Below are positions 1 to 43,649 of a stretch of 43,649 bases of DNA, in pieces. The stretch comes from Sulfuritalea sp. (GTDB lineage: Bacteria; Pseudomonadota; Gammaproteobacteria; Burkholderiales; Rhodocyclaceae): the NCBI GenBank assembly GCA_021738385.1, contig JAIPCF010000014.1, positions 1-43,649 on the forward strand, written 5' to 3'. Each line of letters begins with the position of its first letter. Position 1 is the first letter of the stretch. Both the position numbers and the translations under genes were made by a program. The notes below the pieces were generated by a model. It had not been told where the DNA came from, did not search any database, and saw nothing but the letters and a program-made list of their open reading frames with translations.

Positions 1-16
1 GGACAGGCCTTATGTG

Positions 17-34
17 ATGTATGATCTCTTACAT
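17..34. promoter_or_regulatory. Possible operator of the RHH/GNAT toxin-antitoxin module
   Basis: A short inverted repeat, ATGTA-N8-TACAT, lies 27 bases before the antitoxin start in an AT-rich stretch. RHH antitoxins of this class usually autorepress by binding such repeats near their promoter. The arms are only 5 bp, so the site is a suggestion rather than a firm call. Confidence 0.3.
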
Positions 35-60
35 TATTGTAGATTTATGTGAGGCTAGCG

Positions 61-318
61 ATGCAGATTTCCGCTGTAGTGTCTGATGAGACTCACCGTC
101 TTCTGGATTCCACAGTCCAGAAGCGCGGGTTGAAAAAGGGCTTCCTGATCGAAACCGCTTTGCGCCATTATCTTTTGGCCTTGAACGCCGTTCCCGGGGA
201 ATTCATTGTGCCGCCGGTGCTTTCGCTTTCACCGGATGGCTGGCAGACGTTGATGTCATCGGCAGAGGACAAGAGCGAGCCGCCGCCGGCGCTGAAGGAC
301 CTGATGCGCGATGCTTGA
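61..318 (+). CDS. Ribbon-helix-helix antitoxin of a GNAT toxin-antitoxin pair (TacA/DUF1778-like)
   Basis: An 85-residue protein. The N-terminal half (about 1-45) has the short beta strand plus two helices expected of a ribbon-helix-helix DNA-binding domain. The C-terminal tail (FIVPPVLSLSPDGWQTL ... PPPALKDLM) resembles the toxin-neutralising tail of TacA/DUF1778 antitoxins, with the aromatic-rich segment followed by a proline stretch and a short helix. The ATG at 61 is chosen because GAGG at 51-54 is well spaced before it; an upstream GTG at 49 is in frame but would overlap that ribosome-binding site. The gene overlaps the toxin gene by 8 nt, so translation is probably coupled. In known pairs the antitoxin blocks the acetyltransferase and represses the operon. 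The family match is by eye. Confidence 0.8.
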   Translation: MQISAVVSDETHRLLDSTVQKRGLKKGFLIETALRHYLLALNAVPGEFIVPPVLSLSPDGWQTLMSSAEDKSEPPPALKDLMRDA

Positions 319-826
319 GCTGCGCATGCTGAGCCCGTCCGATGACCGGACGCGGTTTCGCTCGGGCCAGCCGGAACTGGATTTTTTCTTTCACCAATTC
401 GCCGGTCAGAACCAATTCAAGCACCATATCGGGACCACGTATGTGGCGGTCGATGGTGGCTTGGTACTGGGATATGTGACGGTCAGTCCTGCCCATATCG
501 AGCGAGATCACCTTGATGAAGCGGAAAGAAGGCGTTTGCCGTTGTATCCATTGCCCGTGTTGCGCGTTGCCCGCCTGGCAGTGGCTGAATCACAACAAGG
601 CGATGGCGTGGGACGAGCGCTGTTGCGCCTGGTATTTGACCTGGCGATCCGCATGAGTTCGGAATTTGGTTGCATCGGGGTGCTGGTTGACGCCAAACCG
701 GACGCGGAACGCTATTACGCGTCTTTCGGTTTTGTCAGGCTCGATGCGGTGACGGGGGCGGCCTTGTCGCAACCGGTGCCGATGTTCATTGCGATCAATC
801 GCTTGTTGCTTGCTGCCAAGGGCTGA
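311..826 (+). CDS. GNAT-family acetyltransferase toxin (TacT/AtaT-like)
   Basis: A 171-residue Gcn5-related N-acetyltransferase. The N-terminal FRSGQPELDFFFHQFA segment is typical of toxin-type GNATs. The acetyl-CoA pyrophosphate-binding loop is visible as RLAVAESQQGDGVGRAL (about 88-104), and the C-terminal ERYYASFGF (about 133-141) carries the tyrosine usually used as general acid. Characterised relatives acetylate the amino group of aminoacyl-tRNAs and so stop translation; which tRNA this one would use cannot be read from the sequence. It follows an RHH antitoxin with an 8-nt overlap, the standard arrangement for the pair. Its length matches the family and nothing looks broken. Confidence 0.85.
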   Translation: MLELRMLSPSDDRTRFRSGQPELDFFFHQFAGQNQFKHHIGTTYVAVDGGLVLGYVTVSPAHIERDHLDEAERRRLPLYPLPVLRVARLAVAESQQGDGVGRALLRLVFDLAIRMSSEFGCIGVLVDAKPDAERYYASFGFVRLDAVTGAALSQPVPMFIAINRLLLAAKG

Positions 827-833
827 TAAGTCA

Positions 834-929
834 ATGAGACAATTCCTGCAAAGTCTGAAGTCCGGCGCTACTGAAGTCGCCGATGTGTCTGGCCCTGCCG
901 CGAGGCGCGGCAAGTTGCTGAACCGCACG
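834..929 (+). pseudogene. N-terminal remnant of a bi-domain (zinc-type dehydrogenase) oxidoreductase
   Basis: About 32 codons starting at an ATG encode MRQFLQSLKSGATEVADV followed by a PAARRGKLLNRT-like stretch. This closely resembles the extreme N-terminus of the bi-domain oxidoreductases found in polysaccharide and sugar-biosynthesis clusters, which begin with MKQ-LQ-LK-G-TE--EVP-P----G-LLIRT. The similarity ends at about 929, immediately before a copy of the dispersed 14-mer (938-951) and a REP-like repeat. The rest of a gene that would normally encode about 700 residues is absent. I read it as a deletion remnant marking an old rearrangement breakpoint. Recognition rests on memory of the family and should be confirmed by search. 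Confidence 0.5.
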
Positions 930-937
930 CCGTGTCG

Positions 938-951
938 CCAGCGCCGACTTT
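938..951 (+). repeat. Dispersed 14-mer CCAGCGCCGACTTT, copy 1
   Basis: Exact copy in intergenic DNA, just after the oxidoreductase remnant and before a REP-like element. The preceding bases (GTGTCG) also fit the extended consensus GTATCG. See findings for the full set. Confidence 0.8.
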
Positions 952-970
952 CCAGGGACGGGCACCTGTG

Positions 971-1050
971 CCGTCATTGCGAGGAGGCGCAGCCGACGTG
1001 GCAATCCAGAAGACGCTGGATCGCCAAGGCCTGCGGCCTCGCGATGAGGG
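971..1050. repeat. REP/BIME-like inverted repeat
   Basis: The left side reads CGTCATTGCGAGGAGG ... GTGGCAATCCAG and the right side CTGGATCGCCAAGG ... CCTCGCGATGAGG. The halves are imperfect inverted copies around a short spacer (AAGACG). This is the common CATTGCGAGG-type extragenic palindrome of many proteobacteria. The right half (1015-1047) recurs as a direct repeat at 2775-2807, on the other side of hipBA. Confidence 0.7.
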
Positions 1051-1100
1051 GAGCGGGGGGCGACTTTCGAGGGTATCCGAACAGATCGTCCAAAAATATG

Positions 1101-1130
1101 TTGCCTGCCACGGCTTAATTGCATAGTATT
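1101..1130 (+). promoter_or_regulatory. Candidate hipBA promoter
   Basis: TTGCCT (1101-1106) and TAGTAT (1125-1130), 18 bp apart, make a reasonable sigma70 pair. The -10 element overlaps the left arm of the hipBA palindrome, which fits direct repression by HipB. An alternative -10 is TATTAT at 1127-1132. Confidence 0.4.
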
Positions 1131-1161
1131 ATGGGCGTTATTCTTAATAACGCCCATAATA
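1127..1161. promoter_or_regulatory. hipBA operator: perfect 16-bp inverted repeat
   Basis: TATTATGGGCGTTATT (1127-1142) is repeated exactly in reverse complement at 1146-1161, with a 3-base spacer (CTT). The right arm ends at the base before the hipB start codon. HipB-type regulators bind palindromes in their own promoter, so this is very likely the autoregulatory operator. It leaves no room for a Shine-Dalgarno sequence before the annotated start. Confidence 0.7.
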
Positions 1162-1494
1162 ATGAGCAGATTTTCCTTACCGATAGAGCCGTCAGAATGG
1201 GTCGCCCAACTTGGGCAGCGCATTCGTATTGCGCGGCTTCGGCGGGGCTGGTCGGTCGCTGACCTGGCCAGCAAGGCAGGGATCAACCGCAATACCCTGA
1301 CGGCACTTGAGATGGGGAAACCTGGCACTGCCGTTGGCGTTTGTTTTACCGTTCTGTGGGCATTGGGCCTCGACACGTCACTGGCGGCTGTTGCCGATCC
1401 GGATACTGACCTTCACGGCAAGGCGCTCGAAGCGTCCCGGCGTCCAAAGCGGGCAGGCAAGCCCAGGAAGGATCACGACGATTATGACTTCTGA
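1162..1494 (+). CDS. hipB: HipB-like XRE-family antitoxin and autorepressor
   Basis: A 110-residue protein with a Cro/C1-type helix-turn-helix (about 13-70; LGQRIRIARLRRGWSVADLA, then SKAGINRNTLTALEMGKPGTA) and a basic, disordered-looking C-terminal tail ending in KDHDDYDF. It precedes a HipA-type kinase gene with an 11-nt overlap, the canonical hipBA layout. HipB proteins neutralise HipA and repress the operon. The ATG at 1162 directly abuts the operator palindrome and lacks a visible ribosome-binding site. Either the message is near-leaderless or translation starts unusually; no better in-frame start is evident. Family assignment is confident. Confidence 0.85.
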   Translation: MSRFSLPIEPSEWVAQLGQRIRIARLRRGWSVADLASKAGINRNTLTALEMGKPGTAVGVCFTVLWALGLDTSLAAVADPDTDLHGKALEASRRPKRAGKPRKDHDDYDF

Positions 1495-2758
1495 GCGCGA
1501 GGTTTACGTCTATATCCAACTGCCCGGATCCTTGGCGACGGTGCCGGCGGCACTGCTCAGAGTGCATACACTGCCCGACGGTACGCAGGTGGGGCGGTTT
1601 CGTTATGGTGATCGTTACCTGCAACGGCCTGAGGCAGTCGCCCTCGATCCGTTTCGCTTGCCGCTGGCCAATCAGGTCGTCGAGTTTACCCAACTCAAAG
1701 GCATTCCCGGTGCCGTGCGGGATGCCGGCCCCGATGTCTGGGGCCGGCGGGTGATCGAACACAAGCTTGAGCGGAGTCCTGCCGATCTTCATGAGATCGA
1801 CTATCTGCTGAATGGTCCGCAGGACGGAGCCGGCTACCTGAGCTTTGGCCTGAAGGCTGAGCCACCCGCACCAAAACGGCATTACAACCGAACGGTCCAG
1901 TTGCCCGAACTGATCGCCGCGACCCAGGCCATCGAGGAGGGGCAGCCGATAGCCGTGCATTTGCTCGAACAACTCGATCCCGGTACCAGCATGGGCGGGG
2001 CTCGCCCCAAGGCCACGATCGAGGACGAGCAAAATCTTTGGCTCGGCAAGTTTCCTGCAAAAGATGACAGATTCAATCTGCAGCGGGTCGAATTCGCGAC
2101 CCTCGATCTTGCGCGCCGTTGTGGTCTGAACGTCACGCAGGCACGCCTGCAGTCAGTCGGCGAGAGCGATGTTCTCATGTTGCAGCGCTTTGATCGCCAG
2201 TATTGCGAAACCGGGGCTGACAAAGACTATCTGCGTTTTGGCTTGGTCAGCGGGCTGACCGTGCTTGATTGCGGAGACAGTCATCTTGAACGGGAACGCT
2301 GGTCGTACCCTCTATTGGCCGACAGTCTGCGCCGATGGTCCGACAAACCGGAAGCCGATTGCGCGGAACTATTCAAGCGGATGGTCTTCAATGCCGCTGT
2401 GACCAACAACGACGATCATCCACGCAACCACGCCTTGCTGCGCCGACAGAAAGGGTGGCGGCTGTCGCCAGCGTACGACTTGGTGCCAACTCCCGTCATC
2501 AGCCAGGAGCGACGCGATCTTGCGCTGACTGTCGGCCAATACGGTCGCACGGCCAGTATCTACAACCTGCTGTCGCAGGCGGGGCGCTTTGGATTATCGG
2601 AAGAAGAAGCTCGCGCTGAAATCAACCGGATGATTGCGGTGGTGCGAAACTGGCGCGAGATATTTTTTACCTGTGACGTGTCGGCCAGGGACATCGACGT
2701 CATCGCACCGGCACTATTGCCAGATTGCTTCTTCTTTGAAATATGGCCTGATGGGTGA
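1484..2758 (+). CDS. hipA: HipA-type serine/threonine kinase toxin
   Basis: A 424-residue HipA-family kinase. The N-subdomain is followed by the glycine-rich ATP loop GTSMGGARPKA (about 167-177), the ATP-binding lysine in LGKFP (about 189), the catalytic loop NNDDHPRN (about 308-315, Asp310 and Asn315) and the metal-binding SPAYDL (Asp332). All active-site residues are present. E. coli HipA phosphorylates GltX and halts growth; relatives act on other aminoacyl-tRNA synthetases, so the target here is unknown. The reading frame is open from 1307, but the ATG at 1484 is preferred: it has AGGAAGGA at 1465-1472 and overlaps the hipB stop by 11 nt. Direct REP-like repeats bracket the hipBA pair. 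Confidence 0.88.
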   Translation: MTSEREVYVYIQLPGSLATVPAALLRVHTLPDGTQVGRFRYGDRYLQRPEAVALDPFRLPLANQVVEFTQLKGIPGAVRDAGPDVWGRRVIEHKLERSPADLHEIDYLLNGPQDGAGYLSFGLKAEPPAPKRHYNRTVQLPELIAATQAIEEGQPIAVHLLEQLDPGTSMGGARPKATIEDEQNLWLGKFPAKDDRFNLQRVEFATLDLARRCGLNVTQARLQSVGESDVLMLQRFDRQYCETGADKDYLRFGLVSGLTVLDCGDSHLERERWSYPLLADSLRRWSDKPEADCAELFKRMVFNAAVTNNDDHPRNHALLRRQKGWRLSPAYDLVPTPVISQERRDLALTVGQYGRTASIYNLLSQAGRFGLSEEEARAEINRMIAVVRNWREIFFTCDVSARDIDVIAPALLPDCFFFEIWPDG

Positions 2759-2978
2759 ATCCGGTGCCGCTGCTGCTGGATCGCCACGGCCTTCGGCCTC
2801 GCGATGACGAGGGCGGTGGGGCGGCCTCGCGATGACGAGGGGGTGGGGGCGGCCTCGCGATGACGGGTGGGCGGCGTAGAGTGCCGTCCATGAAGCAACC
2901 CTGTGCCTCCTTGCTGAACCGAACGCGTTTGCCTCCCGGGTTGCCCCGATTGATTTCCTTGCTGACTGTTTTTCCCAT
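2700..2978 (-). CDS. Small orphan ORF with a strong ribosome-binding site, tail built from REP repeats
   Basis: On the minus strand an ATG at 2978 follows an excellent GGAGGTG with 5-nt spacing. It opens a 92-residue ORF beginning MGKTVSKEINRGNPGGKRV. Only the first 35 or so residues look like ordinary protein. From about 2880 downward the reading frame runs through the tandem REP repeats and becomes low-complexity Arg/Pro. The simplest reading is the 5' end of a gene whose remainder was lost or overwritten by repeat expansion. I do not recognise the N-terminus. Two GTCTACCT boxes (2999-3006 and 3029-3036, 30 bp apart) lie upstream. Confidence 0.3.
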   Translation of the reverse strand: MGKTVSKEINRGNPGGKRVRFSKEAQGCFMDGTLRRPPVIARPPPPPRHREAAPPPSSSRGRRPWRSSSSGTGFTHQAIFQRRSNLAIVPVR

Positions 2979-3293
2979 TCGACACCTCCAAAGATATTGT
3001 CTACCTTCAAATGTGTCCGGGAAAGCCGGTCTACCTCAATTACAGATGCAAATTACCCCCCTCAGGCGGGTCAATTCTGGTTGTATGTCAACAGCTATCC
3101 GAACCAATCGAGTCAACAAAGTGCTCTTTCGAGTCCGTTACGTCCAACCAAGGCAGTTGTCTGTTGGTCGCCGCGACTTTGCCTTGGCAAGAGAAATTGC
3201 CTGAGCCGTCATTGCCACTACGATAGCGGATTCCGGAAATTAACGCGCGGCCCGGAATGCACAACACGGATAGATTCTTGCTGGAGAACTAAC
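2759..3293. other. Accessory spacer between hipA and tRNA-Arg
   Basis: Beyond the REP block (2775-2870) and the small minus-strand ORF (start 2978), I see no supportable gene, hairpin terminator or RNA from about 3040 to 3293. The overlapping short ORFs on both strands have no recognisable motifs. Confidence 0.5.
2775..2870. repeat. REP-like element with 28-bp tandem repeat
   Basis: 2775-2807 is a direct copy (two mismatches in 33) of 1015-1047 upstream of hipBA. Its terminal unit GGCCTCGCGATGACG is reiterated with an exact 28-bp period at 2795, 2823 and 2851, separated by G-rich linkers. This looks like local amplification of a REP end rather than a CRISPR or coding repeat. Confidence 0.7.
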
Positions 3294-3369
3294 TGGCGCG
3301 CTCGGCGGGGATCGAACCCACAACCCCTGGCTTCGGAGGCCAGTACTCTATCCATTGAGCTACGAGCGC
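3294..3369 (-). tRNA. tRNA-Arg (anticodon CCG)
   Basis: A 76-nt cloverleaf on the minus strand. The acceptor stem GCGCTCG/CGAGCGC is perfect. The D arm is GCTC-AATGGAT-AGAGT, and the anticodon stem CTGGC/GCCAG encloses the loop CTCCGAA with anticodon CCG, which reads CGG. The T arm contains GGTTCGATCC. The 3' CCA is encoded (3294-3296). Its 3' end faces the accessory block on the left, the orientation expected if an element had integrated into the tRNA 3' end, although no duplicated tRNA end is visible inside the window. Confidence 0.95.
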
Positions 3370-3469
3370 GCTGTGGATCGGCTTGAAGGGCCGAGCCGCA
3401 TTTTACCGCCACCACCCGCCGGATTGGCTATACTCCGCGAGAAATCCGCCAACCTCACAGGATCACCTT

Positions 3470-3949
3470 ATGTCAGCTTCTACAAACTCAGAATTCAATT
3501 TCCAGAAAATCATCGCCTGGGGCCTGATCATCGCCCTCGGCAGCATAGCCTTTGTTCTGCTGGCGATATCGATTGCGCGTATGGCGCAGGGTAACAAGCC
3601 GCTCGATCCGGAAGCCGTCAATATGCGCATTGCGCCAGTTGCCGCCGTCAAGCTGGCCGCACCGGCCGCCGCCGCCGGGGCCGCGCGTAGCGGTGAGCAG
3701 ATTTACAATGCATCCTGTGCTGCCTGCCATAACACCGGGGTCGCCAATGCACCCAAGCTGGGCGACAACGCTGCCTGGGCGCCACGTATCGCCCTGGGCC
3801 TTGATGGCCTGCTGAAGTCGGCGATTGCCGGCAAAAACGCCATGCCGCCCAAAGGCGGTTCGGACGCCAGCGATACCGAGTTGGCTAGCACGATTGTTTA
3901 CCTGGCGAACAAGTCGGGCGCCAGTTTCAAGGAGCCTGCCGCAAAGTAA
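3470..3949 (+). CDS. Membrane-anchored cytochrome c5-family protein
   Basis: A 159-residue class I c-type cytochrome. One N-terminal membrane segment (about 14-36) anchors it, followed by an Ala/Pro-rich linker and a haem domain with CAACH (83-87). The likely axial methionine is Met125 in NAMPPKGG. The APKLGD and WAPRIALGLDGLL features are typical of cytochrome c5. It would act in the periplasm as an electron carrier between quinol-oxidising complexes and terminal reductases or oxidases. The start at 3470 has AGGA seven bases upstream and gives the expected anchor; the frame is open from 3383 but without family-like residues. A strong terminator follows. Its maturation would depend on the ccm operon at 35973-42755. 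Confidence 0.88.
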   Translation: MSASTNSEFNFQKIIAWGLIIALGSIAFVLLAISIARMAQGNKPLDPEAVNMRIAPVAAVKLAAPAAAAGAARSGEQIYNASCAACHNTGVANAPKLGDNAAWAPRIALGLDGLLKSAIAGKNAMPPKGGSDASDTELASTIVYLANKSGASFKEPAAK

Positions 3950-3973
3950 TTTGCATGCGCGGAACCGCGTATG

Positions 3974-4011
3974 AAAAAGAAAAAGGACCGCTCGCGGTCC
4001 TTTTTCTTTTT
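3974..4011. terminator. Bidirectional rho-independent terminator
   Basis: A perfect 17-bp stem (3974-3990 with 3995-4011) closes a CTCG tetraloop. The stem is A-rich then GGACCG on the left and CGGTCC then T-rich on the right. It therefore gives a GC stem followed by a U tract in both directions, between the convergent cytochrome and helicase genes. The helicase stop codon overlaps its last base. Confidence 0.93.
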
Positions 4012-5990
4012 CAAGGCTTCGCTGAGAGCATCGCCCTCAGTTGTGCCGCCTTGGCGCGCGCGGTGCCGGCATCGGGCACGGTATTGCGTTGGTCTGCTGA
4101 CCGCTGCGCCGACTCGCCCATCTCAAGAATAAAGCGGGAGACCTCGCGCGGCATCCATTCCCGCCCCTGTTTGCGCCGCTCGCACCAGCTGACCGTCAGG
4201 CTGGCCTGGGCGCGGGTGATTCCTACGTACATCAGGCGCCGCTCTTCTTCCATCTTTGCCGGCTCGAGCGAGTCGCGATGCGGCAGCAAGCCCTCTTCAA
4301 CGCCGACGAGGAATACATGGCGAAATTCGAGCCCCTTCGCAGCGTGCAACGTGGCGAGTTGCACGGCATCCTGCTCGCCTTCATTCTTGTCCAGCATGGA
4401 CAGCAGTGCGACCGACTGGGCCAGCTCGAGCAGGGTTTTGTTTTCTTCCTCGCCTTTTCTTGCCAGCCACTCGACAAAATCGCAGACATTGGCCCATTTG
4501 GTTTGTGCCTCGGGAACATCAAGCGATTCGAACAGCCAGCTTTCGTAGCCGATGGCCTTGATCAAATCACTCAGCACTTCACCGGCCGCTTCTTTGGCTG
4601 CACGCGCCTCGATGCGATTGATGAAATCAGCGAACTCGCGCAAAGCAGTGCGTTGCCGGGTGCTGAGTTCGACATCCAGCCCCGGCGCAAATACCGTGGC
4701 AAACAGGGACTGGTGGCTGCGCCCCGCTGCGCGCCCGAGCCCTTCCAGCGTGGTGCCGCCGATGCCGCGCTTGGGCGTGGTAACGGCGCGGATGAACGCC
4801 GGATCGTCATCCTGATTGGCGAGCAATCGCAGATAGCAGGTGATGTCCTTGATTTCGGCTCGTTCGAAGAAGGATTGCCCGCCCGAGATGACATAAGGAA
4901 TGCGCTGCGCACGCAGTTGCTGCTCGATGGCCCGCGCCTGATGGTTGCCGCGATACAGAATGGCGTAGTCCGAGAACTTGGTGCGCCGCTCGAAGCGATG
5001 CGCGGAAAGCCTTGACGTTACCCACTCGGCCTCGTGATCGCCGTCCCGACAGGTCTGGATATGAATCGCCTCGCCCTGTCCATGCTCGGACCAAAGCTTC
5101 TTTTCGAATAGTTTCGGGTTGTTGGCGATCAGCGTATTAGCGGCGGTCAAAATACGGGCGGTGGAGCGGTAGTTCTGCTCCAGCTTGACCACTTTCAAAC
5201 TCGGATAATCATCCCGCAGCAGCCGCAAGTTTTCACTGTCGGCGCCGCGCCAGGCGTAGATCGATTGATCGTCGTCACCCACGGCAGTAAACGAATCGCG
5301 TCCTTGGGTCAGCAGCTGCAGTAGCCGGTACTGGCCGCGATTGGTGTCCTGATACTCGTCCACCAGTAAATGCCAGAGCCGACTGCGCCAGCGCTCGGCA
5401 ACGTCGTCATGCTCGCTGAAGAGCTTGACCGGCAGGCGGATCAGGTCATCGAAATCCACCGCCTGATAGGCGCGCAGGGTGCGCTCGTAGTCGGCATAGA
5501 GTTTTGCCGCGGCTGCCTCGCCTTCGTCGGCGGAACCCTGCAGCGCCGTTTGCGGATCGATCAGCATGTTTTTCCAGAGCGAAATCCGCGATTGCAACGC
5601 GCGCAATCGGCCCTTGTCGATGTTGCCCGCGAGTTCCTGAAACAGGGCTGTCGTATCTGCCGAGTCGAGAATTGAAAAACCGCGTTTGAGACCTACGGAA
5701 GCGGCTTCCTGTCTCAGGATACGCACGCCAAGCGCGTGAAAGGTGCTGACGATCACCCCTTCGGCGCGATCGCCGATCAGTTTGGCGACGCGTTCCTTCA
5801 TCTCCTTCGCTGCTTTGTTGGTGAAGGTGATGGCGGCAATTTGCGTCGGCTTGATGCCGTAGTCGTCGACCAGCCACGCAATCTTGTGCGTGATGACGCG
5901 CGTCTTGCCGGAACCGGCACCTGCCAGCACCAGCAGTGGCCCCTCAAGATGGCGTACGGCATCGAGTTGGGCGGGATTGAGTTTAACCAT
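4011..5990 (-). CDS. rep: ATP-dependent DNA helicase Rep/UvrD family
   Basis: A 659-residue superfamily 1A helicase. The Q motif and Walker A (NPAQLDAV, then AGAGSGKT about 23-30) are at the N-terminus. Motif Ia (ITFTNKAAKEMKERV), Walker B (LLVDEYQDTN), motif III (VGDDDQSIYAWRGA), motif IV (LEQNYRST), motif V (TLHAAKGLEFRHVF) and motif VI (RRLMYVGITRA) follow in order. Length and the MVKLNPAQ start fit Rep more than UvrD, which is longer. It would unwind DNA 3'-5' and clear proteins ahead of forks. The ATG at 5990 is chosen over an in-frame GTG at 6002. It converges on the cytochrome c5 gene across a shared terminator. Confidence 0.9.
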   Translation of the reverse strand: MVKLNPAQLDAVRHLEGPLLVLAGAGSGKTRVITHKIAWLVDDYGIKPTQIAAITFTNKAAKEMKERVAKLIGDRAEGVIVSTFHALGVRILRQEAASVGLKRGFSILDSADTTALFQELAGNIDKGRLRALQSRISLWKNMLIDPQTALQGSADEGEAAAAKLYADYERTLRAYQAVDFDDLIRLPVKLFSEHDDVAERWRSRLWHLLVDEYQDTNRGQYRLLQLLTQGRDSFTAVGDDDQSIYAWRGADSENLRLLRDDYPSLKVVKLEQNYRSTARILTAANTLIANNPKLFEKKLWSEHGQGEAIHIQTCRDGDHEAEWVTSRLSAHRFERRTKFSDYAILYRGNHQARAIEQQLRAQRIPYVISGGQSFFERAEIKDITCYLRLLANQDDDPAFIRAVTTPKRGIGGTTLEGLGRAAGRSHQSLFATVFAPGLDVELSTRQRTALREFADFINRIEARAAKEAAGEVLSDLIKAIGYESWLFESLDVPEAQTKWANVCDFVEWLARKGEEENKTLLELAQSVALLSMLDKNEGEQDAVQLATLHAAKGLEFRHVFLVGVEEGLLPHRDSLEPAKMEEERRLMYVGITRAQASLTVSWCERRKQGREWMPREVSRFILEMGESAQRSADQRNTVPDAGTARAKAAQLRAMLSAKP

Positions 5991-6018
5991 GGACGAAAGC
6001 ACCAGCCGCGCCGCACTA

Positions 6019-6032
6019 CCAGCGCCGACTTT
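6019..6032 (+). repeat. Dispersed 14-mer CCAGCGCCGACTTT, copy 2
   Basis: Exact copy in the short gap upstream of rep. It sits in the loop of an inverted repeat, AGCCGCGC (6004-6011) with GCGCGGCT (6043-6050). Confidence 0.8.
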
Positions 6033-6079
6033 TTGAAATTCAGCGCGGCTTGGCGCGCAATACTCTGCTCAGAAAATAC

Positions 6080-6760
6080 TCAGAAGAGTGCGCCGAACAC
6101 CTTCTTCGCCAGTCGGCCGGTGGCCTCGGCCGGATTCTGGCGGATGGCCTTTTCTTCTTCGGCGATCATCAGATACAAACCGTCCAGCGTCTTCCGGGTC
6201 ACATAGTCCTCCAGATGCGCGTCCTGTTCACGCACCAGCCCGAACTTGGCGGCCTTGCCGGCCAGTTGGTCGTATTTCTCTGCCAGCTTGACGCGGGCCA
6301 TGGCTTTGCGCACGATCGGCTTGAACTTCTCTGCCAACGGCCCTGACGTGGTGCGGCGAAAATACTGCGTCGCCGAATCTTCACCGCCGGAGAGAATCCC
6401 CTTGGCATCATCCACCGACATCTTCTTGATGGAATTCACCAGCAGGGTTTTGGCCTGCGGTACTGCCGCTTCTGCGGCGCGATTCATCGCATCGATCAGC
6501 TCGTCAGCCTGCTTGTTCATGCCAAAACCGCGCAGCAGGCCTTCAATCTGCTGCACACTTTCCGGCAGGGGAATCTTGACTTTGGGATTGCCGAGAAATC
6601 CGTCCGGCTTGCCCAGCAAATCGACAGCCTTGCCGGCACCTTGCGTCAGCGCCTCCTTGAGGCCGCGCCCGGCGTCCCTGCCGGAAATATCTGCCAGCGA
6701 CAGCGCGCTGGCGGTGGTGGCCAGAAGCATTCCGACGATAAAACTCAGGATGCGGCGCAT
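6080..6760 (-). CDS. Exported DUF4197 family protein
   Basis: A 226-residue protein with an N-terminal signal peptide (about 1-19, cleavage likely after the ASA region) followed by a helical domain. Characteristic DUF4197 stretches include LKEALTQGAGKAVDLLG, the NPKVKIPLPESVQ segment and the C-terminal TLDGLYLMIAEEEKAIRQNP, then GRLAKKVFG. The family is common in proteobacteria and has no established function; members are expected to be periplasmic. It lies between rep and fadD on the same strand, but 71 bases with a hairpin separate it from fadD, so it may have its own unit. Full length and intact. Confidence 0.85.
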   Translation of the reverse strand: MRRILSFIVGMLLATTASALSLADISGRDAGRGLKEALTQGAGKAVDLLGKPDGFLGNPKVKIPLPESVQQIEGLLRGFGMNKQADELIDAMNRAAEAAVPQAKTLLVNSIKKMSVDDAKGILSGGEDSATQYFRRTTSGPLAEKFKPIVRKAMARVKLAEKYDQLAGKAAKFGLVREQDAHLEDYVTRKTLDGLYLMIAEEEKAIRQNPAEATGRLAKKVFGALF

Positions 6761-6799
6761 GGATGATTCTCCCTGATACGAATTTGTTGATGGACACCG

Positions 6800-6819
6800 C
6801 CACCGCCCGCAGGCGGTGG
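6800..6819 (-). terminator. Hairpin downstream of fadD
   Basis: CCACCGCC and GGCGGTGG form a perfect 8-bp stem around CGCA, 12 bases past the fadD stop. No U tract follows on the minus strand, so it is either a weak terminator or a 3'-end stabilising hairpin. Confidence 0.4.
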
Positions 6820-6831
6820 TGAATGAAGCGG

Positions 6832-8514
6832 CTAGCTTGTTGGCCGCAACTCGCGACGCAGAATCTTGCCCACCGGCGACTTTGGCAGATCGGCGCGGAA
6901 CTCGATGTACTTCGGCCGCTTGTAGCCGGTGAGCTGCTCCTTGAGGAAATCCTGCAAGGCACTTTCGGTCAGTTCCGGGTCCTTTTTGACAATGAACAGC
7001 TTTACCACTTCGCCCGAATGCTCGTCAGGCACACCGATCACCGCAGCTTCCAGCACTCCCGGATGCATCATCGCGACTTCTTCGACTTCGCTTGGGAATA
7101 CGTTGAATCCCGAGACCAGCACCATGTCTTTCTTGCGGTCGACGATGCGGGTTACGCCCTGCTCATCCATCACACCGACATCGCCCGACTTGAAAAATCC
7201 GTCGGCCGTCATGACGTTGGCGGTTTCCTCCGGGCGATTCCAGTAACCGGCCATCACCTGCGGGCCACGAATGCAGATTTCGCCGGATTCGCCGAGCGGC
7301 AAATCCTTGCCTTCTTCATCACGAATGGCAATTTCGGTCGAGGGTACTGGCAGGCCGATGGTGCCGGTAAATCCATTGAGGTTGGCCACGTTGCATGTCG
7401 CAACCGGTGAGGTTTCCGACAAACCATAGCCTTCGACAATCGCGCTGCCGGTCAGCGCCGACCACTTGTCTGCGACCGCGCGCTGAGTCGCCATGCCGCC
7501 GCCGAGACTGATCTTCAGGCTGGAAAAGTCCAGTTTGGCGAATTCCGGGTTGTTTGCCAGCGCGTTGAACAAGGTATTGAGGCAGGGGAATACGTTGAAC
7601 TTGAAAGTCGACAATTCCTTGACGAAGCCCGGGATGTCGCGCGGGTTGGGAATCAGCAGGTTGCAGGCGCCAATACGCACGCCGATCATGTTGCAGACAG
7701 TCAGCGCGAAGATGTGATACAGCGGCAGCGCACAGACAAAATTAATCTGGGTTGAGGTCTGAGCGTCGCTCCGGGTGTCGATTGCCGGCTGCAGCCATTC
7801 TTCCACCTGCAGCATGTTGGCGACCACATTCCGGTTCAGCAGCGTGGCGCCTTTCGACACACCCGTGGTGCCGCCCGTGTATTGCAGGAAGGCAACATCG
7901 TCTCGTGTACGGGTCGCTGGCTTGAGTGTGAGCGAGCCGCCCTGCGCCACGGCGTCGTTGAAGCGCACCGACCCCGGCAGCGACCACTCGGGCACCATCT
8001 TTTTGACCCGGCGCACGACTAAATTGACCAGCGTGCCTTTGAGGCCGCCGAGCAAATCCCCCATCGCGGCCACCACCACGTGCTTCACCGGCGTGTTGGC
8101 GATGACTTTTTGCAGCGTCGTGGCGAAGTTTTCGATAATGATGATCGCTTCGGCGCCGCTGTCCTTGAGCTGGTGCTCGAGCTCGCGCGGTGTGTACAGC
8201 GGATTGATATTTACCACCACATACCCGGCACGCAGAATGGCAGCGATGCATACCGGGTATTGCATGATGTTGGGCAGCATGATGGCAACGCGCCCGCCAG
8301 GTGCGATCCCGCGTGACTGCAACCAGGCGGCGAGGTTGAGCGAATAGGCATCGAGCTGTGCATAGCTGAGCGTCTTGCCCATGCAGATGAAGGCGGTACG
8401 CGACGCGTACTTCTTCATGGACTCTTCCAGAACCTGTGACACGGTTTCGTATTGACCGGCATCGATCTCCGCCGGCACACCGGCGGGGTATTGCTTGAGC
8501 CACAGCTTTTCCAT
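6832..8514 (-). CDS. fadD: Long-chain fatty acid-CoA ligase
   Basis: A 560-residue adenylate-forming enzyme. The P-loop-like motif YTGGTTGVSKGATLL is at about 213-227, and GYGLSETSP lies in the middle. The hinge region reads GDVGVMDEQG then VDRKKDMVLVSGFNVFP, and the C-terminal lysine motif PKSPVGKILRREL carries the adenylation lysine. It activates long-chain fatty acids to acyl-CoA at the inner membrane for beta-oxidation and lipid synthesis. The N-terminus (MEKLWLKQYPAGVPAEID) is typical of FadD, which supports the start at 8514, and AGAGGAG lies just upstream. It is divergent from the ceramidase-like gene at 8735. Confidence 0.92.
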   Translation of the reverse strand: MEKLWLKQYPAGVPAEIDAGQYETVSQVLEESMKKYASRTAFICMGKTLSYAQLDAYSLNLAAWLQSRGIAPGGRVAIMLPNIMQYPVCIAAILRAGYVVVNINPLYTPRELEHQLKDSGAEAIIIIENFATTLQKVIANTPVKHVVVAAMGDLLGGLKGTLVNLVVRRVKKMVPEWSLPGSVRFNDAVAQGGSLTLKPATRTRDDVAFLQYTGGTTGVSKGATLLNRNVVANMLQVEEWLQPAIDTRSDAQTSTQINFVCALPLYHIFALTVCNMIGVRIGACNLLIPNPRDIPGFVKELSTFKFNVFPCLNTLFNALANNPEFAKLDFSSLKISLGGGMATQRAVADKWSALTGSAIVEGYGLSETSPVATCNVANLNGFTGTIGLPVPSTEIAIRDEEGKDLPLGESGEICIRGPQVMAGYWNRPEETANVMTADGFFKSGDVGVMDEQGVTRIVDRKKDMVLVSGFNVFPSEVEEVAMMHPGVLEAAVIGVPDEHSGEVVKLFIVKKDPELTESALQDFLKEQLTGYKRPKYIEFRADLPKSPVGKILRRELRPTS

Positions 8515-8623
8515 TCGAAATCTCCTCTGGTTTTGTTGTTAGCCATTATTGCATTAGCCATGGCTTCCGTCAGGACGAAGTCGCGACAACCCGCTTGGAA
8601 AGTCTGGCGGCTTCTTTGCAGCC

Positions 8624-8642
8624 GGTATCGTCATTCGATACC
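8624..8642. promoter_or_regulatory. Palindromic operator candidate (GTATC-N7-GATAC), copy A
   Basis: GGTATCG-TCATT-CGATACC is a perfect 7-bp inverted repeat in the fadD/ceramidase-like intergenic region, about 95 bp before the ceramidase-like start. Its core GTATC-N7-GATAC (8625-8641) has the same half-sites and spacing as the palindrome in front of the HTH regulator at 10327-10343. I found no other copy in the window. Confidence 0.55.
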
Positions 8643-8734
8643 CCGCGAAGCAAAGGCTGCGTCTTTATCCGTCACGCTGTACGCAGGCTCCCATGCGACG
8701 CATTCTGGTCGCTCTTTCATTCGGGAGAACCATC

Positions 8735-9535
8735 ATGAAACTGTCACTTCACCACCTGCCGCTGGCCCTTACCGTACTGCTGTCGATGGTCGCTCTGGTC
8801 CATGGACCGATCGCCCAACTGAGCAACTACCACGACTTTGCAGATCACAGTGTCGCTTTCGGAGTACCTCACTTCGCAGATGTCGCGTCCAACCTCGGCT
8901 TCGCCCTGGTGGCCGCGTGGGGCTGGACCCAGCTTGCTCCGGCGAGTTCTCAAGCCGAGATCGCGCCGGGCTGGGCCGGATATCGGCTGTTCCTGATCGG
9001 GCTATTTCTCACGGCGCTGGGCTCTTCCTGGTATCACCTGGCACCGGACAATGCCAGCCTGGTCTGGGATCGACTACCGATTGCCCTGGCCTGTGCCGGC
9101 TTGTTGGCTGGTGTCCGCGCCGATACCCAGCGCCGCGACAGCACCCGATTTGCCGCCGGGCTGGCACTCTTCGCCGTGCTCAGTGTCTCCTGGTGGTATG
9201 TCACGGAAATGTCGGGCGCAGGCGACCTGCGTCCCTACCTGCTGCTTCAAGGCCTACCGATACTGCTGATCCCTCTCTGGCAATGGATTTACGATGCTCC
9301 ACGCGCCGATCGGTTAGCCTTTGGCGGAGCACTGGCGCTCTACATCCTGGCCAAACTGGTCGAACTCAACGACCATCAGATCGCTGCCGCTCTCGGTTCA
9401 ATCAGTGGCCATACGCTGAAACACTTGATCGCCACGGGTGCGGCCGCATTGATCGTGGTGCGGCTTGCCAGCCGCGTTCCTCAAGCTCCAGCGCAGAAAC
9501 CACTGGCGAATCCGGCGCTTGATCGCGCGGTCTGA
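8735..9535 (+). CDS. Ceramidase-like (CREST superfamily) integral membrane protein
   Basis: A 266-residue polytopic protein with about seven membrane segments. The CREST metal-dependent hydrolase signature is complete. GSSWYHLAP carries Ser97/98 and His101, WDRLP carries Asp112, and a late GHTLKH has His226 and His230. The HFADVASNLGFALVA segment (about 46-60) also matches bacterial ceramidase-domain proteins. Eukaryotic alkaline ceramidases hydrolyse ceramides with this zinc site; the bacterial substrate is unknown and may be another amide-linked lipid. The ATG at 8735 has GGGAGAA seven bases upstream and is preferred to an in-frame ATG at 8693. The palindrome upstream links it to the HTH regulator downstream. 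Confidence 0.8.
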   Translation: MKLSLHHLPLALTVLLSMVALVHGPIAQLSNYHDFADHSVAFGVPHFADVASNLGFALVAAWGWTQLAPASSQAEIAPGWAGYRLFLIGLFLTALGSSWYHLAPDNASLVWDRLPIALACAGLLAGVRADTQRRDSTRFAAGLALFAVLSVSWWYVTEMSGAGDLRPYLLLQGLPILLIPLWQWIYDAPRADRLAFGGALALYILAKLVELNDHQIAAALGSISGHTLKHLIATGAAALIVVRLASRVPQAPAQKPLANPALDRAV

Positions 9536-9559
9536 GCAGCTTGCGCGGCGCGGCTCAGG

Positions 9560-10303
9560 TCAGGGAGTGCGCCGCTGCATGTCGGCCAGCGCCGCCATCA
9601 GCCATGAACGCATGCCAATAACAATTGTGTAGGGCTGACGCTGGCTGGCCGGAAGTTTCTGGTCGGCCAGATGCTGGTTGGAGAAGTCCTGACCGACACG
9701 CATCAGGCGCTCGCGAAATGAGTTGGCCAGACCGCGGCCGATTTCGCCATGGACCACCATCAGCATTTCCGACTCGCCATCGAAGCCACCGGCAAAGTAA
9801 TCATGTAGCACCTCCTTGCGGAAGAATTCCATCACTGGCCCCTGCGGCAACCAACGAAAACCCTTGGCCACTTTGAGCCGATAGCGGTTGCCAGGGCGCA
9901 GATCGATGATGCCGATTCGATCCAGCTGCGTCAGCGCCCGCACCAGCTTGGCTTCGGTCAGTTCGTAGGTGGCAAGTATCTCCTCGGCGGGTACCTGACT
10001 CATGACACTGATCGCCACCACCAATAGCGTACGGTCGGCCACCACGGCTTTTTCCTGCGCCAGGGTCAGCTCCAGCATCAAGGGCTGGGTGTCGGCGACG
10101 CGACGCGCGAGGTCGGCGAAATCCATGTTGATGATGCGGCAGATATCGTCGATGCGCGATACCGGCATGTCGCCGCCCTTGGAAAACATTCGCTTGACGC
10201 TCGATTCAGCCATGCCGAGGCGAGAAGCCAGCGTGGCGTAAGTGACACCTGCGGCCTTGAGTTCGGCTTTGAGCAGGGTGATCAGGTCGGCAGTGGTGCT
10301 CAT
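9560..10303 (-). CDS. XRE-type transcriptional regulator with a large C-terminal domain
   Basis: A 247-residue regulator. An N-terminal Cro/C1 helix-turn-helix (about 8-62) includes GVTYATLASRLGMAESSVKR then MFSKGGDMPVSRIDDICRII. A roughly 170-residue C-terminal region has a winged-helix-like segment (ILATYELTEAKLVRALTQLD then RIGIIDLRPGNRYRL). I cannot assign its effector. It is divergent from the YiaAB-domain gene, and the palindrome at 10325-10345 lies in the shared intergenic region only 22 bp from its start, fitting autoregulation and control of the neighbours. It converges with the ceramidase-like gene 24 bp away. Confidence 0.8.
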   Translation of the reverse strand: MSTTADLITLLKAELKAAGVTYATLASRLGMAESSVKRMFSKGGDMPVSRIDDICRIINMDFADLARRVADTQPLMLELTLAQEKAVVADRTLLVVAISVMSQVPAEEILATYELTEAKLVRALTQLDRIGIIDLRPGNRYRLKVAKGFRWLPQGPVMEFFRKEVLHDYFAGGFDGESEMLMVVHGEIGRGLANSFRERLMRVGQDFSNQHLADQKLPASQRQPYTIVIGMRSWLMAALADMQRRTP

Positions 10304-10324
10304 CGCAACTGGATATCCTCAAAA

Positions 10325-10345
10325 TAGTATCCGCATACGATACTA
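10325..10345. promoter_or_regulatory. Palindromic operator candidate (GTATC-N7-GATAC), copy B
   Basis: TAGTATC-CGCATAC-GATACTA is a perfect 7-bp inverted repeat between the divergent regulator and YiaAB-domain genes. It has the same GTATC-N7-GATAC core as the site at 8625-8641. It is probably bound by the HTH protein encoded at 9560-10303. Confidence 0.6.
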
Positions 10346-10444
10346 CAAGTGGCAAATGAGGACACATTGGCGCGTTTGCTTGTACTGCCTTTCAGCCGTG
10401 TTCATGATGAGTCCGTCATTCGACAAAACACAAAGGAGAACATC

Positions 10445-10972
10445 ATGGAAAACACGATACGCATTGTTCAACGCGACACCGGTGCCTGGCGCTTGCAGGT
10501 GTGGATTTCCTTCGGCCTCGCGGTGCTGGTCTGCGGCGTCGGCCTGGCCTGGCTGCCGGGCGCCGATCTCGACCGCGCGTTCATGGTCATGGGCTATTTC
10601 TTCTGTCTCTCGGCAGCTTTTGCCTTGTCCAAATATGTACGCGACAACGCGCTTGCGCAGTCAGACACGCCAATGTGGTCGCTGGTGGTCTGGAGCGGTT
10701 TCGCGCTGGCCATGGCGCTCACCGCCTGGGGTCTGTTTCGCATGGAAATCAATCCGACCTGGAAGGCTTACTTGCTAGTGAGCTGGCTCTACCTGATCTC
10801 GTCGGCCTTCACCCTGGCAAAGACGCTGCGCGACGCCTATGAGGCCGACCGTCTGGAAAGCAACCAGGATGCTCCGCAGTCGCTGTCCGCCTCCGCGATC
10901 GCCACGCAGCAAGCGATTCCTGTCGCCAAGGCAGCAGCAATTCCGGTGGCAAACGTCGCCACCGACCAATAA
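10445..10972 (+). CDS. Inner-membrane protein with two YiaA/B-type helical pairs
   Basis: A 175-residue protein with four membrane helices arranged as two similar pairs. WRLQVWISFGLAVLVCGVGL ... SAAFALSKYVRDN (about 14-65) is repeated as WSLVVWSGFALAMALTAWGL ... SSAFTLAKTLRD (about 75-130). This is the YiaAB two-helix domain pattern. An Ala/Pro/Gln-rich C-terminal tail (about 140-175) looks disordered. The function is unknown. The start at 10445 has a strong AAGGAGAA at 10432-10439. It is divergent from the HTH regulator and 26 bp ahead of the next gene, so it probably leads a three-gene operon. Confidence 0.7.
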   Translation: MENTIRIVQRDTGAWRLQVWISFGLAVLVCGVGLAWLPGADLDRAFMVMGYFFCLSAAFALSKYVRDNALAQSDTPMWSLVVWSGFALAMALTAWGLFRMEINPTWKAYLLVSWLYLISSAFTLAKTLRDAYEADRLESNQDAPQSLSASAIATQQAIPVAKAAAIPVANVATDQ

Positions 10973-10998
10973 GCCGATCTTCGACCAAGGAGAATCAA

Positions 10999-11448
10999 AT
11001 GACACACTCGACATCCCGCCGCAGCACTCTGAGCAAACTCTCGGCGCTGTTGCTCGCCCCCGCTGTCGCGTTACTGGCGACCCCAGCCAGGGCCCATGGT
11101 GGCGCGTCCGAAGCCAGCGCTGCATCCAGTCTCGCCCTCTCCATGCCGGTGGCTGCGCTCAGCATTGCACCAATGATGATTCTCGGCGCCGGCGCCGTGC
11201 TCACCGTAGTCGCGGTGGAAGCCTCGGCCAGCGGCACTGTGTGGGTGTTGCGGCGCGCTTCAGACGGCGTTACCGCGAGCCTGCAGTTCTCGGGTGAAGT
11301 GGTGGCGGCGTCTGCCGTGGTGACCGGCACCGCGGTTTCGGTGACGGTGATCGCCGCCGGCTGGCTGCTCTCGGTTGCCGGTGAAGTTCTCTGCCTGGTG
11401 CCCAATGCCTTGGGCGAATCGCTGCTCTACAACGAAAGGATACAGTGA
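10999..11448 (+). CDS. Small exported/membrane protein of unknown family
   Basis: A 149-residue protein. A signal sequence (about 1-33, ending ATPARA, then HGG) is followed by two hydrophobic stretches (about 47-75 and 101-137) separated by a short strand-rich segment (SGTVWVLRRASDGVTASLQF). Few charged residues are present after the signal. I do not recognise the family. A good AAGGAG precedes the ATG, and the stop overlaps the next gene (TGATG), so it is co-translated with the DUF2145 gene. Small two-helix exported proteins next to DUF2145 genes may be functional partners, but this is inference. Confidence 0.65.
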   Translation: MTHSTSRRSTLSKLSALLLAPAVALLATPARAHGGASEASAASSLALSMPVAALSIAPMMILGAGAVLTVVAVEASASGTVWVLRRASDGVTASLQFSGEVVAASAVVTGTAVSVTVIAAGWLLSVAGEVLCLVPNALGESLLYNERIQ

Positions 11449-12356
11449 TGAGCGCCCTTGCCCAACTGGCGAGCAGCCTGTGTCGCACCCTGCTCAAAGC
11501 CGTGCTGAGCGTGCTGACCCTGGCGACTCTTTCTGCAGTCGCCGTGACGTCGTCTCCGGCCCTGGCCGGACAGACTTGCGAAACGAATCGGCCCAGTCTC
11601 GAATCCATGAAACGCGATCTCGCGCTGGCGGCCAGCGTCGCCGAGCAGCTCGACGAACTGGCTCAGCGCCGAGGCGCCGAGGTACTGCTGATTGCCCGTG
11701 CCGGGCAAGATCTCAAACAGTACGGCCTGCGCTATTCACACCTGGGCATTGCCTATCGCGATCAATCGGCGCTCAAGGGTCGCGGCGCCTGGCGTGTGGT
11801 GCACAAGCTCAACCAGTGCGGCAGCGATCGCAGCACGCTGTACCGACAGGGCCTCGCGGAGTTCTTCGGTGACGGTCTCTATCTGCATGAGGCCGGCATC
11901 GTCGTGCTCAAGACTTCCTTTGCTGCACGGCTGACCGAGCAGCTCAAGGACGACAGCCTGCTCAAGGCACTGCATGAACCGCGCTACAACATGCTGGCTT
12001 ACCCATGGTCCGGACCCTATCAGCAGAGCAATCAGTGGGCGATCGAAACCCTGGCGCTGCTGATCGATCCGGCGGTCGGTAGCCGCGTCGCGGCACGTGA
12101 GTGGTTGCGCCGCCACGACTACCGGCCCAGCACCTTGTACATTTCCTCACTGACACGACTCGGCGCACGCTTGTCGTCCGCGCATATCAGCTTCGATGAC
12201 CATCCCTTCGGCCGGCGCATGGCGGGAAAGATCGACACCGTCACGGTCGATTCGGTGTTCAGTTGGATGCAGCGGTCGGGCCTGGGTGAAACGCCCTTGC
12301 GATTGCACACACGATCACTCGGCGGCCCACAACAACCGAGGGCGACGAACGCTTGA
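11448..12356 (+). CDS. Exported DUF2145 family protein
   Basis: A 302-residue protein with an N-terminal signal sequence (about 1-40, ending ALAG). The mature part contains YGLRYSHLGIAYRD, WRVVHKLNQCG, LAEFFGDGLYLHEAGIVVL, then YNMLAYPWSGPYQQSNQWAIE. These are hallmark stretches of DUF2145. The order SHLGIAYR then SNQW recalls permuted NlpC/P60-like folds, but the position where such enzymes have a cysteine reads Asn here, so catalysis is doubtful. It starts at the ATG overlapping the previous stop, with AAAGGA at 11435-11440; an in-frame GTG at 11445 is an alternative. It closes the three-gene cluster. Confidence 0.75.
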   Translation: MSALAQLASSLCRTLLKAVLSVLTLATLSAVAVTSSPALAGQTCETNRPSLESMKRDLALAASVAEQLDELAQRRGAEVLLIARAGQDLKQYGLRYSHLGIAYRDQSALKGRGAWRVVHKLNQCGSDRSTLYRQGLAEFFGDGLYLHEAGIVVLKTSFAARLTEQLKDDSLLKALHEPRYNMLAYPWSGPYQQSNQWAIETLALLIDPAVGSRVAAREWLRRHDYRPSTLYISSLTRLGARLSSAHISFDDHPFGRRMAGKIDTVTVDSVFSWMQRSGLGETPLRLHTRSLGGPQQPRATNA

Positions 12357-12472
12357 TGAGGCTCTGCATCCGCCTTCCACCCATCAATCCTGCGACAATA
12401 TGACATTGCTGTCGGCGCGCGCGGCATCTCACCAAGCACCGTGCGCACGACCCGCCACGAGGAATCCTACTT

Positions 12473-14347
12473 ATGAGTCATCAATCTGCCCTGCTGCGCA
12501 GCCGCCGCTTCGCGCCGCTGTTCATCACCCAATTGCTCGGCGCGCTCAATGACAACGTGCTCAAGAACGCCATGGTCGTACTGCTGACCTTTCAGGCGGC
12601 GAGCTGGACCACGTTGAAGCCCGAACTGCTGGCCAATCTGGCGGCGGGCATTTTCATCCTGCCCTTCTTCCTCTTTTCGGCTACTGCCGGACAACTGGCG
12701 GACAAGTACGACAAGGCGGCGCTGGCACGCTTCACCAAGCTGCTGGAAATCGGCATCGTGGTGGTGGCCGGAGTGGGCTTTGCGATGCACAGCCTGGAAG
12801 TGTTGTTTGCCAGCCTGTTTCTGATGGGTCTGCAGTCTGCCTTGTTCGGCCCGGTCAAGTACGCGATTCTGCCGCAGCACCTTGAAAGTGACGAACTGGT
12901 CGGAGGCAATGCCCTGATCGAGGCCGGCACATTTGTCGCGATTCTGGTCGGCACCCTGCTCGGTGGCCTGCTGGCAGGGAGTGAAAGCGGCATGGGTCTG
13001 ATCACGGTAACGGGTCTGGTCATCGCCGTAGTCGGCTATCTGAGTTCGCGTGCCATTCCCGTCGCCGTACCACCAGCGCCGACTTTGGTGATCGGCCTCA
13101 ATCCCCTGACCGAGACCTGGCACAATATCCGCTTCGCGCGGGACAACGAGACCGTATTTCTTTCCATCCTCGGCATCTCCTGGTTCTGGCTGTTCGGCGC
13201 CCTGTTTCTCGCCCAGTTCCCGGCCTATACCAAGGAAGTGCTGGGCGGCAACGAGACAGCCGTGACTTTGCTGCTTGCCACCTTCACCTTCGGCATCGGC
13301 GTCGGCTCGTTGCTATGTGAAAAACTCTCGGCCGGACGCGTCGAACTCGGCTTGGTGCCGCTGGGTTCGATCGGCATGACGCTGTTCGCGCTCGATCTAG
13401 CCTTCGCCTCGCCGGCGACCCCTGCTGCAGCACTTGGCGCGATGGCCTTGCTCGAACTCGGATCGACCTGGCGTGTGCTGATCGATCTGGCCCTGCTCGG
13501 TGCGTTTGGCGGTCTATTCATTGTCCCGCTCTACGCTCTGGTGCAGCAGCGCTCGAACCCCGAGCATCGCGCCCGCATCATTGCCGCCAACAACATTCTC
13601 AACGCCCTGTTCATGGTGGTCGGCGCCGCAGCAGCCGGTGGCCTACTCTCGGCAGGCTTGTCGATTCCTGCCCTGTTCGCAGTGGCGGCAGTCTGCAATG
13701 CGGCGGTGGCGCTTTTCATCTACGGCCTGGTGCCCGAGTTCCTGCTGCGCTTTGTAGTCTGGGTACTGATTCACATCGTGTATCGACTGCGCACCAAAGG
13801 ACTCGACCAAGTGCCCGAAGAAGGCCCGGCGGTAATTGTCTGCAACCATGTCAGCTTCGTCGATGCGCTGGTGATTATGGCCGCCTGCCGCCGTCCGATC
13901 CGCTTCGTCATGGATCACGGCATCTTTCGCTGGCCAGTGCTGAATTTCGTGTTCCGCACCAGCAAGGCCATCCCGATTGCCTCGGCCAAGGAAGATCCGG
14001 CGATGATGGAAAAAGCCTTCGATGAAGTCGCCCGGGCGCTCGATGCCGGCGATCTGGTCGGCATATTTCCGGAAGGCAAGATCACCGCCGACGGCAACAT
14101 CAATCCCTTCCGCCCCGGCATCACGCGCATCCTCGCCCGCAACCCGGTGCCCGTGGTGCCGATGGCGCTGCGCGGGCTCTGGGGCAGCTTCTTCTCGCGC
14201 AAGGATGGCCCGGCCATGTCGCGCCCGTTTCGTCGCGGTCTGTTCTCGCGCATCGAGCTGGTGACAGGTGCGGTGGTGTTGGCGGCGGAGGCCTTGCCGG
14301 AACGGCTGCAGGCGGATGTGGCGGTGTTGCGCGGGGATATGGCGTAG
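12473..14347 (+). CDS. MFS lysophospholipid transporter fused to a PlsC-type acyltransferase
   Basis: A 624-residue fusion. Residues 1-420 form a 12-helix major-facilitator domain that begins with FITQLLGALNDNVLKNAMVV, as in LplT. Residues about 435-624 are a glycerolphosphate acyltransferase domain with NHVSFVD (458-464) and FPEGKIT (532-538), the catalytic NHx4D and substrate-binding motifs. Such fusions flip lysophospholipids inward and reacylate them, a membrane repair function like LplT plus part of Aas; the acyl-ACP synthetase domain of Aas is absent. A copy of the dispersed 14-mer (13073-13086) sits in a loop-coding segment (PPAPTL). Confidence 0.88.
   Translation: MSHQSALLRSRRFAPLFITQLLGALNDNVLKNAMVVLLTFQAASWTTLKPELLANLAAGIFILPFFLFSATAGQLADKYDKAALARFTKLLEIGIVVVAGVGFAMHSLEVLFASLFLMGLQSALFGPVKYAILPQHLESDELVGGNALIEAGTFVAILVGTLLGGLLAGSESGMGLITVTGLVIAVVGYLSSRAIPVAVPPAPTLVIGLNPLTETWHNIRFARDNETVFLSILGISWFWLFGALFLAQFPAYTKEVLGGNETAVTLLLATFTFGIGVGSLLCEKLSAGRVELGLVPLGSIGMTLFALDLAFASPATPAAALGAMALLELGSTWRVLIDLALLGAFGGLFIVPLYALVQQRSNPEHRARIIAANNILNALFMVVGAAAAGGLLSAGLSIPALFAVAAVCNAAVALFIYGLVPEFLLRFVVWVLIHIVYRLRTKGLDQVPEEGPAVIVCNHVSFVDALVIMAACRRPIRFVMDHGIFRWPVLNFVFRTSKAIPIASAKEDPAMMEKAFDEVARALDAGDLVGIFPEGKITADGNINPFRPGITRILARNPVPVVPMALRGLWGSFFSRKDGPAMSRPFRRGLFSRIELVTGAVVLAAEALPERLQADVAVLRGDMA
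13073..13086 (+). repeat. Dispersed 14-mer CCAGCGCCGACTTT, copy 3
   Basis: Exact copy inside the MFS-acyltransferase gene, read there as Pro-Ala-Pro-Thr-Leu in an interhelical loop. Confidence 0.8.
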
Positions 14348-14394
14348 AACATATTGAGCGACAATTCAGAATCACTTTCAACCAGCTGCCTGCC

Positions 14395-14748
14395 ATGACC
14401 CCATCCACTCTTTATTACAACGCGAACTGTTCCAAATGCCGCGCTGCTCTGGCCCTGCTGCAGGAAAGGGGAGTCGAGCCTACGCTGGTCGCCTATCTGG
14501 AGCAGCCACCAACTCTCGCCGCACTGACAGTACTGCTCAAACAGCTCGGTTTTGCCGATGCCCGGCAATTGATGCGCCCGGGTGAGGCCGAATATGCGGC
14601 GCTGGGTCTGGACGATCCGGGCCTGTCGCAGGAGGCGCTACTGGAGGCGCTGGCGAAGCACCCGCGACTCATTGAGCGGCCGGTATTTGTTAATCAGGGT
14701 CGCGCGGTGATCGGGCGCCCGCCAGAGAAGGTGCTGGATATTCTTTGA
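14395..14748 (+). CDS. ArsC/Spx-family thioredoxin-fold protein (arsenate reductase-like)
   Basis: A 117-residue ArsC-family protein. The active-site segment is YYNANCSKCRAAL with Cys12 and Cys15, so a CxxC replaces the single cysteine of classical ArsC. The C-terminal HPRLIERPVFVNQGRAVIGRP matches the family's substrate-side motif, and the length is typical. Glutaredoxin-dependent ArsC enzymes reduce arsenate, but many chromosomal YfgD-type members have no proven arsenate role. There is no ars operon nearby. Preceded by the MFS-acyltransferase gene, 47 bp away; convergent with lipA. Confidence 0.8.
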   Translation: MTPSTLYYNANCSKCRAALALLQERGVEPTLVAYLEQPPTLAALTVLLKQLGFADARQLMRPGEAEYAALGLDDPGLSQEALLEALAKHPRLIERPVFVNQGRAVIGRPPEKVLDIL

Positions 14749-14791
14749 GCCGGGCGCCAGCCGGTTTGAAAGGGTCAAGAACGCCGTATCG

Positions 14792-14805
14792 CGAGCGCCG
14801 ACTTT
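14792..14805 (+). repeat. Dispersed 14-mer, copy 4 (one mismatch)
   Basis: CGAGCGCCGACTTT, one base off the consensus, preceded by GTATCG as in the extended form. It lies in the convergent gap between the ArsC-like gene and lipA, inside a small inverted repeat GCGAGC (14791-14796) / GCTCGC (14811-14816). Confidence 0.65.
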
Positions 14806-14817
14806 TTGTGGCTCGCT

Positions 14818-15753
14818 TCAGCTCACGCCTGCGCCGTAGGCCTGCAGATCAGCGTGATAGCTCGAGCGCACCAGCGGCGCCGAGGCGGCGTGGGTAAACC
14901 CCATGGCTGTTGCTTCGCGCGCGTACATCGCGAAGATATCGGGATGCACATAGCGCAGCACCGGCAGGTGGTGGCCCGAAGGTGCGAGGTATTGGCCGAT
15001 GGTGAGCATCTCGACCTCATTGGCGCGCAAATCACGCAGGGTGTCGAGAATCTCGTCGTCGGTTTCACCCAGGCCCACCATCAGCCCCGACTTGGTCGGC
15101 ACACCCGGCACCCGCGCCCTGAAAGCTTTGAGCAGCTCCAGTGAGTTGGCGTAATCGGCGCCGGGTCGCGCCTGCTTGTAGAGGCGCGGCACGGTTTCCA
15201 TGTTGTGGTTCATTACGTCGGGCGGTGTCGCAGCGAGGATGTCGAGCGCGATATTGAGCCGCCCGCGAAAGTCCGGTACCAGCACCTCGATTTTTGTACC
15301 CGGCGAATACTCGCGAATCTTCGCAATGCAATCGGCGAAATGCTGGGCGCCACCGTCGCGCAGGTCGTCACGATCAACGCTGGTGATCACCACGTATTTG
15401 AGTTTCATCGCGGCGACGGTGCGCGCGAGCTTTTCCGGCTCATCGGTGGCCGGTGGCAGAGGCTTGCCGTGGCCAACATCGCAGAAGGGGCAGCGACGGG
15501 TGCATAGATCGCCAAGAATCATGAAGGTGGCCGTGCCGTTGCCAAAGCACTCGCCAATGTTGGGGCAGGCGGCTTCTTCACACACCGTATGCAGTTGATG
15601 CTCGCGCAGGATCTGCTTGATCTCGCCGAAACGCGCGGCGCTGTTGCCGGCCTTGACGCGAATCCAGGCCGGCTTTTTCAGAACCGTTTCTGCCGGTACG
15701 ATCTTGATCGGGATGCGTGCGGTCTTGGCCTCGCCGCGCTGTTTGGTCGTCAT
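14818..15753 (-). CDS. lipA: Lipoyl synthase
   Basis: A 311-residue radical-SAM enzyme that inserts two sulfur atoms into protein-bound octanoyl groups. Both clusters are visible: the auxiliary [4Fe-4S] site [12 protein letters not shown] (Cys58, Cys63, Cys69) and the radical-SAM CTRRCPFC (Cys84, Cys88, Cys91). The ATG at 15753 overlaps the lipB stop by 4 nt (ATGA) and gives the normal family length; the frame is open to 15822 but that extension overlaps lipB. It is the last gene of the run that begins at mreB. It would act on the E2 and H proteins octanoylated by LipB. Confidence 0.95.
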
Positions 15754-16361
15754 GGTGTTGTTTTTTCCAGTTGCCGGGTCAGGTGTTCCGCAAGTGCGTC
15801 GCCCACTCGCGCAGTATCGCACTCGACGCCGAAATCGCGCAGTTGCGTGACTGCCATTCCCTCATAACCGCAAGGGTTGATTGCGCCATACGGTGTCAGA
15901 TCCATATCGACGTTGAGTGAAACGCCGTGATAGCTGCAGCCGTGTTTGATGCGCAGACCCAGTGCGGCAATCTTGGCCTGGCCAACATACACGCCCGGTG
16001 CGCCCACGCGTCGAGCCGCGTTGATTCCATGGCCCACCAGCACGTCGATGACCGCCTGCTCGATGCGCCGCACCAGCTCGCGCACCATGATTCCGCGTCT
16101 ACGCAAATCGATCAACAGGTAGACCACGACCTGGCCGGGACCGTGATACGTGATCTGGCCGCCACGGTCGATCTGCACCACGGGAATGCCGATGTCCTTG
16201 AGCAAGTGCTCAGGCTTGCCCGAAAGGCCCTGGGTAAATACCGGCGGGTGTTCGCACAGCCAGAGCTCGTCTGCAGTTTTGTCGCTGCGTGTCGCGGTAA
16301 ATTCCTGCATGGCGGCGAAAGTCTCCGGATAGTCGGCCCGGCCCAATCGCCTGACGATCAC
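15750..16361 (-). CDS. lipB: Octanoyl-[ACP]:protein N-octanoyltransferase
   Basis: A 203-residue transferase that moves octanoate from ACP to lipoyl domains, supplying the substrate of LipA. The signature [12 protein letters not shown] is at 66-77. The catalytic lysine is in GQAKIAALG (Lys130) and the acyl-accepting cysteine in INPCGYEG (Cys164). The gene overlaps ybeD upstream and lipA downstream by 4 nt each. Length and all key residues are normal. Confidence 0.95.
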
Positions 16362-16621
16362 AGCACGACCTTCACCATGGGATGCGCAGTCAGTTCACGA
16401 TACAAGCTGTCAAGCTGCAACTGGGAAACGGCCCGTACGGTGCATGTCAGCGAGAGATACTTGCCGGCGCTCGAAGGGCGCATCTCGACCGTCGCGGCAT
16501 CGAAATCGGGCGCATGCCGGATGACCACTTCGACGATGGTCTGGACAAATCCTTCTGTAGTTGCACCCATGATCTTCAGCGGAAAATCACAGGGAAATTC
16601 AAGCAGCGTCTCTTGCGTCAT
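16358..16621 (-). CDS. ybeD: YbeD/DUF493 family protein
   Basis: An 87-residue DUF493 protein with an ACT-like fold. It begins TQETLLEFPCDFPLKIMG and includes the VEMRPSSAGKYLSLTCTV strand pair. In E. coli ybeD also lies between dacA and lipB, and a regulatory role in lipoate metabolism has been proposed but not established. It overlaps lipB and the aminotransferase gene by 4 nt each, so it is translated as part of the run. Confidence 0.9.
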   Translation of the reverse strand: MTQETLLEFPCDFPLKIMGATTEGFVQTIVEVVIRHAPDFDAATVEMRPSSAGKYLSLTCTVRAVSQLQLDSLYRELTAHPMVKVVL

Positions 16622-17568
16622 GCCCGCATGACCGTCGCCTTGAACTCCTGATACCAGTCGTACATCTGCGCGAATAGCGGGCCTGGCGCACCCGTGTCGC
16701 CATCCGCTACGGCGAGGAGAGCGTTCTTTGCTCGACCGCCTTGTAGCGCAGTTGCTTCATCAGCGCCGAGTTTTGCATCTGCGCATACGCCAATCGCCTT
16801 GCCGTCCAGCATGACAATAGGCAACACTTCCTTGGTCGATGAGCACATCCACAACTCGTCGGCGCTGCGTGTTTCGGCCTCGGAGATATCGCGCACCTCA
16901 TACGGCAATCCATGTTGCGCGGCGAGTTCGAGAACAATGTCGTAGGTGATGCCCGGCAGCATCAGATGGTTCTTGATCGGTGCCAGCAGTACGCCGTTCT
17001 TGATGACAAAAATCGACGAGGCGGAACCTTCGGTCAGAAATCCATCGCGAAACAGTACGGTTTCTGCACACCCGGCCGACACGGCCAGCTGGCGCAGCAG
17101 GCAATTGGCCAGCAGCGAGGTGGTCTTGAGTTCGCAGTGCAGCCAGCGAATATCGGCGGCCGACACTGCGGCGATGCCTTGTTCGCGCAGCTTCGCGGGT
17201 GAAGTGAGCAAAGGTTCCGCCAGCAACAGCACGGTCGGTGTAATCACCTGAGGAAAGGCATGATTGCGCACCGTCATCGGCCCGCGCGTAACCTGAACAT
17301 AAATAGACTGGTCTTCCGATTCGGCTTCACGCGTGAGCTGGGTGACAAAGCCGATCCATTCCTCCATGCGATAGGGATTGGCCAACTGTATGCCATCCAG
17401 GCTTTTTTGCAGGCGTGCCAGATGCTGCTCGAGGCGGAACGCACGGCGCGAATAAACCGGGATCACTTCATAAACACCGTCGCCAAACAGAAAGCCGCGG
17501 TCCATCACCGACACCCTGGCGTCCTGCGCCGGCAGCCATTCACCGTTGAGAAACACCCGGGCCGTCAT
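16618..17568 (-). CDS. dat: D-amino acid aminotransferase (class IV PLP enzyme)
   Basis: A 316-residue fold-type IV aminotransferase. FLFGDGVYEVIPVYSRRAFR matches the N-terminal substrate-site region, Lys148 in CELKTTSLLANCL is the Schiff-base lysine, and EGSASSIFVI plus MLPGITYDIVLEL complete the cofactor site. It interconverts D-alanine, D-glutamate and keto acids, supplying peptidoglycan precursors, which suits its place after a D,D-carboxypeptidase. Compared with relatives I know, residues about 261-290 (VCADAKLGADEATALQ and following) look like an extra segment between KAIG and GAPGPLF. That segment carries a variant of the dispersed 14-mer in a hairpin. Confidence 0.85.
   Translation of the reverse strand: MTARVFLNGEWLPAQDARVSVMDRGFLFGDGVYEVIPVYSRRAFRLEQHLARLQKSLDGIQLANPYRMEEWIGFVTQLTREAESEDQSIYVQVTRGPMTVRNHAFPQVITPTVLLLAEPLLTSPAKLREQGIAAVSAADIRWLHCELKTTSLLANCLLRQLAVSAGCAETVLFRDGFLTEGSASSIFVIKNGVLLAPIKNHLMLPGITYDIVLELAAQHGLPYEVRDISEAETRSADELWMCSSTKEVLPIVMLDGKAIGVCADAKLGADEATALQGGRAKNALLAVADGDTGAPGPLFAQMYDWYQEFKATVMRA
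16746..16784. repeat. Hairpin with variant dispersed motif inside the aminotransferase gene
   Basis: GCGCAGTTGC (16746-16755) pairs with GCATCTGCGC (16775-16784) with one mismatch. The loop contains TCAGCGCCGAGTTTT, a variant of the dispersed word with GAGTTTT for GACTTT. It falls within the apparently extra protein segment. Confidence 0.4.
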
Positions 17569-18698
17569 TGGAAGTACAGCCTCAGGCTGTCCCAGGCGCG
17601 GCCGAAAAATCCTGCCACGGCAACATCGCTTTGGGCCACGACGGGATACTCTCCCCAGGCTTGGTCACCCACTGACAATGTCAGCGTTCCAACCACACTG
17701 CCCGCCGCAACCGGTGCAATCAAGGGTTGCCGACTGACAAGTTTTGCACTGACTTTCTGCGCCATGCCGCGCGGCACGGAAACCACAAAATCCTCCGTGA
17801 AGCCCGCGCCCACCTGGTTCTGGTTGCCCTTGAACACTTTGAACTGGGACACGGCCTGACCTTTGTCGTAGAGCTTTACGGCTTCGAACGCGGTAAAGCC
17901 CCAGTTCAGCAGATTCAGCGAATCGCGCGCACGCGCCGCGTCGGATTCGGTACCGAGCACCACCGAAATCAGTCGCCGCGGGCTGCGCTTGGCGGTCGCG
18001 ATCAGGCAATAGCCCGCCGCATTGGAGTGACCTGTTTTCAGCCCATCGACGGTCGGGTCGGCCCACAGCAGGCGGTTGCGATTGTGCTGACGAATACCGT
18101 TGTATGTGTATTCCTTGGTCGCATGCAAGGCGTGAGTTTCCGGGTGATCGCGGATCAAGGCTGCGGCGAGATGCGCCATGTCGCGCGCGGTGGAATAGTG
18201 GCTCGGTGTCGCTCCCTCGAAATAGCCACTGGCATTGAGAAAATGCGTGTCCTTCAGCCCCATGCGCTCTGCGGTGCGATTCATCATGCCGGCAAAAACT
18301 TCTTCGGTCCCGCCTATTGCCTCGGCCAGTGCCACCGAAGCATCGTTGCCGGACTGAATCACCATGCCCTTGAACAAATCGTCGACAGACACCGACTTAT
18401 CGACCGGGATGAAACTGCGTGAGCCCAAGGTGCGCCATGCGCGCTCGGAAACCTTGACCGGCGTTTGCAGGGTCAAAGTCTTCTGCGCCAGCGCTTCGGC
18501 GACCAGATAGGTTGTCATTACCTTGGTCAGCGAGGCCGGCTCCATCCGGGTATCGGCCTCATGCGAGGCGAGTACCTGTCCGGTGGCATAGTCCATCAAA
18601 ATCCAGGCGCGTGCGCTGATCGAGGGTGGAGGAATCGGCTGGGCATAGCTAGCTGCCATGGGCAGCAATGCAAGAAGCAAAACAAAAAATCGAATCAT
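17565..18698 (-). CDS. dacC: D-alanyl-D-alanine carboxypeptidase (PBP5/6 type)
   Basis: A 377-residue class C low-molecular-mass penicillin-binding protein. A signal peptide (about 1-19) precedes the catalytic triad motifs SLTK (Ser56, Lys59), SGN (116-118) and KTG (221-223). A beta-rich C-terminal domain and an amphipathic tail (about 360-377, FFGRAWDSLRLYF) tether it to the outer face of the inner membrane. It trims the terminal D-alanine of peptidoglycan stems. The ATG at 18698 gives a clean signal peptide; the in-frame codon at 18725 would add nine residues ahead of it. The dacA/dacC choice cannot be made from sequence alone. It overlaps the aminotransferase gene by 4 nt. Confidence 0.9.
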   Translation of the reverse strand: MIRFFVLLLALLPMAASYAQPIPPPSISARAWILMDYATGQVLASHEADTRMEPASLTKVMTTYLVAEALAQKTLTLQTPVKVSERAWRTLGSRSFIPVDKSVSVDDLFKGMVIQSGNDASVALAEAIGGTEEVFAGMMNRTAERMGLKDTHFLNASGYFEGATPSHYSTARDMAHLAAALIRDHPETHALHATKEYTYNGIRQHNRNRLLWADPTVDGLKTGHSNAAGYCLIATAKRSPRRLISVVLGTESDAARARDSLNLLNWGFTAFEAVKLYDKGQAVSQFKVFKGNQNQVGAGFTEDFVVSVPRGMAQKVSAKLVSRQPLIAPVAAGSVVGTLTLSVGDQAWGEYPVVAQSDVAVAGFFGRAWDSLRLYFQ

Positions 18699-18772
18699 GA
18701 AATCGCCTTCGGGAGTGAAGGCCAATTATAGACGGCCCATTTGTGACCTTAGCGCGACCCTAGCGTTCGACC

Positions 18773-19756
18773 CTAGCGCTGCACCCGGATCGGCGTCATG
18801 CCAAGGCTCTCGCGCAGGCGAACTCCCACCTGCTCTGCAGAGGTGGCATCAAGCCAGGGCCCGAGCTGAACACGGAATATTTTTCCTGCAGACTGGATCA
18901 CAAGTTTTTCAGCAAGGCTTCCCAGTTCTCGTGCGAGTCGCTCGCGCAAGGCCTCAGCGTTGTCGCGACTGCCAAAGGCACCCAGTTGTAGAAAATGGCC
19001 GCCGCTGTTCTCTACCTGAGGCAACGATGGCTCGGGGTCCGCTACGGCGATTTTTTCGTACGGATCTTCGGTCGCCGCTGGCGCCGGTGCAGCAGCAAGT
19101 TCCTGCCCCGGCAGAATGCTTTCCACCTCGACCACGGTGCTGCCCTTTCCTATGTAGCCAAGCTTGTGCGCCGCCGTCCAGGATAGATCGATCAGCCGAT
19201 CATCGTGGAACGGCCCGCGGTCATTGACTCGCACCACCACTGACTTTCTGTTGGCAGGATTGGTGACGCGAACATAGGAAGGGATGGGCAGCGTTGGATG
19301 CGCCGCTGTCATGCCGTACATGTCGTAGCGCTCGCCGCTCGAGGTTTTCTGCCCGTGAAACTTGCGCCCGTACCAGCTGCCGATGCCGCGCGCCTTGTAG
19401 GGCAGAATCTCGCGCTGCGGCACATAGCTTTTCCCCAGCACCGTGTACGGCTTGTTGGCGAAGCGGTGCAGCGGCTCGTCACGCGGCGTCGCATCGGGAA
19501 TCGCTTCAATATCTTCCGGCTCGGCATCGCCCGGACCGTCATCCTTGTAAAAGCCGCCGCTGTACTTGATGTCCGACGTCCGGGTTTTGCCGTCGCCCTT
19601 GAAAGTCGGCGCTGGCGATACGGCGCCCGGATCGGCACGATCTATTACCGGGCGTGGAGCTTGGCTACCGCAGGCGGCGAGCAAGACAGGAAGAACCAGT
19701 AAAGATAGACGCCGCAAAAAATGGTACCTGCCGGCAAAAAGTGTTTGGGCCATCAT
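18773..19756 (-). CDS. rlpA: RlpA family septal-ring lytic transglycosylase lipoprotein
   Basis: A 327-residue lipoprotein. A lipobox LLAAC places the acylated cysteine at about residue 29. A linker is followed by a double-psi beta-barrel domain (GIGSWYGRKFHGQKTSSGER ... RVNDRGPFHDDRLIDLS, about 123-200) and a C-terminal SPOR domain (about 250-327) that binds denuded septal glycans. RlpA of Pseudomonas cleaves glycan strands lacking stem peptides, which fits the adjacent carboxypeptidase and rod-complex genes. It starts in a 4-nt overlap with rodA; a second ATG follows at 19753. The linker codes through a copy of the dispersed 14-mer. Confidence 0.9.
   Translation of the reverse strand: MMAQTLFAGRYHFLRRLSLLVLPVLLAACGSQAPRPVIDRADPGAVSPAPTFKGDGKTRTSDIKYSGGFYKDDGPGDAEPEDIEAIPDATPRDEPLHRFANKPYTVLGKSYVPQREILPYKARGIGSWYGRKFHGQKTSSGERYDMYGMTAAHPTLPIPSYVRVTNPANRKSVVVRVNDRGPFHDDRLIDLSWTAAHKLGYIGKGSTVVEVESILPGQELAAAPAPAATEDPYEKIAVADPEPSLPQVENSGGHFLQLGAFGSRDNAEALRERLARELGSLAEKLVIQSAGKIFRVQLGPWLDATSAEQVGVRLRESLGMTPIRVQR
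19602..19615 (-). repeat. Dispersed 14-mer CCAGCGCCGACTTT, copy 5
   Basis: Exact copy on the minus strand within rlpA, read as Pro-Ala-Pro-Thr-Phe in the linker after the lipobox. The preceding bases CGTATCG match those of the ccmI copy exactly. Confidence 0.8.
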
Positions 19757-20859
19757 TTTTGTACCAGCATGCGATTACTGTGAATTGCCATGAGTATTCC
19801 TATTCCGCTGAACAAGGTCACCAGCGCGGTGCCACCGTAGCTGACCAGCGGCAACGGCACACCCACCACCGGCAGAATGCCGGCAACCATGCCCATGTTG
19901 ACGAAGGCGTAGGTAAAGAAAATCATCGTTACTGCACCGGCCAGCAAACGCGAGAACAAAGTTGCGGCATTGGCGGCAATCATGAGTCCGCGGCCGATCA
20001 ACAGTGCATAAAGTGCCAGCAACAGTACATTGCCAAGCAGCCCGAATTCCTCTGAAAACACCGCGAATATGAAGTCGGTATGGCGCTCGGGTATGAACTC
20101 AAGCTGCGCCTGGGTGCCTTCCCGCCAGCCCTTGCCGAAGATGCCGCCTGAGCCGATGGCGATGGTCGATTGAATGATGTGAAATCCCTTGCCCAAGGGA
20201 TCCTTCTCCGGATCGAACAGCGTGATGATTCGGCTGCGTTGATAATCGTGGAGAAAATTCCATGCCAATGGCGCCGCAGCCAATGCCGACACAGCCATGC
20301 CGACCATTATTTTCCAGGAAAGTCCGGCAAAGAAAATCACATAGAAGCCGGCCGCCAGCACCAAAATCGAGGTTCCAAGATCCGGCTGGCGCGCAATTAG
20401 CCCAACCGGCAACAGCAGCAGACAAGCTGCAATGCCGTAGTCGCGCAAGCGCGGCATTGCCTCACGTTTCTGGAAAAACCAGGCAAGCAGCAGCGGCATG
20501 GCGATCTTCATCAACTCGGAGGGTTGTGCGCGCATGAAACCCAGATTGAGCCAGCGCCGCGCACCTTTGGAAATATCGCCGAACAGCGCAACGGCAATCA
20601 ACAGCAACACACCGGCCAGATATACCGGTACCGCAAGATGCATCAAACGCTGCGGCGGAATCTGTGCCAGAGCGCGCATCACCACGATTGCAACGGCAAC
20701 GTTGATGAGCTGCGTATTGAGTCGCTCGGGGGAGGCGCTGCCCATCATGCCGATCGACAGGAGTATCAGTAGTACCGCGATAAGCAACAGCGGCATATCG
20801 ACCGGAGCCACCAGGCGCTGCACGAGGCTTCGAATGCCAAAGACGATTCCGCGATTCAT
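19753..20859 (-). CDS. rodA: Rod shape-determining SEDS glycosyltransferase RodA
   Basis: A 368-residue SEDS-family protein with about ten membrane helices. Recognisable stretches are KGARRWLNLGFMRAQPSELMKIA (about 93-115), ARQPDLGTSILVLAAG with the conserved Asp, and the C-terminal GILPVVGVPLPLVSYGGTALVT. It polymerises glycan strands for lateral wall growth with PBP2. It overlaps mrdA and rlpA by 4 nt on each side. Length and motifs are normal. Confidence 0.95.
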   Translation of the reverse strand: MNRGIVFGIRSLVQRLVAPVDMPLLLIAVLLILLSIGMMGSASPERLNTQLINVAVAIVVMRALAQIPPQRLMHLAVPVYLAGVLLLIAVALFGDISKGARRWLNLGFMRAQPSELMKIAMPLLLAWFFQKREAMPRLRDYGIAACLLLLPVGLIARQPDLGTSILVLAAGFYVIFFAGLSWKIMVGMAVSALAAAPLAWNFLHDYQRSRIITLFDPEKDPLGKGFHIIQSTIAIGSGGIFGKGWREGTQAQLEFIPERHTDFIFAVFSEEFGLLGNVLLLALYALLIGRGLMIAANAATLFSRLLAGAVTMIFFTYAFVNMGMVAGILPVVGVPLPLVSYGGTALVTLFSGIGILMAIHSNRMLVQK

Positions 20860-22748
20860 TCCCGCTCCTCTTCGACTGCGGCTTCGTCGATAGGCGCGGG
20901 TGCGTCCGGTCGCTTGCCAAGCAAGTAATAGTCAAGCACCTGGCGGGCAATCGGCGCAGCTGCTTGAGCGCCAAAACCACCGTTTTCGACCACGATGGCC
21001 AGTGCAATACTCGGCGCTTCAGCCGGGGCAAAGGCGATGAACAAGGCGTGATCGCGCAGCTCTTTCCTGACGGACTCCTTCTTGTAATCCGCCCCCTTCA
21101 ACGAGAACACCTGGGCTGTGCCGGTCTTGCCGGCGGAGACGTACTCGGCGCCGGCAAAGGCTCGTGCTCCGGTGCCTTCCGTGTTTACACCGATCATCGC
21201 CTTCTTGATTTCGTCGATATGTTGTTGCTTGAGCCCGAGGTCACGCCCGGGAGGCAGTGAAATGTTGGTGCGTTCACCCGTCTTCGTGTCGGTAATGTAC
21301 TTCACCAGATGCGGCGTGTTCACTACCCCATTATTCGCAAGCGTAGCCGTGGCATGGGCCAATTGAATCGGCGTATAGGAGTTATACCCCTGGCCAATGC
21401 CAATGGAGATCGTTTCACCGGCAAACCACTTCTTCTGTTCCGGCTTTCTGAAGCGCTTGCGCTTCCATTCCTGTGAAGGCAGCACGCCCTCAGACTCGCC
21501 ATCAATGTCGATTCCCGTGCGCTGCCCGAGGCCGAACCGGCCCATGAAGCGGGAAATGTTGTCGATGCCCAAATCGTTGGCCAGTATGTAGTAATAGGTA
21601 TCGCAGGATTGCACAATGGAGTGGTACATATCCACCATGCCGTGGCCTCCCTTTTTGTCGTCACGGAAGGTGTGTCCGCCAAAAACGAAAAATCCCGGGT
21701 CGACTATCTTCTGCTCGGGACTGCGCTTGCCCAGACTCAAAGCAGCCAGCGCCATGAAGGGCTTGAAAGTCGAACCGGGCGGGTATGTACCGTTCAGCGC
21801 ACGATTGACCATCGGTTTGTCGGGAGACTCGTTGAGCTGTTTCCAGTCTTGAGTGTCGATACCGTCAATGAACACGTTGGGATCGTAATTGGGCACCGAC
21901 ACCAATGCCAGGACTCCTCCAGTGGCCGGCTCGATAGCGACCAGCGAGCCGCGCCGCGAACCAAATGCCTGTTCCGCAATACGCTGCAGTTCCGCATCGA
22001 TGGTCAACGTAAGGTTGTTTCCGGCCACCGGTGCGGTGCGGGCCAGCGTGCGTACCGCGCGCCCGCCCGCATCGACCTCCACTTGCTCGAAACCCGCGAG
22101 CCCGTGAAGCTCGAACTCATAGCGCTGTTCCAAACCCGTCTTGCCGAAGTGATCGGTGCCGCGATAATTCGCATCCTGGTAGGCCTCTTCGATCTTTTTC
22201 AGATCACGATCATTGATGCGGCCGATGTAGCCCAGCAGATGCGAAGCAAAGGCGCCGTTCGGGTACTGCCGAAACAGCCGGGCCTTGATATCGACGCCGG
22301 GAAAGCGGTAGCGGTTGGCGACGAACTTGGCTACCTCCTCGTCCGTCAGCCGGGTTCGGATCGGTAGCGACTCAAAGTTACGACTTTCCTCCAGCAGCTT
22401 TCTGAAGCGCTTGCGATCCTTGGGCTCGATATCGACGAGTTGCGCCAGGCCGTCGATAATCTTTTCCAGGTCGTGGGTTTTTGATGGCGTGATCTCCAGG
22501 GTATAGGCCGAATAGTCGTTGGCCAGAATGACGCCGTTGCGATCAAATATCAGGCCGCGATTGGGCACTACCGGTACCAGTGAAATCCGGTTGTCCTCGG
22601 CGCGTGTCTGGTAGTACTCGTGCTGGATGACTTGTAGCCACACAAAGCGAGCAAGCAACAGGCTGAAGCAAACCAGCACCAGACCGCCGGCCACGAGCAG
22701 CCGGATTCTGAATCGCTCCAGTTCTTCCTGCGGGTTCTTGAATTCCAT
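20856..22748 (-). CDS. mrdA: Penicillin-binding protein 2 (elongation transpeptidase)
   Basis: A 630-residue class B PBP. One membrane anchor (about 15-38) is followed by the pedestal domain with NRGLIFDRNG. The transpeptidase motifs are STFK (Ser326-Lys329), SCD (381-383) and KTGT (541-544). It cross-links peptidoglycan in the elongasome with RodA, MreC and MreD. It lies 118 bp after mreD and overlaps rodA by 4 nt. Its ribosome-binding site is weak. Nothing looks altered. Confidence 0.95.
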   Translation of the reverse strand: MEFKNPQEELERFRIRLLVAGGLVLVCFSLLLARFVWLQVIQHEYYQTRAEDNRISLVPVVPNRGLIFDRNGVILANDYSAYTLEITPSKTHDLEKIIDGLAQLVDIEPKDRKRFRKLLEESRNFESLPIRTRLTDEEVAKFVANRYRFPGVDIKARLFRQYPNGAFASHLLGYIGRINDRDLKKIEEAYQDANYRGTDHFGKTGLEQRYEFELHGLAGFEQVEVDAGGRAVRTLARTAPVAGNNLTLTIDAELQRIAEQAFGSRRGSLVAIEPATGGVLALVSVPNYDPNVFIDGIDTQDWKQLNESPDKPMVNRALNGTYPPGSTFKPFMALAALSLGKRSPEQKIVDPGFFVFGGHTFRDDKKGGHGMVDMYHSIVQSCDTYYYILANDLGIDNISRFMGRFGLGQRTGIDIDGESEGVLPSQEWKRKRFRKPEQKKWFAGETISIGIGQGYNSYTPIQLAHATATLANNGVVNTPHLVKYITDTKTGERTNISLPPGRDLGLKQQHIDEIKKAMIGVNTEGTGARAFAGAEYVSAGKTGTAQVFSLKGADYKKESVRKELRDHALFIAFAPAEAPSIALAIVVENGGFGAQAAAPIARQVLDYYLLGKRPDAPAPIDEAAVEEERE

Positions 22749-22866
22749 TAGCTCGCTTCAGCGCTGGCCTGTCCCAAACCGGCCCAAACCCTACGCAACG
22801 CAGCGTCGGCGGACGTCGGGCTTGAGGCACTCCTTACTCCAAAAGCGCAAGTGGATGAAAGGTGGC

Positions 22867-23391
22867 TCATATCGGACGATTGACGTCTTTGTCTTGCGAC
22901 TGAAACTGCGGGATCAAAAGCACGTAGGTCACCGGATGCCAGAACAAGGTGGCCGTGAAACTCGAAAGAAACCAGAGCAGCCCCGGAAACTCGGCACCAC
23001 CCAGCATGCGCGTCAGCATCATCACCACCTGCATGCCAAGAAACATGGGAAGCACGTGCAACGCCTGCTGCGCCAGTGGAAACCACAGAATTCGGCGCGA
23101 AAGCCCGGCGGCGGCAAAAGCCAACAGGACATAAGCCAACGCGTGCTGCCCCATGACGCTGGCGTCGGCCACATCCATCGCCAGACCAAGTACGAAGCCG
23201 GCCGCCATACCGACTTTCAGGGGTTGGTGCACGCACCAGAAAGCCAACACCAGGGCCACCCAGTCGGGAATGCCGGGCAAGCGGCCGAATGGAATCAGAT
23301 TCAACAGCAGGGCGACGAACAAGGTCAAAACGATGAACCAGTTGCTTACCGGCAGCAATATCCGTCGCGATGAGTGGGTGGGCTGCATCAT
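22867..23391 (-). CDS. mreD: Rod shape-determining protein MreD
   Basis: A 174-residue membrane protein with about five or six helices. It contains the family stretch RLPGIPDWVALVLAFWCVHQP and GFVLGLAMDVADASVMGQHALAY, with the conserved DV-S--G--AL pattern. It bridges MreC and the PBP2-RodA pair. The 74-bp gap after mreC and the 118-bp gap before mrdA are the loosest spacings in the rod-complex part of the run. Confidence 0.9.
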   Translation of the reverse strand: MMQPTHSSRRILLPVSNWFIVLTLFVALLLNLIPFGRLPGIPDWVALVLAFWCVHQPLKVGMAAGFVLGLAMDVADASVMGQHALAYVLLAFAAAGLSRRILWFPLAQQALHVLPMFLGMQVVMMLTRMLGGAEFPGLLWFLSSFTATLFWHPVTYVLLIPQFQSQDKDVNRPI

Positions 23392-23465
23392 TTTTCCGTC
23401 CCCGCCATTTCAGGGATACTCAACTCTTCGCAAGAGAAAAGATTACAGGGTTCGATTTTCACAAT

Positions 23466-24386
23466 CTAGCGCGTCTTCTTTTTGGTCCGCCCACCGCGTC
23501 CGGGTGGTTCAATGGGCTTCTTGACGTCTTCCGGTTGCGGCGGCAATTCCGCGCGACCACTCAGCACCAGAACCAGGCCATGTCGCTCGACGCCCGCCAG
23601 CGGCAAGCAGGTAATTCGGGCGAACGAATACTCGCTATCGCGATCGACCTTAACCACTTTCGCCACGGGCAAACCTGGCAGGTAAACGCCATCAAGTCCG
23701 GAGGTCACCAGAATGTCGCCAACCTGCACTTCTGTGTTTGCGGCTTGAAAGCGAAGTTCCATCGCGCCGGCGCCGGCGCCGGCGAGTATCGCGCGCAGGC
23801 CGTTTCTTTCCACCTCGACTGGAATCGCCTGATCCTTGTCGGTGAGCAGCAGCACTTCAGATGTGAGAGGAAACACGCGCACCACCTGACCAATAACGCC
23901 GATATCGTCAACCACCGCCTGGCCCTCCTTGATGCCATGCTTGATACCCTTGTCAATGATTACCCGCCGCGAGAAAGGGTCGCGCGTGGCATAGAGGATC
24001 TCGGCAATGCGGCCTTCGACCGGTTGCCGGGCACGCATATCATGCAAGGCGCGCAGGCGAATGTTCTCCTTTTCGAGATGCCGCTGGCGTAGCAGAAGAT
24101 TGGCGGTCTCAAGCTGACGCCGATGAAGTTCCTCGTTTTCCTTCAGCAGCTTCGCTTGCCGCGCAAGATAGGCACCCATGTCACCGGCAGCGTCAATTGG
24201 CATGCCCGTGGCGCGCTGCAGTGGCCAGGCTGCCGTGGCCACGGCAAGACGCACCCACTCCAGCGTGTGAAAACGCAAATCGGCGACCAGCAGGACCAGC
24301 GAAAGCGAGACGAAAAAGACCAGCCGCACCAGCGGCGCCGGCCCCCGTCTGAAAAAGGGTGGCGGAGCATGACCAACCACTGACAT
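23466..24386 (-). CDS. mreC: Rod shape-determining protein MreC
   Basis: A 306-residue protein. A single N-terminal membrane helix (about 18-38) leads to a coiled coil (about 75-115, LKENEELHRRQLETANLLLR). Two beta-barrel domains follow (RVIIDKGIKHGIKEGQAVVD; GDILVTSGLDGVYLPGLPVAKV). It activates PBP2 in the periplasm. The ATG at 24386 is preferred to an in-frame TTG one codon upstream. No clear ribosome-binding site precedes either. The C-terminus is a Pro- and Lys-rich tail. Confidence 0.92.
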   Translation of the reverse strand: MSVVGHAPPPFFRRGPAPLVRLVFFVSLSLVLLVADLRFHTLEWVRLAVATAAWPLQRATGMPIDAAGDMGAYLARQAKLLKENEELHRRQLETANLLLRQRHLEKENIRLRALHDMRARQPVEGRIAEILYATRDPFSRRVIIDKGIKHGIKEGQAVVDDIGVIGQVVRVFPLTSEVLLLTDKDQAIPVEVERNGLRAILAGAGAGAMELRFQAANTEVQVGDILVTSGLDGVYLPGLPVAKVVKVDRDSEYSFARITCLPLAGVERHGLVLVLSGRAELPPQPEDVKKPIEPPGRGGRTKKKTR

Positions 24387-24492
24387 CAAGGCAGGTGCGC
24401 CCCCGAAGAAAGATGAAAACCCAGATGAGTACCCTTTGACGCCCCATGTGTAAATACCACGGGGCCACCTTGCAAGCTACACGGGGTGGGCT

Positions 24493-25959
<1,467 letters not shown>

Positions 25960-25963
<4 letters not shown>

Positions 25964-27486
25964 GTGATTTGATCAATTCATCGCTGCGTGAACTATCCGC
26001 AGCCCTTGCCGCAAAGAAAATTTCCGCTGTCGAACTTGCGACCCTGTTTCTCGACCGCGTCGAAACGCTTAACCCGACACTCAACGCCTTCATCACCACC
26101 GACCGCGAGAAAACCCTGGCCCAGGCACGCGCCGCGGACGAAACGCGAAAACTCGGCGCTGGCTCGCTTTGCGTGCCTGGAACTCCGCTGCGCGGGCAGG
26201 CAACGGCGAGCCTCCCCTTGTGCGGCATCCCTTTGGCGCACAAGGATATTTTCTGCACTCAGGGCTGGCGTACCAGTTGCGGTTCGAAGATGCTGGAAAA
26301 CTTTGTCGCACCTTATGATGCCAACGTGGTCGAAAAACTCGCCGCCGCCGGCATGGTGTCGCTGGGCAAACTAAACATGGACGAGTTCGCCATGGGTTCG
26401 TCGAACGAAGCCTCTTTCTTCGGGCCGGTGAAAAACCCGTGGGATACCGACCGCGTGCCCGGCGGCTCATCCGGCGGTTCGGCGGCGGCCGTTGCAGCGC
26501 GGCTGACACCAGCCGCCACCGGCACCGATACCGGCGGCTCGATCCGTCAACCTGCGGCAATGTGCGGCCTGACCGGAATCAAGCCGACCTACGGTGTGGT
26601 GTCGCGCTACGGCATGATCGCCTTTGCCTCCAGCCTCGACCAGGGCGGTCCCCTGGCCAAGAGCGCAGAGGATTGCGCCCTGTTGCTCGGCGCCATGGCC
26701 GGTTTCGATGCGCGCGATTCCACGTCGCTGGAACGCCCGGCCGAAGACTACAGCCGCGATCTGAGCAGGCCGCTGGATGGATTAAAAATTGGTTTGCCGA
26801 AAGAGTTTTTCGGCCCCGGCATGGACGACGATGTCCGCGTCGCGGTCGAGGCCGCCCTGACCGAATATCGCAAACTGGGCGCCACCACGGTGGACGTCTG
26901 CCTGCCCAATTCGGGATTGTCCGTACCCGCGTATTACGTCATTGCCCCGGCGGAAGCCAGCTCCAATCTCTCACGCTTTGATGGCGTGCGCTACGGCTAT
27001 CGGGCGCCCGACTACGATACGCTTGAGGAAATGTACTCGCGCAGCCGGGCACAGGGCTTCGGCTCCGAAGTAAAGCGCCGCATCCTGATGGGTACTTATG
27101 TGCTGTCCCACGGCTATTACGATGCCTACTATTTGCAGGCGCAGAAAATTCGACGCCTCATCGCCGCCGACTTTTCCGCCGCGTTTGAGCAATGCGATGT
27201 AATCATGGGGCCGACTACGCCTTCGGTGGCCTTCCCCATTGGTTCGAAAAGCACCGACCCGGTGCAAATGTACCTGTCGGACATCTACACCGTTTCCGCC
27301 AATCTGGCCGGACTGCCGGGCATTTCCGTGCCTTGCGGTTTCGGCGCAGGGCAACCGGACAAACCGATGCCGGTGGGTCTGCAAATCATCGGGAAGTGGT
27401 TCGATGAGGCCAGAATGTTGAATGTTGCACACCAATACCAGCAAGTTACCGACTGGCATACGCGAATGCCGGAGGTGACAAAATGA
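25960..27486 (+). CDS. gatA: Glutamyl-tRNA(Gln) amidotransferase subunit A
   Basis: A 508-residue amidase-signature enzyme that releases ammonia from glutamine for tRNA-dependent amidation. The Lys-cisSer-Ser triad is present: Lys95 in AHKDIF, Ser170/171 in GGSSGGSAA and Ser194 in [11 protein letters not shown]. Residues about 65-84 ([20 protein letters not shown]) look longer than the short loop I expect between the N-terminal helix and [11 protein letters not shown]. The DNA there (26149-26212) contains a near-copy of the dispersed 14-mer and a hairpin. The frame is kept, so the enzyme is probably functional. 4-nt overlaps join it to gatC and gatB. Confidence 0.93.
26149..26212. repeat. Near-copy of the dispersed motif plus hairpin inside gatA
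   Basis: AAACTCGGCGCTGG (26149-26162) is one mismatch from the reverse complement of the 14-mer. It abuts a nested palindrome: GGCTCGC (26161-26167) with GCGAGCC (26206-26212), and GCCTG (26175-26179) with CAGGC (26197-26201). The layout resembles a small REP-like insertion kept in frame. Confidence 0.45.
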
Positions 27487-28931
27487 GCTGGGAAGTCGTT
27501 ATCGGGCTGGAAACTCACGCCCAACTGAGGACACAAGCAAAGATATTTTCCGGTAGCAGCATCGCTTTTGGGGCCGAACCAAACGCGCAGGCCAACGCCG
27601 TGGATATTGCCCTGCCTGGTGTTCTGCCCGTACTCAATCGCGAGGCCGTGGTTTGCGCCATCAAGCTGGGTCTGGCGGTCGGTGCCCAGATTGCGCCGCG
27701 CTCCATATTCGCCCGCAAGAACTACTTCTATCCGGATCTGCCCAAGGGCTATCAGATCAGCCAGTTCGAGATCCCGGTGGTCATGGGCGGCGGGCTCGCC
27801 ATAAAAGTCGGCGCTGGCAACACGGCAGCTGACAAGTACGTGCGCCTGACCCGCGCCCATCTCGAAGAGGATGCAGGCAAGTCACTGCACGAAGACTTCC
27901 ACGGTCGCACCGGCATTGATCTGAACCGGGCCGGCACGCCGCTGCTGGAAATCGTCACCGAACCGGACATGTGCTCGTCCACCGAGGCCGTTGCCTATGC
28001 CCGGACCTTGCACGCCCTGGTGCAATGGATCGGCATTTGCGACGGCAACATGCAGGAAGGCTCGTTCCGCTGCGACGCCAATGTCTCGGTGCGCCGCCCT
28101 GGCGAGCCACTCGGTACCCGCCGCGAGATCAAGAACCTGAACTCCTTCCGCTTCATGCAGCAGGCCATCGACTTTGAAGTGCAGTGGCAGATCAACGAAA
28201 TCGAGGAAGGCCGGGCCATCCGGCAGGCCACCGTGCTATTCGATCCCGAAACGGGAGAAACGCGCTCCATGCGCAGCAAGGAAGACGCGCACGATTACCG
28301 CTACTTCCCCGACCCCGACCTGCTGCCGCTGGAAATTACCCCTGACTGGATCGCGCAGATTCAATCCGAACTGCCCGAGTTGCCGCAAGCCATGAAGCAG
28401 CGCTTTGAAACCGAGCTCGGCTTGTCGCCCTATGACGCGGCAACACTCACCGCTTCGCGCGAAATGGCTGCATATTTCGAAGCGGTGCTCGATGTGGCCG
28501 GCAAGGAGAATGCCAAGCCGGCAGCAAACTGGGTGATGGGCGAACTCGCAGCCCGGCTCAACAAGGAAGACAAGGAAGTTCCGGCGGCGCCCGTGTCCGC
28601 TATCCAGCTCGCCGGAATTATTCGCCGCGTTGCCGACAACACGATTTCCAACAAGATCGCGCGCGACGTGTTCGAGGCACTGTGGAATGGTGAAGCTGCG
28701 GACGCAGATGCGGTCATCGAAGCCCGCGGCTGGAAACAGATCACCGATACCGGCGCAATCGACGCGCTGGTCGATGAAGTGCTTGCGGCCAACCAGAAAT
28801 CTGTCGATGAATACCGCGCCGGCAAGGAAAAGGCCTTCAACGCGCTTGTCGGCCAGGCAATGAAAGCCACCCGAGGCAAGGCCAATCCGCAACAGGTCAC
28901 TGAGTTGCTGAAAAAGAAACTCGGCGGCTGA
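27483..28931 (+). CDS. gatB: Aspartyl/glutamyl-tRNA amidotransferase subunit B
   Basis: A 482-residue GatB, which binds the misacylated tRNA and activates its carboxylate. It begins [20 protein letters not shown], and includes [14 protein letters not shown]-like ([19 protein letters not shown]), [15 protein letters not shown] and [13 protein letters not shown]. The C-terminal YqeY/tail domain (about 330-482) ends [16 protein letters not shown]. All regions are present and the length is normal. An opposite-strand copy of the dispersed 14-mer (27804-27817) codes here for Lys-Val-Gly-Ala-Gly. Confidence 0.95.
27804..27817 (-). repeat. Dispersed 14-mer CCAGCGCCGACTTT, copy 6
   Basis: Exact copy on the minus strand, inside plus-strand gatB. 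The gene reads it as AAA-GTC-GGC-GCT-GG, in a different frame sense from the other coding copies. Confidence 0.8.
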
Positions 28932-28971
28932 CAAGCCGTCCCGGCGCAACCGAAAACAGGGAAAGCTGTCC

Positions 28972-30537
28972 ATGATTCAATCCCGGGTATTTGTTCTTTA
29001 CACGGGCGGCACCATCGGCATGGCGCCGTCGAACCCGGAGGACCCGGAAAGCCCGCTGGCGCCGCAGCCCTTGGAGAACTTGCTCGATTTCGTTCCCGGC
29101 ATCCACGGTAGATCGACCGGTAAGCCTGAGCGGGAGAGAAGTACCAGTACGCCATATTTTGAACTAGCCAACAGCAACCGGATTGAGCTCGGCTTCGCCA
29201 GCCTGACAGAGCCGGTTGATTCCACCGATATCGGACCCGCCGAATGGAAGGAAATCGCCGAGAAGATTGCCGCGCAATACGACCACTTTGACGGTTTCGT
29301 TGTTCTGCACGGCACCGATACCATGGCCTTCACTTCCTCGGCCTTGAGTTTCATATTCGAGAATCTCGGTAAGCCGGTGGTCCTTACCGGATCTCAACTG
29401 CCCATTTCAGCGGTTGGCACGGATGCGGTACCGAACTTCATCAACGCCGTTTGCCTGGCTGGCTACAAAGCCTCAAAGCTTCCTCTTGTCCCCGAAGTCG
29501 TAATCGTATTTGCCGATCGGATTCTGCGCGGCTGTCGCGCCAGCAAAGTGAGCACCTCTGATAGCGCGGGCTTCGATTCGCCCAATTTCCCACGCCTTGG
29601 CGATATCGGCGGGCACATCACTGTCAACACTGAATACGTTCTGCCATCGCCCGCGACAGACAAAAAGTTTTTCGTCAGAACCGGCTTGGTAGACAAGGTG
29701 TCAAGTATCAGTCTCTTCCCCGGCTTTTCAAACCGGCAGATGCAAAAACAGTTTCTCGATCCGGCCGTTGAAGGCCTGATCATGCGCAGCTATGGCTCCG
29801 GGAATGTACCCAAAAATCCCGCTTTCCAGAAAACGCTACAGCGCGCCATCAAGGGCGAATCAATGGCGGGGGCAGCGGTCAATGGCGGCCGTCTTGTCGT
29901 CAACCTGTCGCAATGCAGCTTCGGCAGCGTGGATATGGGCCGCTATGAATCCAGTTCCGGCCTGCTGGAAGCCGGCGTGATATCCGGTCTGGACATGACA
30001 CCCGAGGCGGCGCTGACCAAGCTGATGTGGGTCCTCGGTACGCAGCCCGCTCAGGAGCGAAGAAGCCAAATGCAGATTTCCCAGCGAGGAGAACAGACTG
30101 AGAACGTGTTTGATTTGCGCTTTCACGACAAATCCCAAGAGCATGCTGCAGGAATCATTTCCTGCGCCTCAAGCCCGGACCCGCGCCTGGATCGAAGTCA
30201 CATTTCCCGGGCCATGCTGCATCTCGTCGGCCTTCAAGTTGAAAATGTAGAGGCCGGTGTAGAGATTCGCATTCGCACGTTCATGAATCCGCCGTCGGCA
30301 AGCGCGAACTCCTGCCCCGATGCTGACGAACAACGCGTAACCGGTTTCACTTTCCGAAAAGAAGCATCACGACCCATGCAGACTTACATCAGGAATATCA
30401 CCCACAAGACCCGCAGCCTCCTGGGTAATGGCGATGTCGTTCTGACGCTATTCAGCGATGTGAAAAAGGGTGACTTCTGGGTGCCCGTGCAGATCAACTT
30501 CAACGGCTTGCATATCTCGATAACCGCGAGAGCCTAG
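28972..30537 (+). CDS. L-asparaginase-family protein with a C-terminal extension
   Basis: A 521-residue protein. Residues about 5-360 form a type I asparaginase: YTGGTIGM (nucleophile Thr near 11-14), HGTDTMAFT (113-121, Thr115/Asp116), LTGSQLPI and YGSGNVP. Typical cytoplasmic asparaginases end near 330-350, so residues about 365-521 are extra. That part includes ENVFDLRFHDKSQEH, LVGLQVENVEAGVEIRIRTF and a late FWVPVQINFNGLHISITARA; I do not recognise it. It lacks a signal peptide and should be cytoplasmic. It follows gatB by 40 bp and may be co-transcribed, which pairs asparagine breakdown with possible tRNA-dependent asparagine formation. Confidence 0.82.
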   Translation: MIQSRVFVLYTGGTIGMAPSNPEDPESPLAPQPLENLLDFVPGIHGRSTGKPERERSTSTPYFELANSNRIELGFASLTEPVDSTDIGPAEWKEIAEKIAAQYDHFDGFVVLHGTDTMAFTSSALSFIFENLGKPVVLTGSQLPISAVGTDAVPNFINAVCLAGYKASKLPLVPEVVIVFADRILRGCRASKVSTSDSAGFDSPNFPRLGDIGGHITVNTEYVLPSPATDKKFFVRTGLVDKVSSISLFPGFSNRQMQKQFLDPAVEGLIMRSYGSGNVPKNPAFQKTLQRAIKGESMAGAAVNGGRLVVNLSQCSFGSVDMGRYESSSGLLEAGVISGLDMTPEAALTKLMWVLGTQPAQERRSQMQISQRGEQTENVFDLRFHDKSQEHAAGIISCASSPDPRLDRSHISRAMLHLVGLQVENVEAGVEIRIRTFMNPPSASANSCPDADEQRVTGFTFRKEASRPMQTYIRNITHKTRSLLGNGDVVLTLFSDVKKGDFWVPVQINFNGLHISITARA

Positions 30538-30582
30538 CAAAGCGGCACCCCTTGCCCGACTCCACAGGCTCGTGCGAGCAGC

Positions 30583-31194
30583 TTACTGCTTGCCGGTGAG
30601 CTCCAGATAGCGCTTCTTCTCATCCGCAAATCGCTCTCGAACCTCGTCCATCTCCTTGAGCTTGGCAGCCACGGCCGTTTGCTGCGCCTTGATTTCCTTG
30701 TCGTTGTCGCGGAAATCTGCCTTGACTGAATCGGGCAGAGGCTTGCCTTTATAAAACTCCTTGTCGGCCTCCAGTTTCTTTCGGGTCTTGTTCGCCTCGT
30801 CAAGCCTGCGCTGTGCCTGATCCATATTGTTTTTCAGTTCCTCCAAGGCTCGATCCCTTGCCGAATCGATATCCTTGCCGCTGGAGTAGGTGGACAGCAA
30901 CGCCAGGGTCTTGCGGCGCTCCTCGGCGACCTTCTTGGCTGCTTCTTCCTTCTTCGCCATTTCTGCATCGCGGCGCGCCTGCTGCTCTGCCGTCAGCGGT
31001 GCCTCGACAACTTTCGAGACGAAGCCGCGATGATCGCGCTCCTCATAGGCTCGCCCCTGGCAGACGGTGGGCAGGAAGTCGCCGCAGACCTTGCGCCCAT
31101 TGGCGTCATCGCAGCAATAAATACGCGTCTGCGCCAGGGCGCTGGAAGCAAGGAAGGCTGAAGAAACTAACAGCAAGGCGGAAATCAGGCGCAT
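30583..31194 (-). CDS. Exported coiled-coil protein with a cysteine-rich head
   Basis: A 203-residue protein. A signal peptide (about 1-21, ending ALA-QT) is followed by a short cysteine-containing head (IYCCDDANGRKVCGDFLPTVCQGRAYEERD, split about 25-40 and 41-54). This head recalls DUF4124-type domains. Two coiled-coil regions follow (about 68-100 and 118-200), very rich in Lys, Glu and Ala. It is probably periplasmic; four cysteines could form disulfides. The function is unknown. It converges with the asparaginase gene and lies on the same strand as pyrE, downstream of it. Confidence 0.7.
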   Translation of the reverse strand: MRLISALLLVSSAFLASSALAQTRIYCCDDANGRKVCGDFLPTVCQGRAYEERDHRGFVSKVVEAPLTAEQQARRDAEMAKKEEAAKKVAEERRKTLALLSTYSSGKDIDSARDRALEELKNNMDQAQRRLDEANKTRKKLEADKEFYKGKPLPDSVKADFRDNDKEIKAQQTAVAAKLKEMDEVRERFADEKKRYLELTGKQ

Positions 31195-31225
31195 GGGGTA
31201 TCTCCCTGGAGAGGTATCGTAGGCA

Positions 31226-31894
31226 TCAGTCTATGCCATAGCGGGCACGGTAGGCGCTCACGGCAGCAAGCTTGCTTTCAAGTTCCGGGTGGCCGGACAG
31301 ATATTCGATCAAATCGGTGAGGCTTGCAATACTAATGACGGGAATGCCAAAGATCTTCTCGGTTTCCTGTACAGCCGAGAGTGCGCTCTGTCCTCGTTCC
31401 TGTCGATCAAGCGCGATGACCACGGCAGCGGGTGTGGCGCCTGCATTGCGGATCAAATCGACCGACTCGCGCACCGAAGTCCCGGCAGATATCACGTCGT
31501 CAATGATCAACACTCGCCCTGTCAAAGGCGCGCCGACCAGCGTGCCACCCTCGCCGTGATCCTTGGTTTCCTTGCGGTTGTAGGCGTAGGGCGTGTTGCG
31601 CCCGGACCCGGCCAAAGCCATGGCGGTGCCTGCAGCCAATGGAATGCCCTTGTAGGCCGGCCCGAACAGCACGTCAAACTGCAGATTGGCAGCAAGGATT
31701 CGGCGCGAATAAAAGTCACACAAACGCGACAGGGAATCCCCGTCGTTAAACAACCCGGCATTGAAAAAATAGGGACTCGACCTCCCCGCTTTGGTAGTGA
31801 ATTCACCAAAGCGCAGCACGCCCTGTTCGCAGGCGAAGGCGATAAACTCACGGCTCAACTCGCTGGCGACGGTAATAGCAGCGTTCGCATTCAT
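31226..31894 (-). CDS. pyrE: Orotate phosphoribosyltransferase
   Basis: A 222-residue enzyme of pyrimidine synthesis that joins orotate to PRPP. Signature parts are [18 protein letters not shown], the flexible loop [15 protein letters not shown] with catalytic lysines, and the PRPP-binding [13 protein letters not shown]. The ATG at 31894 gives the usual N-terminal length; another in-frame ATG at 31903 would add three residues. It is head-to-head with xth, with only about 26 bp between start codons, so the promoters must overlap each other or the opposite coding region. Confidence 0.92.
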
Positions 31895-31920
31895 CAGTAA
31901 CATTCTACATGTTCAAACAC

Positions 31921-32718
31921 ATGCTCCGAATACTCAGTCTGAATCTAAATGGTATCCGTTCTGCCGCCAGCAAGGGTTTCTTCGAGTGGATGGCAACGCA
32001 ACAGCCCGATATCGTCTGCGTTCAGGAACTCAAGGCACAGCTTTCGGATCTGACTCCCGCGCTACTTGCGCCCGCTGGTTACCAAGGCTACTTTCACACG
32101 GCGGAGAAGAAAGGCTACAGCGGTGTCGGCATTTATTCCCGCAAAGCTCCCGATCGCGTTGTCGAAGGTTTTGGCAATCCTGAATTTGATGCCGAAGGAC
32201 GTTACCTGCAAGCGGATTTCGGCAACTTGTCGGTCATCTCGCTCTACCTGCCTTCAGGATCGAGTTCTGATGAGAGGCAGCAAGCCAAATTTCGCTTTCT
32301 CGACCAGTTTCAGCCACAACTCGAACGCCTGGCTCATGAAGCAAAGCGCGGCAAGCGCGAGATTCTGCTGTGTGGTGACTGGAACATAGCGCATCAGGCA
32401 GTTGACCTCAAGAACTGGAAATCCAACCAGAAGAACTCCGGCTTCCTGCCCGAGGAACGCGCCTGGCTGTCGTCGGTTTTTGATGATCTGGGCTGGGTGG
32501 ACGTGCATCGCCGTCTGTTGCCTGACGCTGGCGGTGAGGCCTACACATGGTGGTCAAACCGCGGTCAGGCATGGGCCAAAAATGTTGGTTGGCGCATCGA
32601 CTACCAGATAGCCACACCAGGACTAGCCGCCGCCGCCCGCCATGTCACGGTGTACAAGGATCAGCGCTTTTCTGATCATGCACCGCTGACGGTTGACTAC
32701 GAGCTTCCATCAATATGA
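31921..32718 (+). CDS. xth: Exodeoxyribonuclease III / AP endonuclease
   Basis: A 265-residue Mg-dependent exonuclease/AP endonuclease of base-excision repair. LRILSLNLNGIRSAASKGF (start), CVQELKAQ (metal-binding Glu), GYSGVGIYSR, CGDWNIAHQAVDLKNWK and the C-terminal FSDHAPLTVDYE (catalytic Asp-His) are all present. The ATG at 31921 matches the family start; an in-frame ATG at 31909 is also possible. Neither has a clear ribosome-binding site. The divergent pyrE start lies just upstream. Confidence 0.92.
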   Translation: MLRILSLNLNGIRSAASKGFFEWMATQQPDIVCVQELKAQLSDLTPALLAPAGYQGYFHTAEKKGYSGVGIYSRKAPDRVVEGFGNPEFDAEGRYLQADFGNLSVISLYLPSGSSSDERQQAKFRFLDQFQPQLERLAHEAKRGKREILLCGDWNIAHQAVDLKNWKSNQKNSGFLPEERAWLSSVFDDLGWVDVHRRLLPDAGGEAYTWWSNRGQAWAKNVGWRIDYQIATPGLAAAARHVTVYKDQRFSDHAPLTVDYELPSI

Positions 32719-32801
32719 CGTGGGGCATTGCGGCGTCGCGACAAAGTCGGTAGCCTTCACATATTGGTCTTTCAATTGATTCTTCAACTCAGGAGAAAAG
32801 C

Positions 32802-33113
32802 ATGAGCGATATGAGCGATGTCACCAAAGACAAACTGATTTCCGATGTAAAGCTGGTGATTGCCGATACCGAAGAGCTATTGCGCGCTACAGCGGGCCAG
32901 ACAGGTGAGAAAATCGCCGAAATCCGCGCGAAAACCCAGGATCGGCTGGCAGCTGCCAAGATCAAAATGGCTGACGCTGAGGCGGCGATTGTGGACAAAG
33001 CCAAGCAGGCCGGTCGTGCCGCTGATGACTATGTTCATGACAATCCCTGGCGCTCGGTGGGTATTGCTGCCGGCGCCGGTGTCATTGTCGGCCTGCTGAT
33101 AGGCCGGCGCTGA
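32802..33113 (+). CDS. DUF883/ElaB-YqjD family membrane protein
   Basis: A 103-residue protein. A long charged helix (about 5-75, including IADTEELLRATAGQTGEKIAE) leads to DNPWRSVGIAAGAGVIVGLLIGRR, the C-terminal membrane-anchor signature of the ElaB/YgaM/YqjD family. E. coli YqjD binds stationary-phase ribosomes at the inner membrane. AGGAGAAAAGC precedes the ATG. It leads a tight four-gene cluster with YqjE-, YqjK- and LETM1-like-region genes. Confidence 0.9.
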   Translation: MSDMSDVTKDKLISDVKLVIADTEELLRATAGQTGEKIAEIRAKTQDRLAAAKIKMADAEAAIVDKAKQAGRAADDYVHDNPWRSVGIAAGAGVIVGLLIGRR

Positions 33114-33121
33114 AAACTGAC

Positions 33122-33535
33122 ATGAGTGAAGGAGGCGAAGGGGAGCCGGTTCAGCACGGCTTGTTCGCTTCGGCCAAGGGCTTGCTTGCCACGTGCGTAA
33201 GCCTGCTCCACAATCGTTTCGAACTTTTCAGCGTTGAGCTCGCCGAAGAAAAAGCACGACTTTTCTCGATGCTCGCCTACGGTGGAGCAGCATTTCTATG
33301 TATTGCTGCAGGCTTGATCTTCCTGGCCGTTTTTCTCACGGTGATGCTGTGGGACACCAACAGATTATTGGCATTGGGAGTCTTTTCGGCGTTGTTCCTT
33401 GGGGCTGGCTTGACCAGCCTGGTTCTGGCTATGAGCTTGGGCCGCTCCGGTTCAAAGCTGTTTTCGGCGAGCCTTGCGGAGTTGCGCAAGGATCATGAGT
33501 CTCTTTCGTCTGGCGAAGCCCCTAAATCCTTGTGA
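33122..33535 (+). CDS. YqjE/phage-holin-family-3-like membrane protein
   Basis: A 137-residue protein with two adjacent membrane helices (about 54-77 and 82-104). A preceding amphipathic helix reads HNRFELFSVELAEEKARL, typical of the YqjE family (Pfam phage holin 3_6 superfamily). Such proteins sit next to DUF883 genes in many proteobacteria and are thought to act in stationary-phase membrane or stress physiology. It follows the DUF883 gene by 8 bp and overlaps the next gene by 4 nt (GTGA). Confidence 0.85.
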   Translation: MSEGGEGEPVQHGLFASAKGLLATCVSLLHNRFELFSVELAEEKARLFSMLAYGGAAFLCIAAGLIFLAVFLTVMLWDTNRLLALGVFSALFLGAGLTSLVLAMSLGRSGSKLFSASLAELRKDHESLSSGEAPKSL

Positions 33536-33837
33536 GCTTATCAGCCATTGAATTCGCACTGAAAAAGCAACGGCTCCAGATTGCCGGTGAGGGTTTGCGT
33601 GCCGACATCGGTAGATATTCTGCCGGGCTGTCACCTGTCTTCAACGCAGGAGACTACGTCGTGAATGGTGCCCATTGGGTGCGCCGCAATCCGCAATTTC
33701 TGGTGGCGGCTAGCGTTGCACTGATTGTAGTTCGACCAAAAACCGCCTGGCGCATGGCGCGTCGTGCTTTTTTTGCTTGGCAGATCTGGAGGAAACTGGA
33801 CAAGTTTCTAGTGCGCCAGTTAAAGTCGTCGACCTGA
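33532..33837 (+). CDS. YqjK-like protein
   Basis: A 101-residue protein starting at a GTG that overlaps the YqjE-like stop (GTGA). It begins SLSAIEFALKKQRLQIAGE, as YqjK proteins do, and has one hydrophobic segment (about 57-67, QFLVAASVALIVV) followed by a basic, aromatic C-terminus (KTAWRMARRAFFAWQIWRKL). The function is unknown. It completes the ElaB/YqjD-YqjE-YqjK trio seen in other proteobacteria. Confidence 0.75.
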   Translation: MSLSAIEFALKKQRLQIAGEGLRADIGRYSAGLSPVFNAGDYVVNGAHWVRRNPQFLVAASVALIVVRPKTAWRMARRAFFAWQIWRKLDKFLVRQLKSST

Positions 33838-33838
33838 A

Positions 33839-34198
33839 ATGGCCGCCCGGGATGTTCCGCCACCTAGAGAGATGAAGCAGGCCCGTAGGTCAAATTCATT
33901 GGTGACTCGAATCAGGATCCAGCCCAATTGGATAAACAACGCAATCGCTGCGCAGAACCGTGAGCGGATAAAATTGGTCAGCGAACTAGCTACAGTAAGA
34001 GGCCTGATGCCTTTGCTGATGAAACCCAGAAACGGTAATCGCTGGTCGATGGATGAACGGGCGGAGCTTCAACAACAGTTGCGAGCCTTGGCCCATGCCT
34101 CTCCGTATCTATTGGCCATGGTCCTGCCGGGTTCTTTCGTTGCGCTGCCCGCGCTAGCCTGGTGGCTGGATCGTCGCCGCCAGAATCGCGCTTCCTAG
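33839..34198 (+). CDS. Small protein with a LETM1-like C-terminal segment
   Basis: A 119-residue protein one base after the YqjK-like stop. The N-terminal third is basic and unstructured-looking. The rest (LATVRGLMPLLMKPRN, then SPYLLAMVLPGSFVALPALAWWLDRRR) resembles small proteobacterial proteins whose LLPGSF-LP-L-WW core recalls the LETM1 ribosome-binding region. The membrane topology is unclear; the hydrophobic part is about 92-113. If the similarity is real, both ends of this cluster would encode ribosome- and membrane-associated factors. The assignment is tentative. Confidence 0.6.
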   Translation: MAARDVPPPREMKQARRSNSLVTRIRIQPNWINNAIAAQNRERIKLVSELATVRGLMPLLMKPRNGNRWSMDERAELQQQLRALAHASPYLLAMVLPGSFVALPALAWWLDRRRQNRAS

Positions 34199-34221
34199 TA
34201 ACAAAATCAAACCAACTCAAA

Positions 34222-34238
34222 GCCATTTCAGATGGCTG
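34222..34238 (+). terminator. Possible hairpin after the DUF883 cluster
   Basis: AGCCAT-TTCAG-ATGGCT is a 6-bp stem with a 5-nt loop about 24 bases after the last stop codon of the cluster. It has no following T tract, so it is only a weak terminator candidate. Confidence 0.3.
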
Positions 34239-34331
34239 ACGCTCAGCATTGCTAGCGCTCAATCGTTATGACAATACCCGGATAGACATGCCCCATGAAT
34301 TCAAGGGGAATGATGGCCAGTCTGGATTGGC

Positions 34332-34550
34332 TTACTTCAGCGCTTCGCTGAGATCCTTGTCGCTGACCTTTCCCGACCGGTGCAGCCAAAGCAAAATTGC
34401 CAGCGGTTTTGGAATATTGCGGCCCGATTCATAGCGAGAACCTCCGGACTGGGTGACGCCGTACCTCGCCCAGAAATCCTTCTGATTAGTATTTGTTTTC
34501 TTCCGGTCTGTCGCGATGTCACTGAAGTCGAGTTTCTTTTTTCGGGCCAT
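34332..34550 (-). CDS. Small helix-turn-helix protein
   Basis: A 72-residue protein. The core NQKDFWARYGVTQSGGSRYE, then SGRNIPKPLAILLWLHRSG, is a compact XRE/phage-type helix-turn-helix with the recognisable VTQSGGSRYESGR helix pair. The N-terminus is lysine-rich. AAGGAG lies eight bases before the ATG. It stands alone between the DUF883 cluster and a membrane-protein gene, with no obvious partner, so its target is unknown. The family is common in betaproteobacteria, often near metabolic genes. Confidence 0.75.
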   Translation of the reverse strand: MARKKKLDFSDIATDRKKTNTNQKDFWARYGVTQSGGSRYESGRNIPKPLAILLWLHRSGKVSDKDLSEALK

Positions 34551-34696
34551 GTCATTCTCCTTAAGGTGGGGGAGTGAGTTGCTATGCTAGCTTTTTTCCG
34601 TCACCTTGGTATGCGTTTCGGGCAAAAATCGGAGTTTCTCCTCGCTGGCTGACCGATAACCACATTCTGAAATCTGAAACAGATTGATGGCGCTGA

Positions 34697-35779
34697 TCAC
34701 AAATCAAGCGTGATCGCCAAGCCAAACAGAAGCAGCAGCAGACCTCTCACACCACTCCAACGACAGAATCGAGTTCGCAGCGCCACATGCCAGGGCCCCT
34801 GTTGTCCAGGCCGCAGCCAAACCGGCAACAAATGAGCCGCGGCTCCGCTCACCAGCGGAAGCAGAAAAGCAATGACAAAACCTGCCACCGCATGGCGCGG
34901 CCGCAACCAGCCAATTCCGTGTGCGGCGCCTAAAACCAGCAAGCCGGGCAATCCCAAAGCTGCCGCAAAGAGTGAAGATGCGGCTCCATGTCGTTGCAAC
35001 AAAGCCCTGCCAAACCTGGAACACCATGCGCCAAGCATGTTTAGCACGACGCCAGCGTATAGAGCCGCTCCCAGAAACGAGAGGCCTAGCCCATACACCG
35101 ACATCGTAGTGGTGGTAAACAACGATGCCCCGATCGCAATCGTCAGAGAACCCGCGACAGCCCACTTGAGATCTTGTCGTAGTCTGATGGCCGCACCCGG
35201 ATCACTCTGGCCGAGGCAGGTCGGAAGCAGAACTTGAAGAGTGCCCAGCGCTGTGAGTCCAACAAATCCGAGTAGATTGGCATGCAAATGAAACAGGCGC
35301 AGGGCATCCCTATGATCCGGAAACAGGGGAATGATCATCACTGCAAGCAGTGCCAGTATTAGAAATCCCAAAGCAGCCAGGTACCAGTCCAGCCCACGAT
35401 GACGGGGACCAAACATTCGGCGTACCCGAAACAAGGTCCAACCTGCAAACCCGATTGCGGCAATTCCACCAAAAACAGCGGCAGCACTTAATCGAATCTG
35501 GGAGAAATCGCTGGCGAACGTGAAAACCGCCAACGCACCGCCAAACCAAGCCAGCAAAGGCGGCCCCCAAGAGACAGTTCCTATGGCCCCGGCACTGCGC
35601 GTGAGCACCGGCACGAAATAGGCCATTGCCGCCAGAATCAGCGGCAACACCCCCAGCGCAAACGCAATGTGTGCCGCCAACTGGGGAGTAGAGTGCCCGA
35701 GCAGCAACAGTACTCCCGAAACTACCAGTGAAATCAGCGCAGCTATGGCCAGCAATGGCAGAAGGGGCATTCGCAACAT
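34697..35779 (-). CDS. Polytopic membrane protein, about 11-12 helices (NnrS- or haem-copper-like, unassigned)
   Basis: A 360-residue hydrophobic protein. Notable histidines sit in helices: AHIAFALGVLPLILAAMAYFV near the start, LRLFHLHANLLGFVGLTALG mid-way and RHAVAGFVIAFLLPLVSGAA ... HLLPVW near the end. The pattern, especially H-H-N--GF-GL followed by LQVLLPT, is reminiscent of NnrS and of haem-copper oxidase subunit I-like proteins. Ligand spacing does not let me assign it. The ATG at 35779 is used; an in-frame GTG at 35851 adds 24 residues and neither start has a clear ribosome-binding site. It is divergent from ccmA, so a respiratory role is plausible. Confidence 0.65.
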   Translation of the reverse strand: MLRMPLLPLLAIAALISLVVSGVLLLLGHSTPQLAAHIAFALGVLPLILAAMAYFVPVLTRSAGAIGTVSWGPPLLAWFGGALAVFTFASDFSQIRLSAAAVFGGIAAIGFAGWTLFRVRRMFGPRHRGLDWYLAALGFLILALLAVMIIPLFPDHRDALRLFHLHANLLGFVGLTALGTLQVLLPTCLGQSDPGAAIRLRQDLKWAVAGSLTIAIGASLFTTTTMSVYGLGLSFLGAALYAGVVLNMLGAWCSRFGRALLQRHGAASSLFAAALGLPGLLVLGAAHGIGWLRPRHAVAGFVIAFLLPLVSGAAAHLLPVWLRPGQQGPWHVALRTRFCRWSGVRGLLLLLFGLAITLDL

Positions 35780-35972
35780 CGGCGGATTGTAATGGTGATG
35801 GGACCGTGCGAAACTCGCCAAGCCTGATTTCTCAAGCAAACCTCTACCCACAATAATGGACGGCCAGCAATGGAAACCATCCTCAACGCGATCTCACTCT
35901 GGCCTCCACAGCTAGTAAGCAGCTTGACCCGGCGCAAGTTGAATTAATACGACTTCGGGCACAATTGCCGCC

Positions 35973-36572
35973 ATGCTGAATGTTTCGGGTCTTGCCTGTT
36001 CCCGCGGTGAACGCCGCCTGTTTGCCGATGTGGGTTTTTCACTGGCAGCGGGCGAGTGGTTGCATGTGCAGGGTGAAAATGGTTCCGGCAAAACGAGTCT
36101 GATGCGCCTTGTGGTAGGCCTCTCCCCCGCAGACGCCGGCGAAATTGTCTGGCGCGGCGAGCAGACACCGTCCCAGGAATTTCGCCGCGACCTGATTTAT
36201 CTTGGCCACCATGCCGCCGTCAAGGAGGACTTGACGCCGCTTGAGAACCTGCGTCTCGCAGCAGCCCTGGATGGAGTCGACTTGAGTGAGAGCGACGCAC
36301 TGGCTGCGCTGATCCGGCTAGGTCTGCGCGGTCGAGAGGAGCTACCGGTGCGCGTGCTTTCCGCCGGCCAGAAAAGGCGTGTCCTGCTCGCTCGTTTGCT
36401 GACCCGCCCTGCGCATTTATGGGTTCTTGATGAAGCGTTCAACGCTCTCGATGTTGCCGCGGTGAAACTGCTTGGCGACCTGATTGCGGGACATCTTGAA
36501 AGTGGTGGCTTGGCGATATTGACCAGCCATCAGCCGCTTCCCGTACCCGGTGGTAAGGCCCTGGTGTTGTGA
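35973..36572 (+). CDS. ccmA: Haem-exporter ABC ATP-binding protein CcmA
   Basis: A 199-residue ABC ATPase. Walker A GENGSGKTS (about 34-42), signature LSAGQKRRV (about 129-137) and Walker B LWVLDEAF (about 149-156) are present. With CcmB it releases holo-CcmE from CcmC-CcmD during System I cytochrome c maturation. It is the first gene of ccmABCDEFGHI. A weak promoter pair TTGACC/TAATAC lies at 35924-35950. It overlaps ccmB by 4 nt (GTGA). Confidence 0.93.
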   Translation: MLNVSGLACSRGERRLFADVGFSLAAGEWLHVQGENGSGKTSLMRLVVGLSPADAGEIVWRGEQTPSQEFRRDLIYLGHHAAVKEDLTPLENLRLAAALDGVDLSESDALAALIRLGLRGREELPVRVLSAGQKRRVLLARLLTRPAHLWVLDEAFNALDVAAVKLLGDLIAGHLESGGLAILTSHQPLPVPGGKALVL

Positions 36573-37234
36573 GCGCCTTTCTGGCCACCGTAAAGCGCGA
36601 CCTGCTACTCGCGCTGCGCAGAAAGAGTGAAGTGCTCACGGCAGTGTTCTTTTTTGTCATCGTCACCAGCCTGTTTCCCCTGGGGATCGGGCCTGAAGCC
36701 GTGCTGCTGAAAAAGATTGCACCGGGCATCCTTTGGGTTGCAGCGCTTTTGGCGACTCTGCTCGGATTGCCGCGTCTGTTTGCGACAGACCATGTCGACG
36801 GCACTCTGGAACAGATGGCCTTGTCGCCCTCACCCTTGGGATTACTGGTTGCCGGTAAAATACTGGCGCATTGGTTGCTGTGTGGTTTGCCGCTGGTGTT
36901 GCTGGCACCGATACTTGGTTTGCAGTTTGATCTCGACGCTTCGGCTTTGGGTATCCTGACACTGGCGCTTCTGCTCGGTACACCTTTGCTGTCATTGATC
37001 GGTTCGATCGGAGCGGCCCTGACGCTGGGTGTTCGTGGTGGTGGGGTATTGCTGGCACTACTGGTACTTCCGCTTTACATTCCTGCACTGATCTTCGGTG
37101 CGGGCGCGGTGGAAGCCCATATCGCGGGACTCGATGCGAGTGGGCATTTATCTTTGCTGGCGGCGATGCTTGCCCTGGCTGTATTTTTTGCGCCGTGGGC
37201 AACCACGGCCGCCTTGAGGATTGCGCTGGAGTGA
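36569..37234 (+). CDS. ccmB: Haem exporter membrane protein CcmB
   Basis: A 221-residue six-helix protein starting at GTG in a 4-nt overlap with ccmA. It begins SAFLATVKRDLLLALRRKSE and has the FATDHVDGTLEQMALSP segment typical of CcmB. It is the membrane half of the CcmAB transporter. The next gene again begins at a GTG overlapping its stop. Confidence 0.93.
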   Translation: MSAFLATVKRDLLLALRRKSEVLTAVFFFVIVTSLFPLGIGPEAVLLKKIAPGILWVAALLATLLGLPRLFATDHVDGTLEQMALSPSPLGLLVAGKILAHWLLCGLPLVLLAPILGLQFDLDASALGILTLALLLGTPLLSLIGSIGAALTLGVRGGGVLLALLVLPLYIPALIFGAGAVEAHIAGLDASGHLSLLAAMLALAVFFAPWATTAALRIALE

Positions 37235-37971
37235 GACAGTCGATTATTCATTGGTTCAGATTTGCCAGCCCGCAGAGCTTTTATCCGCTTGCCGGGCGCT
37301 TGATCCCTTGGTTCTGGGCGGCGGCTGCGCTGTTTGCCATTGCCGGATTGTGGATATCTTTCTTTGTTGCACCCACAGATGCCCAGCAGGGAGAAGGTTA
37401 TCGCATCATATTTGTCCATGTCCCGGCGTCCTGGATGTCGATGTTCATCTATATGGTGATGGCCTTCTGGGCAGGCCTCGGTCTTGCGCTCAACACACGG
37501 GTTTCGGCCATGATGGCGCAGGCTCTGGCACCTACCGGCGCTTTGATGGCGGCTCTGTCTTTGTGGACAGGGGCCTTGTGGGGCAAGCCGATGTGGGGTG
37601 CATGGTGGGTTTGGGATGCGCGACTGACGTCCGAGTTGATACTGCTTTTTCTTTTCCTGGGCTTCATGGCGCTGCAAGCCGCGATAGACGATCCCCGACG
37701 CGCTGACAAGGCTGGCGCAATTCTGGCCTTGGTGGGTGTGGTGAATATCCCCATCATCTACTTTTCGGTCAAGTGGTGGAATACCCTGCATCAGGGTTCC
37801 ACGATCAATCTCAACAAGGCACCCTCAATGGCGCAAACCATGCTCTGGGGCATGCTGCTGATGGCGCTTGCCTTCTGGATGTATTCCATCGCAATTGCTC
37901 TGGTGCGGGTCCGCGCCATCATCCTCGAACGCGAGCGGCACACGGAATGGGTGAAGCATGCAGTGGAATAG
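37231..37971 (+). CDS. ccmC: Haem-handling protein CcmC
   Basis: A 246-residue six-helix protein that attaches haem to CcmE. The tryptophan-rich WWD motif reads GAWWVWDARLTSELILL (about 122-138). The two external haem-ligand histidines are in FVHVPASWMS and WWNTLHQGS. The start is the GTG at 37231, overlapping the ccmB stop by 4 nt; the frame is open from 37195 but that extension lies inside ccmB. It overlaps ccmD by 14 nt. Confidence 0.93.
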   Translation: MRQSIIHWFRFASPQSFYPLAGRLIPWFWAAAALFAIAGLWISFFVAPTDAQQGEGYRIIFVHVPASWMSMFIYMVMAFWAGLGLALNTRVSAMMAQALAPTGALMAALSLWTGALWGKPMWGAWWVWDARLTSELILLFLFLGFMALQAAIDDPRRADKAGAILALVGVVNIPIIYFSVKWWNTLHQGSTINLNKAPSMAQTMLWGMLLMALAFWMYSIAIALVRVRAIILERERHTEWVKHAVE

Positions 37972-38152
37972 TGTCGGCGAGTTTTTTGCCATGGGTGGCT
38001 ATGCGTTTTACGTCTGGGGCAGCTTTGGTGCCTGCGCGCTGCTGATGATTGCGGAACCTTTTCTGGCAAAGCGGCGTCTCAGTGAGATTCGCAAGAGCCT
38101 GATCCGTGAACGGATCGCCGACGAACTCGAAAAACAACAGCAAACCCCATGA
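37958..38152 (+). CDS. ccmD: Haem exporter accessory protein CcmD
   Basis: A 64-residue protein with one membrane helix (about 18-37, [17 protein letters not shown]) and a charged C-terminal helix. It starts [16 protein letters not shown], the hallmark of CcmD. It stabilises the CcmC-CcmE complex. It begins inside ccmC (14-nt overlap) and overlaps ccmE by 4 nt. Confidence 0.9.
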
Positions 38153-38574
38153 AAGCCAGACAAAAACGCATTGCCCTGATCGCCGGAGGACTCGCCTCGC
38201 TTGCCGTCGCCGCCGCGCTGGCGCTGAACGCACTTGACAGCAACATTGCACTCTATGTCACGCCCTCCGAAGTGGCTGCCGGTAAATCGCCGCAAGGAAA
38301 AGCCTTCCGTATCGGCGGGTTGGTCAAGGAAGGTTCGATCAAGCGTGACAACATGACCGTGCATTTCGTCATTACTGACACGGCCAAGGACATTCCGGTC
38401 ACCTACACCGGTATTCTTCCCGATCTGTTTCGCGACGGAAAAGGGGCGGTAGTACAGGGCAAGCTCGGCGACAAGGGGGTGTTTGCCGCAACCGAAGTGT
38501 TGGCCAAGCACGACGAGAACTACATGCCGCCGGAAGCCAAGCACGCCATCGACCAGGCACAGAAAAAACCATGA
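38149..38574 (+). CDS. ccmE: Cytochrome c-type biogenesis haem chaperone CcmE
   Basis: A 141-residue membrane-anchored OB-fold protein. The N-terminal anchor (about 8-28) is followed by [12 protein letters not shown] and the haem-binding [12 protein letters not shown] with His121 (covalent haem) and Tyr125. It carries haem from CcmC to CcmF in the periplasm. 4-nt overlaps join it to ccmD and ccmF. Confidence 0.95.
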
Positions 38575-40529
38575 TTCCCGAACTCGGACACTTTGCTCTA
38601 ATTCTTGCCTTCGCGGTTTCCATCGCCCAGGGCGTACTGCCACTGGTCGGTGCCGGGACCGGAAGGTTCGGCGGCCAGGCACAATGGATCGCACTGGCGC
38701 GGCCGGCCGCTCAAACACAGTTTCTGCTGATTGCCTTCGCTTTTGGTTGCCTCGCTCAGAGTTTTCTCGTCAGCGACTTTTCCGTGGCCTATGTCGCCAA
38801 TCACTCCAATACACAGTTGCCGACGATGTATCGCTTTTCCGCCGTATGGGGTGGTCATGAAGGATCTTTGCTGCTGTGGGTGCTGATGCTAGCCGGCTGG
38901 AGCGCCGCAGTGTCGGTGGCTTCGCACCAGTTGCCCGAAATCATGGTCGCCCGCGTGCTGGCGGTTCTCGGTTTGGTCGGCATCGGCTTGCTGGCATTCA
39001 TCCTGTTTACCTCGAACCCCTTCGACCGCATGTTGCCGGCCGCTGCGGAAGGGCGTGACCTCAATCCACTGCTGCAGGACCCGGGCCTGATCTATCATCC
39101 GCCCCTGCTCTACATGGGCTATGTGGGTTTTTCGGTGGCATTTGCATTTGCCATTGCGGCGCTGATTTCGGGCCGTCTCGACGCAGCCTGGGCACGCTGG
39201 TCAAGACCATGGACTACCGCAGCCTGGGTTTTTCTCACGCTCGGCATTGCACTCGGCAGTTGGTGGGCGTACTACGAATTGGGCTGGGGCGGCTGGTGGT
39301 TCTGGGATCCGGTGGAAAATGCCTCGTTTATGCCCTGGCTGGTAGGCACGGCGCTGATTCATTCCCTGGCTGTAACCGAAAAGCGCGGTGCCTTCAAGAA
39401 CTGGACGGTGCTGCTGGCCATCGCGGCGTTTTCGCTCTCACTGCTCGGTACCTTCCTGGTCCGCTCCGGCGTGCTGACATCGGTGCACGCCTTCGCCACC
39501 GATCCGCGTCGCGGCGTGTTTATCCTGGCACTGCTCGTCATCGTGGTGGGTAGTTCGCTGGCCTTGTTTGCCTGGCGCGCACCGAAAGTCAGCGCAGGGG
39601 GCAAGTTCGAGCTGATTTCTCGCGAAACCATGTTGCTGATGAACAATGTGCTGCTGGTGGTCGCAACCGGCAGCGTTCTGCTTGGCACGCTCTACCCGCT
39701 TCTGATCGATGCTCTAGGCATGGGCAAGCTTTCGGTCGGACCGCCTTACTTCAATGCGGTCTTTGTTACCGTCATGGTGCCGCTGCTGCTACTGATGGCT
39801 ATCGGGCCGATGGCGCGCTGGAAACATGCCGACCTCAAGGCCATCGCGCTTCGCTTGCGGATCAGCATGGGTCTTGCGGTGCTTGCAGGAATTGCCCTGC
39901 CGCTGCTGATGGGCAACTGGACGCTGCTAACCGCCATGAGTTCCCTGCTTGCCGTTTGGATTACCGCCAGCGGCGTGTTCCAGATAATGGATCGCTTGAA
40001 AACCGGGAAGCCTTCGGCTTCGTTCTGGGGCATGCATGTGGCCCATTTCGGCATCGCGGTATTTGTCATCGGCGTCGCCATGGTGGGCGGCTATCAGGAA
40101 GAGAAAGACGTTCGCATGGCACCGGGTGACACCGTACATGTCGGCGGTTACGGTTTTCGGCTACTTGAGGTGAAGGACGCTCCAGGCCCCAATTATCGTG
40201 CGTCGGTGGGTACGGTAGAGCTGTCCAAGGACGGTCGCGTATTGAAAACCATGCATCCTGAAAAGCGCAACTACTTTTCATCCCAGATGCCGATGACGGA
40301 AGCCGCCATCGATGCCGGCTTCACACGCGACGTCTATGTTTCGCTGGGCGAACCGCTCGACAACACGGGCGCCTGGAGTGTGCGGGTGTATTACAAACCG
40401 TTCGTTGACTGGATCTGGGGCGGTTGTCTTCTGATGAGTTTGGGCGGATTCATTGCCATGCTCGATCGTCGCTACCGTCTGCGCGTCAAAGCCGGCGTCA
40501 GCCTGCCGGCTGGGGGAGTTCCAGCTTGA
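38571..40529 (+). CDS. ccmF: Cytochrome c haem lyase subunit CcmF
   Basis: A 652-residue polytopic protein with about 15 helices. The haem-handling WWD motif [20 protein letters not shown] lies near residues 238-257. The conserved [16 protein letters not shown] segment is near the N-terminus, and a periplasmic domain precedes the last helix. It ligates haem to apocytochromes with CcmH. The next gene starts at a TTG overlapping its stop by 4 nt. Confidence 0.95.
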
Positions 40530-41050
40530 AGCGATTTCTTATCCCGCTGGTCGTGTTTGTTGTACTGGTGATTTTTCTTGCCATCGGCCTGACGCTCAAT
40601 CCGCGCGACTTGCCCTCACCGCTGAAAGACAAGCCGGCGCCCGCATTCACCTTGCCGCAACTGGCGGCGGCGGACAAGGCTTTTTCACCCGCGGACATGA
40701 AAGGCAAGGTCTGGCTGCTCAACGTATGGGCTTCGTGGTGCGTGTCCTGCCGCCAGGAACATCCGGTCCTGATGGACCTCGCTAAATCGGGCAGCGTGCC
40801 TATCGTCGGCCTCGATTACAAGGATCAGATTGATGACGCAAAAAACTGGCTGAAGAAGTACGGTGATCCCTATGTGGTTTCCGCCGTCGATGCGGACGGC
40901 CGGGTGGGTATCGACTACGGCGTCTATGGCGTGCCGGAAACCTATGTCATCGACAAGGCCGGCATGATTCGCCTCAAACACACGGGCCCGATCACGCCCG
41001 ATTCGCTGAAAACGCAAATCTTGCCCCTGGTCGCGGAGTTGTCAAAATAA
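40526..41050 (+). CDS. ccmG: Thiol-disulfide oxidoreductase CcmG/DsbE
   Basis: A 174-residue membrane-anchored thioredoxin-fold protein. One helix (about 4-23) precedes the active site NVWASWCVSCRQEHP (Cys72, Cys75) and the cis-proline region YGVPETYVIDKAG. It reduces apocytochrome haem-binding cysteines. The start is a TTG at 40526, with GGGGGAG at 40512-40517 and a TTGA overlap with the ccmF stop. The frame is open to 40424, but that extension lies inside ccmF and is not family-like. It overlaps ccmH by one base. Confidence 0.92.
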   Translation: MKRFLIPLVVFVVLVIFLAIGLTLNPRDLPSPLKDKPAPAFTLPQLAAADKAFSPADMKGKVWLLNVWASWCVSCRQEHPVLMDLAKSGSVPIVGLDYKDQIDDAKNWLKKYGDPYVVSAVDADGRVGIDYGVYGVPETYVIDKAGMIRLKHTGPITPDSLKTQILPLVAELSK

Positions 41051-41511
41051 TGCTGCGCACGCTACTTGTTTGCTACACCCTGGTGTTTGGCGGCACGACA
41101 ATGGCCAACGAGGCTGCACCGATGGCAGCCGATGTCGTTGTCGAGAAACGCTTGATGGAGATCAGCGAAGAATTGCGCTGTCTGGTTTGCCAGAACGAGA
41201 CCATTGCCGCCTCACGCGCCGATCTGGCCCTGGATCTGCGGCGCGAGATTCGCACAATGATCGCCGAGGGCAAGACCGACAAGGAAATTCTGGATTTCAT
41301 GGTCGAGCGCTATGGCGATTTTGTACGCTACCGGCCCCCGGTGAAGCCGACCACCTGGCTGCTCTGGGCCGGCCCATTTGTGCTGCTGGCGGGCGGTATT
41401 GCTGCTCTCATTGCCTTTCTGCGACGACGAGTCAAGGACGAGGCGGCTCCTGAGCTTTCCGAAGAAGAACGTCGCCGCGCTGCGGCTTTGCTGGACCAGT
41501 CCAACTCATGA
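41050..41511 (+). CDS. ccmH: Cytochrome c-type biogenesis protein CcmH (CycL)
   Basis: A 153-residue protein with a signal peptide (about 1-19), a periplasmic three-helix domain bearing LRCLVCQN (Cys44, Cys47) and one C-terminal membrane helix (about 104-125). The cysteine pair handles apocytochrome thiols with CcmG. It starts at an ATG sharing one base with the ccmG stop (TAATG). It overlaps ccmI by 4 nt. Confidence 0.93.
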   Translation: MLRTLLVCYTLVFGGTTMANEAAPMAADVVVEKRLMEISEELRCLVCQNETIAASRADLALDLRREIRTMIAEGKTDKEILDFMVERYGDFVRYRPPVKPTTWLLWAGPFVLLAGGIAALIAFLRRRVKDEAAPELSEEERRRAAALLDQSNS

Positions 41512-42755
41512 TTCCCTTTTACCTTGCAGTGGCGGCGCTGGTCGTCGTCGCCCTGATACTGCTATTGCGCCCCTGGTGGCCTGGCTCACGCCGTATCGCC
41601 AGCGCCGACTTTTCACCGGAGCTCAATGCCGCAATCCATCGTGATCGACTTGCGGAATTGGAGCGCGACCGCAGCAATGGCTCCTTGTCTGAAAGTGACT
41701 TGACCGAGGCCCGCGAAGAGTTGCAGCGGCAGCTTCTTGACGACACCGCTGCCGTGGAGGCGGTCGCCGCCGACAGGTTCGGCGGCCGCGCCGGCGTCGC
41801 GGTAGCCATCCTGTTGCCACTCGCAGCTGTGGCTTTGTATGCGCTGCTGGGCAGTCCGGCTGCGGTACTGCCCGTCGACGTACAGATACAGAAAGCTGCC
41901 GGCGATATGGAGCAACTCACCGCCAAGCTGGCAAAAAGGCTCGAGGACAAGCCCGACAATCCCCAAGGCTGGTTGATGTTGGGGCGCTCCTATAAATCGC
42001 TGGGGCGCTGGGATGATGCCGAGCGCGCCTTCGCCCGGATCGGGCCCGAGTTGAACAAGAACGCAGAATGGCTGGCGGAGCTTGCCGAGTTGCTGATACA
42101 AAAGAACAATGGATACAACGAACAAGCACGCCAGCTCATTCGTCAGGCATTGCAACTCGAACCCGGCAACATGCTGGCTCTTTTTATGGCCGGTGGTGAT
42201 GCCTTCAGCGGCGAGCGCTTTGCCGAAGCTATCGCGCATTGGGAACGCTTGCTGCCACAACTCGAGCCCGGCGGTGAAGATGCCCGCATGGTTGAATCGG
42301 CCATGGCCAAAGCGCGTCAACGAGGCGGTCTGGCACCGAAAATTGCCGCCGCAAACAAGGGGGCGCCTCAGAGTACCGCCAAAACCGCGAAGGGTACAGC
42401 GATAGCCGCGGGTAAATCGGTCAGCGGCCGGGTCGAACTGTCTCCAGCGCTGAAAGACAAAGCCATGCCCGATGATGTCGTCTTCATCTTTGCCCGTGCG
42501 ATCAACGGTCCACGCATGCCGCTTGCTGCTCTGCGCGTGCGTGTCGCCGATCTGCCACTGGACTTCATGCTCGACGACACGAAGGCGGTGATGCCGAGTG
42601 CGACGATTTCTTCGGTGGAAGAATTGCGCGTCGAAGCACGTGTCTCAAAATCCGGCAAAGCAACGCCAGGTAAAGGCGACCTGACCGGCAAGAGCCCGAC
42701 CGTGAAGCCAGGCGCCAAAGGTCTGAGGATTGTGATCGACACGATCAATCCCTGA
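41508..42755 (+). CDS. ccmI: Cytochrome c-type biogenesis TPR protein CcmI (CycH)
   Basis: A 415-residue apocytochrome chaperone. Two membrane helices (about 3-21 and 95-114) flank a cytoplasmic leucine-zipper-like loop (LNAAIHRDRLAELERDRSNG). TPR repeats (about 145-260, LMLGRSYKSLGRWDDAERAF) and a C-terminal beta domain (about 300-415) follow. It presents apocytochrome C-termini to CcmF-CcmH. The dispersed 14-mer at 41599-41612 codes for Ala-Ser-Ala-Asp-Phe just before the loop. It is the last gene before the nap promoter. Confidence 0.92.
   Translation: MIPFYLAVAALVVVALILLLRPWWPGSRRIASADFSPELNAAIHRDRLAELERDRSNGSLSESDLTEAREELQRQLLDDTAAVEAVAADRFGGRAGVAVAILLPLAAVALYALLGSPAAVLPVDVQIQKAAGDMEQLTAKLAKRLEDKPDNPQGWLMLGRSYKSLGRWDDAERAFARIGPELNKNAEWLAELAELLIQKNNGYNEQARQLIRQALQLEPGNMLALFMAGGDAFSGERFAEAIAHWERLLPQLEPGGEDARMVESAMAKARQRGGLAPKIAAANKGAPQSTAKTAKGTAIAAGKSVSGRVELSPALKDKAMPDDVVFIFARAINGPRMPLAALRVRVADLPLDFMLDDTKAVMPSATISSVEELRVEARVSKSGKATPGKGDLTGKSPTVKPGAKGLRIVIDTINP
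41599..41612 (+). repeat. Dispersed 14-mer CCAGCGCCGACTTT, copy 7
   Basis: Exact copy in ccmI, read in the frame Ser-Ala-Asp-Phe. It is preceded by CGTATCG exactly as in the rlpA copy, so those two share 21 identical bases. Confidence 0.8.
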
Positions 42756-42845
42756 GCAATCGCAAGATCTGGGTGAGCCCTGACTGGGTGCGGGACACTT
42801 AATACAGACGGCATAAATCTGTTTTTGCCGCAATTCTTTTAAGTC

Positions 42846-42859
42846 TTGATCAACATCAA
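42846..42859. promoter_or_regulatory. FNR/Anr-type box upstream of napDA
   Basis: TTGAT-CAAC-ATCAA is a perfect match to the FNR consensus TTGAT-N4-ATCAA. Its centre lies 41.5 bp before a predicted start near 42894, the standard class II activator position. It implies induction of nap under low oxygen. Confidence 0.85.
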
Positions 42860-42872
42860 GGTCGCCAGCGAT

Positions 42873-42896
42873 CACAGGCATAGGATTCTGCCTGTG
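42873..42896. promoter_or_regulatory. nap promoter -10 region inside an 8-bp palindrome
   Basis: TAGGAT (42881-42886) is correctly placed as the -10 element for the FNR box. It lies in the loop of a perfect inverted repeat CACAGGCA (42873-42880) / TGCCTGTG (42889-42896). A protein bound there would block the promoter, so a second regulator is possible. Confidence 0.5.
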
Positions 42897-42981
42897 CACT
42901 AGCCCATGACTTATACAGGGCGATTGGGCACGGCGATGAAAACGGCAGCGCCGATCTCTGCCGATTTGTTGGAGTCACCCA

Positions 42982-43230
42982 ATGAACATATCAAGCGCAA
43001 TCGTGCATGCCCGCCCGGGCCATGCCGAAGCTGTCAAGGCCGGACTGGCCATCCTGGAGGGCGTCGAGATACACGCCGTCTCGCCTGAAGGAAAAATCAT
43101 CGTCACCATAGAAACCGAGGACGACAGAAGCAATGTCGCTACCTACGAATGCATCGGCACGCTGGAAGGTGTGATGTCAGCAGCCATGGTCTATCACCAA
43201 ACCGAATCTGAGCCAGACAAGGAGATCTGA
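42982..43230 (+). CDS. napD: Periplasmic nitrate reductase chaperone NapD
   Basis: An 82-residue ferredoxin-fold chaperone. It begins [20 protein letters not shown] and contains [17 protein letters not shown] and [13 protein letters not shown], all typical. It binds the twin-arginine signal peptide of NapA and prevents premature export. GGAG precedes the ATG at 42982. It is one base from napA. Confidence 0.92.
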
Positions 43231-43231
43231 A

Positions 43232-43649
43232 ATGAAATTGACGCGCCGTGAATTCATCAAGACCAACGCCATCGCCGCTGCTGCAACCACGGCCGGTATG
43301 AGCATTCCGGGTGTGGCGCAAGCCGCCATGCCAAAAAGCGAGGACGGTGTGCGCTGGGACAAAGGCGTCTGTCGCTATTGCGGTACAGGTTGCGGCGTGC
43401 TGGTCGGCGTCAAAAATGATCGCGTGGTGGCTACCCAGGGCGACCCGGATGCGCCGGTGAACAAAGGCCTCAATTGCGTCAAGGGCTATTTCCTGTCGAA
43501 GATCCAATATGGCAAGGACCGACTGACCAAGCCGCTGTTACGCATGAAGGATGGCAAGTTCGACAAGAATGGCGAATTCGCTCCGATTTCCTGGGATGCG
43601 GCATTCGATATCATGGCCGAGAAAGCCAAGGAGACCATGAAGACCATGG
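43232..43649 (+). CDS. napA: Periplasmic nitrate reductase catalytic subunit NapA (5' part, cut by the window end)
   Basis: The first 139 codons of NapA; the gene continues past the window. A twin-arginine signal (TRREFIK, Arg5-Arg6, then an alanine-rich core, cleavage likely after AQAA) directs export of the folded molybdoenzyme. The [4Fe-4S] ligands are Cys47, Cys50, Cys54 and Cys82 in [12 protein letters not shown] and LNCVKGYF. It reduces nitrate in the periplasm with electrons from NapB/NapC-type partners. The start at 43232 follows GGAGATCTGAA. Order napD-napA without napF or napE in front. Confidence 0.95.

Follow-up and report, generated by a model that had tools for sequence, protein, structure and literature searches.

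The window analyzed here, a 43,649-nucleotide stretch of DNA from a relative of Sulfuritalea (Rhodocyclaceae), carries seven full copies of a 25-nt word, located at 928, 6009, 13063, 14782 and 41589 on the forward strand and at 19601 and 27803 on the reverse strand. The copies at 928..952 (+; 39.5 bits against a position weight matrix (PWM), with an exact 14-mer core at 938) and 14782..14806 (+; 38.2 bits, one mismatch in the 14-mer) are intergenic, and that at 6009..6033 (+; 34.2 bits) lies 7 nt past the start end of a gene (4011-6002, -) that Pfam assigns to the UvrD/Rep-type helicases. Others are embedded in genes, namely an MFS-acyltransferase by Pfam (12473-14347, +; copy at 13063..13087, +, 36.4 bits), an rlpA-like gene (18773-19756, -; copy at 19601..19625, -, 40.7 bits) with Pfam DPBB_1 (lytic transglycolase) and SPOR domains, the product of which we take to be RlpA, gatB (27483-28931, +; copy at 27803..27827, -, 39.0 bits, reading KVGAGNTA) and a ccmI/cycH-like gene (41508-42755, +; copy at 41589..41613, +, 43.4 bits) with the Pfam domains Ig_CycH and TPR_CcmH_CycH. 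The name gatB is taken from an annotated match, and its copy occupies a loop that is orthologous in congeners; the site at 13063..13087 likewise aligns without gaps in its columns at 21 of 21 congener loci. A long form (26148..26208, -) in the 5′ part of an amidase gene (25960-27486, +; Pfam Amidase, assigned as gatA by its position next to gatB) consists of GCCGT, a 40-nt spacer bearing a hairpin with a covarying stem, and CCAGCGCCGAGTTTT; at the corresponding place, congeners either lack the word or have it in its short form. A weak right-half match (16750..16774, +; 19.2 bits) lies within 78-90 nt of inserted sequence that distinguishes the window's genome from two congeners (L256 and L265). 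A search of plasmids with positions 25900-28900 of the window (3 kb) returned one matching record, covered to 10%, in gatB.

The initial annotation had reported six exact and two one-mismatch copies of a 14-mer in this window, all of which we recover where it placed them, and the confirmed observation proves larger than first reported. In a 424,379-base sample of the window's genome, on which the PWM was both trained and run, the word takes the form CGCCGT[A/G/C]TC[G/A]CCAGCGCCGACTTTT, with the 14-mer as its core, sharp edges and variable columns at -4, -3, -1, +3 and +10. The extended form proposed earlier is better given as 25 nt with variable columns, and the copy at 26149 (-) lacks an adjoining left half, its GCCGT lying 45 rather than 9 nt upstream with the hairpin in between. 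The scan yields 80 copies at ≥23.6 bits (about one per 5.3 kb, or ~0.19 per kb), with a near-bimodal distribution of scores (only five matches at 18-20 bits) and at most one match for the reversed PWM. Across the whole genome, the exact 14-mer occurs 227 times (122 forward, 105 reverse; reversed-word control 0) and a degenerate 23-mer 390 times. The top 12-mer of the sample occurs 46 times versus 0.5 expected under a 5th-order model, and in the samples of five of the six genomes examined, all but G016, the most over-represented 12-mer belongs to the motif. Within the window, 12 matches to the 14-mer with up to two mismatches compare with a mean of 0.46 and a maximum of 3 in 100 dinucleotide shuffles. 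The genome-wide excess that the initial annotation called for is present, and the shuffles, reversed controls, PWM scan and 5th-order model together rule out chance or composition as the source of the word.

Of the 80 copies in the 424-kb sample, 39 are inside called genes and 41 outside (seven of these in one array), versus ~15% non-coding DNA. The genic copies are divided between the sense (19) and antisense (20) strands and use four of the six frame classes; the other two are never used, which suggests avoidance of some peptides. Because both gene strands and four of six frame classes are used, protein-level conservation is ruled out as the sole cause. The hundreds of copies, their presence on both strands, in coding and non-coding DNA and in several frames, and the clade-specific spelling altered in place (see below) give good support to a recognition word that operates on DNA across the genome.

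The 14-mer is found in all 31 searched genomes of the genus, with exact counts that range from 5 (G016) to 286, and no sampled genome from beyond the family exceeds 5 copies. A 304-kb sample of G016 holds six matches of the word, and CAGAGGCGCAGAG-type repeats head its 12-mer ranking, in which no top entry looks like a replacement word. The word also has lineage-specific spellings: GACTTT is nearly exclusive in the window's genome (227:5) and its sister G014 (286:6), and the CCAGCGCCAACTCT spelling occurs 157, 181 and 199 times in G001, G015 and G027, respectively, versus 0-1 times in the other 28 congeners. In a three-gene protein tree, these three genomes form one clade inside the G-spelling species. 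At shared loci, they have A at 11 of 11 sites as opposed to 3 of 101 in the other genomes; that is, the letter was altered in place at orthologous sites.

Such dialects and in-place changes would also fit a site bound by a chromosomal protein that serves a different purpose (nucleoid structure, segregation or a recombination/repair hot spot), read on both strands and shifting its spelling with the protein. This explanation, which we judge unlikely, has no need of ComEA, and the hairpin insert, if extruded, would join the half-sites. However, KOPS- or matS-like sites are expected to show strand or positional domains, and none is seen along the complete congener G002 at 100 of its 108 CCAGCGCCGACTCT places (one spelling in one complete genome), where 52 copies on the plus strand and 48 on the minus strand form 54 runs versus 51 expected. 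The wide range of exact copy number between congeners also speaks against it. A polar motif of the KOPS, Chi or matS type is rejected by the same lack of strand runs and positional bias at the examined G002 places.

The alternative named at the outset, a small REP-like or palindromic-element-like mobile repeat, would be mobilized by a transposase in trans and copy itself into linkers and intergenic DNA, with the hairpin form and arrays as its active or older forms. Several features point this way: the intergenic excess, a tandem array in the window's genome with its units spaced by ~28 nt, palindromic arrays of 54 nt in genus g19 (G048), an internal 36-nt hairpin with a covarying stem in 5 of 85 copies, and a different hairpin repeat that fills the gatB loop in two congeners (L236 and L248). 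The genome further encodes two Y1-type transposases. One has a word copy ~120 nt upstream of its open frame, and for the other a single copy lies ~930 nt away from the stretch that matched; no word pair brackets either of the two genes. Empty sites are rich in indels: of 383 comparisons, 85 differ by -9 to -15 nt (control 0.8%), one by -21 nt and three by -33 nt, but a further 159 are length-neutral (control 93%) and none differs by 22-28 nt; clean insertion of a unit of that size is not seen. A fresh insertion would also not be expected to yield the joint spelling change of orthologous copies, and about half of the copies are genic. The mobile repeat thus loses ground on genic placement, unit insertion and the unbracketed Y1 genes, whereas the hairpin, the arrays and the phage copies described below keep some mobility in play; overall, we regard it as improbable rather than negligible. 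The clade spelling altered in place, together with the lack of 22-28-nt empty-site differences, favors a word read by a trans-acting factor, as in the dialects of the DNA uptake sequence (DUS), over a transposed unit.

The word is also present in at least 120 stretches of viral contigs (reversed control 0), raising the prospect that phages brought and maintain it, that their annealing recombinases use it as a short homology for module exchange and that the host copies are footprints of phage recombination. In the 80 loci listed, the word is found at mosaic junctions, 45 of 65 flank-sharing pairs having just one flank in common (0-3 at shifted points), and RecT-like or exonuclease VIII proteins occur at two of three loci scanned. 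Nevertheless, many of the one-sided pairs stem from one repeated left module and are thus not independent, isolated phage genomes gave partial matches only (eight records), and the AAC spelling appears in just four viral stretches. Host copies occupy orthologous positions in conserved genes, and their spelling follows the host tree. We find a phage origin highly implausible.

The competence genes, which the initial annotation had proposed as a check, give a divided answer. A ComEC domain is encoded by 30 of the 31 genomes of the genus, as is a ComP_DUS-family pilin, which is found in 92 of all 101 genomes searched, including G016 and most word-free ones; these pilins do not track the word, and the presence of ComP fails to explain its distribution. 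On the other side, no short ComEA-type HHH_3 protein (PF12836) was recovered in 30 of the 31 genomes, an absence that is not secure because the search was matchless in 11 of the 31, the complete G002 included. Strong PF12836 matches fall in open frames of 550-940 aa that presumably represent Tex and not ComEA. Only the almost word-free G016 has short secreted HHH_3 proteins (two): its three weaker matches occupy open frames of 181, 213 and 314 aa; the 181- and 213-aa frames each have a start with a signal-like stretch behind it, and the 314-aa one we take to be GspK-like.

Taken together, we posit, with a probability of roughly 0.55, that the word serves self-recognition in the manner of DNA uptake sequences. 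The initial annotation had likened it to uptake sequences or another recognition word; the recognition word is the firm part of that reading, and uptake itself would be the best-fitting function. Under this uptake-type reading, word-bearing DNA would be preferred by a DNA-binding factor that acts in trans and is probably a minor type IV pilin (ComP or GspH/FimT type), such that DNA of the same lineage would be preferentially taken up and recombined, spreading and repairing copies at permissive places. A shift in the preference of the factor would lead to genome-wide rewriting of copies in place and hence to clade dialects, and loss of the factor or of its use would let copies decay, as may have happened in G016, where we favor loss over primary absence. 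We count against uptake the lack of a detected short ComEA-type protein, the low density, the length of the word, the ComP_DUS pilins that do not track the word, the empty sites that are mostly not length-neutral and the phage-borne copies. The even spread anticipated earlier is not seen either: spacing is random, and close pairs show no excess (5 observed without the array versus 2.6 expected). The tandem arrays and structured internal insert are odd for a plain DUS. More tentatively, and as a doubtful rather than a favored proposal, the word might define a separate, previously undescribed self-recognition system of the Rhodocyclaceae, with a bipartite 25-nt word whose halves lie 4 or 40 nt apart (the 36-nt hairpin folding away), spelling rewritten in place upon receptor shift, a receptor pathway without ComEA and use by phages as module junctions.

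Literature searches returned nothing on a DNA uptake sequence in Rhodocyclaceae or on natural transformation in Sulfuritalea and no match for five spellings of word parts, and among the matches listed in broader searches no title points to Rhodocyclaceae. We know of no third family with uptake words beyond the Neisseriaceae and Pasteurellaceae. If the word serves uptake, such a third lineage, having a word and dialects of its own together with a nearly word-free line, would offer a comparative test of drive versus selection, since orthologous-site conversion can be traced on the tree. The AAC-spelling clade, its G-spelling neighbors and G016 lend themselves directly to a search for the receptor. 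Should the word not serve uptake, it would be a different sort of chromosomal word that forms dialects, which would be no less surprising. In the two families named above, uptake words are well known (PMC7811141).

Like the DUS of Neisseriaceae, which the minor pilin ComP reads, the word occurs in hundreds of copies on both strands in genic and intergenic DNA, with clade dialects and unequal use of reading frames, in a host that is again betaproteobacterial and has a ComP_DUS-family pilin. The CTG core is not known to vary across neisserial dialects; the present word contains CAG/CTG, but in the window's genome the G of this triplet reaches just 75% conservation. The DUS is 12 nt long (ATGCCGTCTGAA), whereas the 25-nt word is about twice that length and unrelated in sequence save for its GCCGT start. 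It further differs in lacking an excess of close inverted pairs and a detected ComEA-type protein (30 of 31 genomes, with 11 of the 31 matchless), in its internal hairpin form and tandem arrays and in that its uptake role is a predicted one. Neisseria DUS reportedly show dialects, in-gene copies and recombination-linked spread (PMC3630211, PMC2397512), the dialects having a CTG core and K. oralis 5918 copies in 2.4 Mb, i.e., ~2.5 per kb versus ~0.19 per kb here (PMC3630211). REP/REPIN elements with RAYT transposases are likewise dispersed, sometimes arrayed and sometimes hairpinned, and Y1-type transposases are present in the genome. In contrast to them, about half of the word copies are genic, no insertion of a 22-28-nt unit is seen and spelling changes in place; mostly extragenic placement, repeats bracketing a RAYT gene and clean unit loss at empty sites are all absent here. 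The USS of Pasteurellaceae also has a long extent, and its sequence is unrelated to the word. With it the word shares a partly degenerate, dispersed, DNA-level character, differing in sequence and host class. What the word has in common with both DUS and USS is over-representation, occurrence on both strands in coding and intergenic DNA, and dialects that follow lineages.

The dispersed 14-mer of the initial annotation, whose coordinates in the window all proved correct on recheck, is the core of a 25-nt word: around exact copies in the genome holding the window (own genome), conservation spans positions -10 to +14 relative to the 14-mer and drops abruptly at both edges (38 contexts from the window and 30 fetched loci of 227 places, some loci overlapping). 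Its short form reads CGCCGT, three loose letters, [G/A] and CCAGCGCCGACTTTT, position +3 being [G/T/A/C] and position +10 [C/G]. A matrix trained and rescanned on the same 424,379 bases (20 stretches and the window) gave 80 matches at ≥23.6 bits, 5 at 18-20 bits and one more above 8, against at most one for the reversed matrix and 0-2 in simulated 5th-order sequence. The proposed genome-wide count bore out the abundance, with 227 exact 14-mers in the own genome (82% complete), where a degenerate 23-mer form occurs 390 times. Across this genome and 100 relatives, exact 14-mers occur in all 31 genus genomes, from 5 (G016) to 286 (G014), and in the family beyond the genus reach 189 in G037, 102 in G048 and 10 in G052, with 0-4 in each of the remaining 27 family genomes; the reversed word occurs 0-2 times per genome. 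Among 399 genomes across the order, more than 5 copies are found only in the own genome, G048, G209 and G306, all within the family. At 80 named loci of gatB, a word-bearing gene of the window, matches of ≥26 bits are confined to L084, L085, L087-L091 and L103; L083, L098, L111 and L124 score 18-24 bits, and none of those titled Azonexus (three), Dechloromonas (one), Thauera (three) or Zoogloea (three) reaches 18 bits.

The word was rightly said to span coding and non-coding DNA and to be read in different frames: by a simple ORF caller that called 85% of the sample coding, 39 of the 80 sites lie within genes and 41 outside, seven of the latter in one tandem array. The genic copies occupy four frame classes, two sense (10 and 9 copies) and two antisense (17 and 3), and leave two classes empty. 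Close pairs are not above chance (five with the array excluded; 2.6 expected, simulation maximum 8). The even spacing envisaged for an uptake signal did not hold up in the complete congener G002, where, among 100 listed of 108 places with one spelling, spacing is random-like (CV 0.95 vs 0.99) and the strands are balanced (52 plus, 48 minus, no runs).

A mobile repeat would leave empty sites in relatives, and none of 383 empty-ortholog comparisons pooled over 92 sites falls at -22 to -28 nt; 159 are length-neutral, 85 lie at -9 to -15 and the rest scatter from -60 to +107, these comparisons not being independent because a few loci supply many rows. Of 2009 comparisons made at random positions, 93% are length-neutral and 0.8% fall between -9 and -15. 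The site in the MFS gene is gapless in 21 of 21 aligned congener loci, while that in ccmI has a 3-nt insertion in the congener L202 and unchanged length in the other 27 rows, leaving aside L222, a poor match that is probably a paralogue. In gatB, several word-less species have a loop shorter by 12 nt, and in other species the loop holds different short modules. Nor does the word bracket either of the two Y1 transposases of the own genome, as a RAYT-borne repeat might. We read these alignments as suggesting that the word occupies indel-prone linkers and was not inserted as a fixed unit. It could spread through recombination of word-carrying alleles, which is compatible with the empty-site data; for the DNA uptake sequences (DUS) of Neisseria, such spread is argued in passages of PMC2397512, which also report copies opposite gaps in other genomes.

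Other repeats accompany the word. A hairpin module (CCCCGAAGG...CCTTGGGG) sits at the same gatB linker in L236 and L248, and another short hairpin module, of 78-90 nt, at a word-bearing linker of the own genome (window ~16680-16790). Intergenic REP-like repeats of the type GGATCGCCA(C/A)GGCCT..GGCCTCGCGATGA lie at window 960-1080 and 2770-2870, one adjoining the 928 copy of the word. At L080, a Y1-type transposase gene is flanked by TTAAAGGGGTCAGC, a separate dispersed repeat.

The word is spelled in dialects. CCAGCGCCAACTCT occurs 157, 181 and 199 times in G001, G015 and G027 (the AAC clade, with A at the dialect letter) and 0-1 times in the other 28 genus genomes, and CCAGCGCCGACTCT 13, 16 and 15 times in the same three, 5 in the own genome, 108 in G002 and 125 in G003. 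A three-gene protein tree (FastTree, rooted at the midpoint, printed without support values) places the three as a single clade nested among G-spelling species and pairs the own genome with G014, both being nearly pure GACTTT. For G027, sampled over 402 kb (20 stretches and L269), the top 12-mers are AAC forms of the word, and 73 of 80 sites in the 20 stretches carry A. At shared loci, with sites called blind to the dialect letters, A is found at 11 of 11 sites in the AAC clade and 3 of 101 in other genomes. The preference at -4/-3 is CC in G037 and G048 versus AT in the own genome. The spelling of orthologous sites has thus changed in situ, suggesting a trans-acting recogniser, or a conversion process of the same effect, behind the dialects.

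Six right halves in the sample have no adjoining left half, five of which instead show GCCGT exactly 45 rather than 9 nt upstream, giving 36 extra nt. These five long forms and one related hairpin share a stem in which 7 of 12 base pairs show compensatory changes on both sides (six sequences); the copy at window 26148-26208, which belongs to the five, is 36 nt longer than a congener's short form. If extruded, the hairpin would bring the half-sites together. Copies are also arrayed: L051:5841-6079 is an intergenic tandem array of seven copies, mostly at ~28-nt spacing, with one further copy interrupted by an extra module. G048 (genus g19) has 54-nt tandem arrays (L059:6170-6400, L060, L061, L062 and L063), whose unit joins the word to an imperfect inverted copy of itself in a long stem.

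The pattern GCCGTNNYRCCANCGCCGASTTT is present in at least 120 stretches of viral contigs, its reverse in none, and an AAC pattern in four. The 80 viral loci listed hold 99 copies, and ten proteins from three of them include terminase, integrase, RecT-like and exonuclease VIII families, by which at least these three resemble phage. When the 95 copies with complete flanks in the listed loci are compared, 20 pairs share both flanks, 34 the left only and 11 the right only; points shifted by 100-150 nt give 0-3 one-sided pairs. Phage annealing proteins that use the word as a short homology might account for this. TTAG-/TAAC-type strings, which we take to be attC-like, lie within 45 nt of 18 of the 99 viral copies (L354:10241-10440 and other viral loci in L279-L358), compared with 3.2% of random positions (n = 5000) and 2 of 52 same-pattern copies in own-genome stretches; they may mark gene cassettes in phages.

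The competence genes sought as a mark of uptake were found in part. ComEC and ComP_DUS domains each occur in 30 of 31 genus genomes (ComP_DUS in 92 of all 101 searched), and the own ComP_DUS-family pilin matches solved type IV pilins and adjoins a second, presumably GspH/FimT-like pilin; short ComEA-type HHH_3 frames appear in G016 only. A long-frame HHH_3 (PF12836) protein, which we assume is probably Tex, matches strongly in 19 of the 31 genus (g1) genomes and not in the other 12; 11 of the 31, the complete G002 included, have no PF12836 match of any kind, so either this gene is patchy or the search is incomplete. The two short secreted helix-hairpin-helix proteins of G016 (L481, L482) are the only such congener proteins in the PF12836 search, and G016 is also the congener nearly without the word.

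The best explanation, to which we give a probability of roughly 0.55, is that a new lineage uses the word for self-recognition in the manner of a DUS. In abundance, strand, frame and dialect it fits such sequences; the CTG core that is invariant in neisserial DUS dialects is not invariant here, and the spacing is random.
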